A program made the position numbers and the translations under genes. Under the pieces are notes generated by a model. It searched no databases and was not told the DNA's origin. It saw only the letters and a list, made by a program, of their open reading frames with translations. Below, in pieces: positions 1 through 64,000 of a DNA stretch of 64,000 nt (the first letter of the stretch is position 1; each line of letters begins with the position of its first letter). The stretch is from the NCBI GenBank assembly GCA_949317995.1, contig OX439035.1, positions 83,887,959 through 83,951,958 on the forward strand, in the 5' to 3' direction. Origin of the DNA: Acholoe squamosa. Taxonomy: Eukaryota; Annelida; Polychaeta; Phyllodocida; Polynoidae.

Positions 1-309
1 TATTTATACCCTAGCTCTGCTTGGGTCTGTTGCAACAGCAGATTTACCTGTAGGTGGTCTATAGACCCACAGGCTTGTCTGTGATTAGGCTTACAGGGCA
101 CAGAATCATGTGACCTGCCCAGGATACTGCCATGGCCTTATAGATCACAGAGGCCCATTAAGATTTTTAGGGGGGAGAGTATAGATCTACAGGTGTTAAA
201 AATTATTAACCCCTCCCAGTTATGGATTAGAAATTATTGCCCCCCCCCCACCCCCACTGCTATCATTTATGAACAGCTGGGGAGGTGGTGCATAAATTAA
301 AGCAGGCTA

Positions 310-860
310 TTGAAAATCTTATGCCCCAACAGTACCAGTAGACTCCCGCCCTCGACGGTCCAAATATTTGCGGCACCCCCATACTTGGTACTGGAGGCAC
401 ATTCAAATTTGACAAGGATGTGCAACAGATTATTACGCCCCCCCCCCAATGACGGTCAAATTTTTTGTGCCCCCTCAGCACACAGAATTTCCATGTCCTC
501 TTTGACCTGTAGTAGTGCACAGTTTTTGTTGCTAAAAAGAGTAAGGTTTTTAGGGAGTGGTCATAATTTATCAACAGGGGTGCTGGTGGTTATTTGCACG
601 GATGCGCGAAAATGTTTTACACCCCCCCTGAACGCAGTCAAAATTTATTGCGCCCCCCCCCCATATCAGAGGCGCTGAGAAATTTCGCGCCCCTCTTTGA
701 TCTATAGTAGGTTGCTGGCGTTTTTGCTAAAAAGAGAGTAAACGCTGTTAGCCCCCCCTCAAGAGGGGTCAAAATCTTTTTAGCCCCCGCCCCTCCGGAG
801 GGTTCTGAAATTTTGACGCCCCCCTTCAAACCCACCAGCAACCCCCCCCCCTTGTTAAAT
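310..860. repeat. degenerate poly-C rich repeat block
   Basis: Several diverged copies of a motif of the form GACGGTCAAAWTTTTTGYGCCCCC recur near 350, 447, 629, 759 and 796, each next to a run of 5 to 10 C. A second shared segment (CTCTTTGA.CT.TAGTAG followed by TTGCTAAAAAGAG) appears near 500 and 690. The block looks like decayed tandem repeats. The short open frames across it are on both strands and have no protein-like features. Confidence 0.5.
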
Positions 861-899
861 AATGACCACTCCCATTAAATAACACTCCCTATTAAATGA

Positions 900-1840
900 C
901 CGCTCCCTACTGGTGTGGGGTAGATGGTGTCATTCTGTAGTCCTCAGTCTTGCCCAAAGACATTTTTGTTAGGTGCATTGTTTCTAGACAATGTCACCCA
1001 AAATCATTTACACATACCATCCAAAATATCTCATGGGAAAGAATCAAATTCATTATTCTCAAAGGGAATCATCCATTCATACCTTATTTGCCTTAATCAC
1101 AAAGCATATGTCAACAAGGTCTATGTTTACATTCAGGTTATGGGGAGGAGCTTGGCCACTGAGCATGTACACCGGGTCTGCAGTCAGACACTTCCTGGAT
1201 TCCAGGTGAGGGGTAACTGGTGTCATTGGTGTTGGCTGGAATGAACACCTGCTTTCTCCCTAGTAAATGCATGTCAGCATAATCAGACCACTGCAATATC
1301 TTTATTGAATACTCTGCTTCAGGCCATAGCTTATTCCCCATCAAATTCTCATGATAACTATGTGTAAATCATCAATCTGCTGGGATGAGGGGTAACTGGT
1401 GTCAGGTTTACCCCTGAGCCTGCTCACCCTCCTACTAGCCAATGCATTAGTCATTATCAGACCGTGGCGCCATCTCGAGCTAGAGCCCATGCCAGGGAGG
1501 ATAGTGTATACAGGGAGGAGACTCCCCCTATACTGTGTAATGTCCCTTCCTGGACTCACCCCCTAGTGCTGCCATTAGTGGCAAAATGTGGAACTAAAAT
1601 GATTCAGCAGATTGCCACTAGGTGGCAGTGCTCTAACATAACCCATTTCATATCCAAATTATTGAGACTTTTTCTTTTCTTTTTTATTAAAAAAGAAAAA
1701 ATCCAAGGGTGGTGGTGTTTTTTTAACATCCAGGGAGCCAGTGGCTTTGGGGGAAGGGGTGAAAATTTTTCTACTCCTTCACTACAAGGGGAGGGGGTCA
1801 AAATGTTTTTAAAATATATATATATATTTTTAACCCCTAA
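900..1840. other. non-coding stretch with a twofold repeat
   Basis: No gene is recognisable. A segment with GAGGGGTAACTGGTGTCA followed some 60-70 bases later by an ATGCAT and ATCAGACC motif occurs at about 1206-1290 and again at about 1385-1465, so there is a diverged direct duplication of roughly 180 bp. The A- and T-rich stretch near 1670-1700 and the TA run near 1815-1830 are simple sequence. Confidence 0.4.
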
Positions 1841-1854
1841 GTAGAAATCTAAGG

Positions 1855-3240
1855 TTATAAGCAGTAATTCTGGGTTGTATTTAGTTACCTTGACCTAGTC
1901 AAAACCTTTCTGGTGCTAATAACAGTATTCTCCTATGACTAGAGGAAAGTTGAGTTAAAATTGACACTTTGGATATCACCTCTGGGGTCGGTGACTGACT
2001 CAGCTGAAGTGCAACCACACAAGAAATGCTCTTATTTCCTTAATTTCTAAGATATTTTCAATTTCAAAACAGATTCTGGATCCTCAGGATGTATACAGAA
2101 TGGTAGAGCTTGTATAGGTGATTTTCTGATTTTGATGACCATATAAGAGTTATTCGCTGATTTCCGACTGGTAAAATGTCAAAATGATATATTCTGACCC
2201 CATTGAGAGAAAACTATGTCTATAAGCAGTAATTCCACATTGTATTTAGTTACCATATCCCAACCTAGCCCTTTCTGGTGCTATTAACGGTTTTACCCTA
2301 AGACTAAGGGAAGTTTGAGTAAAAATTAACACTTTGAATGTTGCCTCTGACAGTGTCGGAGGTGCTACCCAAGCTCTGCTGAAGTACCACCACATAGGAA
2401 ATGCTCCCATTTCCTTAATTTCCAACATATTTTCAATCTGAAAAAAGGATTCTGAAGCCCAAAGGCACATAATATAAAGAGAAGTAGAGCTTGCATGGGT
2501 GATGTATTGATTTCCCGATTTTGATGTGAACAATCAAAGAATCATTTGCTGATTTCCGATTCATAAAATGTCAATAATGATATATTTTGACCCCAATAGG
2601 AGAAAATGTTGTCTATAAGCAGTAATTCTGGGTTGTATTTAGTTCCATGTCCCAACCTAGCCCTTTCTGGTGCTATTAACTCTTTTAACCGAAGACTAAG
2701 GGAAGTTTGAGTAAGAAATGACACTTTGAATGTCACCTCTGACATTGGTGTCTGACTCAGCTGAAGTACAACCACACAAGAAATGCTCTCATTTCCTTAA
2801 TTTCTAAGATACTTTCAATCTGAAAACATATTCTGAATCTCCAGGATGCATTCTATTTAGAATAGTAGAGTTTGCATATATTGATTTCCCAAATTTGATA
2901 GGGAAATATGAGAATTATTCAGTGATTTCCAACTGGTAAAATGACAAAATGATATATTTTGACCTGCTGAGGAGAAAAAATTATCTATATGCAGTGATTC
3001 TGGCTTGTATTTAGTTACCTTGACCTAATCAAGCCCTCCCTAGTGCTATCAACAGGTTTTTTTCCTATGCCTAAGGGAAGTTTGAGTAAAAATTGACAAT
3101 TTTAATGTCACCTCTGTGGTCGGTGACCACCGTGCTACCCTGATTCATCTGAAGTACCACCACACAAGAAATGCTTTCATTATTTTATTTTTTTTAGATA
3201 ATTTGAATGTAAAACAGATTCTGAATCCCCATGAAATACT
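1855..3240 (+). repeat. tandem array of four ~375 bp units
   Basis: The anchor GCAGTRATTCYRSNTTGTATTTAGTT recurs at 1861, 2226, 2619 and 2991, giving spacings of 365, 393 and 372 bases. Each unit continues with the same order of landmarks: CCTAGTCNAACCC-like, CTAAGGGAAGTTTGAGTAAAAATTGACA, a CACCTCTG..GTCGGTG segment, ACCACCACACAAGAAATGCT, a GATTCTGAATC segment and a TTTCCRACTGGTAAAATG segment. Copies differ by many substitutions and small indels, so the array is old. It lies just downstream of the GPCR relic. Confidence 0.75.
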
Positions 3241-3244
3241 CCAT

Positions 3245-3480
3245 CCAACATTGAAGAATTACTGTTTATAGACACAGTTTTCTCATCAGGGGGGTCAAAA
3301 TATGTCATTTTTACATTTTACCAGTCGGAAATCAGCTAGTAATACTCTGATAGTTCATATACAAATTCAAAGATCAATGCCTCACCCATAAAAGCTGTAT
3401 TGTTCTGGATAAACTGCATCCTGGGCATTCAGAATCTGTTTTTAGATTGAAAATATCTTGAAAATTAAGCTGCTATAGAT
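3245..3480 (-). repeat. inverted partial fifth copy of the 375 bp unit
   Basis: Read on the minus strand this stretch shows landmarks of the preceding array in order: a GATTCTGAA segment, a TGATTTCCGACTGGTAAAATG segment and the ATATTTTGACCCC..GAGAAAAC segment. It is an inverted, truncated copy facing the four direct copies, so the region could fold as a large imperfect hairpin. Confidence 0.6.
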
Positions 3481-3527
3481 GGTTTTATGCAACATCTCCT
3501 ACCTTTAATCATCAGCCTTATGTGTTT

Positions 3528-4664
3528 TCAGAAGCGTCTCCCAGAAATGCAATAAATGACAAAGTTGATGGCACTGTTGGTTAAAAGCAGTTTGTTTGTG
3601 ATATTTACCACTAGAGCATACACAGCATAATACTAGGCACTTGCCCAAACATCGTCAAATCCAAAGACAATGTATCTAATATACTGTGGAAGCGTTAATA
3701 TCAGACACGTGAAGGAAACAGTGAGAAGCATCTTTGAGAGTTGGCGATCCAATGATGATGAGCTTTTACTGGTTAACTTTCTTTTGAGGTTGGGATGTCG
3801 TCTGCGGATTCTATGAAAGAGTTTACACAAATGAGCCCTTCTTTCATCAGAGAAAGATGTTGACTGTTTCTCTTCAGAATCACTGGCAGGGGTATTTGCA
3901 GTGGTGTCTAAACTCGAGGACGAGTAACTTGAACTGAGCTCATTAACTGAAAGATTTTGCACAGGCCTTGGTCTTCTTGGTCTAATTTGGGACCTCATTC
4001 TATATCTCTGCAACATTGCTTGCTCCCTCTTCTTCACACTTCGCACTATGGCACAATTCAAAGCAAGAATGGTGACTGAAGGGAGGATTGCAAATAGAAC
4101 TGTGGACACAATGGCAAAGGTCTTTCCTCCTAGGGCAAAGGTAACACATGTATAGTCACCAATTAAAGTTGCAGTATCGATTGTAGGGATGTTACAGAGG
4201 GTACAGATGGCCACCACTATAACTGTGATAATGTATGCCCTCTTTGGTGTTCTCCAGGCAACAATAGTAAGAGGATAACAGGTAGCCAAGAATCTATCTA
4301 AAGTCACAACAAGAAAAAGGTATTGCTGCTAGAAAACATCTGAAACATCCCTGATATGCCTTTGCATTCCCCCATAGTCATCCCATTGATTACGACAGTG
4401 CTGATCTAGTGGTGGGCTGCTGTATATTGCACAAAATTGCCAGTAACAGTAAGGGCTGCCAGATAGATGCAAAATGCAATTTTTCTGTTTGGGGATTGTA
4501 GCATGACACTCAGGGCAATTATATTGATCACAGGGCCCACCAGGACAATGATATTTACTGGCCTCGTTCTCAATATCAAGGATATGCATCCATGTCAGAT
4601 TAGAAGGTAGGACGGTAGATAATAAATCAAAGATGTCTTTGGTCACATTAGTCACCAATTTCAT
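3528..4664 (-). pseudogene. rhodopsin-like GPCR pseudogene
   Basis: A seven-helix receptor can be followed across three reading frames on the minus strand. The extracellular start (about 4664-4570) has two N-glycosylation sequons (NVT, NLT). TM1 and TM2 (about 4565-4410) and the start of TM3 lie in a second frame. TM3 ends with an Asp-Arg-Phe box, a DRY equivalent, near 4290. TM4, TM5, a long basic intracellular loop 3 with serine runs, and TM6 occupy 4290-3660. TM7 with an NxxxNFVIY-type motif (in place of NPxxY) lies at about 3600-3545. Breaks: a frameshift before TM1 (near 4565), an in-frame TAG in extracellular loop 1 (near 4407), a frameshift in TM3 (near 4322), and an in-frame TAG before TM7 (3630-3632). 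The frame ends at TGA 3528-3530. It is intronless as seen. The layout resembles peptide-type class A receptors, but the ligand cannot be told. Confidence 0.85.
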
Positions 4665-4748
4665 GGTCAGAAGTGTTAATGTACTCAATTGATAAAGAAT
4701 ATACAGCATGTGCATTGGAAACACTTCTTGCTGTCCCAATCCACTCAT

Positions 4749-5028
4749 TCACAGTCACTTCTCTTTGTCTCCTCTTTATTATGTAGAATTCTATTTGGTC
4801 CCATTCTCAGAATGACAGTATATTTCCATCTTTATACATTGGTTGTTTCATCTGCCTGGTTGGATTATATCATAGACAGCAGTGAGTGAAAGGTGAACTG
4901 CACCGAAAACTTATATCTGAAAAAAAATATAATCAGTGATGATCACTTTAGGGTGCTCAATTTGATGCCATCTGGGGGGAGTACCTTGTCACCATTTGGA
5001 TAATCATAAGTGATTACAAAGGGTCATC
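4749..5028. other. no gene seen between GPCR relic and LINE
   Basis: This short AT-rich stretch has no convincing coding frame. Its last part carries TCATCA/TGATGA motifs resembling those at 11977-12060 beyond the LINE, which fits one host locus split by the LINE insertion. Confidence 0.4.
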
Positions 5029-5694
5029 ATATTGATTACTCTCGTGTCGGGTATGCCACCCGCATCGAGCGCGTCCACAGGTGGCGGATAGTGGAACGGT
5101 CTTCAGATATGTAGACCAGCTGCGCAAGCAGTCGCGGACCAAATGGCAATGGACTGCCTGTGTCCATGAGCGGATGAGGAATGCTCTCGCATAATTCTGA
5201 AATGGATGATGCTGCATTCCCAACGGTCATGAGCGGATGAGGGTCACTCTCTGACACCCCAACGGTCAACGGGCGAACTGGGCTATCTGCACCCAGAACC
5301 ATAGGATAACAGGGGCCTAGCTGTTATCCATTTTGGTGAAGGTCGGATGAAGGTCACTCAATGACACCCCAACGACCGCAGATGAAAGTCGTGGCGATGG
5401 TATAAACACGGTGGCATCGGGTAAGGTTGTGCCGTCAGATGTTAGTGTTTAGCTGCACACGCAGGCTTGGGGGATTGTACGTCGTTGTCCACTGAAAAGG
5501 AGGGGTACCAGTGGACATCGGCGCTTCCGGAGTACCGGCATGCTGTGAAGCCCTAACAGTGTGAACCCCCTGAGTAACTGAGCAGGTCTTCTCTAGGACT
5601 AGCGCTGCTCACCCCTGGACTGGGGAAGGGGCGATAAAAGGAGCCCTAAACATCGCGTACTCCTCACCAAAACCCATCAGCATTCCGCGGTTGA

Positions 5695-7314
5695 TGGGTA
5701 TACGCCAGCGGAAGGAGGAAGGGAAAGAGAGAAAAAGGACAGAACCAAAGACGACGACCCGGAAACGTTAAGGAAAACGAGACAGAAAATGGAAAAGAAA
5801 ACGAAAACTGGCCCTATAATGTAAGGAACTGGCCTCGGTTCCTTGTAATAGAGGCTGCAAGCGGTGGGAACTTGACAAGGGTATCCCCCTTTGTCATAGG
5901 GAAAGCCGTGTCAAAGTCAGCAGGTGGAAACGTGAAACACCTGTCCAAAACCAAAAGTGGCACTGTCTTCATTGAGGTTGAGTGGGAATACCAGGCCCGC
6001 TCCCTCATGCAGCTGTCCAGCATTGCTGACAAAAAAGTCAGGGTCTCGCCTCACAGATCCCTGAACTCTTCAAAGGGGGTTATCAAGTGGAAGGATCTGC
6101 TATGGACCCCTATAGAGGAGATCAAGGTGGAGATGAGACCACAAGGTGTGACAGATGTTCACCAAATAAAAATCAAGAGTAAGGGTGGAAAGGTCATGGA
6201 GACAGCGACATACATCCTGACCTTTGACCATCCCACCCTACCTGATAAAATTAGATGCGCTTACCGGGTGGTCGATGTGGAGGCCTACATCCCATCTCCG
6301 ATGAGATGCTACAAGTGCCACCGCTTTGGCCACACCGGTAAGAGATGCAGAGGGAAGGCTGTCTGTGGTAGATGTGGCAAACAGGGCCACACACTACAAG
6401 ACTGCCCTGGGCAAAAACCTTGCTGTGTAAACTGCAAGGGGGAACACCCTTCGTTCGCGAAGGATTGCCCACGGTTTGCTGAGGAGAAGAAGGTCCTGGT
6501 AGTCCGAGCTTCCAGGAAAATTTCCATTCCTGAAGCCAGGAACTTGGTCAGGGCATCGAGGACCTCTGCCTATGCTGGCGCGGCCTCCAAAGCACCTACC
6601 CAAAGTAACAAACCTGAGGAAAAAGTCAGCCAGGGGACATCCAAGGCCAACCCAAAAGGGCCGGTCGTGGAAAAGACTGGCTCAGTTAAAACCAAAAAAC
6701 CAACTGCTAAAGCTGGCAACAAGAAAAATGAAAGAGAAGCCAGGAAGGAGGCAACGAAACTAGCCCCTACAAGACCCGCCAGGGAACCAACCTCCCCGGA
6801 TGGAAAAGAAGCTGGCAAAAAGAAGAGAAAGAAGAAAAAGACAAAGAATACCAAAACCATGGAAGCTTCTACAGAGGCTCCAGTGCAGGAGACAGTTGAG
6901 AAACAGGCCTTAGTTGGCCCCCTCTCTGAAGAAGGTAATGTTCAGCCAGAGGCGGATCCACCCGTCCAGGAGCTCCCTTCTGGAGACCTGTCTTCCACCG
7001 AGGTGGAGCCTGCAGAATCCAGCTCTGAGGGTGAGGAAGAACCCCGTTCTCCTGACAAGGAAGCGGAATCTTCACCTTCCACTTCCACCGCGGGGGTGGT
7101 GGATACTCCGGCCTCCCAGAGAGTTGCACTGGAGGATGAGATGGGGAATAACACCATTCTCTCCTCCGAAAAAGCAGACTCTGAGGTGACTGGAGGGAAG
7201 GCTCCTCACTTCAAGATAGACCGGACCTGGGACCGTGACAGTCCTGTGTCCTCGAGGTCTAGAAGCAAGGCAAGGGCCAAAAGCTGTGCTATGGCCTCTG
7301 ATAGACACACCTAA
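5695..7314 (+). CDS. LINE ORF1, Gag-like nucleic-acid-binding protein
   Basis: This is the ORF1 protein that would coat LINE RNA and chaperone target-primed reverse transcription. Three zinc knuckles lie at about 6307-6475: C-x2-C-x4-H-x4-C, a second CCHC, and a third of C-x2-C-x4-H form. They are followed by a long Lys/Pro/Glu-rich tail. The N-terminal part is a plausible RRM-like or transposase-22-like fold but I cannot confirm it. The frame is open from 5695, yet no ATG precedes the conserved start (WPRFLVIEAA at about 5830). The first near-cognate codon used by simple callers is TTG at 5872, inside the conserved region. An ATG at 5789 lies in a different frame and meets a stop at 5822. 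Either a non-ATG start is used or one small indel has separated the start codon. It overlaps no coding part of ORF2; the gap to the ORF2 ATG is 7 bases. Confidence 0.85.
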   Translation, partial: WVYASGRRKGKREKGQNQRRRPGNVKENETENGKENENWPYNVRNWPRFLVIEAASGGNLTRVSPFVIGKAVSKSAGGNVKHLSKTKSGTVFIEVEWEYQARSLMQLSSIADKKVRVSPHRSLNSSKGVIKWKDLLWTPIEEIKVEMRPQGVTDVHQIKIKSKGGKVMETATYILTFDHPTLPDKIRCAYRVVDVEAYIPSPMRCYKCHRFGHTGKRCRGKAVCGRCGKQGHTLQDCPGQKPCCVNCKGEHPSFAKDCPRFAEEKKVLVVRASRKISIPEARNLVRASRTSAYAGAASKAPTQSNKPEEKVSQGTSKANPKGPVVEKTGSVKTKKPTAKAGNKKNEREARKEATKLAPTRPAREPTSPDGKEAGKKKRKKKKTKNTKTMEASTEAPVQETVEKQALVGPLSEEGNVQPEADPPVQELPSGDLSSTEVEPAESSSEGEEEPRSPDKEAESSPSTSTAGVVDTPASQRVALEDEMGNNTILSSEKADSEVTGGKAPHFKIDRTWDRDSPVSSRSRSKARAKSCAMASDRHT

Positions 7315-7321
7315 CCCCAAT

Positions 7322-10300
7322 ATGGCGAACGTTAGGTGTAATATAATCCAATGGAACTGTAGAGGAATCAGAGCAAACAGAGCAGAACTGCCCATCTTGG
7401 TGGCAGACCTCAACCCAGTTGCTCTGAGCCTCCAGGAGTTGAAAGTGACCATACCAGGTCAAATACCTAGACTTGCAAATTACAAGAGCTACAACAAAAT
7501 CCCAGATCCCAACCAGGCATCAGGAGGAGTAGCTCTCATGATAAACAAGTCATACCCCCAAACCGAAATAAGACTAAATACGGATCTACAGGCAGTTGCA
7601 GCCCGAGTGACGATCAACACCTCTGTCACACTGTGCTCTCTCTATCTACCACCTAATGAGAGAGTCACGTACGAGCAACTAACATCGCTGGTGGAACAAC
7701 TGCCTCCCCCATACATTCTGCTTGGTGACTTCAATGCTCACAGCACAATTTGGGGTTCACACCGCAGAAACAGAAGAGGTCGGACTATTGAGAATCTTCT
7801 CGATAAAAAGTCACTATGTTTACTCAACACAGGGACTCCAACCTTTCTCTGTAGATCAGGCAGAAAATCAGCCTTAGACCTTACAATCTGTCATCCAGAT
7901 ATCGATGGTGACTATAACTGGAGAGTGCATCCAGACCCCCTGGGAAGTGACCACTTTCCGGTGATACTCAGCACCATCAAGGCAAACTCTCATGAAGACC
8001 AACCAGAACGTTGGAAGACTTATAAGGCGGATTGGGAGCAATTCCAGGACACCTGTAGTAGGTCCTTCTTACCCTGGGAACTGGTCAAAGAGAAAAACGA
8101 CCCGACACAGTACTTCACAGAAACCCTCAGGGAGGTGAGTGCTATGTGCATCCCGAAAACCTCCAAACAACCTCGTGCCAAACCGGCGTACTGGTTTAAC
8201 GATGAGTGCCGCGAGTCACGAAGACTCAGAAGGAAGGCACTGAGGAAGTTTGAGAGCAACATGAACTTGGGAAATATGCTAGCATATTACCAAGAACAAG
8301 CCAGAACCAAACTGGTGTACAACAACGTGAAGCGTGAGTCATTCCGTGAGTATGTCAACACCATCGACACCTCCACCCCCCTGAAAAGGGTATATCAAAA
8401 GGTGAAGAAGCTCAATGGAAAACCGACTCCCGCAGCAACCCACATCAAGGTTGGTGATGAGACTTTTGAGACGACACAAGAGATTGTGGATTCTCTTGCT
8501 GATCACTTCAGCAAAGTCTCGTCCAGTGCCAACTACCGAGAGGAATTCCGCCAACATAAAGAAAGGGAGGAGATGAACCCATTAAACCTGCACTCTGACA
8601 ACATGGAAGCATACAACAAGCTGTTCACAATGGCTGAGTTACACCATGCTCTCGAGCAGGCAAAAGACTCATCTCCAGGCCCTGATGAGATTCATTACCA
8701 GATGTTAAAGCATCTGCCAGAGCACCAACTGAGTTTGCTCCTAGAAATCTTTAACAACACCTGGACCACCGGTCAATACCCATCATCCTGGTCGGAGGCC
8801 TTAGTTGTACCGATTCCAAAACCTGGAAAGGATCCATCTATGCCCTCGAGCTACAGACCCATTGCTATGACCAGCTGTCTGGCCAAGACAATGGAAAGGA
8901 TGGTCAACAACAGACTGGTATGGTACCTGGAGTCGAATGATCTTCTAACCCAGTACCAGTCTGGATTCAGAAAAGGTCGCAGTACAACTGACCACCTAGT
9001 CCGTCTCGAGAGTTTTATCCGGAAAGGATTCGCCAACAAAGAACATGTTGTTGCTGTATTTTTTGACCTTGAAAAGGCTTACGACACAACATGGAAATTT
9101 GGCATTCTCCAAGACAAGGAAAAAATGGGACTGCGAGGAAGACTGCCACAATTCGTGGAAGGCTTCCTCGCAAACAGAACATTTAATGTCCGACTTGGTG
9201 CCACACACTCCAAGAGAGTTGACCAAGAAACTGGAGTCCCCCAGGGCTGCGTCCTCTCAGTGACCCTTTTCGGCATTAAAATCAACGAAATAGCGAAAAC
9301 CCTTGCCCACAATGTTGAGTGCTGCCTCTACGTGGATGACTTTGTCATCTGCTATCGGGGCACCTCCATGGCAACGGTCGAAAGAAGATTACGGCAAACC
9401 CTTTACCACCTAGAGACTTGGAGCCTGGAAAATGGCTTCAAATTCTCTGAAACAAAAACATCCTGTGTGCACTTCTGTCGTAGACGAGGATGCAAGGAAG
9501 CTCCTGCCCTCACACTGCACGGGAACGCATTAAAGGTAGAAAAGGAGGTCAAATTCCTTGGACTCGTGTTTGATAGCATTCTCGCTTTAAAACCCCATAT
9601 CGAATACCTCCAGAAGAAATGCCAGAAGGCCATGAACCTCCTGAAGATGCTTTCCCACTCAGACTGGGGAGCGGACCGGGAGATTCTGCTGACTCTGTTT
9701 CGGACGTATATCCAGTCTCGCCTGGACTATGGATCGGTGGTGTATGCATCAGCTGCAAGGTCCTACTTGGATTGGCTAAAACCTATCCAAAACCAGGGCC
9801 TACGGCTCTGCATGGGAGCATTCCGATCGTCACCGGCAAGTAGTCTCTGCGTTGAGGCAGGGGTTCCACCACTGGATCTGCGACGAATCAAGCTGTCCCT
9901 GCACTACGCCATCAGAGTCAAGGCAAATGAGAGAAACCCCACCCACGATACCATCTTCTACGAGGACCACAGTGTCTTTCGTAGAAACAAGAACATGGCA
10001 AAGCCTTTCTCAGTAAGGGTGAGAACCCTGATCAGAGAGGCCCGAATTCCCATCACAAAGGTCATGAAGGAAGGACCTGCCAAGTCCCCTCCTTGGGAAC
10101 AGGCAGAAGCCAAGATCCTCTTTGACCTGAGCAAACACAAGAAAAGCGAAACTGAAAACAAGGTGTACTTGGAGAAATTGGCAGAAGTCTGCCATCACCA
10201 TCAAATGTATACGGAGGTGTACACTGATGGCTCCAAGGACGGAAACCGAGTAGGCTTTGCGGCTTGTACACCCTTCGGAGTACGGAAAGGAGCACTACAT

Positions 10301-11011
10301 GGAAGGAGCAGCATCTTCACTGCAGAAGCGCATGCCCTCCTAAGTGCACTGGAGTGGATGAAGGTGTCTACGCGCCATGCCTTCATCATATTCTCTGACT
10401 CGAAGTCATGCCTGCAAACTCTATGCCAGCATGACCCACGAAACCCAGTGGTGCAGCAGATGAAACAATCTATCTCGCACCTGACTCAGGCCCAGAAAGA
10501 GGTCACCCTCTGTTGGCTCCCCAGCCACATTGGGATAGAGGGGAACGAAGCTGCAGACCATGCAGCTAAGAAAGCCCTGAGCCGGGAACCCGGCTTGGCT
10601 CCCATCCCCTCTTCAGACCTGCTCCCTATGGCCAAGGAGTTCATAAAAAAAGAGTGGCAGAAAAGATGGAGTTCTGACCACAACAACAAGCTCAGAGCCA
10701 TCGAACCTTCGATTGGCAAAGAGCATGACCACACTGGCCTGACCAGGAGGGAATCGACAAGACTGACCCGTCTTCGGATAGGTCACTCTCTGCTGACTCA
10801 CGGACACCTCATGAAGGGTGAAAACCAACCCACATGTCAGCAATGTCAAGTACCTCTGACTATGGAACACCTGGTGCTCTCATGTCAGGCAACAAAGAGG
10901 AGTAGGGACAAGCACCTTCATGGTTTGTCCATGAACAGTGTGTTTACCAGCACTGGTAAAAAAGAACTTCTGACCTTCCTCAGGGAAGTGAAGATGTTCG
11001 AGAAGCTCTGA
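7322..11011 (+). CDS. LINE ORF2: AP endonuclease, RT, RNase H
   Basis: This multifunctional enzyme nicks target DNA and copies LINE RNA into it. I chose the ATG at 7322 because it starts the endonuclease motif (IIQWNCRG); the frame itself is open from 7235. Order of domains: apurinic-like endonuclease with LLGDFNAH and a GSDHFPV end motif (7322 to about 7975); RT with the SYRPIAMTS, FFDLEKAYDTTW and GVPQGCVLS blocks and the YVDD active site near 9330; RNase H with D (YTDGS), E (TAEAHAL), D (FSDSKS) and the late H/D (PSHIGIEGNEAAD), about 10200-10570; and a terminal C-x2-C-x7-H-x4-C finger near 10840. No stop or frameshift is visible in about 1229 residues, the usual length for the clade. All catalytic residues I can check are present, so it is probably active or recently active. 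Confidence 0.93.
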   Translation: MANVRCNIIQWNCRGIRANRAELPILVADLNPVALSLQELKVTIPGQIPRLANYKSYNKIPDPNQASGGVALMINKSYPQTEIRLNTDLQAVAARVTINTSVTLCSLYLPPNERVTYEQLTSLVEQLPPPYILLGDFNAHSTIWGSHRRNRRGRTIENLLDKKSLCLLNTGTPTFLCRSGRKSALDLTICHPDIDGDYNWRVHPDPLGSDHFPVILSTIKANSHEDQPERWKTYKADWEQFQDTCSRSFLPWELVKEKNDPTQYFTETLREVSAMCIPKTSKQPRAKPAYWFNDECRESRRLRRKALRKFESNMNLGNMLAYYQEQARTKLVYNNVKRESFREYVNTIDTSTPLKRVYQKVKKLNGKPTPAATHIKVGDETFETTQEIVDSLADHFSKVSSSANYREEFRQHKEREEMNPLNLHSDNMEAYNKLFTMAELHHALEQAKDSSPGPDEIHYQMLKHLPEHQLSLLLEIFNNTWTTGQYPSSWSEALVVPIPKPGKDPSMPSSYRPIAMTSCLAKTMERMVNNRLVWYLESNDLLTQYQSGFRKGRSTTDHLVRLESFIRKGFANKEHVVAVFFDLEKAYDTTWKFGILQDKEKMGLRGRLPQFVEGFLANRTFNVRLGATHSKRVDQETGVPQGCVLSVTLFGIKINEIAKTLAHNVECCLYVDDFVICYRGTSMATVERRLRQTLYHLETWSLENGFKFSETKTSCVHFCRRRGCKEAPALTLHGNALKVEKEVKFLGLVFDSILALKPHIEYLQKKCQKAMNLLKMLSHSDWGADREILLTLFRTYIQSRLDYGSVVYASAARSYLDWLKPIQNQGLRLCMGAFRSSPASSLCVEAGVPPLDLRRIKLSLHYAIRVKANERNPTHDTIFYEDHSVFRRNKNMAKPFSVRVRTLIREARIPITKVMKEGPAKSPPWEQAEAKILFDLSKHKKSETENKVYLEKLAEVCHHHQMYTEVYTDGSKDGNRVGFAACTPFGVRKGALHGRSSIFTAEAHALLSALEWMKVSTRHAFIIFSDSKSCLQTLCQHDPRNPVVQQMKQSISHLTQAQKEVTLCWLPSHIGIEGNEAADHAAKKALSREPGLAPIPSSDLLPMAKEFIKKEWQKRWSSDHNNKLRAIEPSIGKEHDHTGLTRRESTRLTRLRIGHSLLTHGHLMKGENQPTCQQCQVPLTMEHLVLSCQATKRSRDKHLHGLSMNSVFTSTGKKELLTFLREVKMFEKL

Positions 11012-11558
11012 AGCGGGGGGGAAACACCTCCCCTCAAGTATCGGTCAGGTGGGCTGGGGGAATGATCCTCCGGCCCGGCTGGAAGAGTAATCTTGCGGCC
11101 AGGTTGGAAAGTGGCTCTCTATGCTCGTCAGTCCATGGTAAGCTGACCCGATTGGTATAGAACCACGACTGTCCGGCCAGTGTCAGGATAATGGACCGGT
11201 CAGATGATGTGTCAACAGTCTGCGGCACAGCGTCTGGGTGAGGCAGCACGATAAAGAGGGGCCTTGAGCCACGAGCAGTGTCTCACTGCTACGAGCCGTG
11301 TCCCACTGCTACAAGCAGACTCCCAAACACACGCACGCGCACACTCACACGCACACACACGCGCAAATTAAGTTTGAGAAAAGAATGGACTAAATGTCTG
11401 ATAACCAATGAGGCAGTCCCATGAGGCCTACGGCCTTAGGACGTTAAACAAATCAATCAATCAATATTGATTACTTTTTAGAATATAGCTTATATACTCA
11501 GATTGATAGGTGTACTGCTGATATGGGTATTCTGTCATTTATCATAGCTAATCAGGTA

Positions 11559-11562
<4 letters not shown>

Positions 11563-11608
<46 letters not shown>
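11563..11608. repeat. (TA)n microsatellite
   Basis: A run of about 23 uninterrupted TA dinucleotides follows the LINE insertion site by about 90 bases. The open frame through it is an artefact of the repeat. Confidence 0.95.
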
Positions 11609-11609
<1 letters not shown>

Positions 11610-11613
<4 letters not shown>

Positions 11614-12370
11614 ATTACTCCCCCCCCATCCTCCTGGTATTGACAGGTATTTTTCTGGACCCTTATGATAATCATAATGGGCCAATTAGCACATGCTATG
11701 TATCAAAATGTATAGCAAAGAAGAATCAATTCTCCTAGTTGTTACTACTATTTCAGAGACAGGAATGGTGTCTAACTGCAAACACATTAAAGGATGTTGG
11801 AATATTTGACATTTTTTTTCTTTCCTGAATTAATTGAGTCTCTATTAGATGATTTTATGAAAACCTTTTACTTCACAGACATTCATTATCTAGATTAATG
11901 CAAATATTTATAGATATATGACCTCAAGGTAGTTCTTATACTCTATTGTTGTATAGTGGAGGTCTCTGGTGGCAGAAGTATGTCATCAAAATGATGACCT
12001 TGGGTCATCACTTTGATGAAATGGGGTCATCATTCTCAAATGATGACCAAAAGTCATCTTCACTGATCACCTTTATCTATGTAAAAGTATTCAGTGTATT
12101 TGGTACTCCAGAAAGCTAAATCCCAAGTAATCAGGAGAGCCGGTTCACAGAGATATTCCCCCATCATGTCTTCTTCATGATATAATGAGTTCTGATATGA
12201 GGTTTCTTAGATCCCTGTATACCTATACCTCTCCATCTGATTGTTCTAGTTTAATTCATTTTGTTACCTGCCACATGATATCTCATGCACAAGATGGGCT
12301 ATCATACAATTTGAATATAAAATCCATTATCACCTTTAACCTACATGATAAAGGAACCTGGATGACATGT
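11610..12370. other. non-coding AT-rich stretch with TGATGACC motifs
   Basis: No gene is seen. At 11977-12060 the words TGATGACC and GGTCATCA alternate about five times in both orientations, so the segment can fold into several small hairpins. The rest is AT-rich without coding bias. Confidence 0.4.
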
Positions 12371-12374
12371 CGGC

Positions 12375-13426
12375 CACTGTAAACAGAAAGAAATAAGTGT
12401 CAAAATCTTAGTCAGATTTTAGTCAAAAAGTCTAACTTTCTAACAAAAACTAGTCAAAAGCATGTGCCTAAGTGTCCTTGGTTTTCTTAGTCAAAACGAC
12501 TAACCCTTAGTCAAAGTGCCCAACTTGCCTTGGCTTGCCTGATTATGACTAGGATTTGTTGGTGGTTTTGACTAAGTACTCAATCTAATACTTTTAGTTT
12601 AATTCAAATGGTGAGTGTAAGCTGCAAATGAGATTCACACCCAACAAATCAGAGCCTCATTAGGAAGTATATCAAAGTGGGAGGGAATATGCTGGGGAGA
12701 ATAGAGAGTTACAGTATATACAGAATAAGGCTTTTAGAATGGTTTATATGGTTAAGGATAGTGCATACCCCCCTCCTTTTCTACATTTTCTGAATATTCA
12801 ATTGCATATAATTTTGTGAATTTCAATTAGAGATTTACATATCATACCTCATTTTGACTACAGATTTTATATCTTTCAATTTCCTGGCATTAGAAGGTTG
12901 GTTGCTAGGGACAGAATGCTAATGGAACAAAAACATTCTTTTTCTTGTTACATGTACTTTTTTCGGACAGCCATATAGGGTGCAATATCATTAAAATTGA
13001 TGGTTCTGTTGATTTGAATGTAATCTCTAGAGATAATTTAGCGGGGAACGGTCTCTCATATAGTGGAGGGGTTGCCAAAGGAAGCAAATCCCAATTTCTT
13101 CAGGATTTTGTGAATTTCCTCATTTTTTACCTATTTTTCGACTTTAACATTCTCTGTAGACCTTGATAAATGGAATTTCCCCTATATGAGACACCGTTCC
13201 CCAGTAAATTATCTGTAGATAACATTTAAATCACCAGAACCATCAATTTTAATGATATTACACCCTTCAAGATTGCATTTGGATAGTGAATTTGATGACA
13301 GGTCAATGTGACCAACATAAGTTAGACATTGTTAATCACACATTAGTCAAATGTAGCCTACTAACTAACGATTTTGACTAAGTTAAGTTAGACTGACTAA
13401 CTTGAATTTTTTTTTCTGTGTACCTG
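12375..13426. mobile_element. palindromic non-autonomous element (MITE/foldback)
   Basis: The outer ends mirror each other: CACTGTAAACAGAAAGAAAT at the left and the complement of AAAATTCAAGTT-type sequence ending TCTGTGTACCTG at the right, both followed inward by repeated AGTCAAAA/TTAGTC words. A second, stronger inverted pair lies inside: about 12980-13063 and 13182-13263, roughly 84 bases each with about 85-90 percent complementarity and a 118-base loop. No transposase frame is present. No clear target duplication was found, so the outer limits are approximate. Confidence 0.55.
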
Positions 13427-13564
13427 AAGAGAGTATTCCATCAGTCATTGCTCCTAATATAACAGCTCATGTTCAATTCGCATATTCTTTATATTGTTAC
13501 AAATCTTTGTTAGATTCTTATCTAGAATTTTTATGTGATATCATTATCCCTGAAATGGTCCTAG

Positions 13565-14289
13565 TGTTTTGTCATCAATAGCCAATAATTATAATGAACG
13601 GGTATAACAGGGTACGCTTATGTGGGTATTTATTGTATACTGTATTATGTGTGTATTTATTGTATGCTATATGGGAGAGTGCTATGGGAGTCCTGTATAG
13701 GGTTTATGGTAGCTAAGAGTTTATGGTAGGCTGTGGAATGTTGCAGACGGAGGGGAGTCGACGAGATCTGGTCAGGTAGAATCTGTAGAGGGGGAGGGGG
13801 GAATACGGGTGAGCCAAACACCGGCGTCTGAAAGGTGTGAGGGGTTGGTAAGAGATAGGGAGGAGTTAGTATTGTGGGAGCAGCCGAGGAGGCAACACAT
13901 ACTCCTGGAGTAGACGAGGATGAAGCTGTTTAGTATTTAGTATTACACTTAGCCAATGTAAGAACGGATTGAACAGGATCTCTATGGCACTTACACCTCT
14001 CCAGTAGCATCGGATTGTTAAAACATGAACTGCTTGTATGAATAGACTGATGTCGGTGAAGCTGTGCAACCTGAGTGGGATCACCAAACAACTGTAACTG
14101 TGAATAACCAATGAACAATAAATGGTGACTTGTATCGGCGTCTTGGTGTTGGTTAAAAGAATGGGCTAGGCCAACATCATACCACTAGAGTTAGTCTTCC
14201 CAAATACGTGAGAACAGCGGAGCGAGCTGATAATAACTACACAAGTTAGACCACATTAATATACATATAAACACAACCCACACAGCCCA
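13565..14289 (+). repeat. E1 5' LTR
   Basis: The repeat starts TGTTTTGTCATC and ends CACAGCCCA. It matches 29930-30654 with a constant offset of 16365, so there are no indels. An AATAAA polyadenylation signal lies at 14117-14122. I saw no canonical TATAAA; TATT/TGTATA-rich sequence occurs near 13625-13670. Confidence 0.95.
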
Positions 14290-14291
14290 GA

Positions 14292-14309
14292 TGGTGGAGA
14301 ATTAGTGGT
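14292..14309 (+). promoter_or_regulatory. E1 primer-binding site
   Basis: TGGTGGAGAATTAGTGGT starts two bases after the LTR. TGG at this position complements the CCA end of a tRNA primer. The matching tRNA was not identified. Confidence 0.6.
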
Positions 14310-14328
14310 TGGGCTTATCATTGTACTG

Positions 14329-17220
14329 ATGAGCGGCTCGCCGTACCCGATACCTAACAGCTCAGACGCTGGATGTGACTCAGCGGCATCGCCACACACT
14401 GACAGTAGTGACGGTGTGGAAGTCTATACTATCATACCTGCAGCGCGCACATTGCCTGGGAATGCGGCAGTAGCACATAGTGGTGTAGCAGAGGGACAGG
14501 GTGGAAGATCCGGAGTGAGTGAAGCGGGACCTGATCAATCACGTGTCACTCTTAGATCGGATCACACACATGTGCATGTGCAATTAGGACCCAGGTCGCA
14601 AGTGGTGCTTTTGCCTGGAGAGGAGGTGTCTAGAGAGATTGGATTCCCCGTGGCTCAGTCAGAGGAGGAGCGGGCGTCGTCTCAAAGGGATCCCAAATCT
14701 GGGGGGACGTCTGGCCTACAGTTGTCTACGACGGCTGATTCTGAACCAGCAGGGTCGGTGGTAGTGGACGATACCTCTGGACCATTCTCAGCATTGGGAG
14801 TGGAGAACGAGCATCAGTCATCTGCGGCAGAGTCGGAGACCAGGGCTGATATTTCTAGTGATGGGCAACAGGCGGCGGTTCAGGAGCACACAGTAAGTGC
14901 CGATGCAGGGGAACGGCCTGATAATCTCTGCAAGGGATGGACGACAGGAGACAGATTAGTGAATTATAAGTATTTTTCGACGCCCATTGCTAGGAGCTCC
15001 AGTATTAATTTCTGTAAGGCTACTCCTAGGTGCCTTGAGTTTGAGGGTACAGCGGACCAGGGACAAGTCAGACGCGCATCTGAGGGGGATGTGGCGGATA
15101 TTGGTGATGAAGATTTGAATTTTGAAGTAATAGCGACGTCATTGGGGTTAATTGAGCCAGTAAATGAGGACAGACAGGTGGATGAGAGTGGAACAAAGGA
15201 TAGTCGTGGGGATGAGGGGGACGCACATGGGGGGAGCAATCCAATAGACGGGGCATCTACGGTGGTGGCAGCGTCAGGACAAAACGAGGACGTCGGTGAG
15301 GAGATACAGGAACAGGGGTCGGAGGCCTGTGGTGATTCACAAGGGCAGAGCGCAAGACTGCTGCCATCTGGTTTCTTGGTGGTTGTTGAGAATGGGAGAG
15401 AGTTGAGTGACAAGGACTTGGTGGGCCAGGATGAGAGTGGTGGAGTTGGACAGGATCGGACAAGCTGTACTACACCGGTCATTACAGGTGATCAAAGTGG
15501 CAGTCGTTTGGGAGAGTCTGTGAGTAGGGCACGAGTGGATGAAGTTATTGCAGGTCTGCAGAACACTAATATTAGGGTGCGACACAGCATAGAGAAGGGG
15601 AGGGCCATATTGGAACGGGAGCTGAGATATCGGCGGGCCATTGATGGGGAGGAGCTGCTCGCGGGGCCGGAGATAGACCGGGAGCGTGTAGCACGAAGGG
15701 AGAGGTTTTTGAGCGACACAGTAAATTGGAGAAAGGTAACTGCGAATATCCGCTCAGGCAATAGTACAGGTCGTACTACAGGTGAGGGGCATTTAGATGA
15801 TGTTCTAAATAGCCATCTTCAGACTGATGTTTCGGGTGACTGGGAGGATTGGTGGGTTCGGAGAGCGGATGAAGAGAGAAAACGACAAATAGAAAGGGAG
15901 GCCCAGGAGGAAGCCGCCGAGGGCTCCGTCTCTGGAGGTGTTAAAACTGATATACAGGGGAACGAGAGTGAAGAGAGCTCAGTGGGTGATTTGGATGCGG
16001 AGAGACAGGTAGAAGAGGATATTGCACCTATTATTGGTTTTGAAGACGACGACATGGCGCCTAGTCCGAATGTTAAACTACCATCCTTCAATGGGGAGTC
16101 TGGGGAGGATTATCGGAGATATTTTAAGGAATTGAATGGAATGCAAAAGCTATTTGGATGGTCTCCGGATCAACATCTTGAATATGCAAAATTGGGCTTG
16201 AAGAAGGGGGCATCGAAATGGATGGATGGTATTCCAGAAGGGGAAAAGGATACTTTGGACAAAGTAGTGGCTATAGTGAAGAGGGTTTTTGAAGACAAAA
16301 GGCCACTGTGGCAGAAACATAGGGATTTGCACTGTCTGAAGCAGGAAAAGGGACAGTCGGTTTGGGACTTCGCATTGAAAATAAAGGAATATGACGAGTT
16401 GGACGTTCCTGATGTCATCAAACTGTCAGTCTTTGTGGGGGGTTTGCTTCCGCCCATTGATAAGGACCTGATGAAACACAATGCTGATTCTTTTGAAGAG
16501 GCTCTCAGGCTGGCGTCTTATTGGGAAAATGTGGAGAAAGGCAGGAACTCCAAAGGTGTGGCGCAGTTACACATGCTAGAGTCTGAGGGGACTCGGGATG
16601 GAGCATGTGGGGATGATCAGTTTGATCCTAAAGAATATGCTAGGGAACAAACTAAAGCGGTGGTGGAGATGTGCACTATGGAATATAGACGGGGGCTCAG
16701 AGAGATGGAACATGGACGGGAGAATCAGCAGGGACAGTATGCTGGAAGGGGTGGCACTTCACAGGGGCAGTATCAGGCGCAGACGGGCAGAGGGACCGGC
16801 GCGGGAACATATGGTCAGAATAGACAGTTTGGTGCAGGCGGTGGAGGTCGAGGATGGAATTATCAAGGGGGACGCGGTGGAAATCAATATAACGCGTCTC
16901 AGTATTTCAATAACAGGTTTCAAGGACAGAGATACACAGGAGGAAGCAGGCAGGGTCAACAGGGGGATGATAAAGGTCAGAGAAGAGCACAGGAATATGC
17001 TAGGATGATGGGAGATGCAGGAGAGAGTCAGAAAGGAGGAGGGGCGATCTATTGCTTGATTCATGACTCTACCACACATTCTACAGAGGAGTGCACGTTT
17101 TTGAAGAAATACAGGGATCAGTTGTCATCCTCTCAGCAGAACAGAGACCAACGAGATCAGGGAAATGATGTTCGCAGGCCGGGAAATGGGCACAACGGCT
17201 CATTCCTACCCCAGAATTAA
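14329..17220 (+). CDS. gag: E1 Gag
   Basis: This is the structural polyprotein of the virus-like particle. The ATG at 14329 is the first in frame after the leader. The first 580 or so residues are acidic and low in complexity, unusually long for a gypsy Gag (963 residues in all, against a more common 300-600). A Retrotrans_gag-type capsid follows at about residues 580-735, from a KLPSFNGESGEDY motif through the conserved tryptophans and a QxxGQSVWDF-like block. Next is a Gly/Gln/Arg-rich RGG segment (about 803-884), a plausible nucleic-acid binder. Near residue 909 a C-x2-H...H-x4-C cluster replaces the usual zinc knuckle. The 3' end overlaps the pol frame by about 52 bases and holds a -1 frameshift site. 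Confidence 0.9.
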   Translation: MSGSPYPIPNSSDAGCDSAASPHTDSSDGVEVYTIIPAARTLPGNAAVAHSGVAEGQGGRSGVSEAGPDQSRVTLRSDHTHVHVQLGPRSQVVLLPGEEVSREIGFPVAQSEEERASSQRDPKSGGTSGLQLSTTADSEPAGSVVVDDTSGPFSALGVENEHQSSAAESETRADISSDGQQAAVQEHTVSADAGERPDNLCKGWTTGDRLVNYKYFSTPIARSSSINFCKATPRCLEFEGTADQGQVRRASEGDVADIGDEDLNFEVIATSLGLIEPVNEDRQVDESGTKDSRGDEGDAHGGSNPIDGASTVVAASGQNEDVGEEIQEQGSEACGDSQGQSARLLPSGFLVVVENGRELSDKDLVGQDESGGVGQDRTSCTTPVITGDQSGSRLGESVSRARVDEVIAGLQNTNIRVRHSIEKGRAILERELRYRRAIDGEELLAGPEIDRERVARRERFLSDTVNWRKVTANIRSGNSTGRTTGEGHLDDVLNSHLQTDVSGDWEDWWVRRADEERKRQIEREAQEEAAEGSVSGGVKTDIQGNESEESSVGDLDAERQVEEDIAPIIGFEDDDMAPSPNVKLPSFNGESGEDYRRYFKELNGMQKLFGWSPDQHLEYAKLGLKKGASKWMDGIPEGEKDTLDKVVAIVKRVFEDKRPLWQKHRDLHCLKQEKGQSVWDFALKIKEYDELDVPDVIKLSVFVGGLLPPIDKDLMKHNADSFEEALRLASYWENVEKGRNSKGVAQLHMLESEGTRDGACGDDQFDPKEYAREQTKAVVEMCTMEYRRGLREMEHGRENQQGQYAGRGGTSQGQYQAQTGRGTGAGTYGQNRQFGAGGGGRGWNYQGGRGGNQYNASQYFNNRFQGQRYTGGSRQGQQGDDKGQRRAQEYARMMGDAGESQKGGGAIYCLIHDSTTHSTEECTFLKKYRDQLSSSQQNRDQRDQGNDVRRPGNGHNGSFLPQN

Positions 17221-20200
17221 ATTTGATATCAGGGGATGGGTCGGAAAATAGGGGATCGAAAGACAAAGCGCCATGGTTGGTTCAGTGTACTATTGACGAG
17301 AATGCATACAGATGTTTAGTGGACACAGGCGCGTCTGATTGTTTTATAGCGCGGACAGTTGTGAGTAGTATAAGTGAGAGAGCAATTTGGGACAGGCAGC
17401 CATCTCAATTGGGGAAGGTGCGTCTGGGGGACAAAACATCATTACAAGTTTATGAGACGGTGCGACTGCAGTGTTTTATGGATGGTGCTTGCATATACTA
17501 TGATTTTAATGTGGTGGATTCACTAGCTTATGATATTGTGCTGGGACGTAATTTTCTGATCGACGCAAGGGCACAGATTATAGCTATAGATGGAAAGGTA
17601 CGTCTCTTTACTGAGGATCCGGTCTCAATTGAAGTAGCGGCGATTTTGGACCCATGGGAAGAAAGATTGGTGACGGTGAAGGGATGGGATGTTGCGGCTG
17701 ACAGGGTTGGAACATCGGTCTTGCTGAGACCGTCTAATTTGGCGGTGGTAGCTGCGGATGGTGCGGTGAACTATGTGGGGAAGAAATGGTATATGAGAAT
17801 TGCTAATCTCTCTGACAGGCAAGTGTACGTGGATACAACTGAGGTTATAGCATATGCAGAAGACATAGATGAACCAGAACTTAATTTGCTGGAGGTAATT
17901 GATACAGCTAATGTTGGCAGGGATAGAAAGGATGAGGCTCGTGAGATTTTGGCAAGATGTACTGAAGAACGGCGGGAGAATGGTCAAGATGCTAGAGGGG
18001 GATCAATACACCGGCAGGATCATCAGGACAATGGTGGTGGATGTGGCGTTTCTACATTGAGTGAGCAGGAGAGGCTGGATAAAATTAAGAAGATCAGGGG
18101 CCTTGATTTGGGTGACACTATGATGACGCTGGAAGAGCAGAGGGTATTCAGAGAGATGCTGGTGGTCAACATGGACACTATAGCATTTTCTATGAAGGAG
18201 TTGGGTCATTGTTCATTGGCTCCAATGAAAATAAGGGTCGATGAGTCCAAGGGTCCGTGTATGGCGCGACCATACAGGTATTCTCCTCAGAAAATGGATA
18301 TTATTGATGAACAGGTGAGGGAATTATTGAGGTTGGGAATTATTGAGCCCAGTGACAGCGTATGGAGAAGTCCGTTGGTGGTAGTGCAGAAGAAGGATGG
18401 CAAGGCTAGATTATGTACAGACTATCGCATGTTGAATCTTATTACGGCGGATGATACATACCCTATGCCCACAGCCAGAAGCATGTTTTTGTATATGGCA
18501 TACAGAAAACCTATAATCTTTACAGCCATGGATTTGCTCAGTGGGTATCATCAGTGCGATTTACATCAGGACAGCAGGCAGTATTCAGCGTTTGAATCAC
18601 CCTCGGGAGTTTGGCAATGGACAAGGATGCCGTTTGGTATGAAGCAGAGCCCATGGCAATTTACTAAGATTATGTCATTAGCACTAGGAGGCTTAATACC
18701 ACGTACTTGTCTAGCCTACCTAGACGATATCATTATCTTTGATCCGGATGTGGACAGCCATATCACTAATGTCGGCAGAGTATTGGCAGCTTTAGGTAAA
18801 GCAGGTTTAACAGTGAAGCCGGAAAAGTGTGAGTGGGGCAAAGCGGAAATCAAGTTTTTGGGGCACATTATTAATGCTGAAGGAGTGCAGACGCAATCTA
18901 AAGTGATCAGAAAGGTGCAGGAATTTGGCAGACCGTATAATGAACATACAACTAGATCCTTTCTGGGGCTTTGTAATTATTACAGGAGTTTTATTCCTAA
19001 CTATGCTGTTTTGTCGATGCCTCTGAATAATTTGTTGAAAATCAAGGTGCCATTTAAGTGGACGAATGAGTGTGAGGTGTCATTCAAGAAAATACAAGCG
19101 GCATTAGCAAGCACACCGTTATTGGTACATCCAGAGATCGGGGGTCACTTTTATGTTTTAACGGATGCTTCGGATGGCGCGTGTGGAGCGGCCATCTGTG
19201 TAAAGAGGGACGGATTGCTGAGACCGGTAACATATTATGGGTATACATTTACAAAGGCTGAAAGAAACTACACTATAACAGAGAAAGAAGGCCTAGCTGT
19301 TATAAGAGTATTGAAGAAATTTGAGGATATGCTGACGGGAGCTAAGATTACGATAATTACAGACCATCAACCATTAATACCTTTGCTTCAGCAAGCCAGT
19401 AAGGCTCCATCCAAAAGGTTGACTAGATGGGGTTTAGCAATGACTGACTTTGACTATGAGATCAGGTATGAGCCGGGAGCCACTCACTACCTGCCGGATT
19501 TTATATCCAGAGTGCCGTTGGCAGTAGGACAGGATACACCTGGCGAGGAGTCGGGGGAGTTTGAGCCTGAGGTGGGATGTGAGTTACTCGTGATGGAACT
19601 GGTAGGGGAGGAATTGGATAGGGAAACCTTCATACAGGAACAGTGGAGGGATGGATTCTGCAGAGGGATGATGAGATATTTGGCGGGAGATGAATTGCCA
19701 GTGGATGAGGAAAAGGCGCGAGGGATTTTACATAATGCTGATTTCATGGGTATGAAGGATGGATTGTTATGCAAGTATATAAAACCAGCTAGAAAGAGGG
19801 GTGGGCCTATAGCTGACTTAAACCCAAGGATAGTGGTGCCTAAGGCTATGGTGAATAGAGTGCTCTATCTCATGCATGATGATATCATGTGCGGAGGACA
19901 TGTGGGAACAGTGGCGCTGAATACAAAAGTACAGGCTCGGTTTTATTGGAAAAATATGATGGTGGACATAGCTAAGTACGTGCGGCTATGTGAAAGGTGC
20001 GCGTTGAGGAAAAGAGCACCTCACTTTAGAGCCAAGGCAAGATCATGGGATACGCCGGATTATCCATGGCAAGTGATACAGACAGATTTTGTTGGGCCAC
20101 TGCGTAGGTCCAAAGAAGGTTATAAATATATCATGACCTTCATAGACCTTCTGACGGGATGGCCAGAGGCATTCTGTACTAAAGACACAACCGCGCACAC

Positions 20201-21599
20201 GGCAGCTGGGGTGTTTCTACGGGAGATCGTGTGTAGGTACGGCAAGGTGGAAGTGCTGTGCAGCGACAGAGGGTCTACATATATGGGTCAGGTTTTTCGT
20301 GAGGTTACAGCTAGGTTGTCAACCAAACAGAGGTTTACGTCTTCTAGGAATCCGACCGGAAATGCCAGGGTTGAAAGATTGCATAAATCATTAGAGGATA
20401 CGATAGGATGCTATGTGACTGAGGACCATGAACACTGGCCAGAGCTGTTACCCATTGCATTGTGGACGGTGCGCTCCAATATTAGTATGAGGACGGGGTT
20501 TTCACCATATGCACTACAATTCGGGAGGGATCCGGTGGCTATGTCCTTTGCTGAAGAAAGGCCACTGCCTAAAGTGCCATCTGAAAGGGATTGGTTTATA
20601 AGGACCAATCATAGCATACAGTTATTACAAGAGGCGGCCAACGCTCATACTGCTAGGTATGAGGAGCAGCTCAGACGTAGATTGGATGGACGGGCTCGAC
20701 CTGTATCTTTTATAGAGGGGGAGTGGGTATATTACTATGATCCGAAATGCGCGGTGAATAACACATCGAAGTTTGCTGGTAGATACACGGGGCCACATAG
20801 GATAATAGAGGTGGTGGGGGATAACAGGGTGAGGTTGAGAGCAGTGAAGACGGGCAAAGAGATACCTCACTTGGTAAATGTGAATAAGCTGAAGAGAGCA
20901 TACAAAGGGGAGGGTGAAAATGACGAAGGAGTAGCCAAAGATGAGAGGACTGTGGAAGTGGATGGAACAGAAGTGGAATCAGAAGTGGAAATACAGGATA
21001 TAAGACGTGAGGACCCTAAAGGGGTGACTGAGGTAGAACATCCTTCATCTGGTCTGGAGGATACAGCGCTAGCGGGCGCTGATAAGGAGGACAAATTGAA
21101 AACGTCAGACGACGATAGAAGTGCACATGAGAAAAAGAGAGAGGTGGCCGGAGCTGGACCGCGCGCACCTATACAGGAATCTGATAATGAGAAAGATGGA
21201 GTTGTACGGCGAGATAGCCGGGAGAAGCACAGGCAGGAAGCTGTGGTCGATAATTGGTGTAAAAAGAAAGGGTTACAGGATAGTGATATTGATAAGGTCG
21301 AGGGTGGCCGAAGACAGGATAATGAAGAGAAAAGGAAGGGTAGAGTGAGAAATGTCGAGGTGAAGAGGCAGATGGACGAAGAAAGAGAGAGAGAAGAAAT
21401 GGAGAGAAGACAGAAAAGAAAAGAGAGAGAGGATAGGGCTGAGAGAAGACGGAGGCAAAGAGATAGGAGAGCGCAATTGGCTGCAGGGGCTATTATGAGT
21501 GAGGAATCTAGCAGTGAACATATCATTCCAAAGGGACCGATTTGTAAGCATCACAGGAGAGGCAGAGAGGAGCTCAGCTCATCCAGCGATGGAGAATAG
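17169..21599 (+). CDS. pol: E1 Pol: protease, RT, RNase H, integrase
   Basis: The frame opens at 17169 inside gag; no ATG precedes the protease, so expression by -1 frameshift is likely. The aspartic protease has LVDTGAS near 17316. The RT has a RLCTDYRMLN block and YLDD near 18717-18728. RNase H starts at LTDASDG near 19157 and keeps TDHQPL near 19360. The integrase has an H-x(n)-H-x(n)-C-x2-C finger (19877 to about 20003), then D (20083), D (about 20264) and E (about 20374) in the expected spacing. A YTGPHRI segment near 20776 resembles the GPY/F module. The last 230 or so residues form a Lys/Glu/Arg-rich tail not usual for gypsy integrases. No stop or frameshift is seen across 1476 codons, so the enzyme set looks complete. 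Confidence 0.93.
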   Translation, partial: CSQAGKWAQRLIPTPELNLISGDGSENRGSKDKAPWLVQCTIDENAYRCLVDTGASDCFIARTVVSSISERAIWDRQPSQLGKVRLGDKTSLQVYETVRLQCFMDGACIYYDFNVVDSLAYDIVLGRNFLIDARAQIIAIDGKVRLFTEDPVSIEVAAILDPWEERLVTVKGWDVAADRVGTSVLLRPSNLAVVAADGAVNYVGKKWYMRIANLSDRQVYVDTTEVIAYAEDIDEPELNLLEVIDTANVGRDRKDEAREILARCTEERRENGQDARGGSIHRQDHQDNGGGCGVSTLSEQERLDKIKKIRGLDLGDTMMTLEEQRVFREMLVVNMDTIAFSMKELGHCSLAPMKIRVDESKGPCMARPYRYSPQKMDIIDEQVRELLRLGIIEPSDSVWRSPLVVVQKKDGKARLCTDYRMLNLITADDTYPMPTARSMFLYMAYRKPIIFTAMDLLSGYHQCDLHQDSRQYSAFESPSGVWQWTRMPFGMKQSPWQFTKIMSLALGGLIPRTCLAYLDDIIIFDPDVDSHITNVGRVLAALGKAGLTVKPEKCEWGKAEIKFLGHIINAEGVQTQSKVIRKVQEFGRPYNEHTTRSFLGLCNYYRSFIPNYAVLSMPLNNLLKIKVPFKWTNECEVSFKKIQAALASTPLLVHPEIGGHFYVLTDASDGACGAAICVKRDGLLRPVTYYGYTFTKAERNYTITEKEGLAVIRVLKKFEDMLTGAKITIITDHQPLIPLLQQASKAPSKRLTRWGLAMTDFDYEIRYEPGATHYLPDFISRVPLAVGQDTPGEESGEFEPEVGCELLVMELVGEELDRETFIQEQWRDGFCRGMMRYLAGDELPVDEEKARGILHNADFMGMKDGLLCKYIKPARKRGGPIADLNPRIVVPKAMVNRVLYLMHDDIMCGGHVGTVALNTKVQARFYWKNMMVDIAKYVRLCERCALRKRAPHFRAKARSWDTPDYPWQVIQTDFVGPLRRSKEGYKYIMTFIDLLTGWPEAFCTKDTTAHTAAGVFLREIVCRYGKVEVLCSDRGSTYMGQVFREVTARLSTKQRFTSSRNPTGNARVERLHKSLEDTIGCYVTEDHEHWPELLPIALWTVRSNISMRTGFSPYALQFGRDPVAMSFAEERPLPKVPSERDWFIRTNHSIQLLQEAANAHTARYEEQLRRRLDGRARPVSFIEGEWVYYYDPKCAVNNTSKFAGRYTGPHRIIEVVGDNRVRLRAVKTGKEIPHLVNVNKLKRAYKGEGENDEGVAKDERTVEVDGTEVESEVEIQDIRREDPKGVTEVEHPSSGLEDTALAGADKEDKLKTSDDDRSAHEKKREVAGAGPRAPIQESDNEKDGVVRRDSREKHRQEAVVDNWCKKKGLQDSDIDKVEGGRRQDNEEKRKGRVRNVEVKRQMDEEREREEMERRQKRKEREDRAERRRRQRDRRAQLAAGAIMSEESSSEHIIPKGPICKHHRRGREELSSSSDGE
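17181..17187 (+). promoter_or_regulatory. -1 ribosomal frameshift heptamer GGGAAAT
   Basis: In the gag frame the bases read G GGA AAT, which fits X XXY YYZ. A -1 slip gives GGG AAA T, exactly the pol frame. It sits inside the window where both frames are open (17169-17217), 30 bases before the gag stop. This is the layout used for Gag-Pol fusion in many retroviruses. I did not find a clear downstream pseudoknot by eye. Confidence 0.75.
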
Positions 21600-21924
21600 G
21601 GTGAACTTAGACGGGATACTACAGGATGGGCGATAATCCTGTAGTATGGACGTGTGTTACTATGAAGGAAAATGGGGGGTGATGCAGATGCCGAAGGGGG
21701 AGGGGCCGCCCGGAGGAGCAGGTCAAGCTGACTCATGCAGGTAGACGGAAAGGAGGGCGATACACAAAGAAAGGGGAAAAGTAGGGCAAGGTAGGAAAAG
21801 AGGGGAGGGGGGGGAGGCCAGCGCAACAGGTATATGCAGGAGGAGATGCATCAGGAGGTGGCAGTGCGCGCACAACGAGGGACGAGATAAGACCTCACAG
21901 TAAATAGCAGGTGCTGATGGACGG
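21600..21924 (+). other. E1 purine-rich spacer after pol
   Basis: This 325-base spacer is strongly purine-biased, with AGGGGAGGGGGGGGAGG near 21800. No frame longer than the accessory ORF that follows is present. It could hold a splice acceptor for the small ORFs, but none stands out. Confidence 0.4.
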
Positions 21925-22512
21925 ATGGCAGATAGCTGGTACGATAGCGTTGGAGAACAGCAATACCAACAATACTATAATACGTGGATGATTCAAGACA
22001 ACTATTGCAATAGCACTTACAATGAAAGGAGCACAGTGTCTGCAGCAAGTTCAACAACAACAGAAACAAATGAAAAAGGATTTGGTGCGACTTCAACGTC
22101 AGGCCAACCAAGCTCAACGCAAGAGCCAATACAGGTGGTGGAAGCAGCTCAAGCCGAGGTCCTGGTAAATCATCAGGGAAACATATGGGATAGCATACGT
22201 GATATCACCGTGGGACAGACAGAATGGGAGTGGCTGTTGGATGCCACTCTACAAGGCACCGGTGGTATAATTAAGAGAGAGACTCAGACCACAGAAACAG
22301 CGACACAGACAGAACCATCAATATTTTATAGTAAAGACGATGAATTTGTGCTGGATACATCAATCAGATTGGATGACATATTGATAGAAGAGTATTATAG
22401 CAGAAGACAAGTGACATCAAGGCTCTGTCACATTTGTGGCAGAACAACAGCAACAGCGGCAGGAGCGGCCAAACACCTGGAACAGGTACATGGGATAAAA
22501 CATCTCATATAA
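21925..22512 (+). CDS. E1 ORF3, small protein with C2H2-like finger
   Basis: I do not recognise the family. The 195-residue protein is rich in Thr, Gln, Ser and Tyr at the start and acidic in the middle. It ends with C-x2-C-x13-H-x4-H (CHICG ... KHLEQVH, about residues 168-190), which fits a single C2H2 zinc finger. It starts about 325 bases after pol, and its TAA overlaps the next ATG as TAATG. It could be a nucleic-acid-binding regulator of the element, which is inference. Expression would need splicing or reinitiation because it is far from the 5' end. Confidence 0.7.
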   Translation: MADSWYDSVGEQQYQQYYNTWMIQDNYCNSTYNERSTVSAASSTTTETNEKGFGATSTSGQPSSTQEPIQVVEAAQAEVLVNHQGNIWDSIRDITVGQTEWEWLLDATLQGTGGIIKRETQTTETATQTEPSIFYSKDDEFVLDTSIRLDDILIEEYYSRRQVTSRLCHICGRTTATAAGAAKHLEQVHGIKHLI

Positions 22513-22997
22513 TGTCCACTAGTGAGGATGCGGGAAAGAGAGCACCATCTATAGTAAAGGCAGGGAGATATAGGGGACAACAGGTAGAAGATGCGCTGGA
22601 TGCTATATATGGATTTGGATATTCATTGCCAAAGGTATTCAGATACAATGGGGCGACGTTACAGGATATAGTAATGCAGAAAATATCAAAACTGAAATTG
22701 GACATCGCGAGATTGCCAAGATATTTGAGGGAACAAGTAAACAGACATCACTTTAAGTATGGAGTAGGGAGTGTGACTAATGCATTCTTTTTCTCAAGAA
22801 AGTGTAGGAGACATCGCAAGACTAGTAGAGGGAAACGATGCAGGCAGTGTAGACAAAGAGATGAAACTTGGGAAATGTTTAAACTGAAGCAAAAGGGAAA
22901 GCATATCACCCAGGGAGTGTTAACATCCGGGGTTAGAGACAATGAGACGACCCTGGAGGAGGAGGATGCAACTGAAAATTTTGATAAATATAATTAG
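22512..22997 (+). CDS. E1 ORF4, basic Arg/Cys-rich small protein
   Basis: The 161-residue protein starts at the ATG of the TAATG overlap with ORF3, an arrangement linked to termination-reinitiation in other retroelements. The family is not recognised. The first 90 residues look globular. Residues 96-117 are packed with Arg, Lys and four Cys (RKCRRHRKTSRGKRCRQCRQ), suited to RNA binding or nuclear import, and the C-terminus is acidic. A role like the arginine-rich regulators of complex retroviruses is only an analogy. Confidence 0.65.
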   Translation: MSTSEDAGKRAPSIVKAGRYRGQQVEDALDAIYGFGYSLPKVFRYNGATLQDIVMQKISKLKLDIARLPRYLREQVNRHHFKYGVGSVTNAFFFSRKCRRHRKTSRGKRCRQCRQRDETWEMFKLKQKGKHITQGVLTSGVRDNETTLEEEDATENFDKYN

Positions 22998-23087
22998 TAA
23001 GGATATGAGTTGATAGGAAAGAACAAAGGGACTGTACGGATATAAAATACAATACCTGTTAGGGGAACGTTGTGAGAGGTCGAAGAA

Positions 23088-23429
23088 ATGTACAAAATGG
23101 CAGGTATCAGTATAACGCCACCTACATTTAGAGGAGCACCAGGAGAAAAGATAGAAGAATATTTCTACGACATGGATCTGATTAAGAGAATATATGATCT
23201 AGGGGAAATGGAATATGTGGCATTATTATTGTGGGGAATGAAAGGTGAAGTGAAAACTTGGGTTAGGAAATTACCTGAGGAAAGTAAGAATACTGCATGG
23301 AAGATACAGCAAATAACCATGGCAGTATTTGCAGCTCCAGATGCATGGAAAGAATGGGGTACAGGAGGAAAGAGACAGAAAAGACAGCGCGAGAATGACG
23401 GCGCGGAAACAGAGCCAGCGGGGGAATGA
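23088..23429 (+). CDS. E1 ORF5, mini-capsid (Gag capsid-like) protein
   Basis: The 113-residue product opens with a PPTFRGAPGEKIEEYF segment that matches the capsid start of E1's own Gag (PSFNGESGEDYRRYF, about residue 583). It keeps the same spacing of an L..G.KG...W....PE..K.T..K pattern over about 75 residues, then ends with a short basic tail. It therefore looks like the N-terminal half of a Retrotrans_gag capsid with no C-terminal half, RGG segment or zinc cluster. It is diverged from the Gag copy, so this is not a fresh duplication. It could co-assemble with or interfere with Gag, as truncated capsids do in other systems (inference). Confidence 0.7.
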   Translation: MYKMAGISITPPTFRGAPGEKIEEYFYDMDLIKRIYDLGEMEYVALLLWGMKGEVKTWVRKLPEESKNTAWKIQQITMAVFAAPDAWKEWGTGGKRQKRQRENDGAETEPAGE

Positions 23430-23992
23430 ACACGTGCGTGAGAAAAGAGGGGGGGGGGGAAGCGTTGGACACTGAGACAGGCATATGTATATTAATAGCC
23501 TAGTAACAGGAAAAAGGGGGGGGGGAGAGAGCAGACATGCGCAGGTAAAGAAAGAGATAAGATGCAATGACAAGCAAGACAGTTGGCAGTGCAGGAGTGG
23601 AACTCCAGCTGTACAGACATCGGCAAGCAACAGATACAGACTACACTCAAAAGTTTAACAAGATAGAACAACTAGCATGCTACGCGGACATAACCACAAC
23701 AAGACAACATAATCAGCAGTTTAGATAAGCTATAAACATGAGTTCTAGTGGAAAAGCCTGGATCATAGACAACGGAAGGTTCATAGCGGTTGAGATGAAT
23801 TAATGGAGATCAGTAATAATTTACTGAAGGAAAGGAATCATCGCCCACTGTAGAGAGGGTAGAGATATTAAGGCTCAGATACACCCTACTCTATGGATAA
23901 GACTTAACTACTTAAAACAGTTTGTAGAAAATTGTAAAAAGGTCGGATTCATTTAGGATGCATTCAATATAAAACATGTTAGAAATACATAC
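23430..23992 (+). other. E1 non-coding segment with internal polypurine tracts
   Basis: No sense coding frame is evident. Two strong polypurine tracts occur: AGAAAAGAGGGGGGGGGGAAG around 23440-23461 and GGAAAAAGGGGGGGGGGAGAGAG around 23509-23531. They resemble retroviral polypurine primers and could serve as internal plus-strand starts, or could simply be G-runs. Confidence 0.45.
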
Positions 23993-24063
23993 CTGAAGTG
24001 AAGATTTAAGGACTAGTAGGAGTAGAGGCATCATCATCATCAGCAGATGAAGCGGGAGAAGAA
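23993..24063 (-). CDS. E1 antisense gene, short second exon
   Basis: On the minus strand a pyrimidine-rich acceptor (TTTATTTACTATCTTCAG) ends at 24064 and a donor GTATGTAT starts at 23992, framing 71 bases. Joined to the donor at 24653 (intron 590 bases, GT-AG), the second frame of the long exon continues for 19 codons of the same Ser/Pro/Thr/Asp-rich character and stops at TAA 24006-24008. The matching frame, matching composition and clean splice sites are the support. No transcript data are available. Confidence 0.55.
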
Positions 24064-24069
24064 CTGAAG

Positions 24070-24650
24070 ATAGTAAATAAAGCAGGTATATGAGACAAAG
24101 AGAAAGAAGTGCATCACATACAGGAGGCAACCACTATGGGGCACCTTATAAGTTGTCTAAGGGTGAATGGAAACACTAGTCGGAACCAGCAGGACCACAG
24201 TTGCGACACACATAGAATGACTCCAGTAACAAGGTCCATAATTAAGAGGCCTAAATTTAAAGGATATATCTGTCCAGAAGTAAGGCATTCTGTTAAAGAA
24301 CCAGAGCCTATAATGGTTTAATTATTTAAGAAGCCCAGACTCTGAGAAAGGAAAAACGATGTCTATAGCTGTAGATATATAAAAAAAAAAAAAATAAGTG
24401 TGAGTGAAATTCTTTTCTAAGAAGGTATTAGGACACATAAAATTCAGCTATATGGGTGTATTAATGAGATCAGTTATACACCTGAGACTGTGAATGTGAT
24501 CGCCACTACTCACAAATCAGAGGAGCTCAGCGACTTTATAGAGTTAGCTTATGCATATATTTTAAAAGAAAATATGTGTATAGTATCTTATTACAAGAAC
24601 GAAGTGAGCGTCTCTAGGAATCAAAGTATGAATCACTAGGGAAATATACT
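24070..24650. other. predicted intron of the antisense gene
   Basis: This AT-rich stretch includes an A-rich run near 24381-24393 and has no convincing frame on either strand. It lies between the two antisense exons, bounded on the minus strand by GTAAGTAT and TATCTTCAG. Confidence 0.45.
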
Positions 24651-24653
24651 TAC

Positions 24654-25899
24654 TTCTGCGAGAGGGTAGAAGCTGGGGAAGCCAATGTTGGAAGGATAGG
24701 ACCTCCAAGATTAGAAGAACGGGAGGTTTGTGGTCTGGCAGGAAGCTGATAGGGATGATGTCGCGTAGTGGTAGCAGATGAAGATGTCAAGAGAGATATG
24801 ATGGTAGAAGAACTGTGAGTCAGTCGTGAGGAAGAGGCCATGGTGCTGGACTGACAGGTCAACGGTGAGAAGGGTGGATGTCCAGGTGAGATAGCCAGAG
24901 TACTCCAGAACGAGGGCGACATTACTGGAAGGTGTGGAAGTGAAGCTGCAGTGGATGAAGATGAAGTAAACTGACCGGAAGTAGAAGAGGTCAGGGCCAG
25001 AGCGGGCGTATGTAGGCAGGAAGGCGGAGACCTAGAAGCCGAGGTGGCGCGGGCCTCTGCAGCTGGAGCAGCTCGGATGGTGATGTGAGGCATCCTTAAT
25101 GAAGATACAGCAGGAAACTGACCGGAAGTAGTGGCGCTGGTAGTAGAAAAGGGACGAGAAGCAGCGGCAGAAATGTGGATGTTAGGGTTGTTCTGGACGT
25201 CAGAGGTGCAGTGGTGGCTAGCAAAGGTGTGTATGGTAAGGGCGAAACACCGGAAGTAGCAGGAAGGTGAGAAAACACATTGTAGTCTACATATGAAGAG
25301 TGATGCTGAGGTGGCAGTGGACGAGAAGTTGATGAAACAGCGAAGTTGGCAGGCAGAGAATATTGGTGGGAGGTGTCCACTCGTAAAGGAAGAGTCGCTG
25401 TGCAAGTTGGTAGCGCATTGGAGGTAAAGGTGGATGCTAGGCTTGGAGCAGAGGTAGCAGGCACTATGGCGCTATAGGTGGGACGCGCACCCAGGGGAGA
25501 CATCTGTGTAGGATTCCAGGGTGGCACGAAAGAGGTGGTCAAGTTGACAGACGGAGGCGTGATATTGACATAAGCAGGCCGATAAGCAGGTGCAGGAACA
25601 GGAGGAACAGCAGCAGTTGATTGCAGGCGGTAATTGGGATCGGGCATCCCATCCAGGTGAATGACGCGCAGTGTCATGTCCGTCATGTGACAAGCTAAGC
25701 GTAGATGATCTCGAATGGTGGTGTGTGAGGGCATGGTCGCGCCTTGCGGTCCGGTGCATACTAGCATGCACGGAGTGACGTTAGCATCTGTGGAGGACAG
25801 GTCTCTGCAGCCGACGATGTAGGTAAAGCCGGGCTGGAGACGATCTATCGGGAGATAGACGAGTGCGCCATTGACAGAAACGCTGAAATAGCTAGCCAT
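24654..25899 (-). CDS. E1 antisense gene, long exon
   Basis: This is an open reading region on the strand opposite to gag-pol-env. From the ATG at 25899 a first frame runs to 25096 (267 codons): about 100 residues that look folded, then Pro/Ser/Thr-rich sequence. A second overlapping frame (open 25405-24650) carries the same Ser/Thr/Pro/Ala-rich style onward from about 25200 and seems the true continuation, so a one-base-type shift or tiny intron near 25190-25215 must be assumed. The second frame runs into the donor GTAAGTAT at 24653, and its apparent TAA stop lies inside that donor. No family is recognised. The plus strand here has no comparable frame. A possible acceptor (TTCTCAG) ends at 25934, 34 bases upstream of the ATG. 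Confidence 0.6.
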
Positions 25900-25934
25900 C
25901 TTCAGTGCGAACAGGGTGGAAGTCAAGCATCGAC

Positions 25935-26307
25935 TGAGAATTTAATTCTAGGTATCTAACCAAGGGGATGGGAAGTTGAAATAAGAAAACAAAAATATAG
26001 TGAAAACTATAGTAAAAAAAAAATTGAGGGCACATTAGGAGGAGTCGCTGAGACAAAGACTCCAATCCAATAAATTGGTGTTATCAGATGGAAGAGACGT
26101 ACAGCTAGATAGGAAAGGAAGGCACACGTGTTCAGATTGACGGGAAAATATATACAAGAAGGGGTAAAAGGGTCATGAACTGGTGAACTATCTGACACGA
26201 TAGGGCTTATTAAGTGTTCAAGATCCATAAAAAACTTCCAGGAGCGATCAGTTAGGAGTCGTAGTAACCCAACTCGAACTGTAACCGGAAGCCATAATAA
26301 GAAGAAA
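25935..26307. other. E1 spacer upstream of env
   Basis: No sense frame is present. On the minus strand TATA-like and T-rich sequence near 25985-26025 could be promoter or upstream intron of the antisense gene. The plus strand would need a splice acceptor here for an env message; none is obvious. Confidence 0.3.
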
Positions 26308-29064
26308 ATGGCGTGGCTAACTATACTATGTGTCTTATGTTCCTTGTGGGGTGTGGTAGATGCTGGAAGGCACACTTTCGAGACTTTAGAGAGAGCCGAA
26401 TTAGGTGTCATTTTGCAACCTGGTAGACGTATTTCTACAGCTGAGCACAATCATGTGTCACAAGTGTTTGTATTAGAGATACCAGATAGATTACCAGAGC
26501 CGGAAATGGAAAGTATTTATGAACAATGTGTGAAAAATATGCAGGTTATGTGTGATATTCAACATCACAACAGAACCTTATTATTTGAAGATACCTGTGA
26601 CAACATCAAACAGAAAGAAGAATGGTTGAATCAAATTATTAGAAAACTAATACAGGCCAGAGAGGAGGAAGTAGAAAAGCTGATGGAAAACATACCTGAA
26701 CAACAACAAGTCAAAAGGTCTAAGAGAGCAGGTATACCAGGTCTAAATATTATAGGAGAGTTGTCGTACTATATTTTTGGCACTGGGAGAGCTGATGATG
26801 TAGCCAGAAATGAAAAAGATATTCAATTACTGAAGACATCATATTATAAGATGCGTGATGTTATTAAAACATTGGCCACAAGTACTAGCAATGGCTTGGA
26901 GGACGTCATGGCGGAAGTGGGAGAGTTGGCTGATAGACAGTTACAATTGTATGAAATGGCTAAGATATCATTGAAGAGACGGAAGTTGCTGGAAAGAACT
27001 CAAACTATGCACAGTGTGGCATTATATGAACTATCCATTGTATACAACCATGAAAGCCTGCTGACAAGGGTCAAATGGGGGTATATTATACATTTATTAA
27101 ATGAACTCATTGAGATAAAAGATATGGCAGCTGAGGTAAGATTGGCATCACGAAGAAAACTATCATCAAAATTGGTCACTAGAGAAGATTTGAAGGAAGC
27201 TATAGTCAACACTGAAGTATATTTAAAGGCTACGTACCCACGATTTAGGGTCGCTTTTACTGATCCTGAATATTACTATGATAATAGTGTGGTGCGAGTA
27301 TATCAGCACCAAGGTCGTGTGAAGATGCAGATAAGGATTCCGGTGGTGTCAGAGGAACACATATTTTGTGTATACTCTGTAAAGGTGTTTCCGGTGCCAG
27401 TGCGGCTGGCCAATAAAGAAGCTGACGGGACGAGAATAGAGGGATTGCCATCAGAAGTAGCCATATCAAAGAATGGGCGGTATTATATATCAGAGCCAGT
27501 GGTGAATTGGGCGCGTTGCCATGGCAACTCAATAGCAGTATGCCCAGATATTCCACACATGAGAAAAATAGCCGAACGAGGGTGCATGGTGGCACTAATA
27601 AGAAATGACAAGGTGGCCATAGCAGAAACATGTGAGATCAACTATATAGTGCAACCAAATTTTCCTTCATTTGCGATAGCACTGGGAAAGGGTCGTACTT
27701 TGGTATCGGGACCCGACATACAAGGTCAATTGATGTGTCAATCAAGCCCCCCTGTTAAGGTGAACATGCATCATTACGCCATATTGAACATTGGGTGTGA
27801 TTGCGCATTCATGACTGCCGGGGCGTGGATGCCTTACAGCTTGGCAGGATGTGGTCATGTGAACATGGAAACTAATGTGACTTTTGTAAATAACGATTTG
27901 CTACAAATGAACAGTGTTAAGAAATTGACATGGATAAAGGCCGTATTAAATGGTGAAACTGTAGAGGTATTGCAAGATGAAGTGTTGCCAAAATTAGTAA
28001 AGACCAAAATGAAACACAAGGCTAGGATACAACAGTCGCCAGCAGCTGTCAATCTTAAGAATTTGGTGAGTGCAATGGAAGACGGATCAGCATTACCCGA
28101 TTTGGATGGCATGAGTGGTGGAGGCCATTTTCCTACTGAATCACTATGGGATTATTCACCAATAATGATTGCAGGGGTGATTGTTATGACTCTGATGGTG
28201 GTGCAATATTTTTGTTTAAAAAGACTATTAATGGCATATATATTAGCAAGAATGCCTATGAGAATAAGGAGTCTAGAAACCTGGGACTATGAAAAATACG
28301 GTGAAGATGTCGGAGGTAATTATGAGGAAGAGGATCCGGAACACAAAACAACAATAGCTATGTTATCATTGATATTGATAGTAATGATAATAATAATAGT
28401 GTTACTGGTGAGGAAGGTGCGACAACTAAAGAGGCTTCAACCAGTGGATGGACTGTATCTAGAGGTGGCAACTAAAGAGATTACAGAAATAATACCACTG
28501 GGGGAGAGTCTAATGCCTTTGGACCAGGTATTTCAAAGACCAGCAGAACAGGCTCTTATTAGAGACGTAGCAATAAGCTACTCGTGCCCGAAGTACATAG
28601 CTACGGTGCAGTGGGGTCGAGTGTTATATTCCACTGAGATGGCAACGGCGGAAAACGCAGTGCCATTGCCATTACCAGCCACTGTGAAGGTGTCAAAGAA
28701 ATTAGCAGGGATACTGAACGGTGACTATGGATTTACGGTGATGACAAGATTGATTAGGTATAGTGGGGGTCTGGCGACAGGTGTACCACTAGAGATACCT
28801 ATGATATCAGCGGCGGGCTGGACACCAATAAGGAACAGAGAGATAAATACACATCAGTTATCTGACACGGGACATGCCAGAGCCATGGCTCAGTTAAGAA
28901 GATCAAGACAGTTACCAGAAGTGCCTGGAGAATCATATGGGGCTACGGCTGTCTCATATTCAGTAAACAAGGGTCATAAAGAGTCGGTGAACGTGGCTCT
29001 GCGAGGTCAAGAGCCCAGGACGGGATCGTCATCGGTGTACGTGGACCTGAATGAAAGAGACTGA
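26308..29064 (+). CDS. env: E1 envelope-like glycoprotein, F-protein type
   Basis: This is a predicted membrane-fusion glycoprotein in the position of env. The ATG at 26308 starts a hydrophobic signal peptide (about 1-20). A furin-type site R-S-K-R ends at residue 140, and it is followed at once by a Gly-rich, hydrophobic segment with an IFGT motif (141-158). This is the layout of baculovirus F and errantivirus envelopes, in which a short F2 is cut from a large F1. A helical heptad-rich stretch follows (about 165-270), then Cys-containing ectodomain. Two hydrophobic spans occur, near 615-640 and 683-705, instead of the usual single anchor. A C-terminal tail of over 200 residues ends in tyrosine motifs. 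N-glycosylation sequons occur near residues 88 and 520. It is 918 codons without a break, longer than most F-like envelopes. Confidence 0.85.
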   Translation: MAWLTILCVLCSLWGVVDAGRHTFETLERAELGVILQPGRRISTAEHNHVSQVFVLEIPDRLPEPEMESIYEQCVKNMQVMCDIQHHNRTLLFEDTCDNIKQKEEWLNQIIRKLIQAREEEVEKLMENIPEQQQVKRSKRAGIPGLNIIGELSYYIFGTGRADDVARNEKDIQLLKTSYYKMRDVIKTLATSTSNGLEDVMAEVGELADRQLQLYEMAKISLKRRKLLERTQTMHSVALYELSIVYNHESLLTRVKWGYIIHLLNELIEIKDMAAEVRLASRRKLSSKLVTREDLKEAIVNTEVYLKATYPRFRVAFTDPEYYYDNSVVRVYQHQGRVKMQIRIPVVSEEHIFCVYSVKVFPVPVRLANKEADGTRIEGLPSEVAISKNGRYYISEPVVNWARCHGNSIAVCPDIPHMRKIAERGCMVALIRNDKVAIAETCEINYIVQPNFPSFAIALGKGRTLVSGPDIQGQLMCQSSPPVKVNMHHYAILNIGCDCAFMTAGAWMPYSLAGCGHVNMETNVTFVNNDLLQMNSVKKLTWIKAVLNGETVEVLQDEVLPKLVKTKMKHKARIQQSPAAVNLKNLVSAMEDGSALPDLDGMSGGGHFPTESLWDYSPIMIAGVIVMTLMVVQYFCLKRLLMAYILARMPMRIRSLETWDYEKYGEDVGGNYEEEDPEHKTTIAMLSLILIVMIIIIVLLVRKVRQLKRLQPVDGLYLEVATKEITEIIPLGESLMPLDQVFQRPAEQALIRDVAISYSCPKYIATVQWGRVLYSTEMATAENAVPLPLPATVKVSKKLAGILNGDYGFTVMTRLIRYSGGLATGVPLEIPMISAAGWTPIRNREINTHQLSDTGHARAMAQLRRSRQLPEVPGESYGATAVSYSVNKGHKESVNVALRGQEPRTGSSSVYVDLNERD

Positions 29065-29929
29065 AGGTGATGAATAAAACGCCATCATGAGAGAGACTTG
29101 GCATAGACGGTGTCAGGACAAGAAAAGGGGGGGGGAGAAAGATATCGTGCAGCTGGCGTGAGACGAAAGGATGGAATAGACAATACAAAGACGATCTACA
29201 GATGAATTGATATAATGTCTGGGAATGGTGCCAGTGTATATTATTAAGTAAGATAATATAACTAAAAGAAACTGTAATTTAAATGTACGACCAACTAATG
29301 AGACACTAACTACGACGTAATGTGGCAAGTGGAAAGATTTCTGATGTATATACTCGTTGACAAGCTGTGCACGCGTGAGTTAAGTAAGAGGTTGCCAGGT
29401 GTAACCCAAGACGCGTTAGAGTGTGTTTTATAGTGATGCTTGGGGCAAAGGGTAGATAGAGGGGAACGTTTCGGAACAAGGAGTTGACAGATGTAAGGAG
29501 ATTTATTAGCCCGATTGGGTGTAACTGGTGTCGACTCCCGGGTAAGGATAGTAAAAAGAATATATAAACATAGAATGGGACAAAGTGCTTAGTAAAGGCG
29601 AGTGAATGAGTAAAATAAATAACAAAGGAAAGGAAAACAAATTGAGAATCAAGGAATGAGAGAATTGTAATAATAAAGTATATGTTAGGGGACAAGTTTG
29701 CGCTAAGAATAAGTCACCAATGCAGTGTGGAAAATATATATAGTAATAATGCATGGTATTATATAAGTGTGGTGTATATGTATGTGCATAAATAACTATT
29801 GAAATGTATAATATGATAACGATGATTACTTCAGGTATTAGTGACAAAACAATACATAAGATGTATTCAGGCATAATTTATGCTTGACAATTGGTGTGAC
29901 TCGCGTCACAAGAGGGGAGCGCCCGCACC
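29065..29929 (+). other. E1 3' untranslated region
   Basis: This stretch of about 865 bases has no gene. A polypurine tract with nine or ten G lies near 29115-29139. A weaker one (ACAAGAGGGGAGCG) lies at about 29909-29922, followed by eight bases before the 3' LTR; either could prime plus-strand synthesis. Minus-strand frames here are Ser/Leu/Tyr-rich and look accidental. Confidence 0.45.
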
Positions 29930-30654
29930 TGTTTTGTCATCAATAGCCAATAATTATAATGAACGGGTATAACAGGGTACGCTTATGTGGGTATTTATTG
30001 TATACTGTATTATGTGTGTATTTATTGTATGCTATATGGGAGAGTGCTATGGGAGTCCTGTATAGGGTTTATGGTAGCTAAGAGTTTATGGTAGGCTGTG
30101 GAATGTTGCAGACGGAGGGGAGTCGACGAGATCTGGTCAGGTAGAATCTGTAGAGGGGGAGGGGGGAATACGGGTGAGCCAAACACCGGCGTCTGAAAGG
30201 TGTGAGGGGTTGGTAAGAGATAGGGAGGAGTTAGTATTGTGGGAGCAGCCGAGGAGGCAACACATACTCCTGGAGTAGACGAGGATGAAGCTGTTTAGTA
30301 TTTAGTATTACACTTAGCCAATGTAAGAACGGATTGAACAGGATCTCTATGGCACTTACACCTCTCCAGTAGCATCGGATTGTTAAAACATGAACTGCTT
30401 GTATGAATAGACTGATGTCGGTGAAGCTGTGCAACCTGAGTGGGATCACCAAACAACTGTAACTGTGAATAACCAATGAACAATAAATGGTGACTTGTAT
30501 CGGCGTCTTGGTGTTGGTTAAAAGAATGGGCTAGGCCAACATCATACCACTAGAGTTAGTCTTCCCAAATACGTGAGAACAGCGGAGCGAGCTGATAATA
30601 ACTACACAAGTTAGACCACATTAATATACATATAAACACAACCCACACAGCCCA
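29930..30654 (+). repeat. E1 3' LTR
   Basis: It appears identical to 13565-14289 along the full 725 bases, with TG and CA ends and CTAG on its outer side. The AATAAA corresponding to that in the 5' LTR lies at 30482-30487. Confidence 0.95.
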
Positions 30655-30658
30655 CTAG

Positions 30659-31800
30659 GAAAATACCTGGTATAAACCTCATAGCAGGTTATCTGGTCAT
30701 CAAACATACATTCGTGTGTCTTGTGAAAGGAAAAAGAACAGCTGACAAACCTCCCTTTTTAAAATTGTTCATGTAGCGTTCATGTAGGGTCTAGGTGAAA
30801 ATGTCTAGGAGGACATTGCACTGTCACCCTTGAGCAATTATAGATATTAAAGTTGGCTGACCAAATTATCTATGCTAACAAAAACGAAAAGTCAACGGTA
30901 TGTCTTTTAGGTAAAAGAATGCATTCCTCTTACATTTGAGACTCATCTGAACTCTTGAATATTGAATCTATACCCTAATTACTTATTCATTTTTCACTAT
31001 TTACTTAGCAGATATATATATCTACCAAGTTCAGTTTGGATTCTTTTCAAACAAAGGCAGTAGGCCAAATGAATTGACTAATAGGGAATTGTAAAAAATA
31101 TAGGTCAAAATTGTTCAAACCTCCCTGTTTGTTCTATTTCACAACCCCTTTACATAAACCAGTGATCTGGATATAACCTTTAACTGGCTTTCTGACTGGC
31201 AGACATACCCCAACTTTATTGCTGTAGCATCTCTACCTTTGAAACGAGGGGAAAAAGGGTTAAGATTTTTATGATAGGAATGCATTAATTTTATTAGGGG
31301 AATATTTTTCTTAGAATATAGAGGATATTTTTAAATACAATCATAGGATTTAGGGTATGCCATCTTTCATCCTGATATTATTTTATAAGGGGATTACATC
31401 TATATATGATCATTAGTAAGGAACTAGCGCAGCAGAGCTGCAGTGCCATCTTTCTTTTGGATTTAGTGTTATAAATTGCAAATATATAATTCATGTGATT
31501 TCATTAGTGTATGTTCAAATATATAGAATGTCAGAGATTGATAGAATAATACAATTGTAAACTAATGAGGGAGAGACTATAGTTTGTAATCATTTCACTT
31601 TTAGGTGGCAAAGGTTTATTGCATAATATAATTAATAGAAAATAATGTTGCCTGTCAGTATTTACTAGCATGTATTGGTTAATTGCTGACAAATAGTGAG
31701 TAATTATTAACATATATTAACTAATTGCTGACAAATAGTCCATAGATACTGAAATATTTTGACAAATACCAGTCAAGGCAGGATGCACAATTGAATCAAT
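30659..31800. other. non-coding AT-rich stretch
   Basis: No gene, repeat or RNA is recognised in this 1.1 kb between E1 and the broken end of G1. Composition is strongly AT-rich with scattered TA runs. Confidence 0.4.
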
Positions 31801-31802
31801 GG

Positions 31803-32952
31803 CTATTTCTCTATTATATATTGACTAGGTATGACAACTTGCAAGGTTTTCTTCCTATTAGAATAGTTCTTCCATCGAAATAGAATACCATCCCGGACTT
31901 CTAGCTCGGCCCATTGAGCTAGGAATCGTCTCATCTCTCTGTTCTCCAATGACACGTCGGGTCTTGGAGGACAGATACCCTGATTAAGAAACTTAATCAA
32001 ACGTGATGTGACTGCATCAGACTTCTGGAACTGTTGGATGGTCTCCATGGACCAATTCAAAACATGTTCCGGTTGGGTTTCGAAAGGTACTCGAACCCCT
32101 GCCAATACAGCATTGTGTGCTCCACAATCAGTGCACTCAGCGTTTGCACATTTCTTCACCGGGATTCTAGACAAAGCATCTGCATTCAAATGTTTTGCCC
32201 CGGCTCGGTGTTCAATCTGGCTGTGATTTAGACCGAATTCGGATAGGTGCGCCAACCAGCGACCTATCATACCCTCTGCATCCTTGAAGTTCAAGAACCA
32301 TCTGAGAGAAGAGTGATCAGTCCATAGAGTGAAATCACTTCCCCACAAAAAGTGCTTGAACTTCTTCATATAGACCACCACAGCCAACAACTCACGTTTA
32401 GTGGTACAATAGTTTCTTTGAGATTTACTCAACGTGTTACTAGCGAAGGCTATAGGAACTTCAACCCCATCCTGGACCTGGGAAAGGGTAGCTCCTATGC
32501 TTTCGTTACTAGCATCAGTATCTAGAATGAAATGATCATTCTCCGTAGGGTACTTCAACACAGGTGTACTTGCAAACAAACCCTTTATTTTCATAAAGGC
32601 CTCGTCTTGCTCGGATCCCCAAGGAAATCGTTCCTTCCTCAGTCCAGGTGTCCAGTGGGACAAACTCTGGATAGGAAAGGCGACCCTCGAATATCCTGGT
32701 ATAAAGTCCCTGTAATAGGAACAGAATCCAAGAAAGGATCTAACTTCTTTCGCATTCGTCTGCCAATTTGACACAGCATCCAGTTTCTCCGGATTGGCTT
32801 TAATCCCTTCATTCGAGATTATTCTTCCCAAGTAATTAATGGATCTTTTAAAAAGATCACATTTCTTGGGCTTCAGCTTCAATCCATTAGCTATGATCCT
32901 TTCCAGAACCACACCTAAATTTTCCAAGCATTCCTCGTATGTCTTCCCAAAG
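31803..32952 (-). pseudogene. G1 RT thumb and RNase H, truncated before integrase
   Basis: It continues directly from YLDD on the other side of the inserted element. It shows the KCDLF..SINYLGRIIS and VRSFLGFCSYYRDFIP blocks, RNase H with D (LDTDAS), E (KRELLAVV) and D (WTDHSSL), and the HLNADALSRIP end motif. A linker follows, and the similarity ends near 31830 before the integrase zinc finger. It is open for 374 codons despite lying in a dead element. Confidence 0.85.
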
Positions 32953-32958
32953 ACTATC

Positions 32959-33473
32959 TACGGAGCCCCTAAAAGGACATCCGTTTTCTACACATTTTTT
33001 TCTCTAGTTTGTTTCCGCAAGTTTTATTTTCGTTTCCGCAAGTTTTATTTTCGTTTCCGCAAGTTTTATTTTCGTTTCCGCAAGTTTTATTTTCGTTTCC
33101 GCAAGTTTTATTTTCGTTTCTGCAAGGTATATTATGTTTCTGCAAGTAAACATTTTGTTTACGCAACTTTATGTTTTGTTTCCACAACTTAACATTCACA
33201 ATTGATTGACTATGCACTAGTATGCACAAAGAAAACTATTAAGTTGTGGAGACAAAAGTATAAGTTGCGAAAACGAAAATTAAAGTTGCGAAAACAAAAA
33301 TAAAATTTGCGGAAACGGAAATACAACTTGCGGAAACAATAATACTACTTGCGGAAACGAAAATACTTCTTGCGGAAACGAAAATACTTCTTGCAGAAAC
33401 GAAAATACTTCTTGCGGAAACAAACTCTAGAAATAAATGTGTAGAAAACAGATGTCCTTTCCAGGGCTCCGTA
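32959..33473. mobile_element. 515 bp inverted-repeat element inside G1 RT
   Basis: The ends are TACGGAGCCC and its complement GGGCTCCGTA, flanked by the 6-base duplication ACTATC (32953-32958 and 33474-33479). Inverted similarity extends about 60 bases inward (GGACATCYGTTTTCTACACATTT). Inside, the left arm has about six direct 21-base repeats containing TTTCCGCAAG and the right arm has related repeats in reverse orientation (CTTGCGGAAA). Removing the element plus one duplication leaves the RT frame continuous, so the limits are exact. No transposase is encoded; it is a MITE-like non-autonomous element. Confidence 0.88.
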
Positions 33474-33479
33474 ACTATC

Positions 33480-34366
33480 ACATCATCTAGATAGACGAGA
33501 CATTTCTTCCATAATAGGTCACTTAATAAAGTTTCCATCATGGTTTCAAATGTCGCCGGTGCATTGCACAATCCAAACGGCATCACATTATATTGGAATA
33601 ACCCAATATGACTGGAAAAGGCCGTCTTCTCCATGTCTTTCGGATGCATACCCACTTGCCAGTATCCGGATTGTAAGTCTAGAGAGCAATACCATTGCTT
33701 ACCTCCAAGGGAGTTTATAGTCTCATCAATCCGTGGTAAGGGATATGAATTCTTCTTGGTCATACCATTCAATTTTCGGTAATCTATGCAAAAACAGATG
33801 GTACCATCTTTCTTAGTCACCATGCACACAGGGCTAGACCAAGGACTGCTTGATGGAATTATTACATCCTGTTCAAGCATTTTAGCTATCTCCTCCTCAG
33901 CTACCCTTTTCTTGGCTAGTGGGAGTCTTCTATAAGGAATCTTAAAAGGTTCATTCTCACCAGTGTCAATCGTATGCAGTACCTTATCGGTACGCCCCAA
34001 TTGTTCACTTGGTGCTGCAAAAGCTTTACGGTACTTGTCTAGCAAATCAGTTAGAGCTTCACGTTGTTCATCATTTTCGACATGGCTTTCGGCTATTAGA
34101 ATATCTAATTCCGGATTCCTTTCGGATGAGGAAGGGACTCCGAGTGCCGAAACATGTTCACAGCCTTCTACCAGTTCAGAGAGGACAACCGACCCTAGGA
34201 TCGTATCCTTCTGTACGTAGACAGTCTTATTACCGGTATTGGATATAGGAACCACTGTCCAAGCAGCGTTAGCTACTAGAACGCCTGCGGATTCCAATCC
34301 GATACTTGACAACATTGCCATATCTGGCTCTACAACTCCAGTTTTTCCTGAAAACTTTCTGTCCAC
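33480..34366 (-). pseudogene. G1 reverse transcriptase, first part
   Basis: RT fingers and palm are present: the VIIPSSSPWSSPV and CIDYRKLN blocks, the LDLQSGYWQV block, PFGLCNAPATFE, and YLDDVIV at about 33500-33480. The frame then enters the inserted 515 bp element at 33479, so the tail of the open frame (to 33239) is insertion sequence, not RT. Confidence 0.8.
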
Positions 34367-34483
34367 TCAACATAAGACATCACAGGCGGTGCCTGGTGGT
34401 ATCTTAACAGTCTGGGCTACACTGGCTACACTGCTCACTTGTCTAAGTACGCATTGTACTTCGAGATGATACGGGTCTCTCAC

Positions 34484-35140
34484 TTACAATATTCCCCTCT
34501 GGGAATCTAACTTTGCTCCATATAATGCAGCAAAATCCAGACCAAGTATACCATCATCCGCGATGTTCGCCACAGTAGGAGTAAGGATGAAGTCCTTATC
34601 CTCCTGTAGACTGAACCTCATACATGTTCTACCGAACGTTTGCATCGTGCTACCGTCGGCCGTACGAGCATTTCCTTCCGTTGTGAAAGTTTCATGATTT
34701 GTAGGCAAAAGATCGTAGAATCTCTTAGCAATACAGGAGTGGCTAGCACCCGTATCGACAAGAAACTCAGCAGATCTACCACTCACAGATACAATTGCGT
34801 ACCACCTCCTACCTTTCAAGTAGGTAGGACAACTTGCGTACTTGGCAAGTTCCGTCTTAGCGCCGAGGTCAAATCCACATCCCTTCAAAATTTTGAGACA
34901 AGGATGACCCGGGGGAAGCTGGGCACACCCTACCCTGGCCAACCCATTGGCCACTTCCTCTGGACTGATATCGGGTTTCCCCTCTGTGTTCTTCTGCCGG
35001 TTCTTGACACCTGGTGTACTATCAATCTCCCCAGCAAGGAACTGATCAGGTCCCTTAGCTTCACTGCTGGGCGAAATCGCTAGAGGATGCTCACCAGCAC
35101 TGCAAGCGGCGATAGGCTGGCAGTCATGGCAATCACTCAT
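34484..35140 (-). pseudogene. G1 protease region
   Basis: This is the retropepsin domain with the motif FLVDTGASHSC near 34770-34745 and the later ILGLDF flap-side motif near 34545. It lies between gag and RT as in Ty3/gypsy. A TAA at 34484-34486 and a TGA at 34367-34369 interrupt the path to RT. Confidence 0.75.
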
Positions 35141-35178
35141 TCGGGGGGTAATCCGGTTGCCATCATGGACACCCCCAC

Positions 35179-35953
35179 TCAGTTTTCCTTCTTCACTGAG
35201 TCCTCCTTACTCGGATTGTTCCGGTAACGAGTGTTTCTATAAACTGGCTTATCTGCCTCACACTCGGCAGCATAATGTCCAGTTTCCTGACAATGGAAGC
35301 ACGTCACTACACTCCTATCAGGCCTAGGCCTTCTCAGATTCTCAGTGATCTTCTTTACCAAATTGGTAACCAGGTCCTCTGATAAAGACGGACCGGTGTT
35401 CGGTTTGGTATCGGGTTGAATCACAGGAGGTTTGGTGGTAATCACTTTCTCCTTGACGTAACCCGTTTTCTTTCCCCAGTTGCGGTTGTACGGGGGGTTC
35501 CCTTGACCAACGGCCCCAACGTTTTCATCATCATCAGGTTCCCCTGATTCAGATGAATCGGTTTCGGGTATCCCATCCGGGATTATCATTGCTGACATCC
35601 GTTGAGGTACCTTCCTGGCAAAGATCCGGGCCTTACGATCATAATGATCTAAGGACTGGAACAAATCTGTCAAAGAGGCATCATTCTTCCAAGCTTCACA
35701 GGCCACTGTCCTGTGTTCCTGATTCCGCAATCCTTCGATGAATTGTTTAAACATTTCATCTAGGAAGCATTCATCATCTAATCTCCATTGAGGTCTGGCT
35801 TTATGCAACAGTCGTTGACATTCTAAGCCGAACACTTTGGCAGATTCCTTAGGTTTCTGCGCTCTTTTAGTGAACGTCAGCCAAGGATCTTCCCCAACTA
35901 TATTTCCATATAAATATGAAGCAATCTCTATGAGTTCATCATATTTCATATGG
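35179..35953 (-). pseudogene. G1 gag, second capsid part and zinc knuckle
   Basis: This continues the capsid interrupted at 54909-54912: the frame on the far side of G2 meets this frame exactly when one copy of the ATGG target duplication is counted. It holds the remaining capsid helices, a Ser/Asp-rich spacer and a CCHC zinc knuckle (C-x2-C-x4-H-x4-C, near 35300-35270). It is open for 256 codons to 35179. The apparent ATG at 35949 is an internal methionine, not a start. Confidence 0.8.
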
Positions 35954-36619
35954 TGTCAACAGACGGTTACATGTGGTGAAGTGAGTGTACACGGAATCCA
36001 GAGAAGTTCATTTGATCCTTTTATTGCATAGCTGACATGAGTGTTTCATAAAGGTGGTAACAATGATAACACTCGCCAATATCTAAGCTCTGCCTCCGAT
36101 CCTATAGCTCAACCTGTCGTAGGTTCTAGGTATAGGTGTAAGGTGTAAGTTGGGAGAGATGATCTTAGAATAGATAGATTGGGAGCTGCTCAAGCTACCT
36201 TTTATACTAAGGGCTTGAGCAGCTCACAGTGTTGTGAAATGTTCTGTACATGTGGCTCAATAGAATAGTGACACATGTCATAAAGAGAGAGTGCCACCTG
36301 TGGGTAGATTATGTTAATGAGAATTGAGAGGAGATTGTGAAATATCCTCTCATTCCAAATATGGCACCACAGGTGGATCGCACTTCCTCCAGTTGGGCTG
36401 TGTGGATGTAGATAAGGTTGGAATGTTATTACATCCGTGTACCTTATGTCACAGAGTGTCATGGAGGAATTGTGTTTGTGATGACTAATGGATCCTGGTT
36501 CCTGTTGGGGAATACAGGAGATTATTGAGTGTAGATCATGGGCAGAGCTTAGGCTTTATATGGCGAAGAATTTAGTAAATATGAAAAATAATAATAAACC
36601 CCAGAATGGTCCATTGACA
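35954..36619 (-). repeat. G2 3' LTR
   Basis: This is a 666-base LTR matching 54243-54908 with a constant offset of 18289 and a few substitutions (for example AGACGG/GGACGG near the start and GCTC/GCAC near 36190). On its internal side the minus strand reads GGAGTGTGGGGATT, a weak polypurine tract. Confidence 0.9.
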
Positions 36620-38055
36620 AATCCCCACACTCCTACTCGTCTCTGCACGAGTGTAAAGGGAGAAAAATAAGTAGAAAAAAAAGAGGCTTTGCCAAGTCCA
36701 TTGACAATTATGGGTATTATGATACAGATAAGGATTTTGTGAAAACCTGATGAGTTTGACATTATATGCGGTATAAAAAAAAGGTTCCTTTATGGAATTA
36801 CAAAAATACAGTTTGTGTGGATCAAGTGACTTAATCTATGTACACAGGTTATAAATGCAGGAATATGTACAATGCTTAAAATATATATGTACCGGTTTGT
36901 TATTGTGGGAAAATGAAAATTTTCCTGGTTTGATAACATGTTAGGTTTAATATATTAAAATGCAATGAGCTATATCCAGATGAAGATTAACCAAGTTTGG
37001 TGAATCTTGGTATCGTGGGGTCAATAATCAACACAAGGGTGATGAATTTTTTAACTCCACATTACCAAGGCTCATGACTGAAGTTGTGTAGGGTCTGTAC
37101 ACATTCCGGTATAAGGTATAAGTCAAGGTGGTATTCAGTGTTACTGTTGACTAGAAACATGGTAATTTTCACGAAAATATACAAAAATGGGATATATACA
37201 ACCTGTTGCTTATCGATAACTAATTTGACTAAAACTCATAAATACATGTCATAGTTGAGCTTGAAAAACAGTGGTAAAGGTGATGAATTTTATAGCACCT
37301 AGAGAGGCAAGCCAGAAGGGTGTTTTGGTGTGTCTCTCATAAAATTCACCAAAAATCATAAATTAACGTCACAATTGTGTCTCAGCGATTTGGATTTAAA
37401 ATATGGTTATACAAAAGTTCGTTTTGAAAAGTGTCTGTTTGTGTTCTCCTGAAGTGTCAATTTGGGTGTATACTGCTGGGAAGTAGGTTCTGATGTTCCT
37501 TATGGTGTTATAAGTTGCCATGTTGTTTCGGTGTTGGTTGTTTCTGGACTTGATGGTACTGGTCCTTTCTCCTTGGGTTTGGCCTCTGGCACTGAAGTAA
37601 ACGATGCTGTGTTGGTGGTAGGCCTGTTGAGGAAACAACAGGAAGAGGAGACAATTCATCGACCTATAGTTTGTCTGTTATGGGTTGCAGACAGGCCACG
37701 GTCAATACAGAAAAAGGATGTGAGATCAATATCATTTTGTCAACGTACAAAACCTACGTACAGAGCTCGATTGATTTATTTGGCTTAGCGCGGGTCCTGT
37801 ATCCAGGGACGCTATGGTTAGTTTATCTAAATTCCACCAGGTGGTAGTAGCGAGCTGGCGCTGCACCGTAATGGCGAAAAATCAGATAAGTTATGGGGAT
37901 TAAATACAGGTATGACCTGCTCAGGTCGACTCCTACCTGTCTCAAGTATCTTGAAAAGGAATTATGTCGATGTTGATTGAAGGAAAATTTATTTTTGGGT
38001 CGAAATTGGGGCGGAAAAAAAAAAATTTCTTTCCTGTGTCGCTAAATTTTTGATC
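36620..38055. other. G2 internal non-coding sequence, left part
   Basis: This stretch is AT-rich. On the minus strand near 37650-37530 a Pro/Thr/Ser-rich frame of about 40 codons resembles in style the G2 gag-like ORF but lacks a domain. No other coding signal was seen. Confidence 0.35.
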
Positions 38056-38063
38056 CGGGGTGC

Positions 38064-38071
38064 TATAAAAA
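38064..38071 (+). promoter_or_regulatory. TATA box of candidate mini-gene
   Basis: The TATAAAAA core lies in GCTATAAAAAGGGG, 54 bases upstream of an ATG in a good context (GCTGCCATGG). The start of transcription would be near 38095. A TTACGTAA palindrome lies at 38102-38109. Confidence 0.45.
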
Positions 38072-38117
38072 GGGGACTCGTCCATCTGTGATGTCATAAT
38101 GTTACGTAATCGCTGCC

Positions 38118-38358
38118 ATGGAGGTGTATGAGGTGCACCTCATTATGCCTAATGGGACCCAACTCCACCTCACGATCACCATGTCGGGCGGATTGTGAGT
38201 ACATTCTGATTTACAAATAGGCGAAACCTGAATTTTTGACAATTTTTAGGGGCAAGAGTGGGGCATTTTGGTCTAATTCGCTTCTTGGATTGTATTTCAG
38301 CATCACACAGATCCAGTGGGTCATTATCCCTACGGGCGGGATGCCAAATGGGTACTGA
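38118..38358 (+). CDS. candidate two-exon 45-codon mini-gene inside G2
   Basis: Exon 1 runs from ATG 38118 to 38194 and is followed by the donor GTGAGT. A pyrimidine-rich acceptor TTGTATTTCAG ends at 38300. Spliced, the frame continues for 19 codons to TGA 38356-38358, and a further GTAAGT donor follows one base later. The two halves both contain an IMPNG- or GGMPNG-like turn, hinting at an internal repeat. It lies on the strand opposite to G2's retroviral genes. The product is not recognised and could be spurious; other phases across the same exons are also open. Confidence 0.35.
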
Positions 38359-38830
38359 GGTAAGTTCGATCTGAGCAAGTTAAAGTTTGAACATGTGCTA
38401 ATGTTGTTGTTGTGGTAGAGATGCCACGTGCGGGTGTCACATGACCGATGGTAGTCATGGTGACGGTCATGACGTCCGTCAGTTTCGGTGATTAAAACGA
38501 AACCAAGATGGTGCCGGGCTGCCGCGTATGGCGCGAAAGTTGCGGACCAGACGCTGCGGCCGGTGCCAATACTGATGAACATCAGTGTAGGCCGATCTAA
38601 TGTGTTAGTTAGGCCTAGCTGTGGCTATGATGTTGTTTAGCTCATTATGTTTGATGATGGCTGTGTATGGATGTGTTTTGGGCGTCTTGCGGAGGCTGGG
38701 GGGTTCAATGTGGGGTGGGGGGGGCGGGTGTGAAGGGTAGGCTAGATGGGGGGGGGGCGATCCCCACATAAGCGTCTTTGCGGCGTATGTGTAAGGGCTA
38801 CCTGCCATCCCCACATAAGTGTGATGGTAT

Positions 38831-39231
38831 TGTAATAAACATTGGCCGGCGGCTCGGCGGCGGCCACCGAAGCTCGGTGGCGGGTTCCCGCTGTGGCCGC
38901 TAGGTGGTGCGTCGGTGGTGACGTCACAGCCTTGTGACGTCACCGTCGGCGGCCGGGGGCTATAAAACGCGGTGTTTAGTGGTTTTATAGCAGACGCGAT
39001 CAGACACTCAGGTGGCCTACGTGTAAGCTATCTTAAGAGAGTTCGGTGGCTGGTTTCTAGTCCACGAACAGAGTGGCGTCTCTAAGCAAGTATAAGTATA
39101 AGTATCAGTATAAGCAAGTAACTGATGACAAGTGACTGTTAGTCCTTAAGGCTCCTAAGAAATAAAACAACAACAACGGCTGTAACTTTATATTCCATTC
39201 TTTATATAGGGTGTCGACTCTGGTTATTACA
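38831..39231 (+). repeat. G3 5' LTR with CRE pair and TATA box
   Basis: Two perfect TGACGTCA palindromes lie at 38919-38926 and 38935-38942, followed by TATAAAA at 38961-38967. This is a compact promoter of the CREB/ATF-responsive type. An AATAAA occurs near 39161. The end GTTATTACA is followed by the primer site. Confidence 0.9.
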
Positions 39232-39232
39232 T

Positions 39233-39248
39233 TGGTGACAGCGGTGGT
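39233..39248 (+). promoter_or_regulatory. G3 primer-binding site
   Basis: TGGTGACAGCGGTGGT begins one base after the LTR, the expected place and TGG start for a tRNA-primed gypsy element. Confidence 0.6.
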
Positions 39249-39293
39249 TGTTTACATTAACGAACCCAGGCATACCAGAGTGGACAGACAGGC

Positions 39294-40742
39294 ATGGCAG
39301 ATAGCGAATTAAAGATGGAGGAGAAGAGGAAAGCCCTGGAGGAGCAGTTAGGGGCGGGCAGGCGGGGAGAGCTGATCCAGGTTGTGGATGAAGAGATCTC
39401 GGTTAAAGTAAGAGGGGCGGTGGCTGTGGCGGCCGGGGCCACCGACGCCGCCGGAGCAGATGACAAGAAGTGGGTGGTGGAGGAGCGGCCGAACGTGAGA
39501 GCAATGGCTGCAACACCCGGAGAGGAAGTGGGAGTAACAGGCGGCGTGGCTAGTCACCGGGCACCTCTTGGTGCGGCGACTAAAGTGGAACGAGAGGTGG
39601 GCGCGACTGAGTTCGGTGGCCGGTTCGGTGGACCGGGCGGAGGGTCGGTGGGTGGCCAGCTCGGTGGCTCGGTGTTCGGTGGAGCGGGGAACGATAAGGC
39701 AAGGGAGGGTCACCGGAGAGAGGAGCTTGCGCGAGACTGGGGCCCCGACAGAGCCCATGGGGAGGTCAGAGAGGGCCATGGAACGGTTGGAAGGAAGGGG
39801 GCAGACCCGTTAGCGGAATGGCTGAGGCAGGGCAGCCCCAAAAGTAGCTCTAGGACGGAGAGTGTAGAAGGGGCCAGGACCTCCACTCCCCTGGGGATAG
39901 ATCGGACGCAGGGGACGATGGCGCCAGGTTGCGGGATACACCCGGGTAGGCCGGGGCCCGGGGGCGAAGGGGCCACCCGGAAGCCAATTGTTATGCCGGG
40001 CAAGTATGATGGGTCGAGCGACCTGGAGGAGTTTTTGTCACACTTTGACCTATGCGTCAAGGCCAACGGATGGACGGAGAGGTTGTCAGGGACGTTTCTA
40101 GGAATTAGCCTGTCGGGGGTCGCCCGGTGGCTGTTGGCGTCAGAGCGGCCGGCTGCTCCGGGGGGATATAAGAAGTTGCAGGACGCGCTAGTTAATAGAT
40201 TCCAGCCAAAGAGTCAGGTAGAATCCTATAAGGCCCTGCTCCGCACCCGGGTGCGGAAGCCTGGGGAGGAGTTACAAACCCTCTCTGAGGAGATCCTGCG
40301 ACTGGTGCGGCTGTCCTACCCTAATGCGGACGCCCAGATGGTAGATGGCATGGCTAAGGATAGGTTTGTCGAATGTCTGGAGGATACGGAGCTCCGACAG
40401 TGGATATACCAGGGCGAGATCCCGACCCTCCTACGGGCGGTGGAAAGGGGTATACGGGCGGAAACTTATCTTAAGGAGGAACAGGCAAAGGCAGTGAAGG
40501 TCAGGTCCGCCACGAAGTCAATGGCGGATGAGATGGGGGAGTTGCGGGTGGCGGTCACCCAAATGAAGGAGTCCCTTGCCCGATCGGCCCTGGTAGCCGC
40601 GGAGGGGGAGGGGGCAAGTCGGGGACAGGGCTGCTTTGAGTGCGGGGCTCCAGATCACTTCAAGCGCGACTGCCCTGCCTGGAGGAAGCGGGTCGAGGCC
40701 GCTCGGAAGAGAGAGGCGACGAAGAAGGCTTCGGAAAACTAG
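39294..40742 (+). CDS. gag: G3 Gag
   Basis: The ATG at 39294 is 62 bases after the LTR. About 220 residues of low-complexity Gly/Glu/Arg-rich sequence lead into a Retrotrans_gag capsid (MPGKYDGSSDLEEFLSHFD, about residues 230-390) with its conserved Trp and Leu pattern. A single CCHC zinc knuckle (CFECGAPDHFKRDC) sits near residue 447. The frame is open for 482 codons. The gene ends at TAG 40740-40742, and RT sequence starts within about 15 codons, so the protease has been lost. Confidence 0.88.
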   Translation: MADSELKMEEKRKALEEQLGAGRRGELIQVVDEEISVKVRGAVAVAAGATDAAGADDKKWVVEERPNVRAMAATPGEEVGVTGGVASHRAPLGAATKVEREVGATEFGGRFGGPGGGSVGGQLGGSVFGGAGNDKAREGHRREELARDWGPDRAHGEVREGHGTVGRKGADPLAEWLRQGSPKSSSRTESVEGARTSTPLGIDRTQGTMAPGCGIHPGRPGPGGEGATRKPIVMPGKYDGSSDLEEFLSHFDLCVKANGWTERLSGTFLGISLSGVARWLLASERPAAPGGYKKLQDALVNRFQPKSQVESYKALLRTRVRKPGEELQTLSEEILRLVRLSYPNADAQMVDGMAKDRFVECLEDTELRQWIYQGEIPTLLRAVERGIRAETYLKEEQAKAVKVRSATKSMADEMGELRVAVTQMKESLARSALVAAEGEGASRGQGCFECGAPDHFKRDCPAWRKRVEAARKREATKKASEN

Positions 40743-40754
40743 ACGGGGTCCCCT

Positions 40755-42545
40755 CTTCCAGCCGGGAGGAAGGACAAGGAAGTGGAGGAGATGTTGAGAA
40801 AGGGCATCATAGAGCCGGCGACGGGGCCGTGGGCAAGCCCCGTGGTCCTGGTAAAGAAAAAGGATGGGAGGGTGCGGTTTTGCGTGGACTACCGCCGTCT
40901 AAACGCGGTGACGGTTAAGGACGCCACTGCCACGGATAGACGATTCGCTGGACTCGATGGCGGGGGCGTGTTGGTTCAGCACGTTGGACTTGGCGTCAGG
41001 ATACTGGCAGGTGGCCATGGAGGGGGCGGATAAGCCAAAGACAGCGTTTGTGACGCACCGGGGCTTGTTCCAATTCAAGGTGATGCCTTTCGGGCTCTGC
41101 AACGCGCCCGGGACATTCGAACGCCTGATGGAAGTGGTGATGCGCAGGCTGCAGTGGTCCACTTGCCTCGTGTACCTGGATGACATTATCGTGTTTTCGT
41201 CCACCCTCGCCGAACATGCTACCCGACTGGAGACGGTACTAAAGCGGCTACAGGAAGCCGGTCTCAAGGTCAAGGCCAGTAAATGCCAGTTCGTGAGGGA
41301 GCAGGTCAACTTCCTGGGCCACCGCATCGATAAGACGGGGATCGGGACCGATCCCGAGAAGGTGGCAGCTGTCCGGGAGTGGCCTACCCCGGTCTCGGTG
41401 ACGGATGTACGGTCCTTCCTGGGGTTGTGTGGCTACTACCGCAGCTTTGTGCCCGGGTTCGCAGCCATCGCACGGCCCCTGTCGGAATTGACCGAAAAGA
41501 ACAAAAGGTTCCGCTGGGATAGATCCTGTGCGGAGGCCTTCCATTGTCTGAAGGAGAAGCTGAGTGAGGCTCCGGTGTTGGCATATCCGAGGGCAGAGGG
41601 GCGCCTTCTACTGGACACGGACGCCAGCGATATGGGGTTAGGCGCCGTCCTCTTGCAGATGCAGGAGGGGCAGGAACGACCGTTTGCCTATGCCAGTAGG
41701 ATGCTCAGCCGTTGCGAACGCAACTACTGTGTGACGAGGCGGGAATTGCTGGCGGTGGTGTTCGCAGTGAAAAAGTTTCGGCACTACCTGATTGGGCGGC
41801 CGGTCCGAATACGCACAGACCATGCAGCCCTTAAGTGGCTAGCGAGTTTCCGGGAACCAGAAGGGCAGGTGGCCCGGTGGTTGCAACTCCTGGAGACGTT
41901 CGATCACGTGATCGAGCACCGCCCCGGCCGGGATCATGGTAACGCGGATGGGTTGTCCAGGCGGCCATGCGGTATGGAGGGGGAGGGTGGCTCTCTCCTG
42001 TTCGACCAACCGGGGGAATGTAGGGCAGTAACGCGGAGGGAGGCGGCCGCGGACGCGGAGGCCAATGAGGCCAGCGGGAGGTCCCGGGCGGCGGAGGGGG
42101 ATGAGGAGGAGGAGGGTCCCACCTTGTCCTCCGCAGAACACTGGGCGGCAGTGCAAGACCAGGACGCCATCCTGGGGAGGGTCCGGCGGTGGGTAGCGGA
42201 GAACGTGGGCCCCGCATCGGACGAATTGGCCGGGGAACCCTACGCGGTGCGGGCGCTGGCGGTACAAGTGCCGGGACTGAGACTAGAGGGAGGGGTGCTT
42301 ACCCGAGTCTGGTGGGAACCGGGGGGCCGAACCTTCGGCCAGATAGTCGTCCCGGAGGGAAGGGTGCCGGAGGTGCTGGCGGAGGTGCATGGGGCTCCCC
42401 TGAGCAGTCACTTCGGGAGGGCCCGCAGCCTACGTCGGTTACAGCAAACCTACTACTGGCCCAGCTACAGAAGGGACCTTATACAGTGGTTGGAGACCTG
42501 CCCGCAATGCCTCAGCAGAAAGGGGGCTGTGCACCCCCCCCCGGG
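40755..42545 (+). pseudogene. G3 pol: RT, RNase H, integrase finger (protease missing)
   Basis: RT begins abruptly at the [14 protein letters not shown] block, with no retropepsin motif upstream. The frame breaks near 40923, within the RT block before the [10 protein letters not shown] motif, and resumes in the frame open from 40957. YLDDIIVF is near 41173. RNase H has LDTDASD near 41617 and RTDHAALKW near 41815. The integrase HHCC finger (H..SSHFG...C-x2-C) is at about 42385-42512. A run of nine C at 42534-42542 marks the next frameshift, after which the integrase core continues in another frame. Confidence 0.85.
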
Positions 42546-42547
42546 CC

Positions 42548-43897
42548 ATGATGAGACATGTGCCGGTAGTGGCGACGCTGGAAAGAATGGCCATGGACCT
42601 GATGGGGCCGTTGCCAAGGACGGGGAGAAAGAATCGGCATATCCTTCTGGTAATGGACTACTTCACGAAGTGGGCAGAGGCTATCCCCTTGCCAGACCAG
42701 GAGGCGGAAACAGTCGCCCGGGCCTTCGTGACGGAGGTGGTCTGCCGGCTGGGGCCACCTGGGACGATTCATACCGATCAGGGGAGGAATTTTCAGGCCC
42801 AGATGTTCCGGGAGGTGCACCGTCTCTTGGGGGTGGCGCAGACCCGTACCTGTCCCTACAATCCGAAGTCAGATGGATTGGTGGAGAGGTGCAACCGCAC
42901 CGTGGAGGCCATGCTCGCCATGACGGTGGACGAGAACCAGGCGGACTGGGACTTACAACTACCTCTTGTCATGGCCGCTTATCGGTCGTCGGTTCAGGCG
43001 TCGACCAATCAGACCCCCAACTTCATGATGATGGGGAGGGAGACACTGTTACCGGGGAGCCTCATCTACCCCCAGCCGGAAGGTGGCCACCTGGAGGAAG
43101 CCGGGGGCGGGGAGGGGTTCGCCGCAGAACTGCAAGTCCGGATGGCGAAAGGCCACGCTTACGCTTTGAAGCATATGGGGCGCCACCTAGTGTGGTCCGC
43201 GGATGGCGGGCCACATCCGGGTGTTACAGCGGTAACCAAGGCGACTCCCGCTGACCACAGGGACACCGGCGACTTGGCGGCTTCCATGGGTGCGGTGACT
43301 AATAGAGGAGGGCGCTTGTGCGCGTCATATTGGCATTGTTACCTAGTAAGAGGGGAGGAAAAAGGTGGGGGTGACTCACCTGAGAGGGAGGGAATCCGGA
43401 GAGAGGCTAGGAGGCGTGGTGTGAGGGTCCCCAGGCCCGGGACAGCGGAATTCATCCTTCGGCCACCGGCTGGCCACGGAGGGGGTTGGCGCCCTGAAAA
43501 AGAAGAAGGAGAGATTAGCACTGAGAGAGTGGTGGGGTGGGTGAAATTGACTCAACAGAAAAGGGACTTACCTGCGATTGGTCAGAGAAGGGCGGATCCG
43601 GCGCGAGAGATGAGTGAGAAGGTGGTCGCAATTTTTACGGCTAAGAACCGGCGGTGGGAGGAGCAGCAGAGGCGGGAAATGGAGGTGGCTACGGCCACAC
43701 CCACCGACTGCCGGACACCGACGGCCGACGCGGAGGCCGCCTGGTGTAATGAGCGGGAACTACACCGTGACCTAATTAGGACCGCCGACCTAGAAAGGCG
43801 AGAACGAGGCGCGGTGTGGCCCCACAGGGACACCGACACCGAATCTGACATCATGAAGAAGTCGTCGGTGCCTCTCCCCTGTTCTGTTTGCGGCTGA
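42548..43897 (+). pseudogene. G3 integrase core and C-terminus
   Basis: The DDE core is visible: D in MDLMGPL (about 42600), D in HTDQGRNF (about 42776) and E in GLVERCNRT (about 42885). It is separated from the zinc finger by the frameshift at the C9 run. After about 43110 the sequence loses similarity to gypsy integrases and becomes Arg/Gly/Glu-rich, ending at a TGA just after a C-x2-C pair, where the accessory frame takes over. Confidence 0.8.
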
Positions 43898-45030
43898 AAA
43901 TTTATGCAGAGAAGGGGCCGGGATGGAATTGCCCGGGGCGCAAGTGCCAGGCGCAGGTGAAGGAGGGTCGGTGGGACGACCTGATGGCCCACATGGCGGC
44001 CCAGCACCTGGGCCACCCGTGGCTGAGTCTGTCGAAGGCCGAGCGGCCACCGCTGTATACCATACGGTATAGGGGGGCCGCCACCGGAGCGGCGACCACC
44101 ACCACCGGGGAGGAGCCACCGCCATCCGAGGAGGGCGCTAGCGCGGACCCCAAAGGAGAGGAGGGCCACACCTCGGAGACGGCCACCGACCGTGTGGAGG
44201 AGGCCACCGACCACGGGGGGAAGACCGCCGAGGAGGCAACCACCGGGGACAAGGCCACCGAGAGTGGTGCAGACAGCCCGGCGGCCAGCCCCGCCAGTGC
44301 TCAGGACTCCCCACGGCCTCGCTCCCGCAGTGGCACCCGACGGGCGGCCCGCCTGGCCACAGAAAGGACCCCTGCGCCCGCAAGCCCGCGTCGATCGCCC
44401 CGGCGGCTGCGCAGTGTGGTCTGCCCGGCTCTGCAGCCGGGAGAGCACAGCCGCTCGCCGCAGAGGGATCGGAAGCGGAAGTCGGAGCCGCGGGTGACCG
44501 TGGAGGCGTGGGACGCCCATCCACCCCGGATCGAGTTAGGGGAGGGGGATGACGAGGTGGTCACACCCAGCAAGGTGGCCCGGACGGGGTCCGGGGGCAC
44601 CCAGGCCCAGGGCGTGGCGGAGCAGTGCCGGTCCCGCCACCACTCAGCGGAGGACCAGGAGGCCGCCAGGGTCCTGGTGGAGGAGATGGGGCGGCTCACG
44701 CCAGTCCAGTCGACCTTGGGCGCGGAGGCGGAGGCCATCTTGGACCGGGTCCTGGAGGCCCCCTCCGCCGGGGGAGAGGGCGACCCGCTCCTGCTGCGGT
44801 CGCTGCTGCGGAGCGAGGGGGGCGACCCAGCCCCAGCCGGGGTCGGAGAGGGTCTCCTCCGACATACAGGCCAGCTGGCTCAGGAGATGGCGAGGCGGTA
44901 CCAGCGGCAGCTGCTGGCGGAGGCCCTGCAGTGTCGGCAGTGGCAGACCCCAGAGGGCGAGGTGGTGTCGCTGGACCGCCCCTCGCCGGCCACGGTAGAC
45001 GCAGAGGAGTGGGGAGCCAGTCGGTCGCTG
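43888..45030 (+). CDS. G3 accessory gene, first part
   Basis: This frame begins as the integrase frame ends and has a Cys/His cluster (C-x4-C ... H-x4-H, about 43933-44010) suited to a zinc finger. It continues through Ala/Thr/Glu-rich, basic Ser/Arg/Pro-rich and helical Leu/Glu-rich stretches. It departs from coding style at the G6-T-C6 run 45030-45042, where a second frame continues. No family is recognised. Confidence 0.5.
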
Positions 45031-46850
45031 GGGGGTCCCCCCGCCAGGGCCTGCCGCCGGAGCAGGTGCGGCGCATCCTACAGACCACGCCGCCCCCGGT
45101 TCAGCCCCACACCTCCGACAACAACACCCCGGCGCCGGGGGGCCAACTGGAGGGCCTCATCGCCGCCCGAGTAGTGGACGACGGCCAGGAGGAGGAGGAG
45201 CTCGATTGGGAGGAGGACCCCAGTCTAGAGGCGGTGGCCTACCGTAGCGTGCCCCTGACTACGGACTCCGACGAGGAGGCGGCATCTCCGGGGGAGGCGG
45301 TCGACAGGCGGGTGATCACCCTTACTGGGCTGGACCGCGAGGACAGCCCAGTGCCTGAGGCCGAGGGCGAGACCCGCACAGTCACGATGGGGGGCGCGCC
45401 GCTACCTGGGGCCGCTAGTCAGGGAGCAGGAGAAAGAGAAAGGAAGGAAGGAGAGGAAGCAAAGGCACCCAGAGATAAGAGGGAGAGAGAGGGGGAGAAG
45501 GCCACCAAGGACAGGAAGGTGAGGGACAAGAAAGGGAGGGAGGAAGAGAAGGCGAGGAAGGACAGTAAAGAGAGGGAGAGGAGGGACAGAGATGAAGAGA
45601 GAGCGGTCAAGGATAAGAAAGAGAGGGAGAGGAAGGAGAGGGACGAGGAGAAAGCGGCTAGAGAAAAGGAGAAGAGAGAAAAGGAAAGGAAGGAGAGGGA
45701 GGAGGAGAGAGCGGCCCAAGAAAGGAGGGACAAAGATAAGAAAGAAAGGGAGGAGAAGAAGAGAAAGGAGAGGGAGGAGAGAGTGGCGAGGGAGAAGAAA
45801 GAGATGGCTGAGAAAAGAGAGAGGGAGGAGAAGGCTACTAGGGAAAAGAAGGAAAGGGAGGAACGATGGGCTAAGGAGAAGAAGGAGAAGGACGAGAGGG
45901 AGAGGAAGGAGAGGAAAGATCGGAAAGAGAGAGAGGAGAGAGCGGCCCACGAAAAGAGGGAGAGAGAGGACCGGGATAGGAGAGAGAGGGAGGAGAGACA
46001 GGCTGAGGAAAGGGAGAGGAGGAGACGGGAGGAGAGAAGAGTGGACGAGGAGACGAGGCGAGAGGGCCGGGCGAGTCAGCGGTATGAGGCTGGCCCCCAC
46101 AGGAGTGAGAGTTACGGGGAGTACCGGAGGCGCCGGGAGTTCAAGGAGAGGTATGAGGAGGAGAGGGGCCTCCGGGGGCCAGGGCCCAGGAGAGAGGAGT
46201 GGAGGGAAGAGTGGGGAGAGAGGATCCCTGGGGCGGAGGTTCCGGGGCTGCCGTGGGCGGAGGAGATGGACCCGCTGGCGGGGAGGCCGCTGTGGATCGG
46301 GGACACCTACCAGCGGATCCCCTGGCGGTGAGTGGACAACCCCGACAAGCTGCAGAAGTGGGCGGTGGGGCTGGCTCCATCCCCGGACCTGGGCGAGGAA
46401 TACACCCCCGTAGGCGGGCGGGCGCACGGGTGGGTGGAGCTGGTGGGCCCATCCCTGTGGCGTACACACTACTACGCGACCACAGTTCAGAGGTACGACC
46501 CAGGGATGGGTCAGGGAGGCGTGCCCCCGCCACCACCTCCACCTCCCCCTCCGGGAGTGGGGCGACCCCCACCGTCGGCTGCAGTGGGTAGACCGCCCAC
46601 CCAGGCGTCAGGAGCAATGGGGACAGCCGGGCCCCAGGGTTCGGGCTTGAGTCTGCCGCCGCCGTCATCCCAGGGACAGGGGAGATATGGCCACCAGACC
46701 CTCACACCCTTCGTCCCACCGCTCCCAGGACCCTCCAGGGCCACCCCGCAGCCGCCGCCACCGCGACCAGCCGAGGCACCCTTGAGCCGCGACCTGGAGG
46801 AGCGGATTCGCCGGATGGTGAGGGAGGAGCAGCAGAGGGGGAGCCAGTAG
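45031..46850 (+). CDS. G3 accessory gene, second part with charged helix
   Basis: In the frame 44625-46331 the sequence from about 45040 is acidic, then (about 45420-46080) becomes a run of over 200 residues almost wholly of Lys, Arg, Glu and Asp with regular Glu-Arg spacing. This is the signature of a single alpha-helix (ER/K) or long coiled coil. A TGA at 46329-46331 interrupts it, and the same frame goes on for 173 codons of proline-rich sequence (a Pro run near 46530-46555) to TAG 46848-46850. The TGA lies within GCGGTGAGTGG, which also reads as a splice donor. Function unknown. Confidence 0.5.
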
Positions 46851-47507
46851 GCGGGAGGAAGAAAAGGAGAAGCCGGGGAGAGCGGTCGCAAAAAAAAAAG
46901 GGTGAGCGGGAGACGCGAGAAGGAAGAGGGGACGGGCAGTGGCCGGTGAGAAGGGATGGCAGGGACGTCGGAGGGCGCAGCCGGGAAGCTGAAAGACAGC
47001 CAGGAAGGGGGGTGCGAAGGGGGTTAGTAGGGGTAGGGGGAGTACTGGTGGGGGATTGAGTACCTGCCAGGAAACCCAGGCCCTGAACATCCCTGGAAGC
47101 CCCCAGGGCATAAGACAAGCAGCATAAGATAAGGGCTGGCAGCCCAGAGAGTCGGGAGGATCCCAGTGGCCAGGACAAGGAAGAGACGGCCCCACTTCCT
47201 GCATCGTTTTACCGCGCCCTTCTAGACCGTGGATTTCCGGTGATCGGTTGTGTATATCTCGTTCAGTGCATAGTAAATTAGGAACAGCCCACTGTTGGTG
47301 CTGGTAGTCGAGATTAAGTCATTTATTATAAGTCATTTTAAGTCGTTCACGCTCTAGTCGGGATTAAGTAATATTACGTTAAGGACGGCCCACTGTAGGT
47401 GCCGATAGACTGAATTAAGCCTTGATATATTATACAGTTAGGGAGTTAAAGACGGGCGGTCCACTGTTGGAGCCCATAGGTATTGTAACTAATCATGATA
47501 ATAAGGG
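46851..47507 (+). other. G3 3' region between accessory gene copies
   Basis: This is non-coding: GC-rich at first, then AT-rich with repeated GTCGAGATTAAGT / GTCGGGATTAAGT words and CCCACTGT.GGTGC words near 47280-47480. The same block recurs at 50102-50734. Confidence 0.5.
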
Positions 47508-50101
47508 ACAAGGCCACCGAGAGTGGTGCAGACAGCCCGGCGGCCAGCCCCGCCAGTGCTCAGGACTCCCCACGGCCTCGCTCCCGCAGTGGCACCCGAC
47601 GGGCGGCCCGCCTGGCCACAGAAAGGACCCCCGCGCCCGCAAGCCCGCGTCGATCGCCCCGGCGGCTGCGCAGTGTGGTCTGCCCGGCTCTGCAGCCGGG
47701 AGAGCACAGCCGCTCGCCGCAGAGGGATCGGAAGCGGAAGTCGGAGCCGCGGGTGACCGTGGAGGCGTGGGACGCCCATCCACCCCGGATCGAGTTAGGG
47801 GAGGGGGATGACGAGGTGGTCACACCCAGCAAGGTGGCCCGGACGGGGTCCGGGGGCACCCAGGCCCAGGGCGTGGCGGAGCAGTGCCGGTCCCGCCACC
47901 ACTCAGCGGAGGACCAGGAGGCCGCCAGGGTCCTGGTGGAGGAGATGGGGCGGCTCACGCCAGTCCAGTCGACCTTGGGCGCGGAGGCGGAGGCCATCTT
48001 GGACCGGGTCCTGGAGGCCCCCTCCGCCGGGGGAGAGGGCGACCCGCTCCTGCTGCGGTCGCTGCTGCGGAGCGAGGGGGGCGACCCAGCCCCAGCCGGG
48101 GTCGGAGAGGGTCTCCTCCGACATACAGGCCAGCTGGCTCAGGAGATGGCGAGGCGGTACCAGCGGCAGCTGCTGGCGGAGGCCCTGCAGTGTCGGCAGT
48201 GGCAGACCCCAGAGGGCGAGGTGGTGTCGCTGGACCGCCCCTCGCCGGCCACGGTAGACGCAGAGGAGTGGGGAGCCAGTCGGTCGCTGGGGGGTCCCCC
48301 CGCCAGGGCCTGCCGCCGGAGCAGGTGCGGCGCATCCTACAGACCACGCCGCCCCCGGTTCAGCCCCACACCTCCGACAACAACACCCCGGCGCCGGGGG
48401 GCCAACTGGAGGGCCTCATCGCCGCCCGAGTAGTGGACGACGGCCAGGAGGAGGAGGAGCTCGATTGGGAGGAGGACCCCAGTCTAGAGGCGGTGGCCTA
48501 CCGTAGCGTGCCCCTGACTACGGACTCCGACGAGGAGGCGGCATCTCCGGGGGAGGCGGTCGACAGGCGGGTGATCACCCTTACTGGGCTGGACCGCGAG
48601 GACAGCCCAGTGCCTGAGGCCGAGGGCGAGACCCGCACAGTCACGATGGGGGGCGCGCCGCTACCTGGGGCCGCTAGTCAGGGAGCAGGAGAAAGAGAAA
48701 GGAAGGAAGGAGAGGAAGCAAAGGCACCCAGAGATAAGAGGGAGAGAGAGGGGGAGAAGGCCACCAAGGACAGGAAGGTGAGGGACAAGAAAGGGAGGGA
48801 GGAAGAGAAGGCGAGGAAGGACAGTAAAGAGAGGGAGAGGAGGGACAGAGATGAAGAGAGAGCGGTCAAGGATAAGAAAGAGAGGGAGAGGAAGGAGAGG
48901 GACGAGGAGAAAGCGGCTAGAGAAAAGGAGAAGAGAGAAAAGGAAAGGAAGGAGAGGGAGGAGGAGAGAGCGGCCCAAGAAAGGAGGGACAAAGATAAGA
49001 AAGAAAGGGAGGAGAAGGAGAGGGAGGAGAGAGTGGCGAGGGAGAAGAAAGAGATGGCTGAGAAAAGAGAGAGGGAGGAGAAGGCTACTAGGGAAAAGAA
49101 GGAAAGGGAGGAACGATGGGCTAAGGAGAAGAAGGAGAAGGACGAGAGGGAGAGGAAGGAGAGGAAAGATCGGAAAGAGAGAGAGGAGAGAGCGGCCCAC
49201 GAAAAGAGGGAGAGAGAGGACCGGGATAGGAGAGAGAGGGAGGAGAGACAGGCTGAGGAAAGGGAGAGGAGGAGACGGGAGGAGAGAAGAGTGGACGAGG
49301 AGACGAGGCGAGAGGGCCGGGCGAGTCAGCGGTATGAGGCTGGCCCCCACAGGAGTGAGAGTTACGGGGAGTACCGGAGGCGCCGGGAGTTCAAGGAGAG
49401 GTATGAGGAGGAGAGGGGCCTCCGGGGGCCAGGGCCCAGGAGAGAGGAGTGGAGGGAAGAGTGGGGAGAGAGGATCCCTGGGGCGGAGGTTCCGGGGCTG
49501 CCGTGGGCGGAGGAGATGGACCCGCTGGCGGGGAGGCCGCTGTGGATCGGGGACACCTACCAGCGGATCCCCTGGCGGTGAGTGGACAACCCCGACAAGC
49601 TGCAGAAGTGGGCGGTGGGGCTGGCTCCATCCCCGGACCTGGGCGAGGAATACACCCCCGTAGGCGGGCGGGCGCACGGGTGGGTGGAGCTGGTGGGCCC
49701 ATCCCTGTGGCGTACACACTACTACGCGACCACAGTTCAGAGGTACGACCCAGGGATGGGTCAGGGAGGCGTGCCCCCGCCACCACCTCCACCTCCCCCT
49801 CCGGGAGTGGGGCGACCCCCACCTGTCGGCTGCAGTGGGTAGACCGCCCACCCAGGCGTCAGGAGCAATGGGGACAGCCGGGCCCCAGGGTTCGGGCTTG
49901 AGTCTGCCGCCGCCGTCATCCCAGGGACAGGGGAGATATGGCCACCAGACCCTCACACCCTTCGTCCCACCGCTCCCAGGACCCTCCAGGGCCACCCCGC
50001 AGCCGCCGCCACCGCGACCAGCCGAGGCACCCTTGAGCCGCGACCTGGAGGAGCGGATTCGCCGGATGGTGAGGGAGGAGCAGCAGAGGGGGAGCCAGTA
50101 G
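47508..50101 (+). pseudogene. second copy of the G3 accessory gene, lacking its start
   Basis: It repeats the first copy from its Thr/Asp-rich segment onward without the Cys/His cluster. It keeps the same frame change near 48290 and the same TGA at 49579-49581. An extra T at about 49823 then shifts the proline-rich tail. The conserved breaks show that they predate the duplication. Confidence 0.7.
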
Positions 50102-50811
50102 GCGGGAGGAAGAAAAGGAGAAGCCGGGGAGAGCGGGAGACGCGAGAAGGAAGAGGGGACGGGCAGTGGCCGGTGAGAAGGGATGGCAGGGACGTCGGAG
50201 GGCGCAGCCGGGAAGCTGAAAGACAGCCAGGAAGGGGGGTGCGAAGGGGGTTAGTAGGGGTAGGGGGAGTACTGGTGGGGGATTGAGTACCTGCCAGGAA
50301 ACCCAGGCCCTGAACATCCCTGGAAGCCCCCAGGGGATAAGACAAGCAGCATAAGATAAGGGCTGGCAGCCCAGAGAGTCGGGAGGATCCCAGTGGCCAG
50401 GACAAGGAAGAGACGGCCCCACTTCCTGCATCGTTTTACCGCGCCCTTCTAGACCGTGGATTTCCGGTGATCGGTTGTGTATATCTCGTTCAGTGCATAG
50501 TAAATTAGGAACAGCCCACTGTTGGTGCTGGTAGTCGAGATTAAGTCATTTATTATAAGTCATTTTAAGTCGTTCACGCTCTAGTCGGGATTAAGTAATA
50601 TTACCTTAAGGACGGCCCACTGTAGGTGCCGATAGACTGAATTAAGCCTTGATATATTATACAGTTAGGGAGTTAAAGACGGGCGGTCCACTGTTGGAGC
50701 CCATAGGTATTGTAACTAATCATGATAATAAGGGGGGAGGCTGTACGGCACGGGTGCCATTGTTGGACACTCGAGTAATGTGTATTATAAAAGTTATACC
50801 CATAGAATAAA

Positions 50812-50826
50812 GTAAGGTGGGAGGGA
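50812..50826 (+). promoter_or_regulatory. G3 polypurine tract
   Basis: AGTAAGGTGGGAGGGA lies directly against the 3' LTR, the expected primer for plus-strand DNA. Confidence 0.65.
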
Positions 50827-51227
50827 TGTAATAAACATTGGCCGGCGGCTTGGCAGCAGCCACCGAAGCTCGGTGGCGGGTTCCCGCTGTGGCCGCTAGG
50901 TGGCGCGTCGGCGGTGACGTCACAGCCTTGTGACGTCACCGTCGGCGGCCGGGGGCTATAAAACGCGGTGTTCGGTGGTTTTATAGCAGACGCGATCAGA
51001 CACTCAGGTGGCCTACGTGTAAGCTATCTTAAGAGAGTTCGGTGGCTGGTTTCTAGTCCACGAACAGAGTGGCGTCTCTAAGCAAGTATAAGTATAAGTA
51101 TCAGTATAAGCAAGTAACTGATGACAAGTGACTGTTAGTCCTTAAGGCTCCTAAGAAATAAAACAACAACAACGGCTGTAACTTTATATTCCATTCTTTA
51201 TATACGGTGTCGACTCTGGTTATTACA
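50827..51227 (+). repeat. G3 3' LTR
   Basis: This is the partner of 38831-39231, with the same two TGACGTCA sites and TATA box and about eight substitutions. Confidence 0.93.
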
Positions 51228-51231
51228 GTAT

Positions 51232-53595
51232 CTTCCAAATGCTACTGACATTTGGGTATAACCTCGGGACGGTCCTAAGTTATATGATTGTGGGGGTGGC
51301 CGGTAGTTAATGAGGTGGGACGGTGGTCTCCATCATGAACCGAAATCGGCCATGTTGGAAAGGTGAGTCGAAATTTTACCTACCATTGACTATGTATGGG
51401 GCCCTCTCAGCCAGGTTGAGTTAAAACACATATAGATAGTTGGGATGCTGGGCTTCTTGGGGTTCAGCGGAGCCAACTTAGTGGGCTTGATTTGCTTTGC
51501 CGCCGTTTGGGCCCGAGCTTTTCTATCTGGTATGCTCTCTTGGATAGGGGGACGATGCCGTGGCTAGACTCGCTGAGCATTCACTATCACAGCGTGGGGA
51601 CGCCTGTTCTATAAATAGAGTAGGTGATTCCCCCGTTTTTATGGTTACGGGTATACTGACAAAACGGTTTGTTTTGATTTTGCCAGTGCACATGTACTCT
51701 ACTGCAATAGTGATCCATACGAATTTTGATTTGGGGGGAAATAGGGCTTGGGTGGTTGAGTGTGAGAGAAGAAGGTGGGGTGTGAGGCGCAGTGAATTTT
51801 GGGAATTTTGGGTTGGAAAAATGAAAAGTTTTATACAAAATTTTGGGGGGTTCTGCTTGTTTGGGGTGTGTTGCTAATAGGACACTGGTAGGCATAATTT
51901 CTAAAATAGACTAGCTTGTTAGGTTAATCTATGGCTAGTAATTGATGTATTTTTTACCTTGACTCTTTTGTAAGAGGTTTAGTGACTAGTGAGCTAAGAT
52001 GGTTCAATACAGTGGTGGGGGCGTTTGGCTTGATAACAATGAACAAATTCAAACTTTTTAGATTAATGGCTTGCCAAACAGATCCATGGCCTTGCTCCTA
52101 TTGCCATGTGGGCCTAGAAGGCTATGGATGGTCCACCCTGGGTTGAATCTATATGACTTTGGTGCCTCAAGGCTAATAATTAGTATTAAATAAATGGGTA
52201 ATCTAAGGTAGGATGGGTTGTGTGTGGGGTGGGTGGGGTGGGTGGGGTGTTGCCAAAAGGTTGATGAGTAAGATCTAAAGTGGTCAGGTCGTCGTAGAAA
52301 GGCATGAAGTGGACTGCGAATTCAACTATCACATTTTACAAAGCACTCTGGGCGCACACTACCATTGGCATGTAATGGGTATCTGGGGAACATGATGGCA
52401 TAATCCATCATTGTCATGCTAGAACGATTGATGACGCTACTAATGGACACATAAGACAAAACCTACCTGGGCTGGTTGCATGGCAGCCTCGGCATTTGGC
52501 CCTGTGGTCTCCGGATACTTGCTCCATATGGTGACTGGGTTTGGTAAGTTAGGTGTGTTGTTTTGGAAGTGGATAAGATGGGGGTGGTGTGAGGCTTATA
52601 AGCACTTCATGAGGTTGGCTAATTCCTCATTACATGCCTCCCGATGAGGTATGTCTCACCCATATATGGCGCGAGGCCTAGCTATTGGTTGGTTTGCATA
52701 TGTTTAGCTGTGATATGCAAATTTAAGGGGCACCTTAGGCCTTAGGTACGGATGATCATTGGATGATCTGAATATTGTAGTATAACTAGGAGGGGAGTAA
52801 TGGCTGTGGAGCTGAGATTAGTCAGCTTACCAGGGGTGCACTTGTTCCTGTTGTGATAACACAGCAGGGAATCGTGCTAAATTATCATTTGATTAAGTGT
52901 CTCACCAAACATTCCAGTACCAATGGTAAACAGAGGTATAAACACGGATCAGGATGCAAGAGAGCTGCTCTCCTACAGTAGGCCGTCATTTGGTAATACC
53001 TTAGGGTATAGAGGAGCCCTGAGCTTGTAACAAACCGGCGCATGCATGCCCCAATTTAATGGGACACAAACCGAGCGTACGCTGTGACCGTGGGTAATTT
53101 ATGTGGCGTGCCAACCAGACCATCCAGTTTACGGCTGCCCGAACCTTCAGAAAATTAAATAAAATTTTTGGCAATGTCACCCACTTAGTTGTGGTACTAA
53201 GGTTTTGATATTTTGGAGGGGATAATTGGAATTTGTGGAAAAATAAAACATAAAAAAAAAGGTGAATTTGGTGGTTCTAATGAGTACTCTCCATTGAAAT
53301 AATATATGGGAAATGGAGAGGGAACATCTATTACACGAAGAAAATTTGCCTATAGTGTCTGGGTGGTTCTATGTATGTCTGTTTCAAGGGTGGTAAGAAG
53401 GTTACCATGGGTGGGTTTGTTAGGAATAATAGATTGGGTTGTAGGGGGGGTGGGGGCGGGGGGTTGGGGTAGAGGGGGGGGGGTTCTATACTCTGACTAT
53501 AGACATTGTAGGATGTAGTGGAGGAAAAGGGGTCTTATCAGCCAGTAACACTGTGAGTCTAAGGTTCCTAATATATTTCAAAATGTGTGCTTGGT
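51232..53595. other. G2 internal non-coding sequence, right part
   Basis: No gene is recognised in 2.4 kb. Poly-G rich runs occur near 52220-52250 and 53440-53490. Short frames such as a 40-codon hydrophobic one at 51445-51567 (+) are noted but not supported. Confidence 0.4.
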
Positions 53596-53599
53596 ATTC

Positions 53600-53760
53600 T
53601 ATCAACCATTTCTGGTTAATAAAAACAGGGAGGCGCCATAATCAACAAGAGCTCTATACAAGTGGTTGTCCATGTTAACAGATACTGCACTCTTAGTCAA
53701 TTCTGTATCGACGAAAATGGCCTTACCTTGCTGTCCATATTGACCAGACTTGCTTTTAGG
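53600..53760 (-). pseudogene. G2 protease remnant
   Basis: The frame reads through a retropepsin N-terminal half ending in YRALVDYGAS near 53650-53620. The catalytic triplet context is Asp-Tyr-Gly in place of Asp-Thr-Gly, and the frame stops at TGA near 53604. Nothing after it resembles the rest of pol. It supports G2 being a minus-strand retroelement with most of its coding part deleted. Confidence 0.6.
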
Positions 53761-53761
53761 C

Positions 53762-54190
53762 TCAGAATTGAGGTATCCTGGCTGTGCTCTTCATTGTCCG
53801 TGCAAGAGTCCTGGAGGTGTGAGAGTTAACTTCTGCTTCAGTAGTAGGAACAGGAGTAGTGGTGGGCGGTCGTGTGGTCGGTTCCTTTAGGGTGGGTGGG
53901 CGGTTACTATAGGTGCTGTAGTTCCGTCCTCGAATCCTAATTATTGTGACTGTTCCTGGGGCTGTCGCTGTCAGATCGTGGCGCTGTATAGCTTCTACCA
54001 GGGGGGTGTCCTTTGGTGTGGCAGGTGGGTATAGCTGGGTCATTTTGAAGGCGTCAGGTGATGAAGTTTGCCTCTGGAGGTGGTGTGTAGTAGCACTTCT
54101 TGTGGGGTGGTTGGGCGCGTCTAGCCCAGGTGATGTAAAGGTGCGTTGCTCTGAAGCTGGCTCCTTGGGTGATGTCTCACTATTGCTCAT
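53762..54190 (-). CDS. G2 gag-like ORF start
   Basis: The 142-codon frame has its ATG at 54190, 52 bases inside the LTR. The product is rich in Thr, Pro and Ser with no recognisable capsid or zinc knuckle. By position it is the beginning of a Gag whose middle has been lost, since protease sequence follows immediately in another frame. Function is not assignable. Confidence 0.5.
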   Translation of the reverse strand: MSNSETSPKEPASEQRTFTSPGLDAPNHPTRSATTHHLQRQTSSPDAFKMTQLYPPATPKDTPLVEAIQRHDLTATAPGTVTIIRIRGRNYSTYSNRPPTLKEPTTRPPTTTPVPTTEAEVNSHTSRTLARTMKSTARIPQF

Positions 54191-54242
54191 GTTTAATGAG
54201 AGGTTGGTAGTGGGATATTCTTGGAGGGTTCATCCACCATCG

Positions 54243-54908
54243 TGTCAACGGACGGTTACATGTGGTGAAGTGAGTGTACACGGAATCCAGAGAAGTTCAT
54301 TTGATCCTTTTATTGCATAGCTGACATGAGTGTTTCATAAAGGTGGTAACAATGATAACACTCGCCAATATCTAAGCTCTGCCTCCGATCCTATAGCTCA
54401 ACCTGTCGTAGGTTCTAGGTATAGGTGTAAGGTGTAAGTTGGGACAGATGATCTTAGAATAGATAGATTGGGAGCTGCACAAGCTACCTTTTATACTAAG
54501 GGCTTGAGCAGCTCACAGTGTTGTGAAATGTTCTGTACATGTGGCTCAATAGAATAGTGACACATGTCATAAAGAGAGAGTGCCACCTGTGGGTAGATTA
54601 TGTTAATGAGAATTGAGAGGAGATTGTGAAATATCCTCTCATTCCAAATATGGCACCACAGGTGGATCGCACTTCCTCCAGTTGGGCTGTGTGGATGTAG
54701 ATAAGGTTGGAATGTTATTACATCCGTGTACCTTATGTCACAGAGTGTCATGGAGGAAGTGTGTTTGTGATGACTAATGGATCCTGGTTCCTGTTGGGGA
54801 ATACAGGAGATTATTGAGTGTAGATCATGGGCAGAGCTTAGGCTTTATATGGCGAAGAATTTAGTAAATATGAAAAATAATAATAATACCCAGAATGGTC
54901 CATTGACA
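54243..54908 (-). repeat. G2 5' LTR
   Basis: This is the partner of 35954-36619. On the minus strand it is followed after three bases by TGGTGGATGAACCCTCC, a plausible tRNA primer site (about 54224-54240). Confidence 0.9.
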
Positions 54909-54912
54909 ATGG

Positions 54913-56860
54913 GCTGAGAGTTTTACAATTTGGGAATCTCTCCATTGTTCCACGGCTCCTTTACCGTTGCCTTCCTTTAACCAGCATTCTAGATAAGGGA
55001 GAGCTTCCGCTTTACCCCATCCATTGCAGTTAAAGACATCTGCGCAGCCTTGATACTCTTCCTTCCAAGGATTCTTGGCATTAAAGGGAGTAGGTATCTT
55101 AGCTACTCTATGAGCCGGATTCGTGGATCCAGTAAGGGTTAACCCCCTACTCCATTCCATGATCTCTGTATCGTCCAGACCTTGATTGTAACAATCAACA
55201 CCTAAGTTAGCAATCACTGCATTGGAATCATGCAGTGCTTGTAACCCTGGAGAAAGAGAGACTCGGCGACTGAGTCTCTTTTTCCATGGAGGATTCGTAC
55301 CATAAGTACTTCCAAAGCCACCGGGTGGTGGTCCTCCTCCACCCCCTGATCCTCCTGCTCCGTATAGAGGCACCTGTGAGAAGGTGTATCCGCCGGTTTG
55401 AATAGTTGACCCTGGATTATTGGTGGGTTGTGCATTTCCACCAAAACTAAAGAAACCACTATTGTTATTAGTGTTTCCTCCTGTTCCATACGATTGATTT
55501 ATTGGAACCAGTTCTACCGGCAGAGGGTCTGCTTCTGGAACTATCTCCTGAAGGTTCGGATCCTTGATAGTATCCGGATTGTCCTCCAGCGGTACTGGAA
55601 TTCCCGGATGTTCGTCCGGTTGTTCCTCCGGATGTATTCCGGGCGTTACCATTAGACGGATTCGCCCCCGCTTGGGATTGATTCCATCCATACTAGGCAT
55701 ACGGGGCATTTGGTCCCCCTAAAGGTGACTGTTGTGGCCATCCGCCGTCAAAGTTGGAAGTTCCTACTGAGTGGTTTTGTTTAACTCCACTCGTCAAAGC
55801 ACCCCCAGCATTTCCCGTACCTAAACCAAGAGGTTTCGAGGTAGCATCCGTAAATCTAACCTGATGACTCTTTACTTCTTCGCAACGAGGTACAGTTTTC
55901 TCTATTGCCTCGTCTTCACCCCTCAAAGAATTCATCTGGTTACACGTCATGTTTAGGGCAATTCCTGAAACAGTGAAGTCTGGTTCAAGAGTGCCTACTG
56001 CACGACCAGTATCCTCTAGATACTTTGACATCTTCATAGCTTTAGCTTCCAGTTCGGAATAATCATCCAACATTTTTGTCTGCTTAGCAGTCAAGTTTGC
56101 GGATTCACGTATCCATTGACCTCTGAGTTTTTCATGCTCTTCTGTTTGTTTATGATACGTACTTTGTGCATCTTTGAAGGCTGATTCTATTTTCTTCAGC
56201 TCTTCTTGATACTTGCCATGGGCCGATTGAGTTGAATTTAACTCTTGTTTAGTTTTATTCAACTCATTACACGAGGCTCTGTATTCCAGATCCGCAGTGT
56301 ATAGTGCATCACAATACTGTTCGTGCTGGAGTTGGAAATCTTGTTTTTCCTTCTCCATTCGATCCAATAACAGTTGTTGTTGGCGTCTACAACTCTGATC
56401 GTAATCAAGACGTTCTGATATCAATTGTTTGTTTTCAGTCAGAATTTTGTCTCGAGTTCCAGTCAGTGTAATGAGATCCTTTTGGATCTTCTCGTATTCA
56501 GCTCTCATGTCTTCAAGCTCATCCATTTTGTTCTTTTCGAATCCACATTTCTGGTGTTTAATTCGAGAACTATATGGAGTTTCAAACATACCTGCACTAG
56601 GCTTCGGTACCTCAAATGGTAGTTGACCAAATTGAGCGGTACTTTTGTGCATAGGTGCCTCCTGGCATGAATAAGGAATCTCCAAATTCTTCCAGTTCGT
56701 CGTGTAAGTTTTTTCTTACATCCGCTAACCCATCAGGGTAGTGTTCCTGTGGATCTCTCCACTCCGTACCTTGGGATGGTGACTTGATTTCACCATCTTC
56801 CATCGGGGAATTTAGCTCATAATTTGGGCCATTTCCCCTAACTGGGTTCAGCTCAGTCAT
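54913..56860 (-). pseudogene. G1 gag, N-terminal and first capsid part
   Basis: The ATG at 56858-56860 begins an 82-codon frame. The sequence shifts frame near 56640-56685 into a 330-codon frame that is a long coiled coil (about 56500-55990, heptad-rich with Glu, Lys and Leu). It then meets a TAG at 55693-55695 and changes frame again through a Gly/Asn/Ser-rich linker. The first part of a Retrotrans_gag capsid (PTPFNAKNPWKEEYQG, Trp- and Leu-rich) is at about 55095-54913, where G2 interrupts it. An N-terminal coiled coil is uncommon for gypsy Gag. Multiple breaks make it a pseudogene. Confidence 0.75.
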
Positions 56861-56890
56861 TTCTGACTGCGCTTACACGAAGACCAACTG

Positions 56891-56902
56891 GTCACGGCAC
56901 CA
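56891..56902 (-). promoter_or_regulatory. G1 primer-binding site
   Basis: On the minus strand TGGTGCCGTGACC follows the LTR end after one base. This TGG-initial motif is common as a primer site in invertebrate LTR elements. Confidence 0.6.
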
Positions 56903-56903
56903 G

Positions 56904-57435
56904 TGTAGTGATTCGTCTTGTTAAGTTAGATTAAGTAATCATAACGAAGAGAGAGAAAGTTTCCGGGTAGGCAACCGAGCTTTTATTTCATAGCTTATGT
57001 TACATACGATCACGGCCTCAGAGGACTACATGCTGCTAGGGCATTCGGTTACCCTTTCGGGTAACGACCTGGTTGAGCAGTGGGTAAAACCACTACTGGA
57101 GAACATGGGGGTAGAACCAGCCTTATATAGGGGAAAAGCCCGCGAAACTCAGACCGGCCACGTGACCAGCCAAAACTTGTTAAGTTAGATTAAGTAATCA
57201 TAACGAAGTGAGAGAAAGTTTCCGGGTAGGCAACCGAGCTTTTATTTCATAGCTTATGTTACATACGATCACGGCCTCAGAGGACTACATGCTGCTAGGG
57301 CATTCGGTTACCCTTTCGGGTAACGACCTGGTTGAGCAGTGGGTAAAACCACTACTGGAGAACATGGGGGTAGAACCAGCCTTATATAGGGGAAAAGCCC
57401 GCGAAACTCAGACCGGCCATGTGACCAGCCAAAAC
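56904..57435 (-). repeat. G1 5' LTR with internal 259 bp tandem duplication
   Basis: The segment 56917-57175 is repeated at 57176-57435 with only about two differences. Each copy carries, on the minus strand, a TATA box (CTATATAAGG) and later an AATAAA, so the duplication covers promoter and polyadenylation sequence. On the minus strand the end nearest gag reads CACTACA, one base before the primer site. The distal limit is not seen because the matching 3' LTR is absent. Confidence 0.6.
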
Positions 57436-58876
57436 CTACCTGTTTTAAGCGTCACTGGTGAAAAAGGGCAGGCTTGAGGAAGGAACGGATTGAAAGAAAG
57501 GTTTTTTTTGGGACGCGGGGGCAGACGCCAGTCCAGGCACTAGCAGAGAGGTCTAAGAACTGGCAGTTTTACAAAAACCATCCTGTCTCCCTTAATAATA
57601 GGAGTTTCCCATAGTGTGACCTATAATTTAAGGGTAGCTCAAGCTGACGAACGTCACTGCGGTCTTTGTTTCTAATTTTGACAAAGAATAAAAAAAGTTA
57701 GAAGCTATTATTCAGCCATTATGCATTGGAGCATCATGCTGACCTTATGATGTAATAGTGACAGCAGATCCAAGGGTCTCTTGGCTTATAAAAATTTGTA
57801 GAGTTTATTATACCAACATACAGTCTAAGTGAGTTCCTAGTGTCAATGCACCACTATGGCAAGGTAGAGGGGTATTAGTCTGGCCCTACAAATTAATATA
57901 GTCTTTTTGAGTTCCCATCGTCAATGCACTACTAAAGCAAGTTACAGGGATATTATTCTCACCCTACAGATTAATATACAGTCTTAGTGAGTTCCTAGCG
58001 TCAATGCAATACTACAGCAAGGTGCAGCAGTATCAGTCTCACCCTACATATCAATATACAGTCTTAGTGAGTTCCCATGAATGTATGATTTATGCTTGCC
58101 TATTAGAAGTATTGTGCCCCCCAGGACAAAGAGAGAGAAGGGATGAATTAGCTTACAGTGCACTTAACGCATGAGTAGCCCTAAGAGCCCCCAAGGACAC
58201 TCAGCAAACTTCCTCCCTCCCCTCTATATTATGTATGCAGCAGGCTATTCACTCTTTCGATCAGGAGTGCTCTTGTACTCAGGTTACCACTATGCAATTC
58301 TTTCACTAAGATCGCATTGATCTTAGTGCTGGAAAAGGAATAGTGAAGGACTTGCTATTCCTGACAGGCCTGCAACCACTGCATTAGATAGGGTAGACTG
58401 GCCAGGTCTTATGATATGTGCCTACACTAAGATCGCAGGGGTAGAAATCCCAGGATCTTTTGAATTAACCTCCTGACCAGCCATGGACACTGGTTGGTGC
58501 TGATCTATTTGACTTCAAAGGAATCCAATATCTAGTGGTTATTGACTATTACTCATGATACATCAAGTGAGCACATATGTCACCTACTTTTTTATGTTGT
58601 TTATTGGGTAAAAATACAATACAAAAGTATGTGTATCCACCTAGCTTCTGCACATTACAGTGCTACCGCTAGGGCCCCTTGACTATTCATAATATTCAAT
58701 TAGACAGTAAAAAGGTGGTATGACAGTCACACATAAGTCATATCTCTTGGTCAAGTAACCCAGAGTATATTACATATCCTTGACAAACATCACTCACTTA
58801 GGTTTTGAAATTACAAGTGATGAGATGAGATAAGACTGAAGATATATAGAGATGAGAAATTGCACTAATAAAAACC
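57436..58876. other. non-coding stretch beyond G1
   Basis: No gene is recognised. It holds the 80-base array listed separately and A/T-rich unique sequence. Confidence 0.4.
57820..58080 (+). repeat. ~80 bp tandem array, 3.3 copies
   Basis: The motif CAGTCTTAGTGAGTTCC recurs at 57821, 57899, 57979 and 58059 (spacings 78, 80, 80), each followed by CRTCAATGCA.TACTA..GCAAG and CACCCTACA. Copies differ by several substitutions. Confidence 0.85.
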
Positions 58877-59145
58877 TTACATGTAACAATCATTGTATTC
58901 CTTCTTAATTGCCTCTTTAAAAGCTATTTCATCGTCAATAAGAGTGAAACGGGGTTTAAGCCTGTTCCATGACTCTATTGCTCTCATAAGACAGCTCCTT
59001 AGAACTATTGGTTGCAGTAAATGTAAGACTTTGAGGCGCCTCCCAGCATGAATGGGGATATCTCTATCATCTATGTTATCTGAATCATTGGCTAATTTAA
59101 AAGCATAAAATAATAAATGCATATCCCTCCTATCTGCTAACTGTC
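58877..59145 (-). pseudogene. C-terminal fragment of a LINE reverse transcriptase
   Basis: The 81-codon frame has the pattern seen at the end of many jockey/CR1-like LINE proteins: a RRDMHLLFYAFKL-like start, a conserved stretch before RAIESWNRLKP, and a final amphipathic helix (FKEAIKKEYND). No catalytic part is present; this is a 5'-truncated copy, with an inverted repeat at its broken end. Confidence 0.55.
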
Positions 59146-59194
59146 CACAATTACTCTTGGTTTGAGGAGTAATTGTGGACAGTTAGCAAATAGG
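59129..59194. repeat. 28 bp inverted repeat with 10 bp loop
   Basis: CCTATCTGCTAACTGTCCAC and the following eight bases (59129-59156) are mirrored at 59167-59194 with one mismatch. The hairpin lies at the upstream edge of the LINE fragment and probably marks an inversion at truncation. Confidence 0.85.
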
Positions 59195-61136
59195 AGGCAT
59201 ACTACTACACTTGTTGTTAAAAGTAAGCTTTCATCATTCTTCGCCAGAGGGGATTGTTCTATATCAAGGTGAATAAAGGAACTTCAAAGCCACACATCTT
59301 GCTCCTTCATGGTAGAATCTCAGAGAGCGTTTTATTCAAGTCACATGACCAGAAGTACTATGATAACCAGTGAGGTTTGCCATCACTATTTTGTGTGTGC
59401 TTGTCACAACTCTCAACACTCCTTCTCAAACATACACAAAAGACAATATACTACATGTATAACATGAACTTACTAAGAATAAAACTTAACATGAAACTAG
59501 TTACCAAATAACCAATACTACTTCTAGGTTATGGATTTACTCAAGACTTAAACCATATAGCAATGTCTTTGCTTTCTCATATATAAATGTCCAGTTTCTC
59601 AAAGTCTCTGAGTAAACAGTTCTATACCACTAATGCTTAGCACTTAGTCCTCCAGGACAGTCCTCCTGTTTACTTAGTTTCATTTTCACATGACAATAGT
59701 CACTTGGAAATCTACATTATTGTAGTTTCAGTTTCACTTGTTTTTCTTACTTAGTTACATGTTACACAGACTAGGTCCTTTATCAAAATTCTTTACCAAA
59801 TAGCAAACTCAACTGCTATTAGAATTTTAGTATAGAATAAACCTAATCTTTGGAAGAGTAGTTTCTAGCACTTCATTCCCTGTGAGGATTTCATCCCTCA
59901 CATGAGGCTTTACCCCTCACTTCCCTAACTAACTCAGTTCTTCAATAGTTGCTGTCATTTTAGTTTGAATACACACACTTTTTTTCCATTAAAGTCACTT
60001 CACTGTCAAAACTTATCAAAATGATTTACCACAGCAAATATAGTTCCAACTTTCGGATTCTCCTTCTGAAGTTTACTCACAGATTCTGTACAAAGTGTCC
60101 ACTTGCAGTATCTTGTGTCCTCTTGCAGTTTCTCAGTGCATTCCTCCATCATCTCAGTGCATCCTGACCGCACCCACCAGACAATCAATTTCTAGTGCCT
60201 CCGCCACCTCGCTGACAATAAACCAGAACTACTAATAATGTCACCGACAGATCTGCTGTATATTCATAGCGCAAATGCATTTTACTAGCCATACAGAGCC
60301 ACCTATGATTCTATATACAATTCAGCCTCCAGTGCAGGTAATAATCCAATCACTATAGAGTCATACCATAGATCGTTATCTGTCTATGGCTATTCACTAA
60401 TAGAGTCATTTCATATTAACATACACTTTGATGACATCTGAAGCATTACTTAGCTGGACTCGTCCACTATCTGGCAATTTCAACATCTCATGACTCGACG
60501 AACAATTGTTCTTACTGTAAACTCCTCTACAGACTCCTGTAGTGTCTTCCACACAGCACTAGATGTCTCCTTCTGCACTAAATTCTGCAACTCTTGACAT
60601 CTTCTGCACTCTCTGACACAATGTTCTACAGTCTCTGACACATCCACTGATGTTTGCATGTGACATACTCTCAGCTGATGCTCCATGGCATCTTATTAAA
60701 GCGCATTCTGAACTGTAAACCCCCACTTGGTCTTGCTGCCATTTTACTAGTTGTAGTCCACAGACTTCACAGACTTCTAATTCACATATAGAAAGTCACT
60801 CTACAGAACTTCTCAAAAATGGTTTACTACAGCAAAATTACAGTTCACCCACACAGGGCTTCAGCTTACCTCTACAGCCACCTGTCCCTATAGTTCACAC
60901 CTTGCTCAGCTTATGTCACACAATATCCACCTGCAGCCTCCTGGCATCCACTGCAGACCTGACATGTCCCTCTGTCAATCTAACAAGTCCCTCTGTCGAC
61001 CTGACATGTCCCCTTGTTTAGAAACCAATCTCAAAGGGATTTCCCCTACAGCCTGGCGAGTCTCACTCTCCAAGCAGATCCTTTGATAGATGGCATAGGT
61101 TTTAAGTGAGTTAAAAGAGTTCACAAAGGGTGGACA
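59195..61136. other. 1.9 kb with no supported gene
   Basis: No domain is recognisable. Two segments with TTTACYACAGCAAA (near 60022 and 60823) are diverged copies of one another. A 68-codon minus-strand frame at 60480-60686, rich in Val, Glu, Cys and Arg, has no known relatives that I can name and is not called. Confidence 0.35.
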
Positions 61137-62010
61137 TGAGTTTCAGCACTGCACATCTAGTCCTCATTTCCGGCAGGCAAATGGCCAAGTGGAACATGCT
61201 GTACAAATCACAAAGACTATTCATCGGCAGCCAACTCCTATGGTTGCACTGCAGGCATATCGAGCAACACCACATTCAAGTACAGGATTTAGTCCAGCAC
61301 AATTAATGATGGGGAGGAATATCTGTACACGCATACCAACCCTCCCATCACATACAAAGCCACAGTGGCTGGACAGCCAATTGGTGAAGGCCAATGATGA
61401 TAAGGCCAAGCAAGCACATGCCAGTGCCTACAACAAACAGCATGGAGTACGACCTCTATAAGAACTGAAACCAGGGGATAGGGAGTTGAAGTCAGGATGC
61501 TTGATGAAGTATACCTTAATTAGGTGATGATACTTTGGTTACTGTGGTACAATACAACTATGTACTTATGTCAACATGCTTCAGAGTTCATAATCTGTGC
61601 CATGTGCTCTGCGGGCCGCCATCGCTAACTAACTTCCGGTCCCGCGAGGTCACGTCTCTACCAACAAGGGTAGTTACAAGGACTGATAAGGAAAAAGCCT
61701 GGAGTGCCCCAGGTAGAGTAGTTCAGAGACGTGATGACACATGGTCGTACATTGTGGACAGGGATGGTGCACTGTACAGACGGAGCAGATGCCATATTCG
61801 GGTGGTCCCGGAGGACACACCTGTTGCACAGAGACAGCCAGTAGTTATTCAAAATCCCATTCTCTTACCTCCACCATAACCAGTTGTACAGCATATTGAA
61901 CCTCCACCACAGGAGAACCGTGTACAACAGCCTGGTAATCTCCCAGGTGCTGAGATGAACAGAACTCAGTTTGGAAGAACAGTCCGACCAGTCAAAAGGA
62001 TGGACTTATA
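61137..62010 (+). pseudogene. gypsy integrase C-terminal relic (G4)
   Basis: Sequence from 61141 matches the end of a Ty3/gypsy integrase core (SPHFRQANGQVEHAVQ, with the catalytic-type Glu) and the following AYRATPHSSTGFSPAQLMMGR block, typical of K02A2.6-like integrases. A TAA at 61459-61461 breaks the frame. A later frame (61535-61879) carries the final segment of the pol tail (WSYIVDRDGALYRRSRCHIR). Everything upstream is missing. Confidence 0.8.
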
Positions 62011-62090
62011 ATTGCATTTGTGATATTATCATTGTGTTTTGGTTTATGTGTATTTCATGTGTATTGTGTATTGTTTCTTTAGGGGGAAGG

Positions 62091-62244
62091 TGTCATAGAA
62101 GCGATACCAACAGTAGTAATCGGTTGGTTAGTCCATCATACGTAAATAAAAACAGACTTCTGTTTCATGCAATGGTGCAGGTCTGATGTCTTCTTCTTCA
62201 ATCCATCTTCCAAACCCACATAAACATAGGTTAAACCTATGACA
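62091..62244 (+). repeat. G4 3' LTR, 154 bp
   Basis: It starts TGTCATAG and ends CTATGACA, a perfect 8-base terminal inverted pair, and contains AATAAA near 62144. The polypurine tract AGGGGGAAGG (62081-62090) lies directly before it. It closes the gypsy relic upstream; the 5' LTR is absent. Confidence 0.8.
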
Positions 62245-62960
62245 GATAACAACACTATGACAGTCACACCAACAAAGAATAAAATCAGAAAATTCAAAGA
62301 CTTAGCAGCAGAAATCCATAAAACAAGCAGAGTCGTTATTAGGGAAGTAGCTAGATTAATGGGCCTTATGGGAGACTACTCAACAGGTTTAGACTATGGG
62401 GAAGCTAACTACAGGCGTCTTGAGTCTGACAAGACAGAAGCATTGAAAAGATAAAGATGGAACCGGTGGCTAAAGAGACTAGATACAGGGTGTAGAAAAA
62501 AGCTTGGAATTGTCATAGTTACTCACTCATCAGACAATGGCTGGGAGCAGTATGTGATAAAGAGAGGACAAGAGGGCTATGGTCCCTAAGAGAAAATCAT
62601 ACAAACATAAAAGAAAGTATAGCAGGACACTTGAGCCTACAGATCTATGCCACGCACTTAAAAAGTGAAACAGTCAGGTGTCTATTAGACAAAACTACTG
62701 GAGTGGCATATGTAAATCACAAAGGAGGATCTAAAAACTAACCTTGTGACGATATAGCAAACACCATATGGGAATTCTGCAAAAACAGAGACATGGATTA
62801 AGGCAGCTCATATCGCTGGCAAGGAAAACTAGAAGGTAGATAGGGAATTTAGAACTGCAGGGCATACTGAGTGGAAACTACCTAACTCAGCCTGTGAACA
62901 GATTCAAAAGATATGTGGAAATCACATCTAGACTAGCACATAAACAAGAAAACTACTATA
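62239..62960 (+). pseudogene. DIRS-like RT/RNase H relic
   Basis: The first frame (62239-62454) has the segment VVIREVARLMGL ... LDYGEANYRRLESDK, characteristic of the RT-RNase H junction of DIRS/Ngaro tyrosine-recombinase retrotransposons. Further pieces follow in shifting frames: TTGVAYVNHKGG, an IWEFCKN segment, an AHIAGKEN-like segment and EWKLPN. Many stops make it dead. No tyrosine recombinase was found. Confidence 0.65.
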
Positions 62961-63260
62961 GCTGGCTACCTGATCCAGGGGCCTCCAAGGCCATGGTGAG
63001 CGTGAGTGAGTAATAGTGAGTAATAGATGTTTAACGCCATTTCGATAACTAAGGTCATATTCATGGCGAGAACTACATTACACAATTTGTAGAGGAATTT
63101 GTCAGTGCCCATGCATATGTGCACCACACACATCCTGAGGGGATAGCAAAGAGAAGATATAGACCCTTTAAAGATGGGTAGTAAGGGTAATTACCCATCT
63201 TTAAGATGTCATTATCAGCTGGGTAACAAAGCAATCTTTCAAATCTCTATTGTGATCACT
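62961..63260. other. non-coding with short hairpin
   Basis: No gene is seen. CTTTAAAGATGGGTA (63166-63180) pairs with TTACCCATCTTTAAG (63191-63205) across an 11-base loop. Confidence 0.5.
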
Positions 63261-63267
63261 TCGGCTG

Positions 63268-63581
63268 CATAGCAGCCAGACATAAACTTTATAAGTTAAA
63301 CAAGACTTACCTTGGTAAAAGCTGAAGTTTGACTTAAAAGTTTATAAGGGTTGCTTAACTGCTGACGAGGAGAACAACAGTCCCATCTGATTTGATCAAG
63401 TTTTCATCTTTTCTGTTGCTCTCAGGGTAGACTTCTGTTTTACCAGATCTTTTATTTTATTTACCTTGTTACCCACCTAGCTTTAAATAACTGATGCATT
63501 ATGGAATGGTGGACCGTGGCAACCTCTCTGTTGTTCTCAACGATAAGTTTTGTTTAACTTATAAATTTACCATCTGCTATC
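63268..63581. mobile_element. palindromic MITE-like element
   Basis: AAACTTTATAAGTTAAACAA (from 63284) is mirrored by TTGTTTAACTTATAAATTT (to 63568) with two mismatches, and weaker inverted similarity (ATAGCAG) extends outward. The interior has no coding frame. Target duplication not resolved. Confidence 0.5.
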
Positions 63582-63919
63582 ATCACATTCTCATCAGATG
63601 AGACACAATGAATAAAGATCCCACATACATATTATGATTATACTTCACCAGTATCGAGCCTATATACTTCCTGAAAGTGTAAAAGAAGAAAATCTATTTA
63701 TTACTGTCACACTGCCAGCCTGTTAGGGGCTGCCTGTGGTGTAACACAGTTGTCCAGTACAACACTCTGTACATACAGGGTGCTCAGGCTGTGCGTGCAG
63801 CGGAAAGACAGTCTAGACCCTCTAATGACAGTCTTCTTTAGAAGAAGCCAAATCAATCGGCAGCAGTAAACCTTTGGGACCAGTACATTCTGGTTAGGGT
63901 GCATGGATAAAACTACCTA

Positions 63920-63985
63920 CCGTAATCTCCCGCGTATAAGGCGCGTCTTATATGGGGGGTTTAGTTCTCATTGGATCCACATGGG
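63920..63985. repeat. possible terminal inverted repeat of a DNA transposon, cut by window end
   Basis: TACCGTAATCTCCCGCGTAT followed by AAGGCGCGTC resembles transposon ends of the CCGCGTATAAGGCGC type that recur in many animal genomes. Only one end is in the window, so the call is tentative. Confidence 0.3.
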
Positions 63986-64000
63986 GGACACCAAGACCTT

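What the first reader, a model, noticed from the sequence alone, without database searches (positions are those of the whole stretch)
13565..30654. A 17 kb gypsy-type endogenous retrovirus with complex-retrovirus gene content
Seen: identical-looking 725 bp LTRs, CTAG duplication, long open gag, pol and env frames, and about 4.7 kb between pol and env holding three small sense ORFs plus an antisense coding region. Known: gypsy/errantivirus elements normally have only gag, pol and env in 5-9 kb. Inference: this may be an undescribed lineage of large invertebrate metaviruses with regulatory or accessory genes, and its intact state suggests recent activity.
Basis: partly seen in the sequence, partly recalled or inferred. 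Interest (0 to 1): 0.88.

Follow-up and report, generated by a model that had tools for sequence, protein, structure and literature searches.

The report
Retrovirus-like element with antisense gene
This is one of many nearly intact copies of a 17-kilobase retrovirus-like element in a large, probably animal, genome that carries, besides the usual three genes, three small extra genes and one gene written backwards, all apparently kept by selection, which is a gene layout best known from complex retroviruses.

Summary
A 17,090-bp provirus (13565-30654) has 725-bp LTRs without mismatch, a CTAG duplication, gag, pol in the -1 frame, env and a 4.7-kb pol-env interval. Thirteen other full-length copies were compared there (2.4-3.3% diverged): ORF-A is open in 13 of 14, ORF-B and ORF-C in 14 of 14, pN/pS 0.11-0.16. 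ORF-C derives from Gag capsid. The antisense region is a real gene: one ~418-aa frame open in 12 of 14 copies, dN/dS about 0.25 between its two forms. The window copy is frameshifted there by a 7-bp deletion, so it is not wholly intact. One copy each of three other env-bearing lineages in the same genome has an antisense ORF in the same place; one is similar in sequence (BLASTP E 3e-5; missed by phmmer) and evolves at dN/dS 0.11-0.16 in 13 of 15 comparisons. So sense accessory genes and an antisense gene belong to this Ty3/Gypsy group. Antisense genes are known in HTLV-type retroviruses and plant Retand elements; my searches listed none for an env-bearing animal Metaviridae. Its function (HBZ-like regulator) is inferred. 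Host phylum was not determined.

The parts
13561..13564 (.). target site duplication, left copy (CTAG)
   Evidence: three other copies also have 4-bp duplications
13565..14289 (+). 5' LTR, 725 bp, TG...CA ends, AATAAA at 14117
14292..14308 (+). possible primer binding site (TGG start, 2 nt after the LTR); tRNA not identified
   Evidence: sequence; inference
14305..17220 (+). gag (first ATG 14329), 971-codon frame; residues 593-662 share a capsid-like stretch with ORF-C; no zinc knuckle model matched
   Evidence: no stop in 42 of 47 scored copies
17181..17187 (+). candidate -1 frameshift site GGGAAAT in the gag phase, inside the gag/pol overlap 17169-17220
   Evidence: function inferred
17169..21599 (+). 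pol: protease (weak), RT, RNase H, integrase (zinc binding and core), then a long charged tail
   Evidence: no stop in 28 of 32 scored copies
21925..22512 (+). ORF-A, 195 aa, acidic, C2H2-like end (below Pfam cut-off)
   Evidence: open in 13 of 14 copies, pN/pS 0.16 outside the overlap
22512..22997 (+). ORF-B, 161 aa from an ATG that overlaps the ORF-A stop (TAATG); Arg-rich, Cys-bearing block
   Evidence: TAATG in 14 of 14; no stop in 150 of 150 scored copies; pN/pS 0.12; relative in lineage P, phmmer E 5.5e-10
23088..23429 (+). ORF-C, 113 aa, similar to the capsid part of the element's own Gag
   Evidence: BLASTP to Gag residues 593-662, E 7e-8; open in 14 of 14; pN/pS 0.11
24650..25899 (-). 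antisense gene (about 418 aa in other copies): N-terminal ~90-aa domain, then Ser/Thr/Pro-rich tail; broken here by a 7-bp deletion where the two remaining frames overlap (25096-25405)
26308..29064 (+). env, 918 aa: hydrophobic start, R-S-K-R site at residue 137, two membrane-like segments (about 613-643, 678-708), conserved ~210-aa C-terminal part
   Evidence: no stop in 48 of 50 scored copies; pN/pS 0.017 over 10 copies
29930..30654 (+). 3' LTR, 725 bp
30655..30658 (.). target site duplication, right copy (CTAG)

Best explanation
This is a recently inserted copy of a large, env-bearing Ty3/Gypsy provirus family built like a complex retrovirus. Shown: LTRs, gag, pol in the -1 frame, env, three sense accessory genes and one antisense gene, kept in the same order in the copies read and held by purifying selection; an antisense ORF in the same place in one copy each of three divergent lineages. 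Inferred: genomic RNA from the 5' LTR gives Gag and, by a -1 frameshift, Gag-Pol; spliced RNAs give ORF-A, ORF-B (coupled through TAATG) and Env; ORF-A (acidic, finger-like) and ORF-B (Arg-rich) act as nuclear regulators of expression or RNA export; ORF-C, a stray capsid piece, tunes particle assembly or blocks related particles; an antisense RNA started upstream of the antisense ATG makes a protein that damps or times sense expression, as HBZ does in HTLV (recalled). Env supports spread by new infection of germ cells.
For: Full-length pairs of constant spacing: 14 pairs among 40 scored LTR matches, 16,318-16,375 bp. ORFs kept in 14 copies. Selection: pN/pS 0.16, 0.12, 0.11 for A, B, C and 0.27 for the antisense frame, against 0.53-0.87 in the 23501-24601 spacer; antisense dN/dS 0.25 (Fisher 3e-18) against 0.83 and 1.70 in the other antisense frames for L011 v L009; lineage R antisense dN/dS 0.11-0.16 in 13 of 15 pairs, 0.24 and 0.36 in the two closest. 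Env pN/pS 0.017 over 10 copies. Antisense ORF upstream of env in 3 of 3 divergent lineages read, one copy each; similar N-terminal domain in one (BLASTP E 3e-5). Scored copies without a stop: antisense 95 of 97, ORF-B 150 of 150, env 48 of 50, pol 28 of 32, gag 42 of 47. LTR pairs 0/725, 0/725, 0/725, 2/726.
Against: No transcript or protein data were available, so splicing, frameshifting, antisense transcription and every accessory function are inferred; the 0.8 below is for gene content and selection, while the HBZ-like role alone I put near 0.45. Only best-scoring copies were scored, which favours intact ones, and a frameshifted copy drops out of such a list rather than showing a stop (the window's own antisense gene is not among the 97). 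In a set picked by env instead, the antisense frame was cut short in 2 of 10. The likeness of the window and lineage R antisense domains is modest: BLASTP E 3e-5 alone, 5.4e-4 in a 227-ORF set, and phmmer at E <= 0.05 did not report the pair. Q and P match only by place, orientation and pattern (R v Q BLASTP E 1.4); the P copy has a stop near its start; the Q frame (383 codons) was exceeded by the longest of 500 Markov sequences (426). Five near-full-length R-type antisense sequences at 46-49% identity all carry stops. One sense frame also shows a low ratio through shared third positions (0.35, 0.17-0.39), though sense frames there carry 22-33 stops. No fold or family was found for the antisense domain.
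Confidence: 0.8

Rival explanations
1. The antisense frame is a by-product of base skew: the sense strand is purine-rich, so the opposite strand has few stops and stays open without coding.
For: Strong G and A excess on the sense strand across the element; other antisense frames over pol and the interval are also fairly long; the lineage Q frame is within reach of a Markov control.
Against: One frame is open while the two other antisense frames carry stops; changes by codon position 38/23/95 with 0 of 156 making a stop (about 2.5% expected, P 0.019); dN/dS 0.11-0.36 in that frame over 21 pairs against 0.65-4.2 in the two other antisense frames; Markov controls fell short for the window family, R and P.
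Confidence: 0.04
2. The pol-env genes are a one-off passenger: a host gene or another transposon trapped between pol and env.
For: LTR elements can trap foreign ORFs between pol and env (PMC6431247, passages); the antisense N-terminal domain had no relative at E <= 0.001 among 44 candidates in the protein collection.
Against: Present in all 14 full-length copies read; an antisense ORF lies in the same place in one copy each of three lineages whose env is 31-36% identical over the part compared; ORF-B has a relative in lineage P and the antisense domain a likely one in lineage R; ORF-C resembles the element's own Gag.
Confidence: 0.05
3. The antisense gene is real but not a transcription regulator: its product acts in the particle, at the membrane or against host silencing such as piRNA or RNAi, or the antisense RNA itself also matters by pairing with sense RNA.
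For: Nothing in the sequence fixes the function: a beta-rich N-terminal domain (model pLDDT 65) and a Ser/Thr/Pro-rich tail, 36-46% S+T+P. Antisense RNAs of plant elements may act as RNA (PMC7264820, passages).
Against: Selection on codons shows that a protein matters, not only the RNA. A basic run like a nuclear signal is seen in the lineage Q protein, which fits a nuclear protein but is weak evidence.
Confidence: 0.4

Closest known systems
Deltaretroviruses (HTLV-1 HBZ, HTLV-2 APH-2)
   Same: env-bearing LTR provirus with accessory genes and an antisense gene (HBZ and APH-2 as described in PMC11963269, passages)
   Different: HBZ is a bZIP protein read from the 3' end of the provirus (recalled); here the antisense gene lies between pol and env, no Pfam domain matched, and the RT is nearest Ty3
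Plant Retand/Grande/RIRE2 Ty3/Gypsy elements with antisense ORFs between pol and 3' LTR
   Same: Ty3/Gypsy, long pol-3' LTR region (2,933-6,566 bp), antisense protein genes in most clusters (PMC11963269, PMC7264820, passages)
   Different: sense ORFs of that Retand region show no Env features in that paper; TRP28 domain (PF04195) there, none matched here
Errantiviruses / env-bearing gypsy elements of metazoans
   Same: gag, pol, env order and furin-type site; env-bearing gypsy is widespread in metazoans (PMC13172572 and PMC12859917, passages)
   Different: 17 kb, accessory and antisense genes, second membrane span and ~210-aa C-terminal part in Env (the absence of these from errantiviruses is recalled); no Pfam env model matched
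Burro giant gypsy elements of planarians
   Same: giant env-related Ty3/Gypsy elements with extra coding capacity (PMC6431247, passages)
   Different: extra domains there sit in one huge polyprotein with env between gag and pol; the words antisense and opposite strand do not occur in that paper's main text
Mussel Steamer-like MchSLE-1 with antisense RNA
   Same: animal LTR retrotransposon with a 67-aa antisense ORF and an antisense transcript (PMC10974842, passages)
   Different: one sense ORF (gag and pro-pol), tiny antisense ORF; no selection evidence in the 12 passages seen

Membership tests
Metaviridae (Ty3/Gypsy) | pol order protease-RT-RNase H-integrase with gypsy-type RNase H | tested here: met
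   RVT_1, RT_RNaseH, RT_RNaseH_2, Integrase_H2C2, rve in order; protease hits weak, below cut-off
Metaviridae (Ty3/Gypsy) | RT closer to Ty3 than to other reverse-transcribing viruses | tested here: met
   Ty3 229 bits, then 206 (8r0s), 127 (7kse), 102 (8wus), 34 (HIV-2 RT); that 8r0s, 7kse and 8wus are caulimovirus, foamy and MLV types is recalled; solved structures only, no tree
Metaviridae (Ty3/Gypsy) | TG...CA LTR ends and 4-6 bp target duplication | tested here: met
   4 of 4 copies compared, 4 bp
Metaviridae (Ty3/Gypsy) | tRNA primer binding site next to the 5' LTR | tested here: inconclusive
   TGG-starting stretch 2 nt after the LTR; tRNA not identified
Errantivirus | Env homologous to the baculovirus F family | tested here: not met
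   no Pfam env or fusion model above cut-off for P0003 or the other 6 members of A1; a resemblance of the stretch after the furin motif is recalled only; AlphaFold model too poor to use (pLDDT 43)
Errantivirus | Env with furin-type cleavage site and membrane anchor | tested here: met
   R-x-K/R-R at residues 135-142 in 6 of 6 proteins with an N-terminus; two membrane-like spans in 7 of 7
Troyka | CG...CG ends and 3-bp target duplication (PMC12440569, part 1 of 5 read) | tested here: not met
Retroviridae | RT nearer to retroviruses; newly acquired RNase H after a tether domain (PMC12440569) | tested here: not met
   RT nearest Ty3, gypsy-type RNase H models only
Complex retrovirus (as a way of working) | conserved regulatory/accessory genes besides gag, pol, env | tested here: met
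   for conservation; regulatory action not shown
Plant Retand antisense ORF type | TRP28 domain (PF04195) in the antisense protein | tested here: not met
   no Pfam match at E <= 1 for P0010, P0011, P0012
HBZ-like antisense regulator | antisense transcript and protein that alter LTR-driven expression | not testable with these tools

The most novel reading that the evidence does not exclude
A clade of animal Ty3/Gypsy proviruses independently became complex retroviruses: an old, codon-selected antisense gene placed between pol and env, a Gag-capsid-derived accessory gene, zinc-finger and Arg-rich accessory genes, and an Env with an extra conserved domain, still spreading by infection. Antisense genes would then have arisen at least three times in LTR elements (HTLV type, plant Retand, this clade), pointing to a general need for an opposed-strand regulator.
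Probability: 0.66. Interest if true: 0.87.

Novelty: new variant of a known kind. Interest (0 to 1): 0.78.

Why it matters
Complex gene content with antisense genes is usually told as a story of vertebrate retroviruses (recalled). A large, recently active Ty3/Gypsy family with a matching set of genes would give a second system in which to ask what antisense and capsid-derived accessory proteins do for a provirus. The very strong constraint on env (pN/pS 0.017) next to mosaic recombination in the antisense gene makes it testable whether these elements copy by reinfection rather than by moving within a cell line. Annotation that looks only for gag, pol and env would miss the four extra genes.

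Tried and rejected
IMG/VR scan with the env alignment: 24 pattern matches, none confirmed. Protein search with the antisense N-terminal domain: 44 candidates, none at E <= 0.001. PDB sequence search with its profile: none at E <= 5; Foldseek with its model (pLDDT 65): 43 matches, none at E <= 0.001. Env structure prediction was too poor to search. Weak Pfam and NCBIfam hits of Gag, Env, ORF-A, ORF-B and the lineage P relative of ORF-B to unrelated families were below cut-off and dropped. The idea that the antisense domain and the sense ORF shared by lineages R and P are paralogues was tested and dropped (hhalign probability 0.1). The small sense frame 23485-23658 was rejected as a gene. Discarded numbers: the env figures (five loci on the other strand; replaced) and the between-copy LTR line (one locus on the other strand). 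The DNA search of the interval in the whole genome did not complete. No RT tree was built. Rfam (gathering threshold) and tRNA scans of the window: nothing. On re-checking, the phmmer miss of the window/R antisense pair was added and the novel-case odds lowered from 0.70 to 0.66 for it.

That the host is an animal is inferred from the env-bearing gypsy type and a rhodopsin-type receptor fragment in the window.
Full report
WHAT IS THERE. The window lies at G000:C1:83887959-83951958 of a 1.48-Gb assembly in 63 contigs. The element runs 13565-30654 (17,090 bp). Its 725-bp LTRs show no mismatch, begin TG and end CA, and are flanked by CTAG. Three other full-length copies checked have 4-bp duplications (CTAT, CTAT, CTAG as read on the genome's + strand) and LTR pairs with 2, 0 and 0 differences. 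gag is an open frame of 971 codons. pol is open from 17169 to 21599 in the -1 frame, overlapping gag by 52 nt, with a slippery-type heptamer GGGAAAT in the right phase at 17181 (frameshifting itself is inferred). Pol has protease (weak), RT, RNase H, integrase zinc-binding and core domains in gypsy order. Its RT scores 229 bits with Ty3, then 206 (8r0s), 127 (7kse), 102 (8wus) and 34 (HIV-2); that 8r0s, 7kse and 8wus are caulimovirus, foamy and MLV types is recalled.

THE FAMILY. The LTR search scored 40 of 941 candidates; 28 of the 40 form 14 pairs (the window's included) 16,318-16,375 bp apart, so full-length copies keep one size; 3 more lie 1,129 bp apart in a row and 9 are unpaired in the list. 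Scored copies without a stop: gag 42 of 47 (3,263 candidates), pol 28 of 32 (37,960), env 48 of 50 (4,287), ORF-B 150 of 150 (342), antisense 95 of 97 (1,034). These are the best-scoring copies only, so the shares are biased upward; a frameshifted copy scores lower and drops out rather than showing a stop; and candidate counts include other families.

SENSE ACCESSORY GENES. I fetched the 5-kb interval stretch of 13 other copies. They differ from the window by 2.4-3.3%, and between the same two end points they measure 4,866-4,888 bp. ORF-A is open in 13 of 14 copies (L018 has a stop at codon 10), ORF-B and ORF-C in 14 of 14; a control frame (23485-23658) is shifted in 7 of 14. Pooled pN/pS is 0.16 for A and 0.12 for B (both outside their overlap) and 0.11 for C; in the 23501-24601 spacer the three frames give 0.53-0.87, and in the short 25950-26290 spacer 0.42, 0.72 and 2.96. 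Other frames of A gave 0.36 and 3.1, of B 1.47 and 0.82, of C 2.08 and 0.57. A has only 15 variable changes, one of them the stop, and is the weakest case. The ORF-A stop and the ORF-B start overlap as TAATG in 14 of 14 copies, a form that couples two reading frames in some viruses (recalled). ORF-A is acidic (27 D+E, 13 K+R) and ends in a C2H2-like motif below the Pfam cut-off. ORF-B has 35 K+R in the 187-codon frame and an Arg-rich block. ORF-C matches the family's own Gag, residues 593-662, at E 7e-8, so I read it as a capsid-derived gene.

THE ANTISENSE GENE. In 12 of 14 copies one antisense frame of about 418 codons from ATG is open (417 in L011); the window copy has a 7-bp deletion that splits it and L013 has a frameshift. 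In the copies counted the two other antisense frames carry stops, and sense frames carry 22-33. None of 1,000 order-1 and 1,000 order-2 Markov sequences reached 432 codons (longest 344). Among 14 copies, single-step changes are 99 synonymous and 57 nonsynonymous, 38/23/95 by codon position, none a stop (about 2.5% expected, P 0.019). The middle of the gene comes in two forms up to about 25% apart over 250 bp; L011 has the second form through the middle, while L021 and the window are mosaics, which looks like retroviral recombination. Between the two forms (L011 v L009) dN/dS is 0.25 (Fisher 3e-18), against 0.83 and 1.70 in the other antisense frames; all six pairs tested gave 0.18-0.35 in frame. 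The mirror sense frame also gives a low ratio (0.35) because third positions coincide, but it is full of stops. In the 10 env loci read, picked by env score, the antisense ATG lies 405-409 bp upstream of the env ATG on the other strand; in 8 of 10 the frame stays open to the end of the stretch held (363-365 codons), and in 2 (the window's own and L024) it stops early.

OTHER LINEAGES. A diverged env relative (P0009) brought up other families of the same genome as well as the window's: 72 matches scored of 4,114 candidates. I read the interval upstream of env in one copy each of three of them, which I call R (L044), Q (L045) and P (L046). Env is 31-36% identical to the window's over the part held, and pol 60% (R) and 52% (Q) where covered; no pol was matched in the P stretch beyond chance. 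All three have an antisense ORF, of 342, 339 and 388 codons, just upstream of env. R's resembles the window's over the first ~90 residues: BLASTP E 3e-5 for the pair, tblastn 9.6e-5, 5.4e-4 in an all-ORF set of 227; phmmer at E <= 0.05 on that set did not report it. Q's and P's are alike only in place, orientation and pattern, and the P copy has a stop near its start. For order-2 Markov controls over the interval (500 each) the longest frames were 274 (R), 426 (Q), 250 (P) and 311 (window family) against observed 345, 383, 394 and 432, so Q alone is not beyond chance on this test. The R antisense protein has 57 matches of 75 candidates; of 13 full-length ones at 80-100% identity 11 have no stop; a further five rows of near full length at 46-49% all carry one to five stops. 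Over six R copies dN/dS is 0.11-0.16 in 13 of 15 pairs, 0.24 and 0.36 in the two closest pairs, with Fisher p down to 3e-37. Q's antisense protein has 63 matches of 93 candidates; 13 of 15 near-full-length ones have no stop. By coordinates, env and antisense genes are on opposite strands in 10 of 10 R pairs (one further R-type env had no antisense match listed), 4 of 4 Q pairs and 14 of 14 window-family pairs that I matched by eye. Sense accessory genes recur too (phmmer): ORF-B in P (5.5e-10), C2H2 ORFs shared by R and P (2.2e-7), and another sense ORF shared by R and P (1.3e-3; blastp only 0.046). C2H2 hits stay below Pfam cut-offs. No significant relative of ORF-A or ORF-C was found in R, Q or P.

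ENV. Six database proteins match Env, five of them 40-43% identical over 84-100% of it and one a shorter piece (only the 8,000 candidates sharing most words were scored); all come from ENA with no names. One lies on a 14,646-bp contig, as does a pol that is 78% identical over the RT part; that they share one contig is inferred from the equal length. An R-x-K/R-R site at residues 135-142 is present in 6 of 6 proteins with an N-terminus and two membrane-like spans in 7 of 7; the ~210 residues after the second span align well. No Pfam fusion-protein model matched above its cut-off, so I do not file Env under the baculovirus F family although the layout and a recalled motif resemble it. Env pN/pS is 0.017 over 10 copies.

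HOW IT PROBABLY WORKS. Shown: gene set, order, selection, recent insertion, many copies, mosaic forms. Inferred: LTR-driven sense RNA, frameshift for Pol, splicing for accessory genes and Env, nuclear regulation by ORF-A and ORF-B, assembly tuning by ORF-C, an antisense-coded regulator of sense expression, and spread by infection, for which the constraint on Env is the best support.

WHAT IS KNOWN. Antisense ORFs between pol and the 3' LTR are typical of plant Retand elements (97% of clusters with a TRP28 domain; PMC11963269, passages) and reviewed for plants (PMC7264820, passages); HTLV-type retroviruses have HBZ and APH-2 (PMC11963269, passages). A mussel element has a 67-aa antisense ORF with a transcript (PMC10974842, passages). 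Rotifer elements carry varied sense third ORFs (PMC5408684, passages). Passages of PMC8220671 and PMC8905726 added nothing on such a layout. [quoted passage not shown] the primary paper is not held). Among the titles and abstract starts listed by the searches I saw no conserved antisense gene in an env-bearing animal Metaviridae; that is a statement about those listings only.

VERDICT. An ordinary-looking provirus outside and a complex-retrovirus-like gene set inside. New variant of a known kind.

Noticed in passing
window 38831-51126: A second GC-rich Ty3/Gypsy element: 98% identical 300-bp stretches 11,996 bp apart (likely LTRs), gag-like ORF with zinc knuckle 39294-40742, pol 40957-43254, and an internal ~3.25-kb duplication (44246-47199 and 47505-50426).
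   Followed up: partly
window 35950-36249 and 54239-54538: 99% identical direct repeats 18,289 bp apart that enclose the GC-rich element; gypsy fragments on the minus strand (31803-35949) lie just outside. Possibly nested insertions.
   Followed up: no
window 33011-33424: Two arrays of a 21-bp unit (6.6 and 8.5 copies) in opposite orientation, beside and inside the minus-strand gypsy ORFs.
   Followed up: no
window 7235-11011: Long LINE ORF with endonuclease, RT and RNase H.
   Followed up: no
window 3633-4307: Minus-strand ORF matching the rhodopsin-type receptor family 7tm_1 (E 7.5e-12).
   Followed up: no
window 56917-57435: 259-bp tandem duplication, 99% identical.
   Followed up: no
G000:C17:44603654-44606635: Three copies of this family's LTR in a row, 1,129 bp apart, with about 400 bp between them.
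   Followed up: no
G000:C5:66426208-66449181: Two neighbouring copies exactly 16,356 bp apart in ORF-B, antisense gene and env, suggesting two proviruses sharing an LTR.
   Followed up: no
L044 (lineage R) and L046 (lineage P): A further sense ORF with a Cys-rich end is shared by lineages R and P (phmmer E 1.3e-3) but not seen in the window family.
   Followed up: partly
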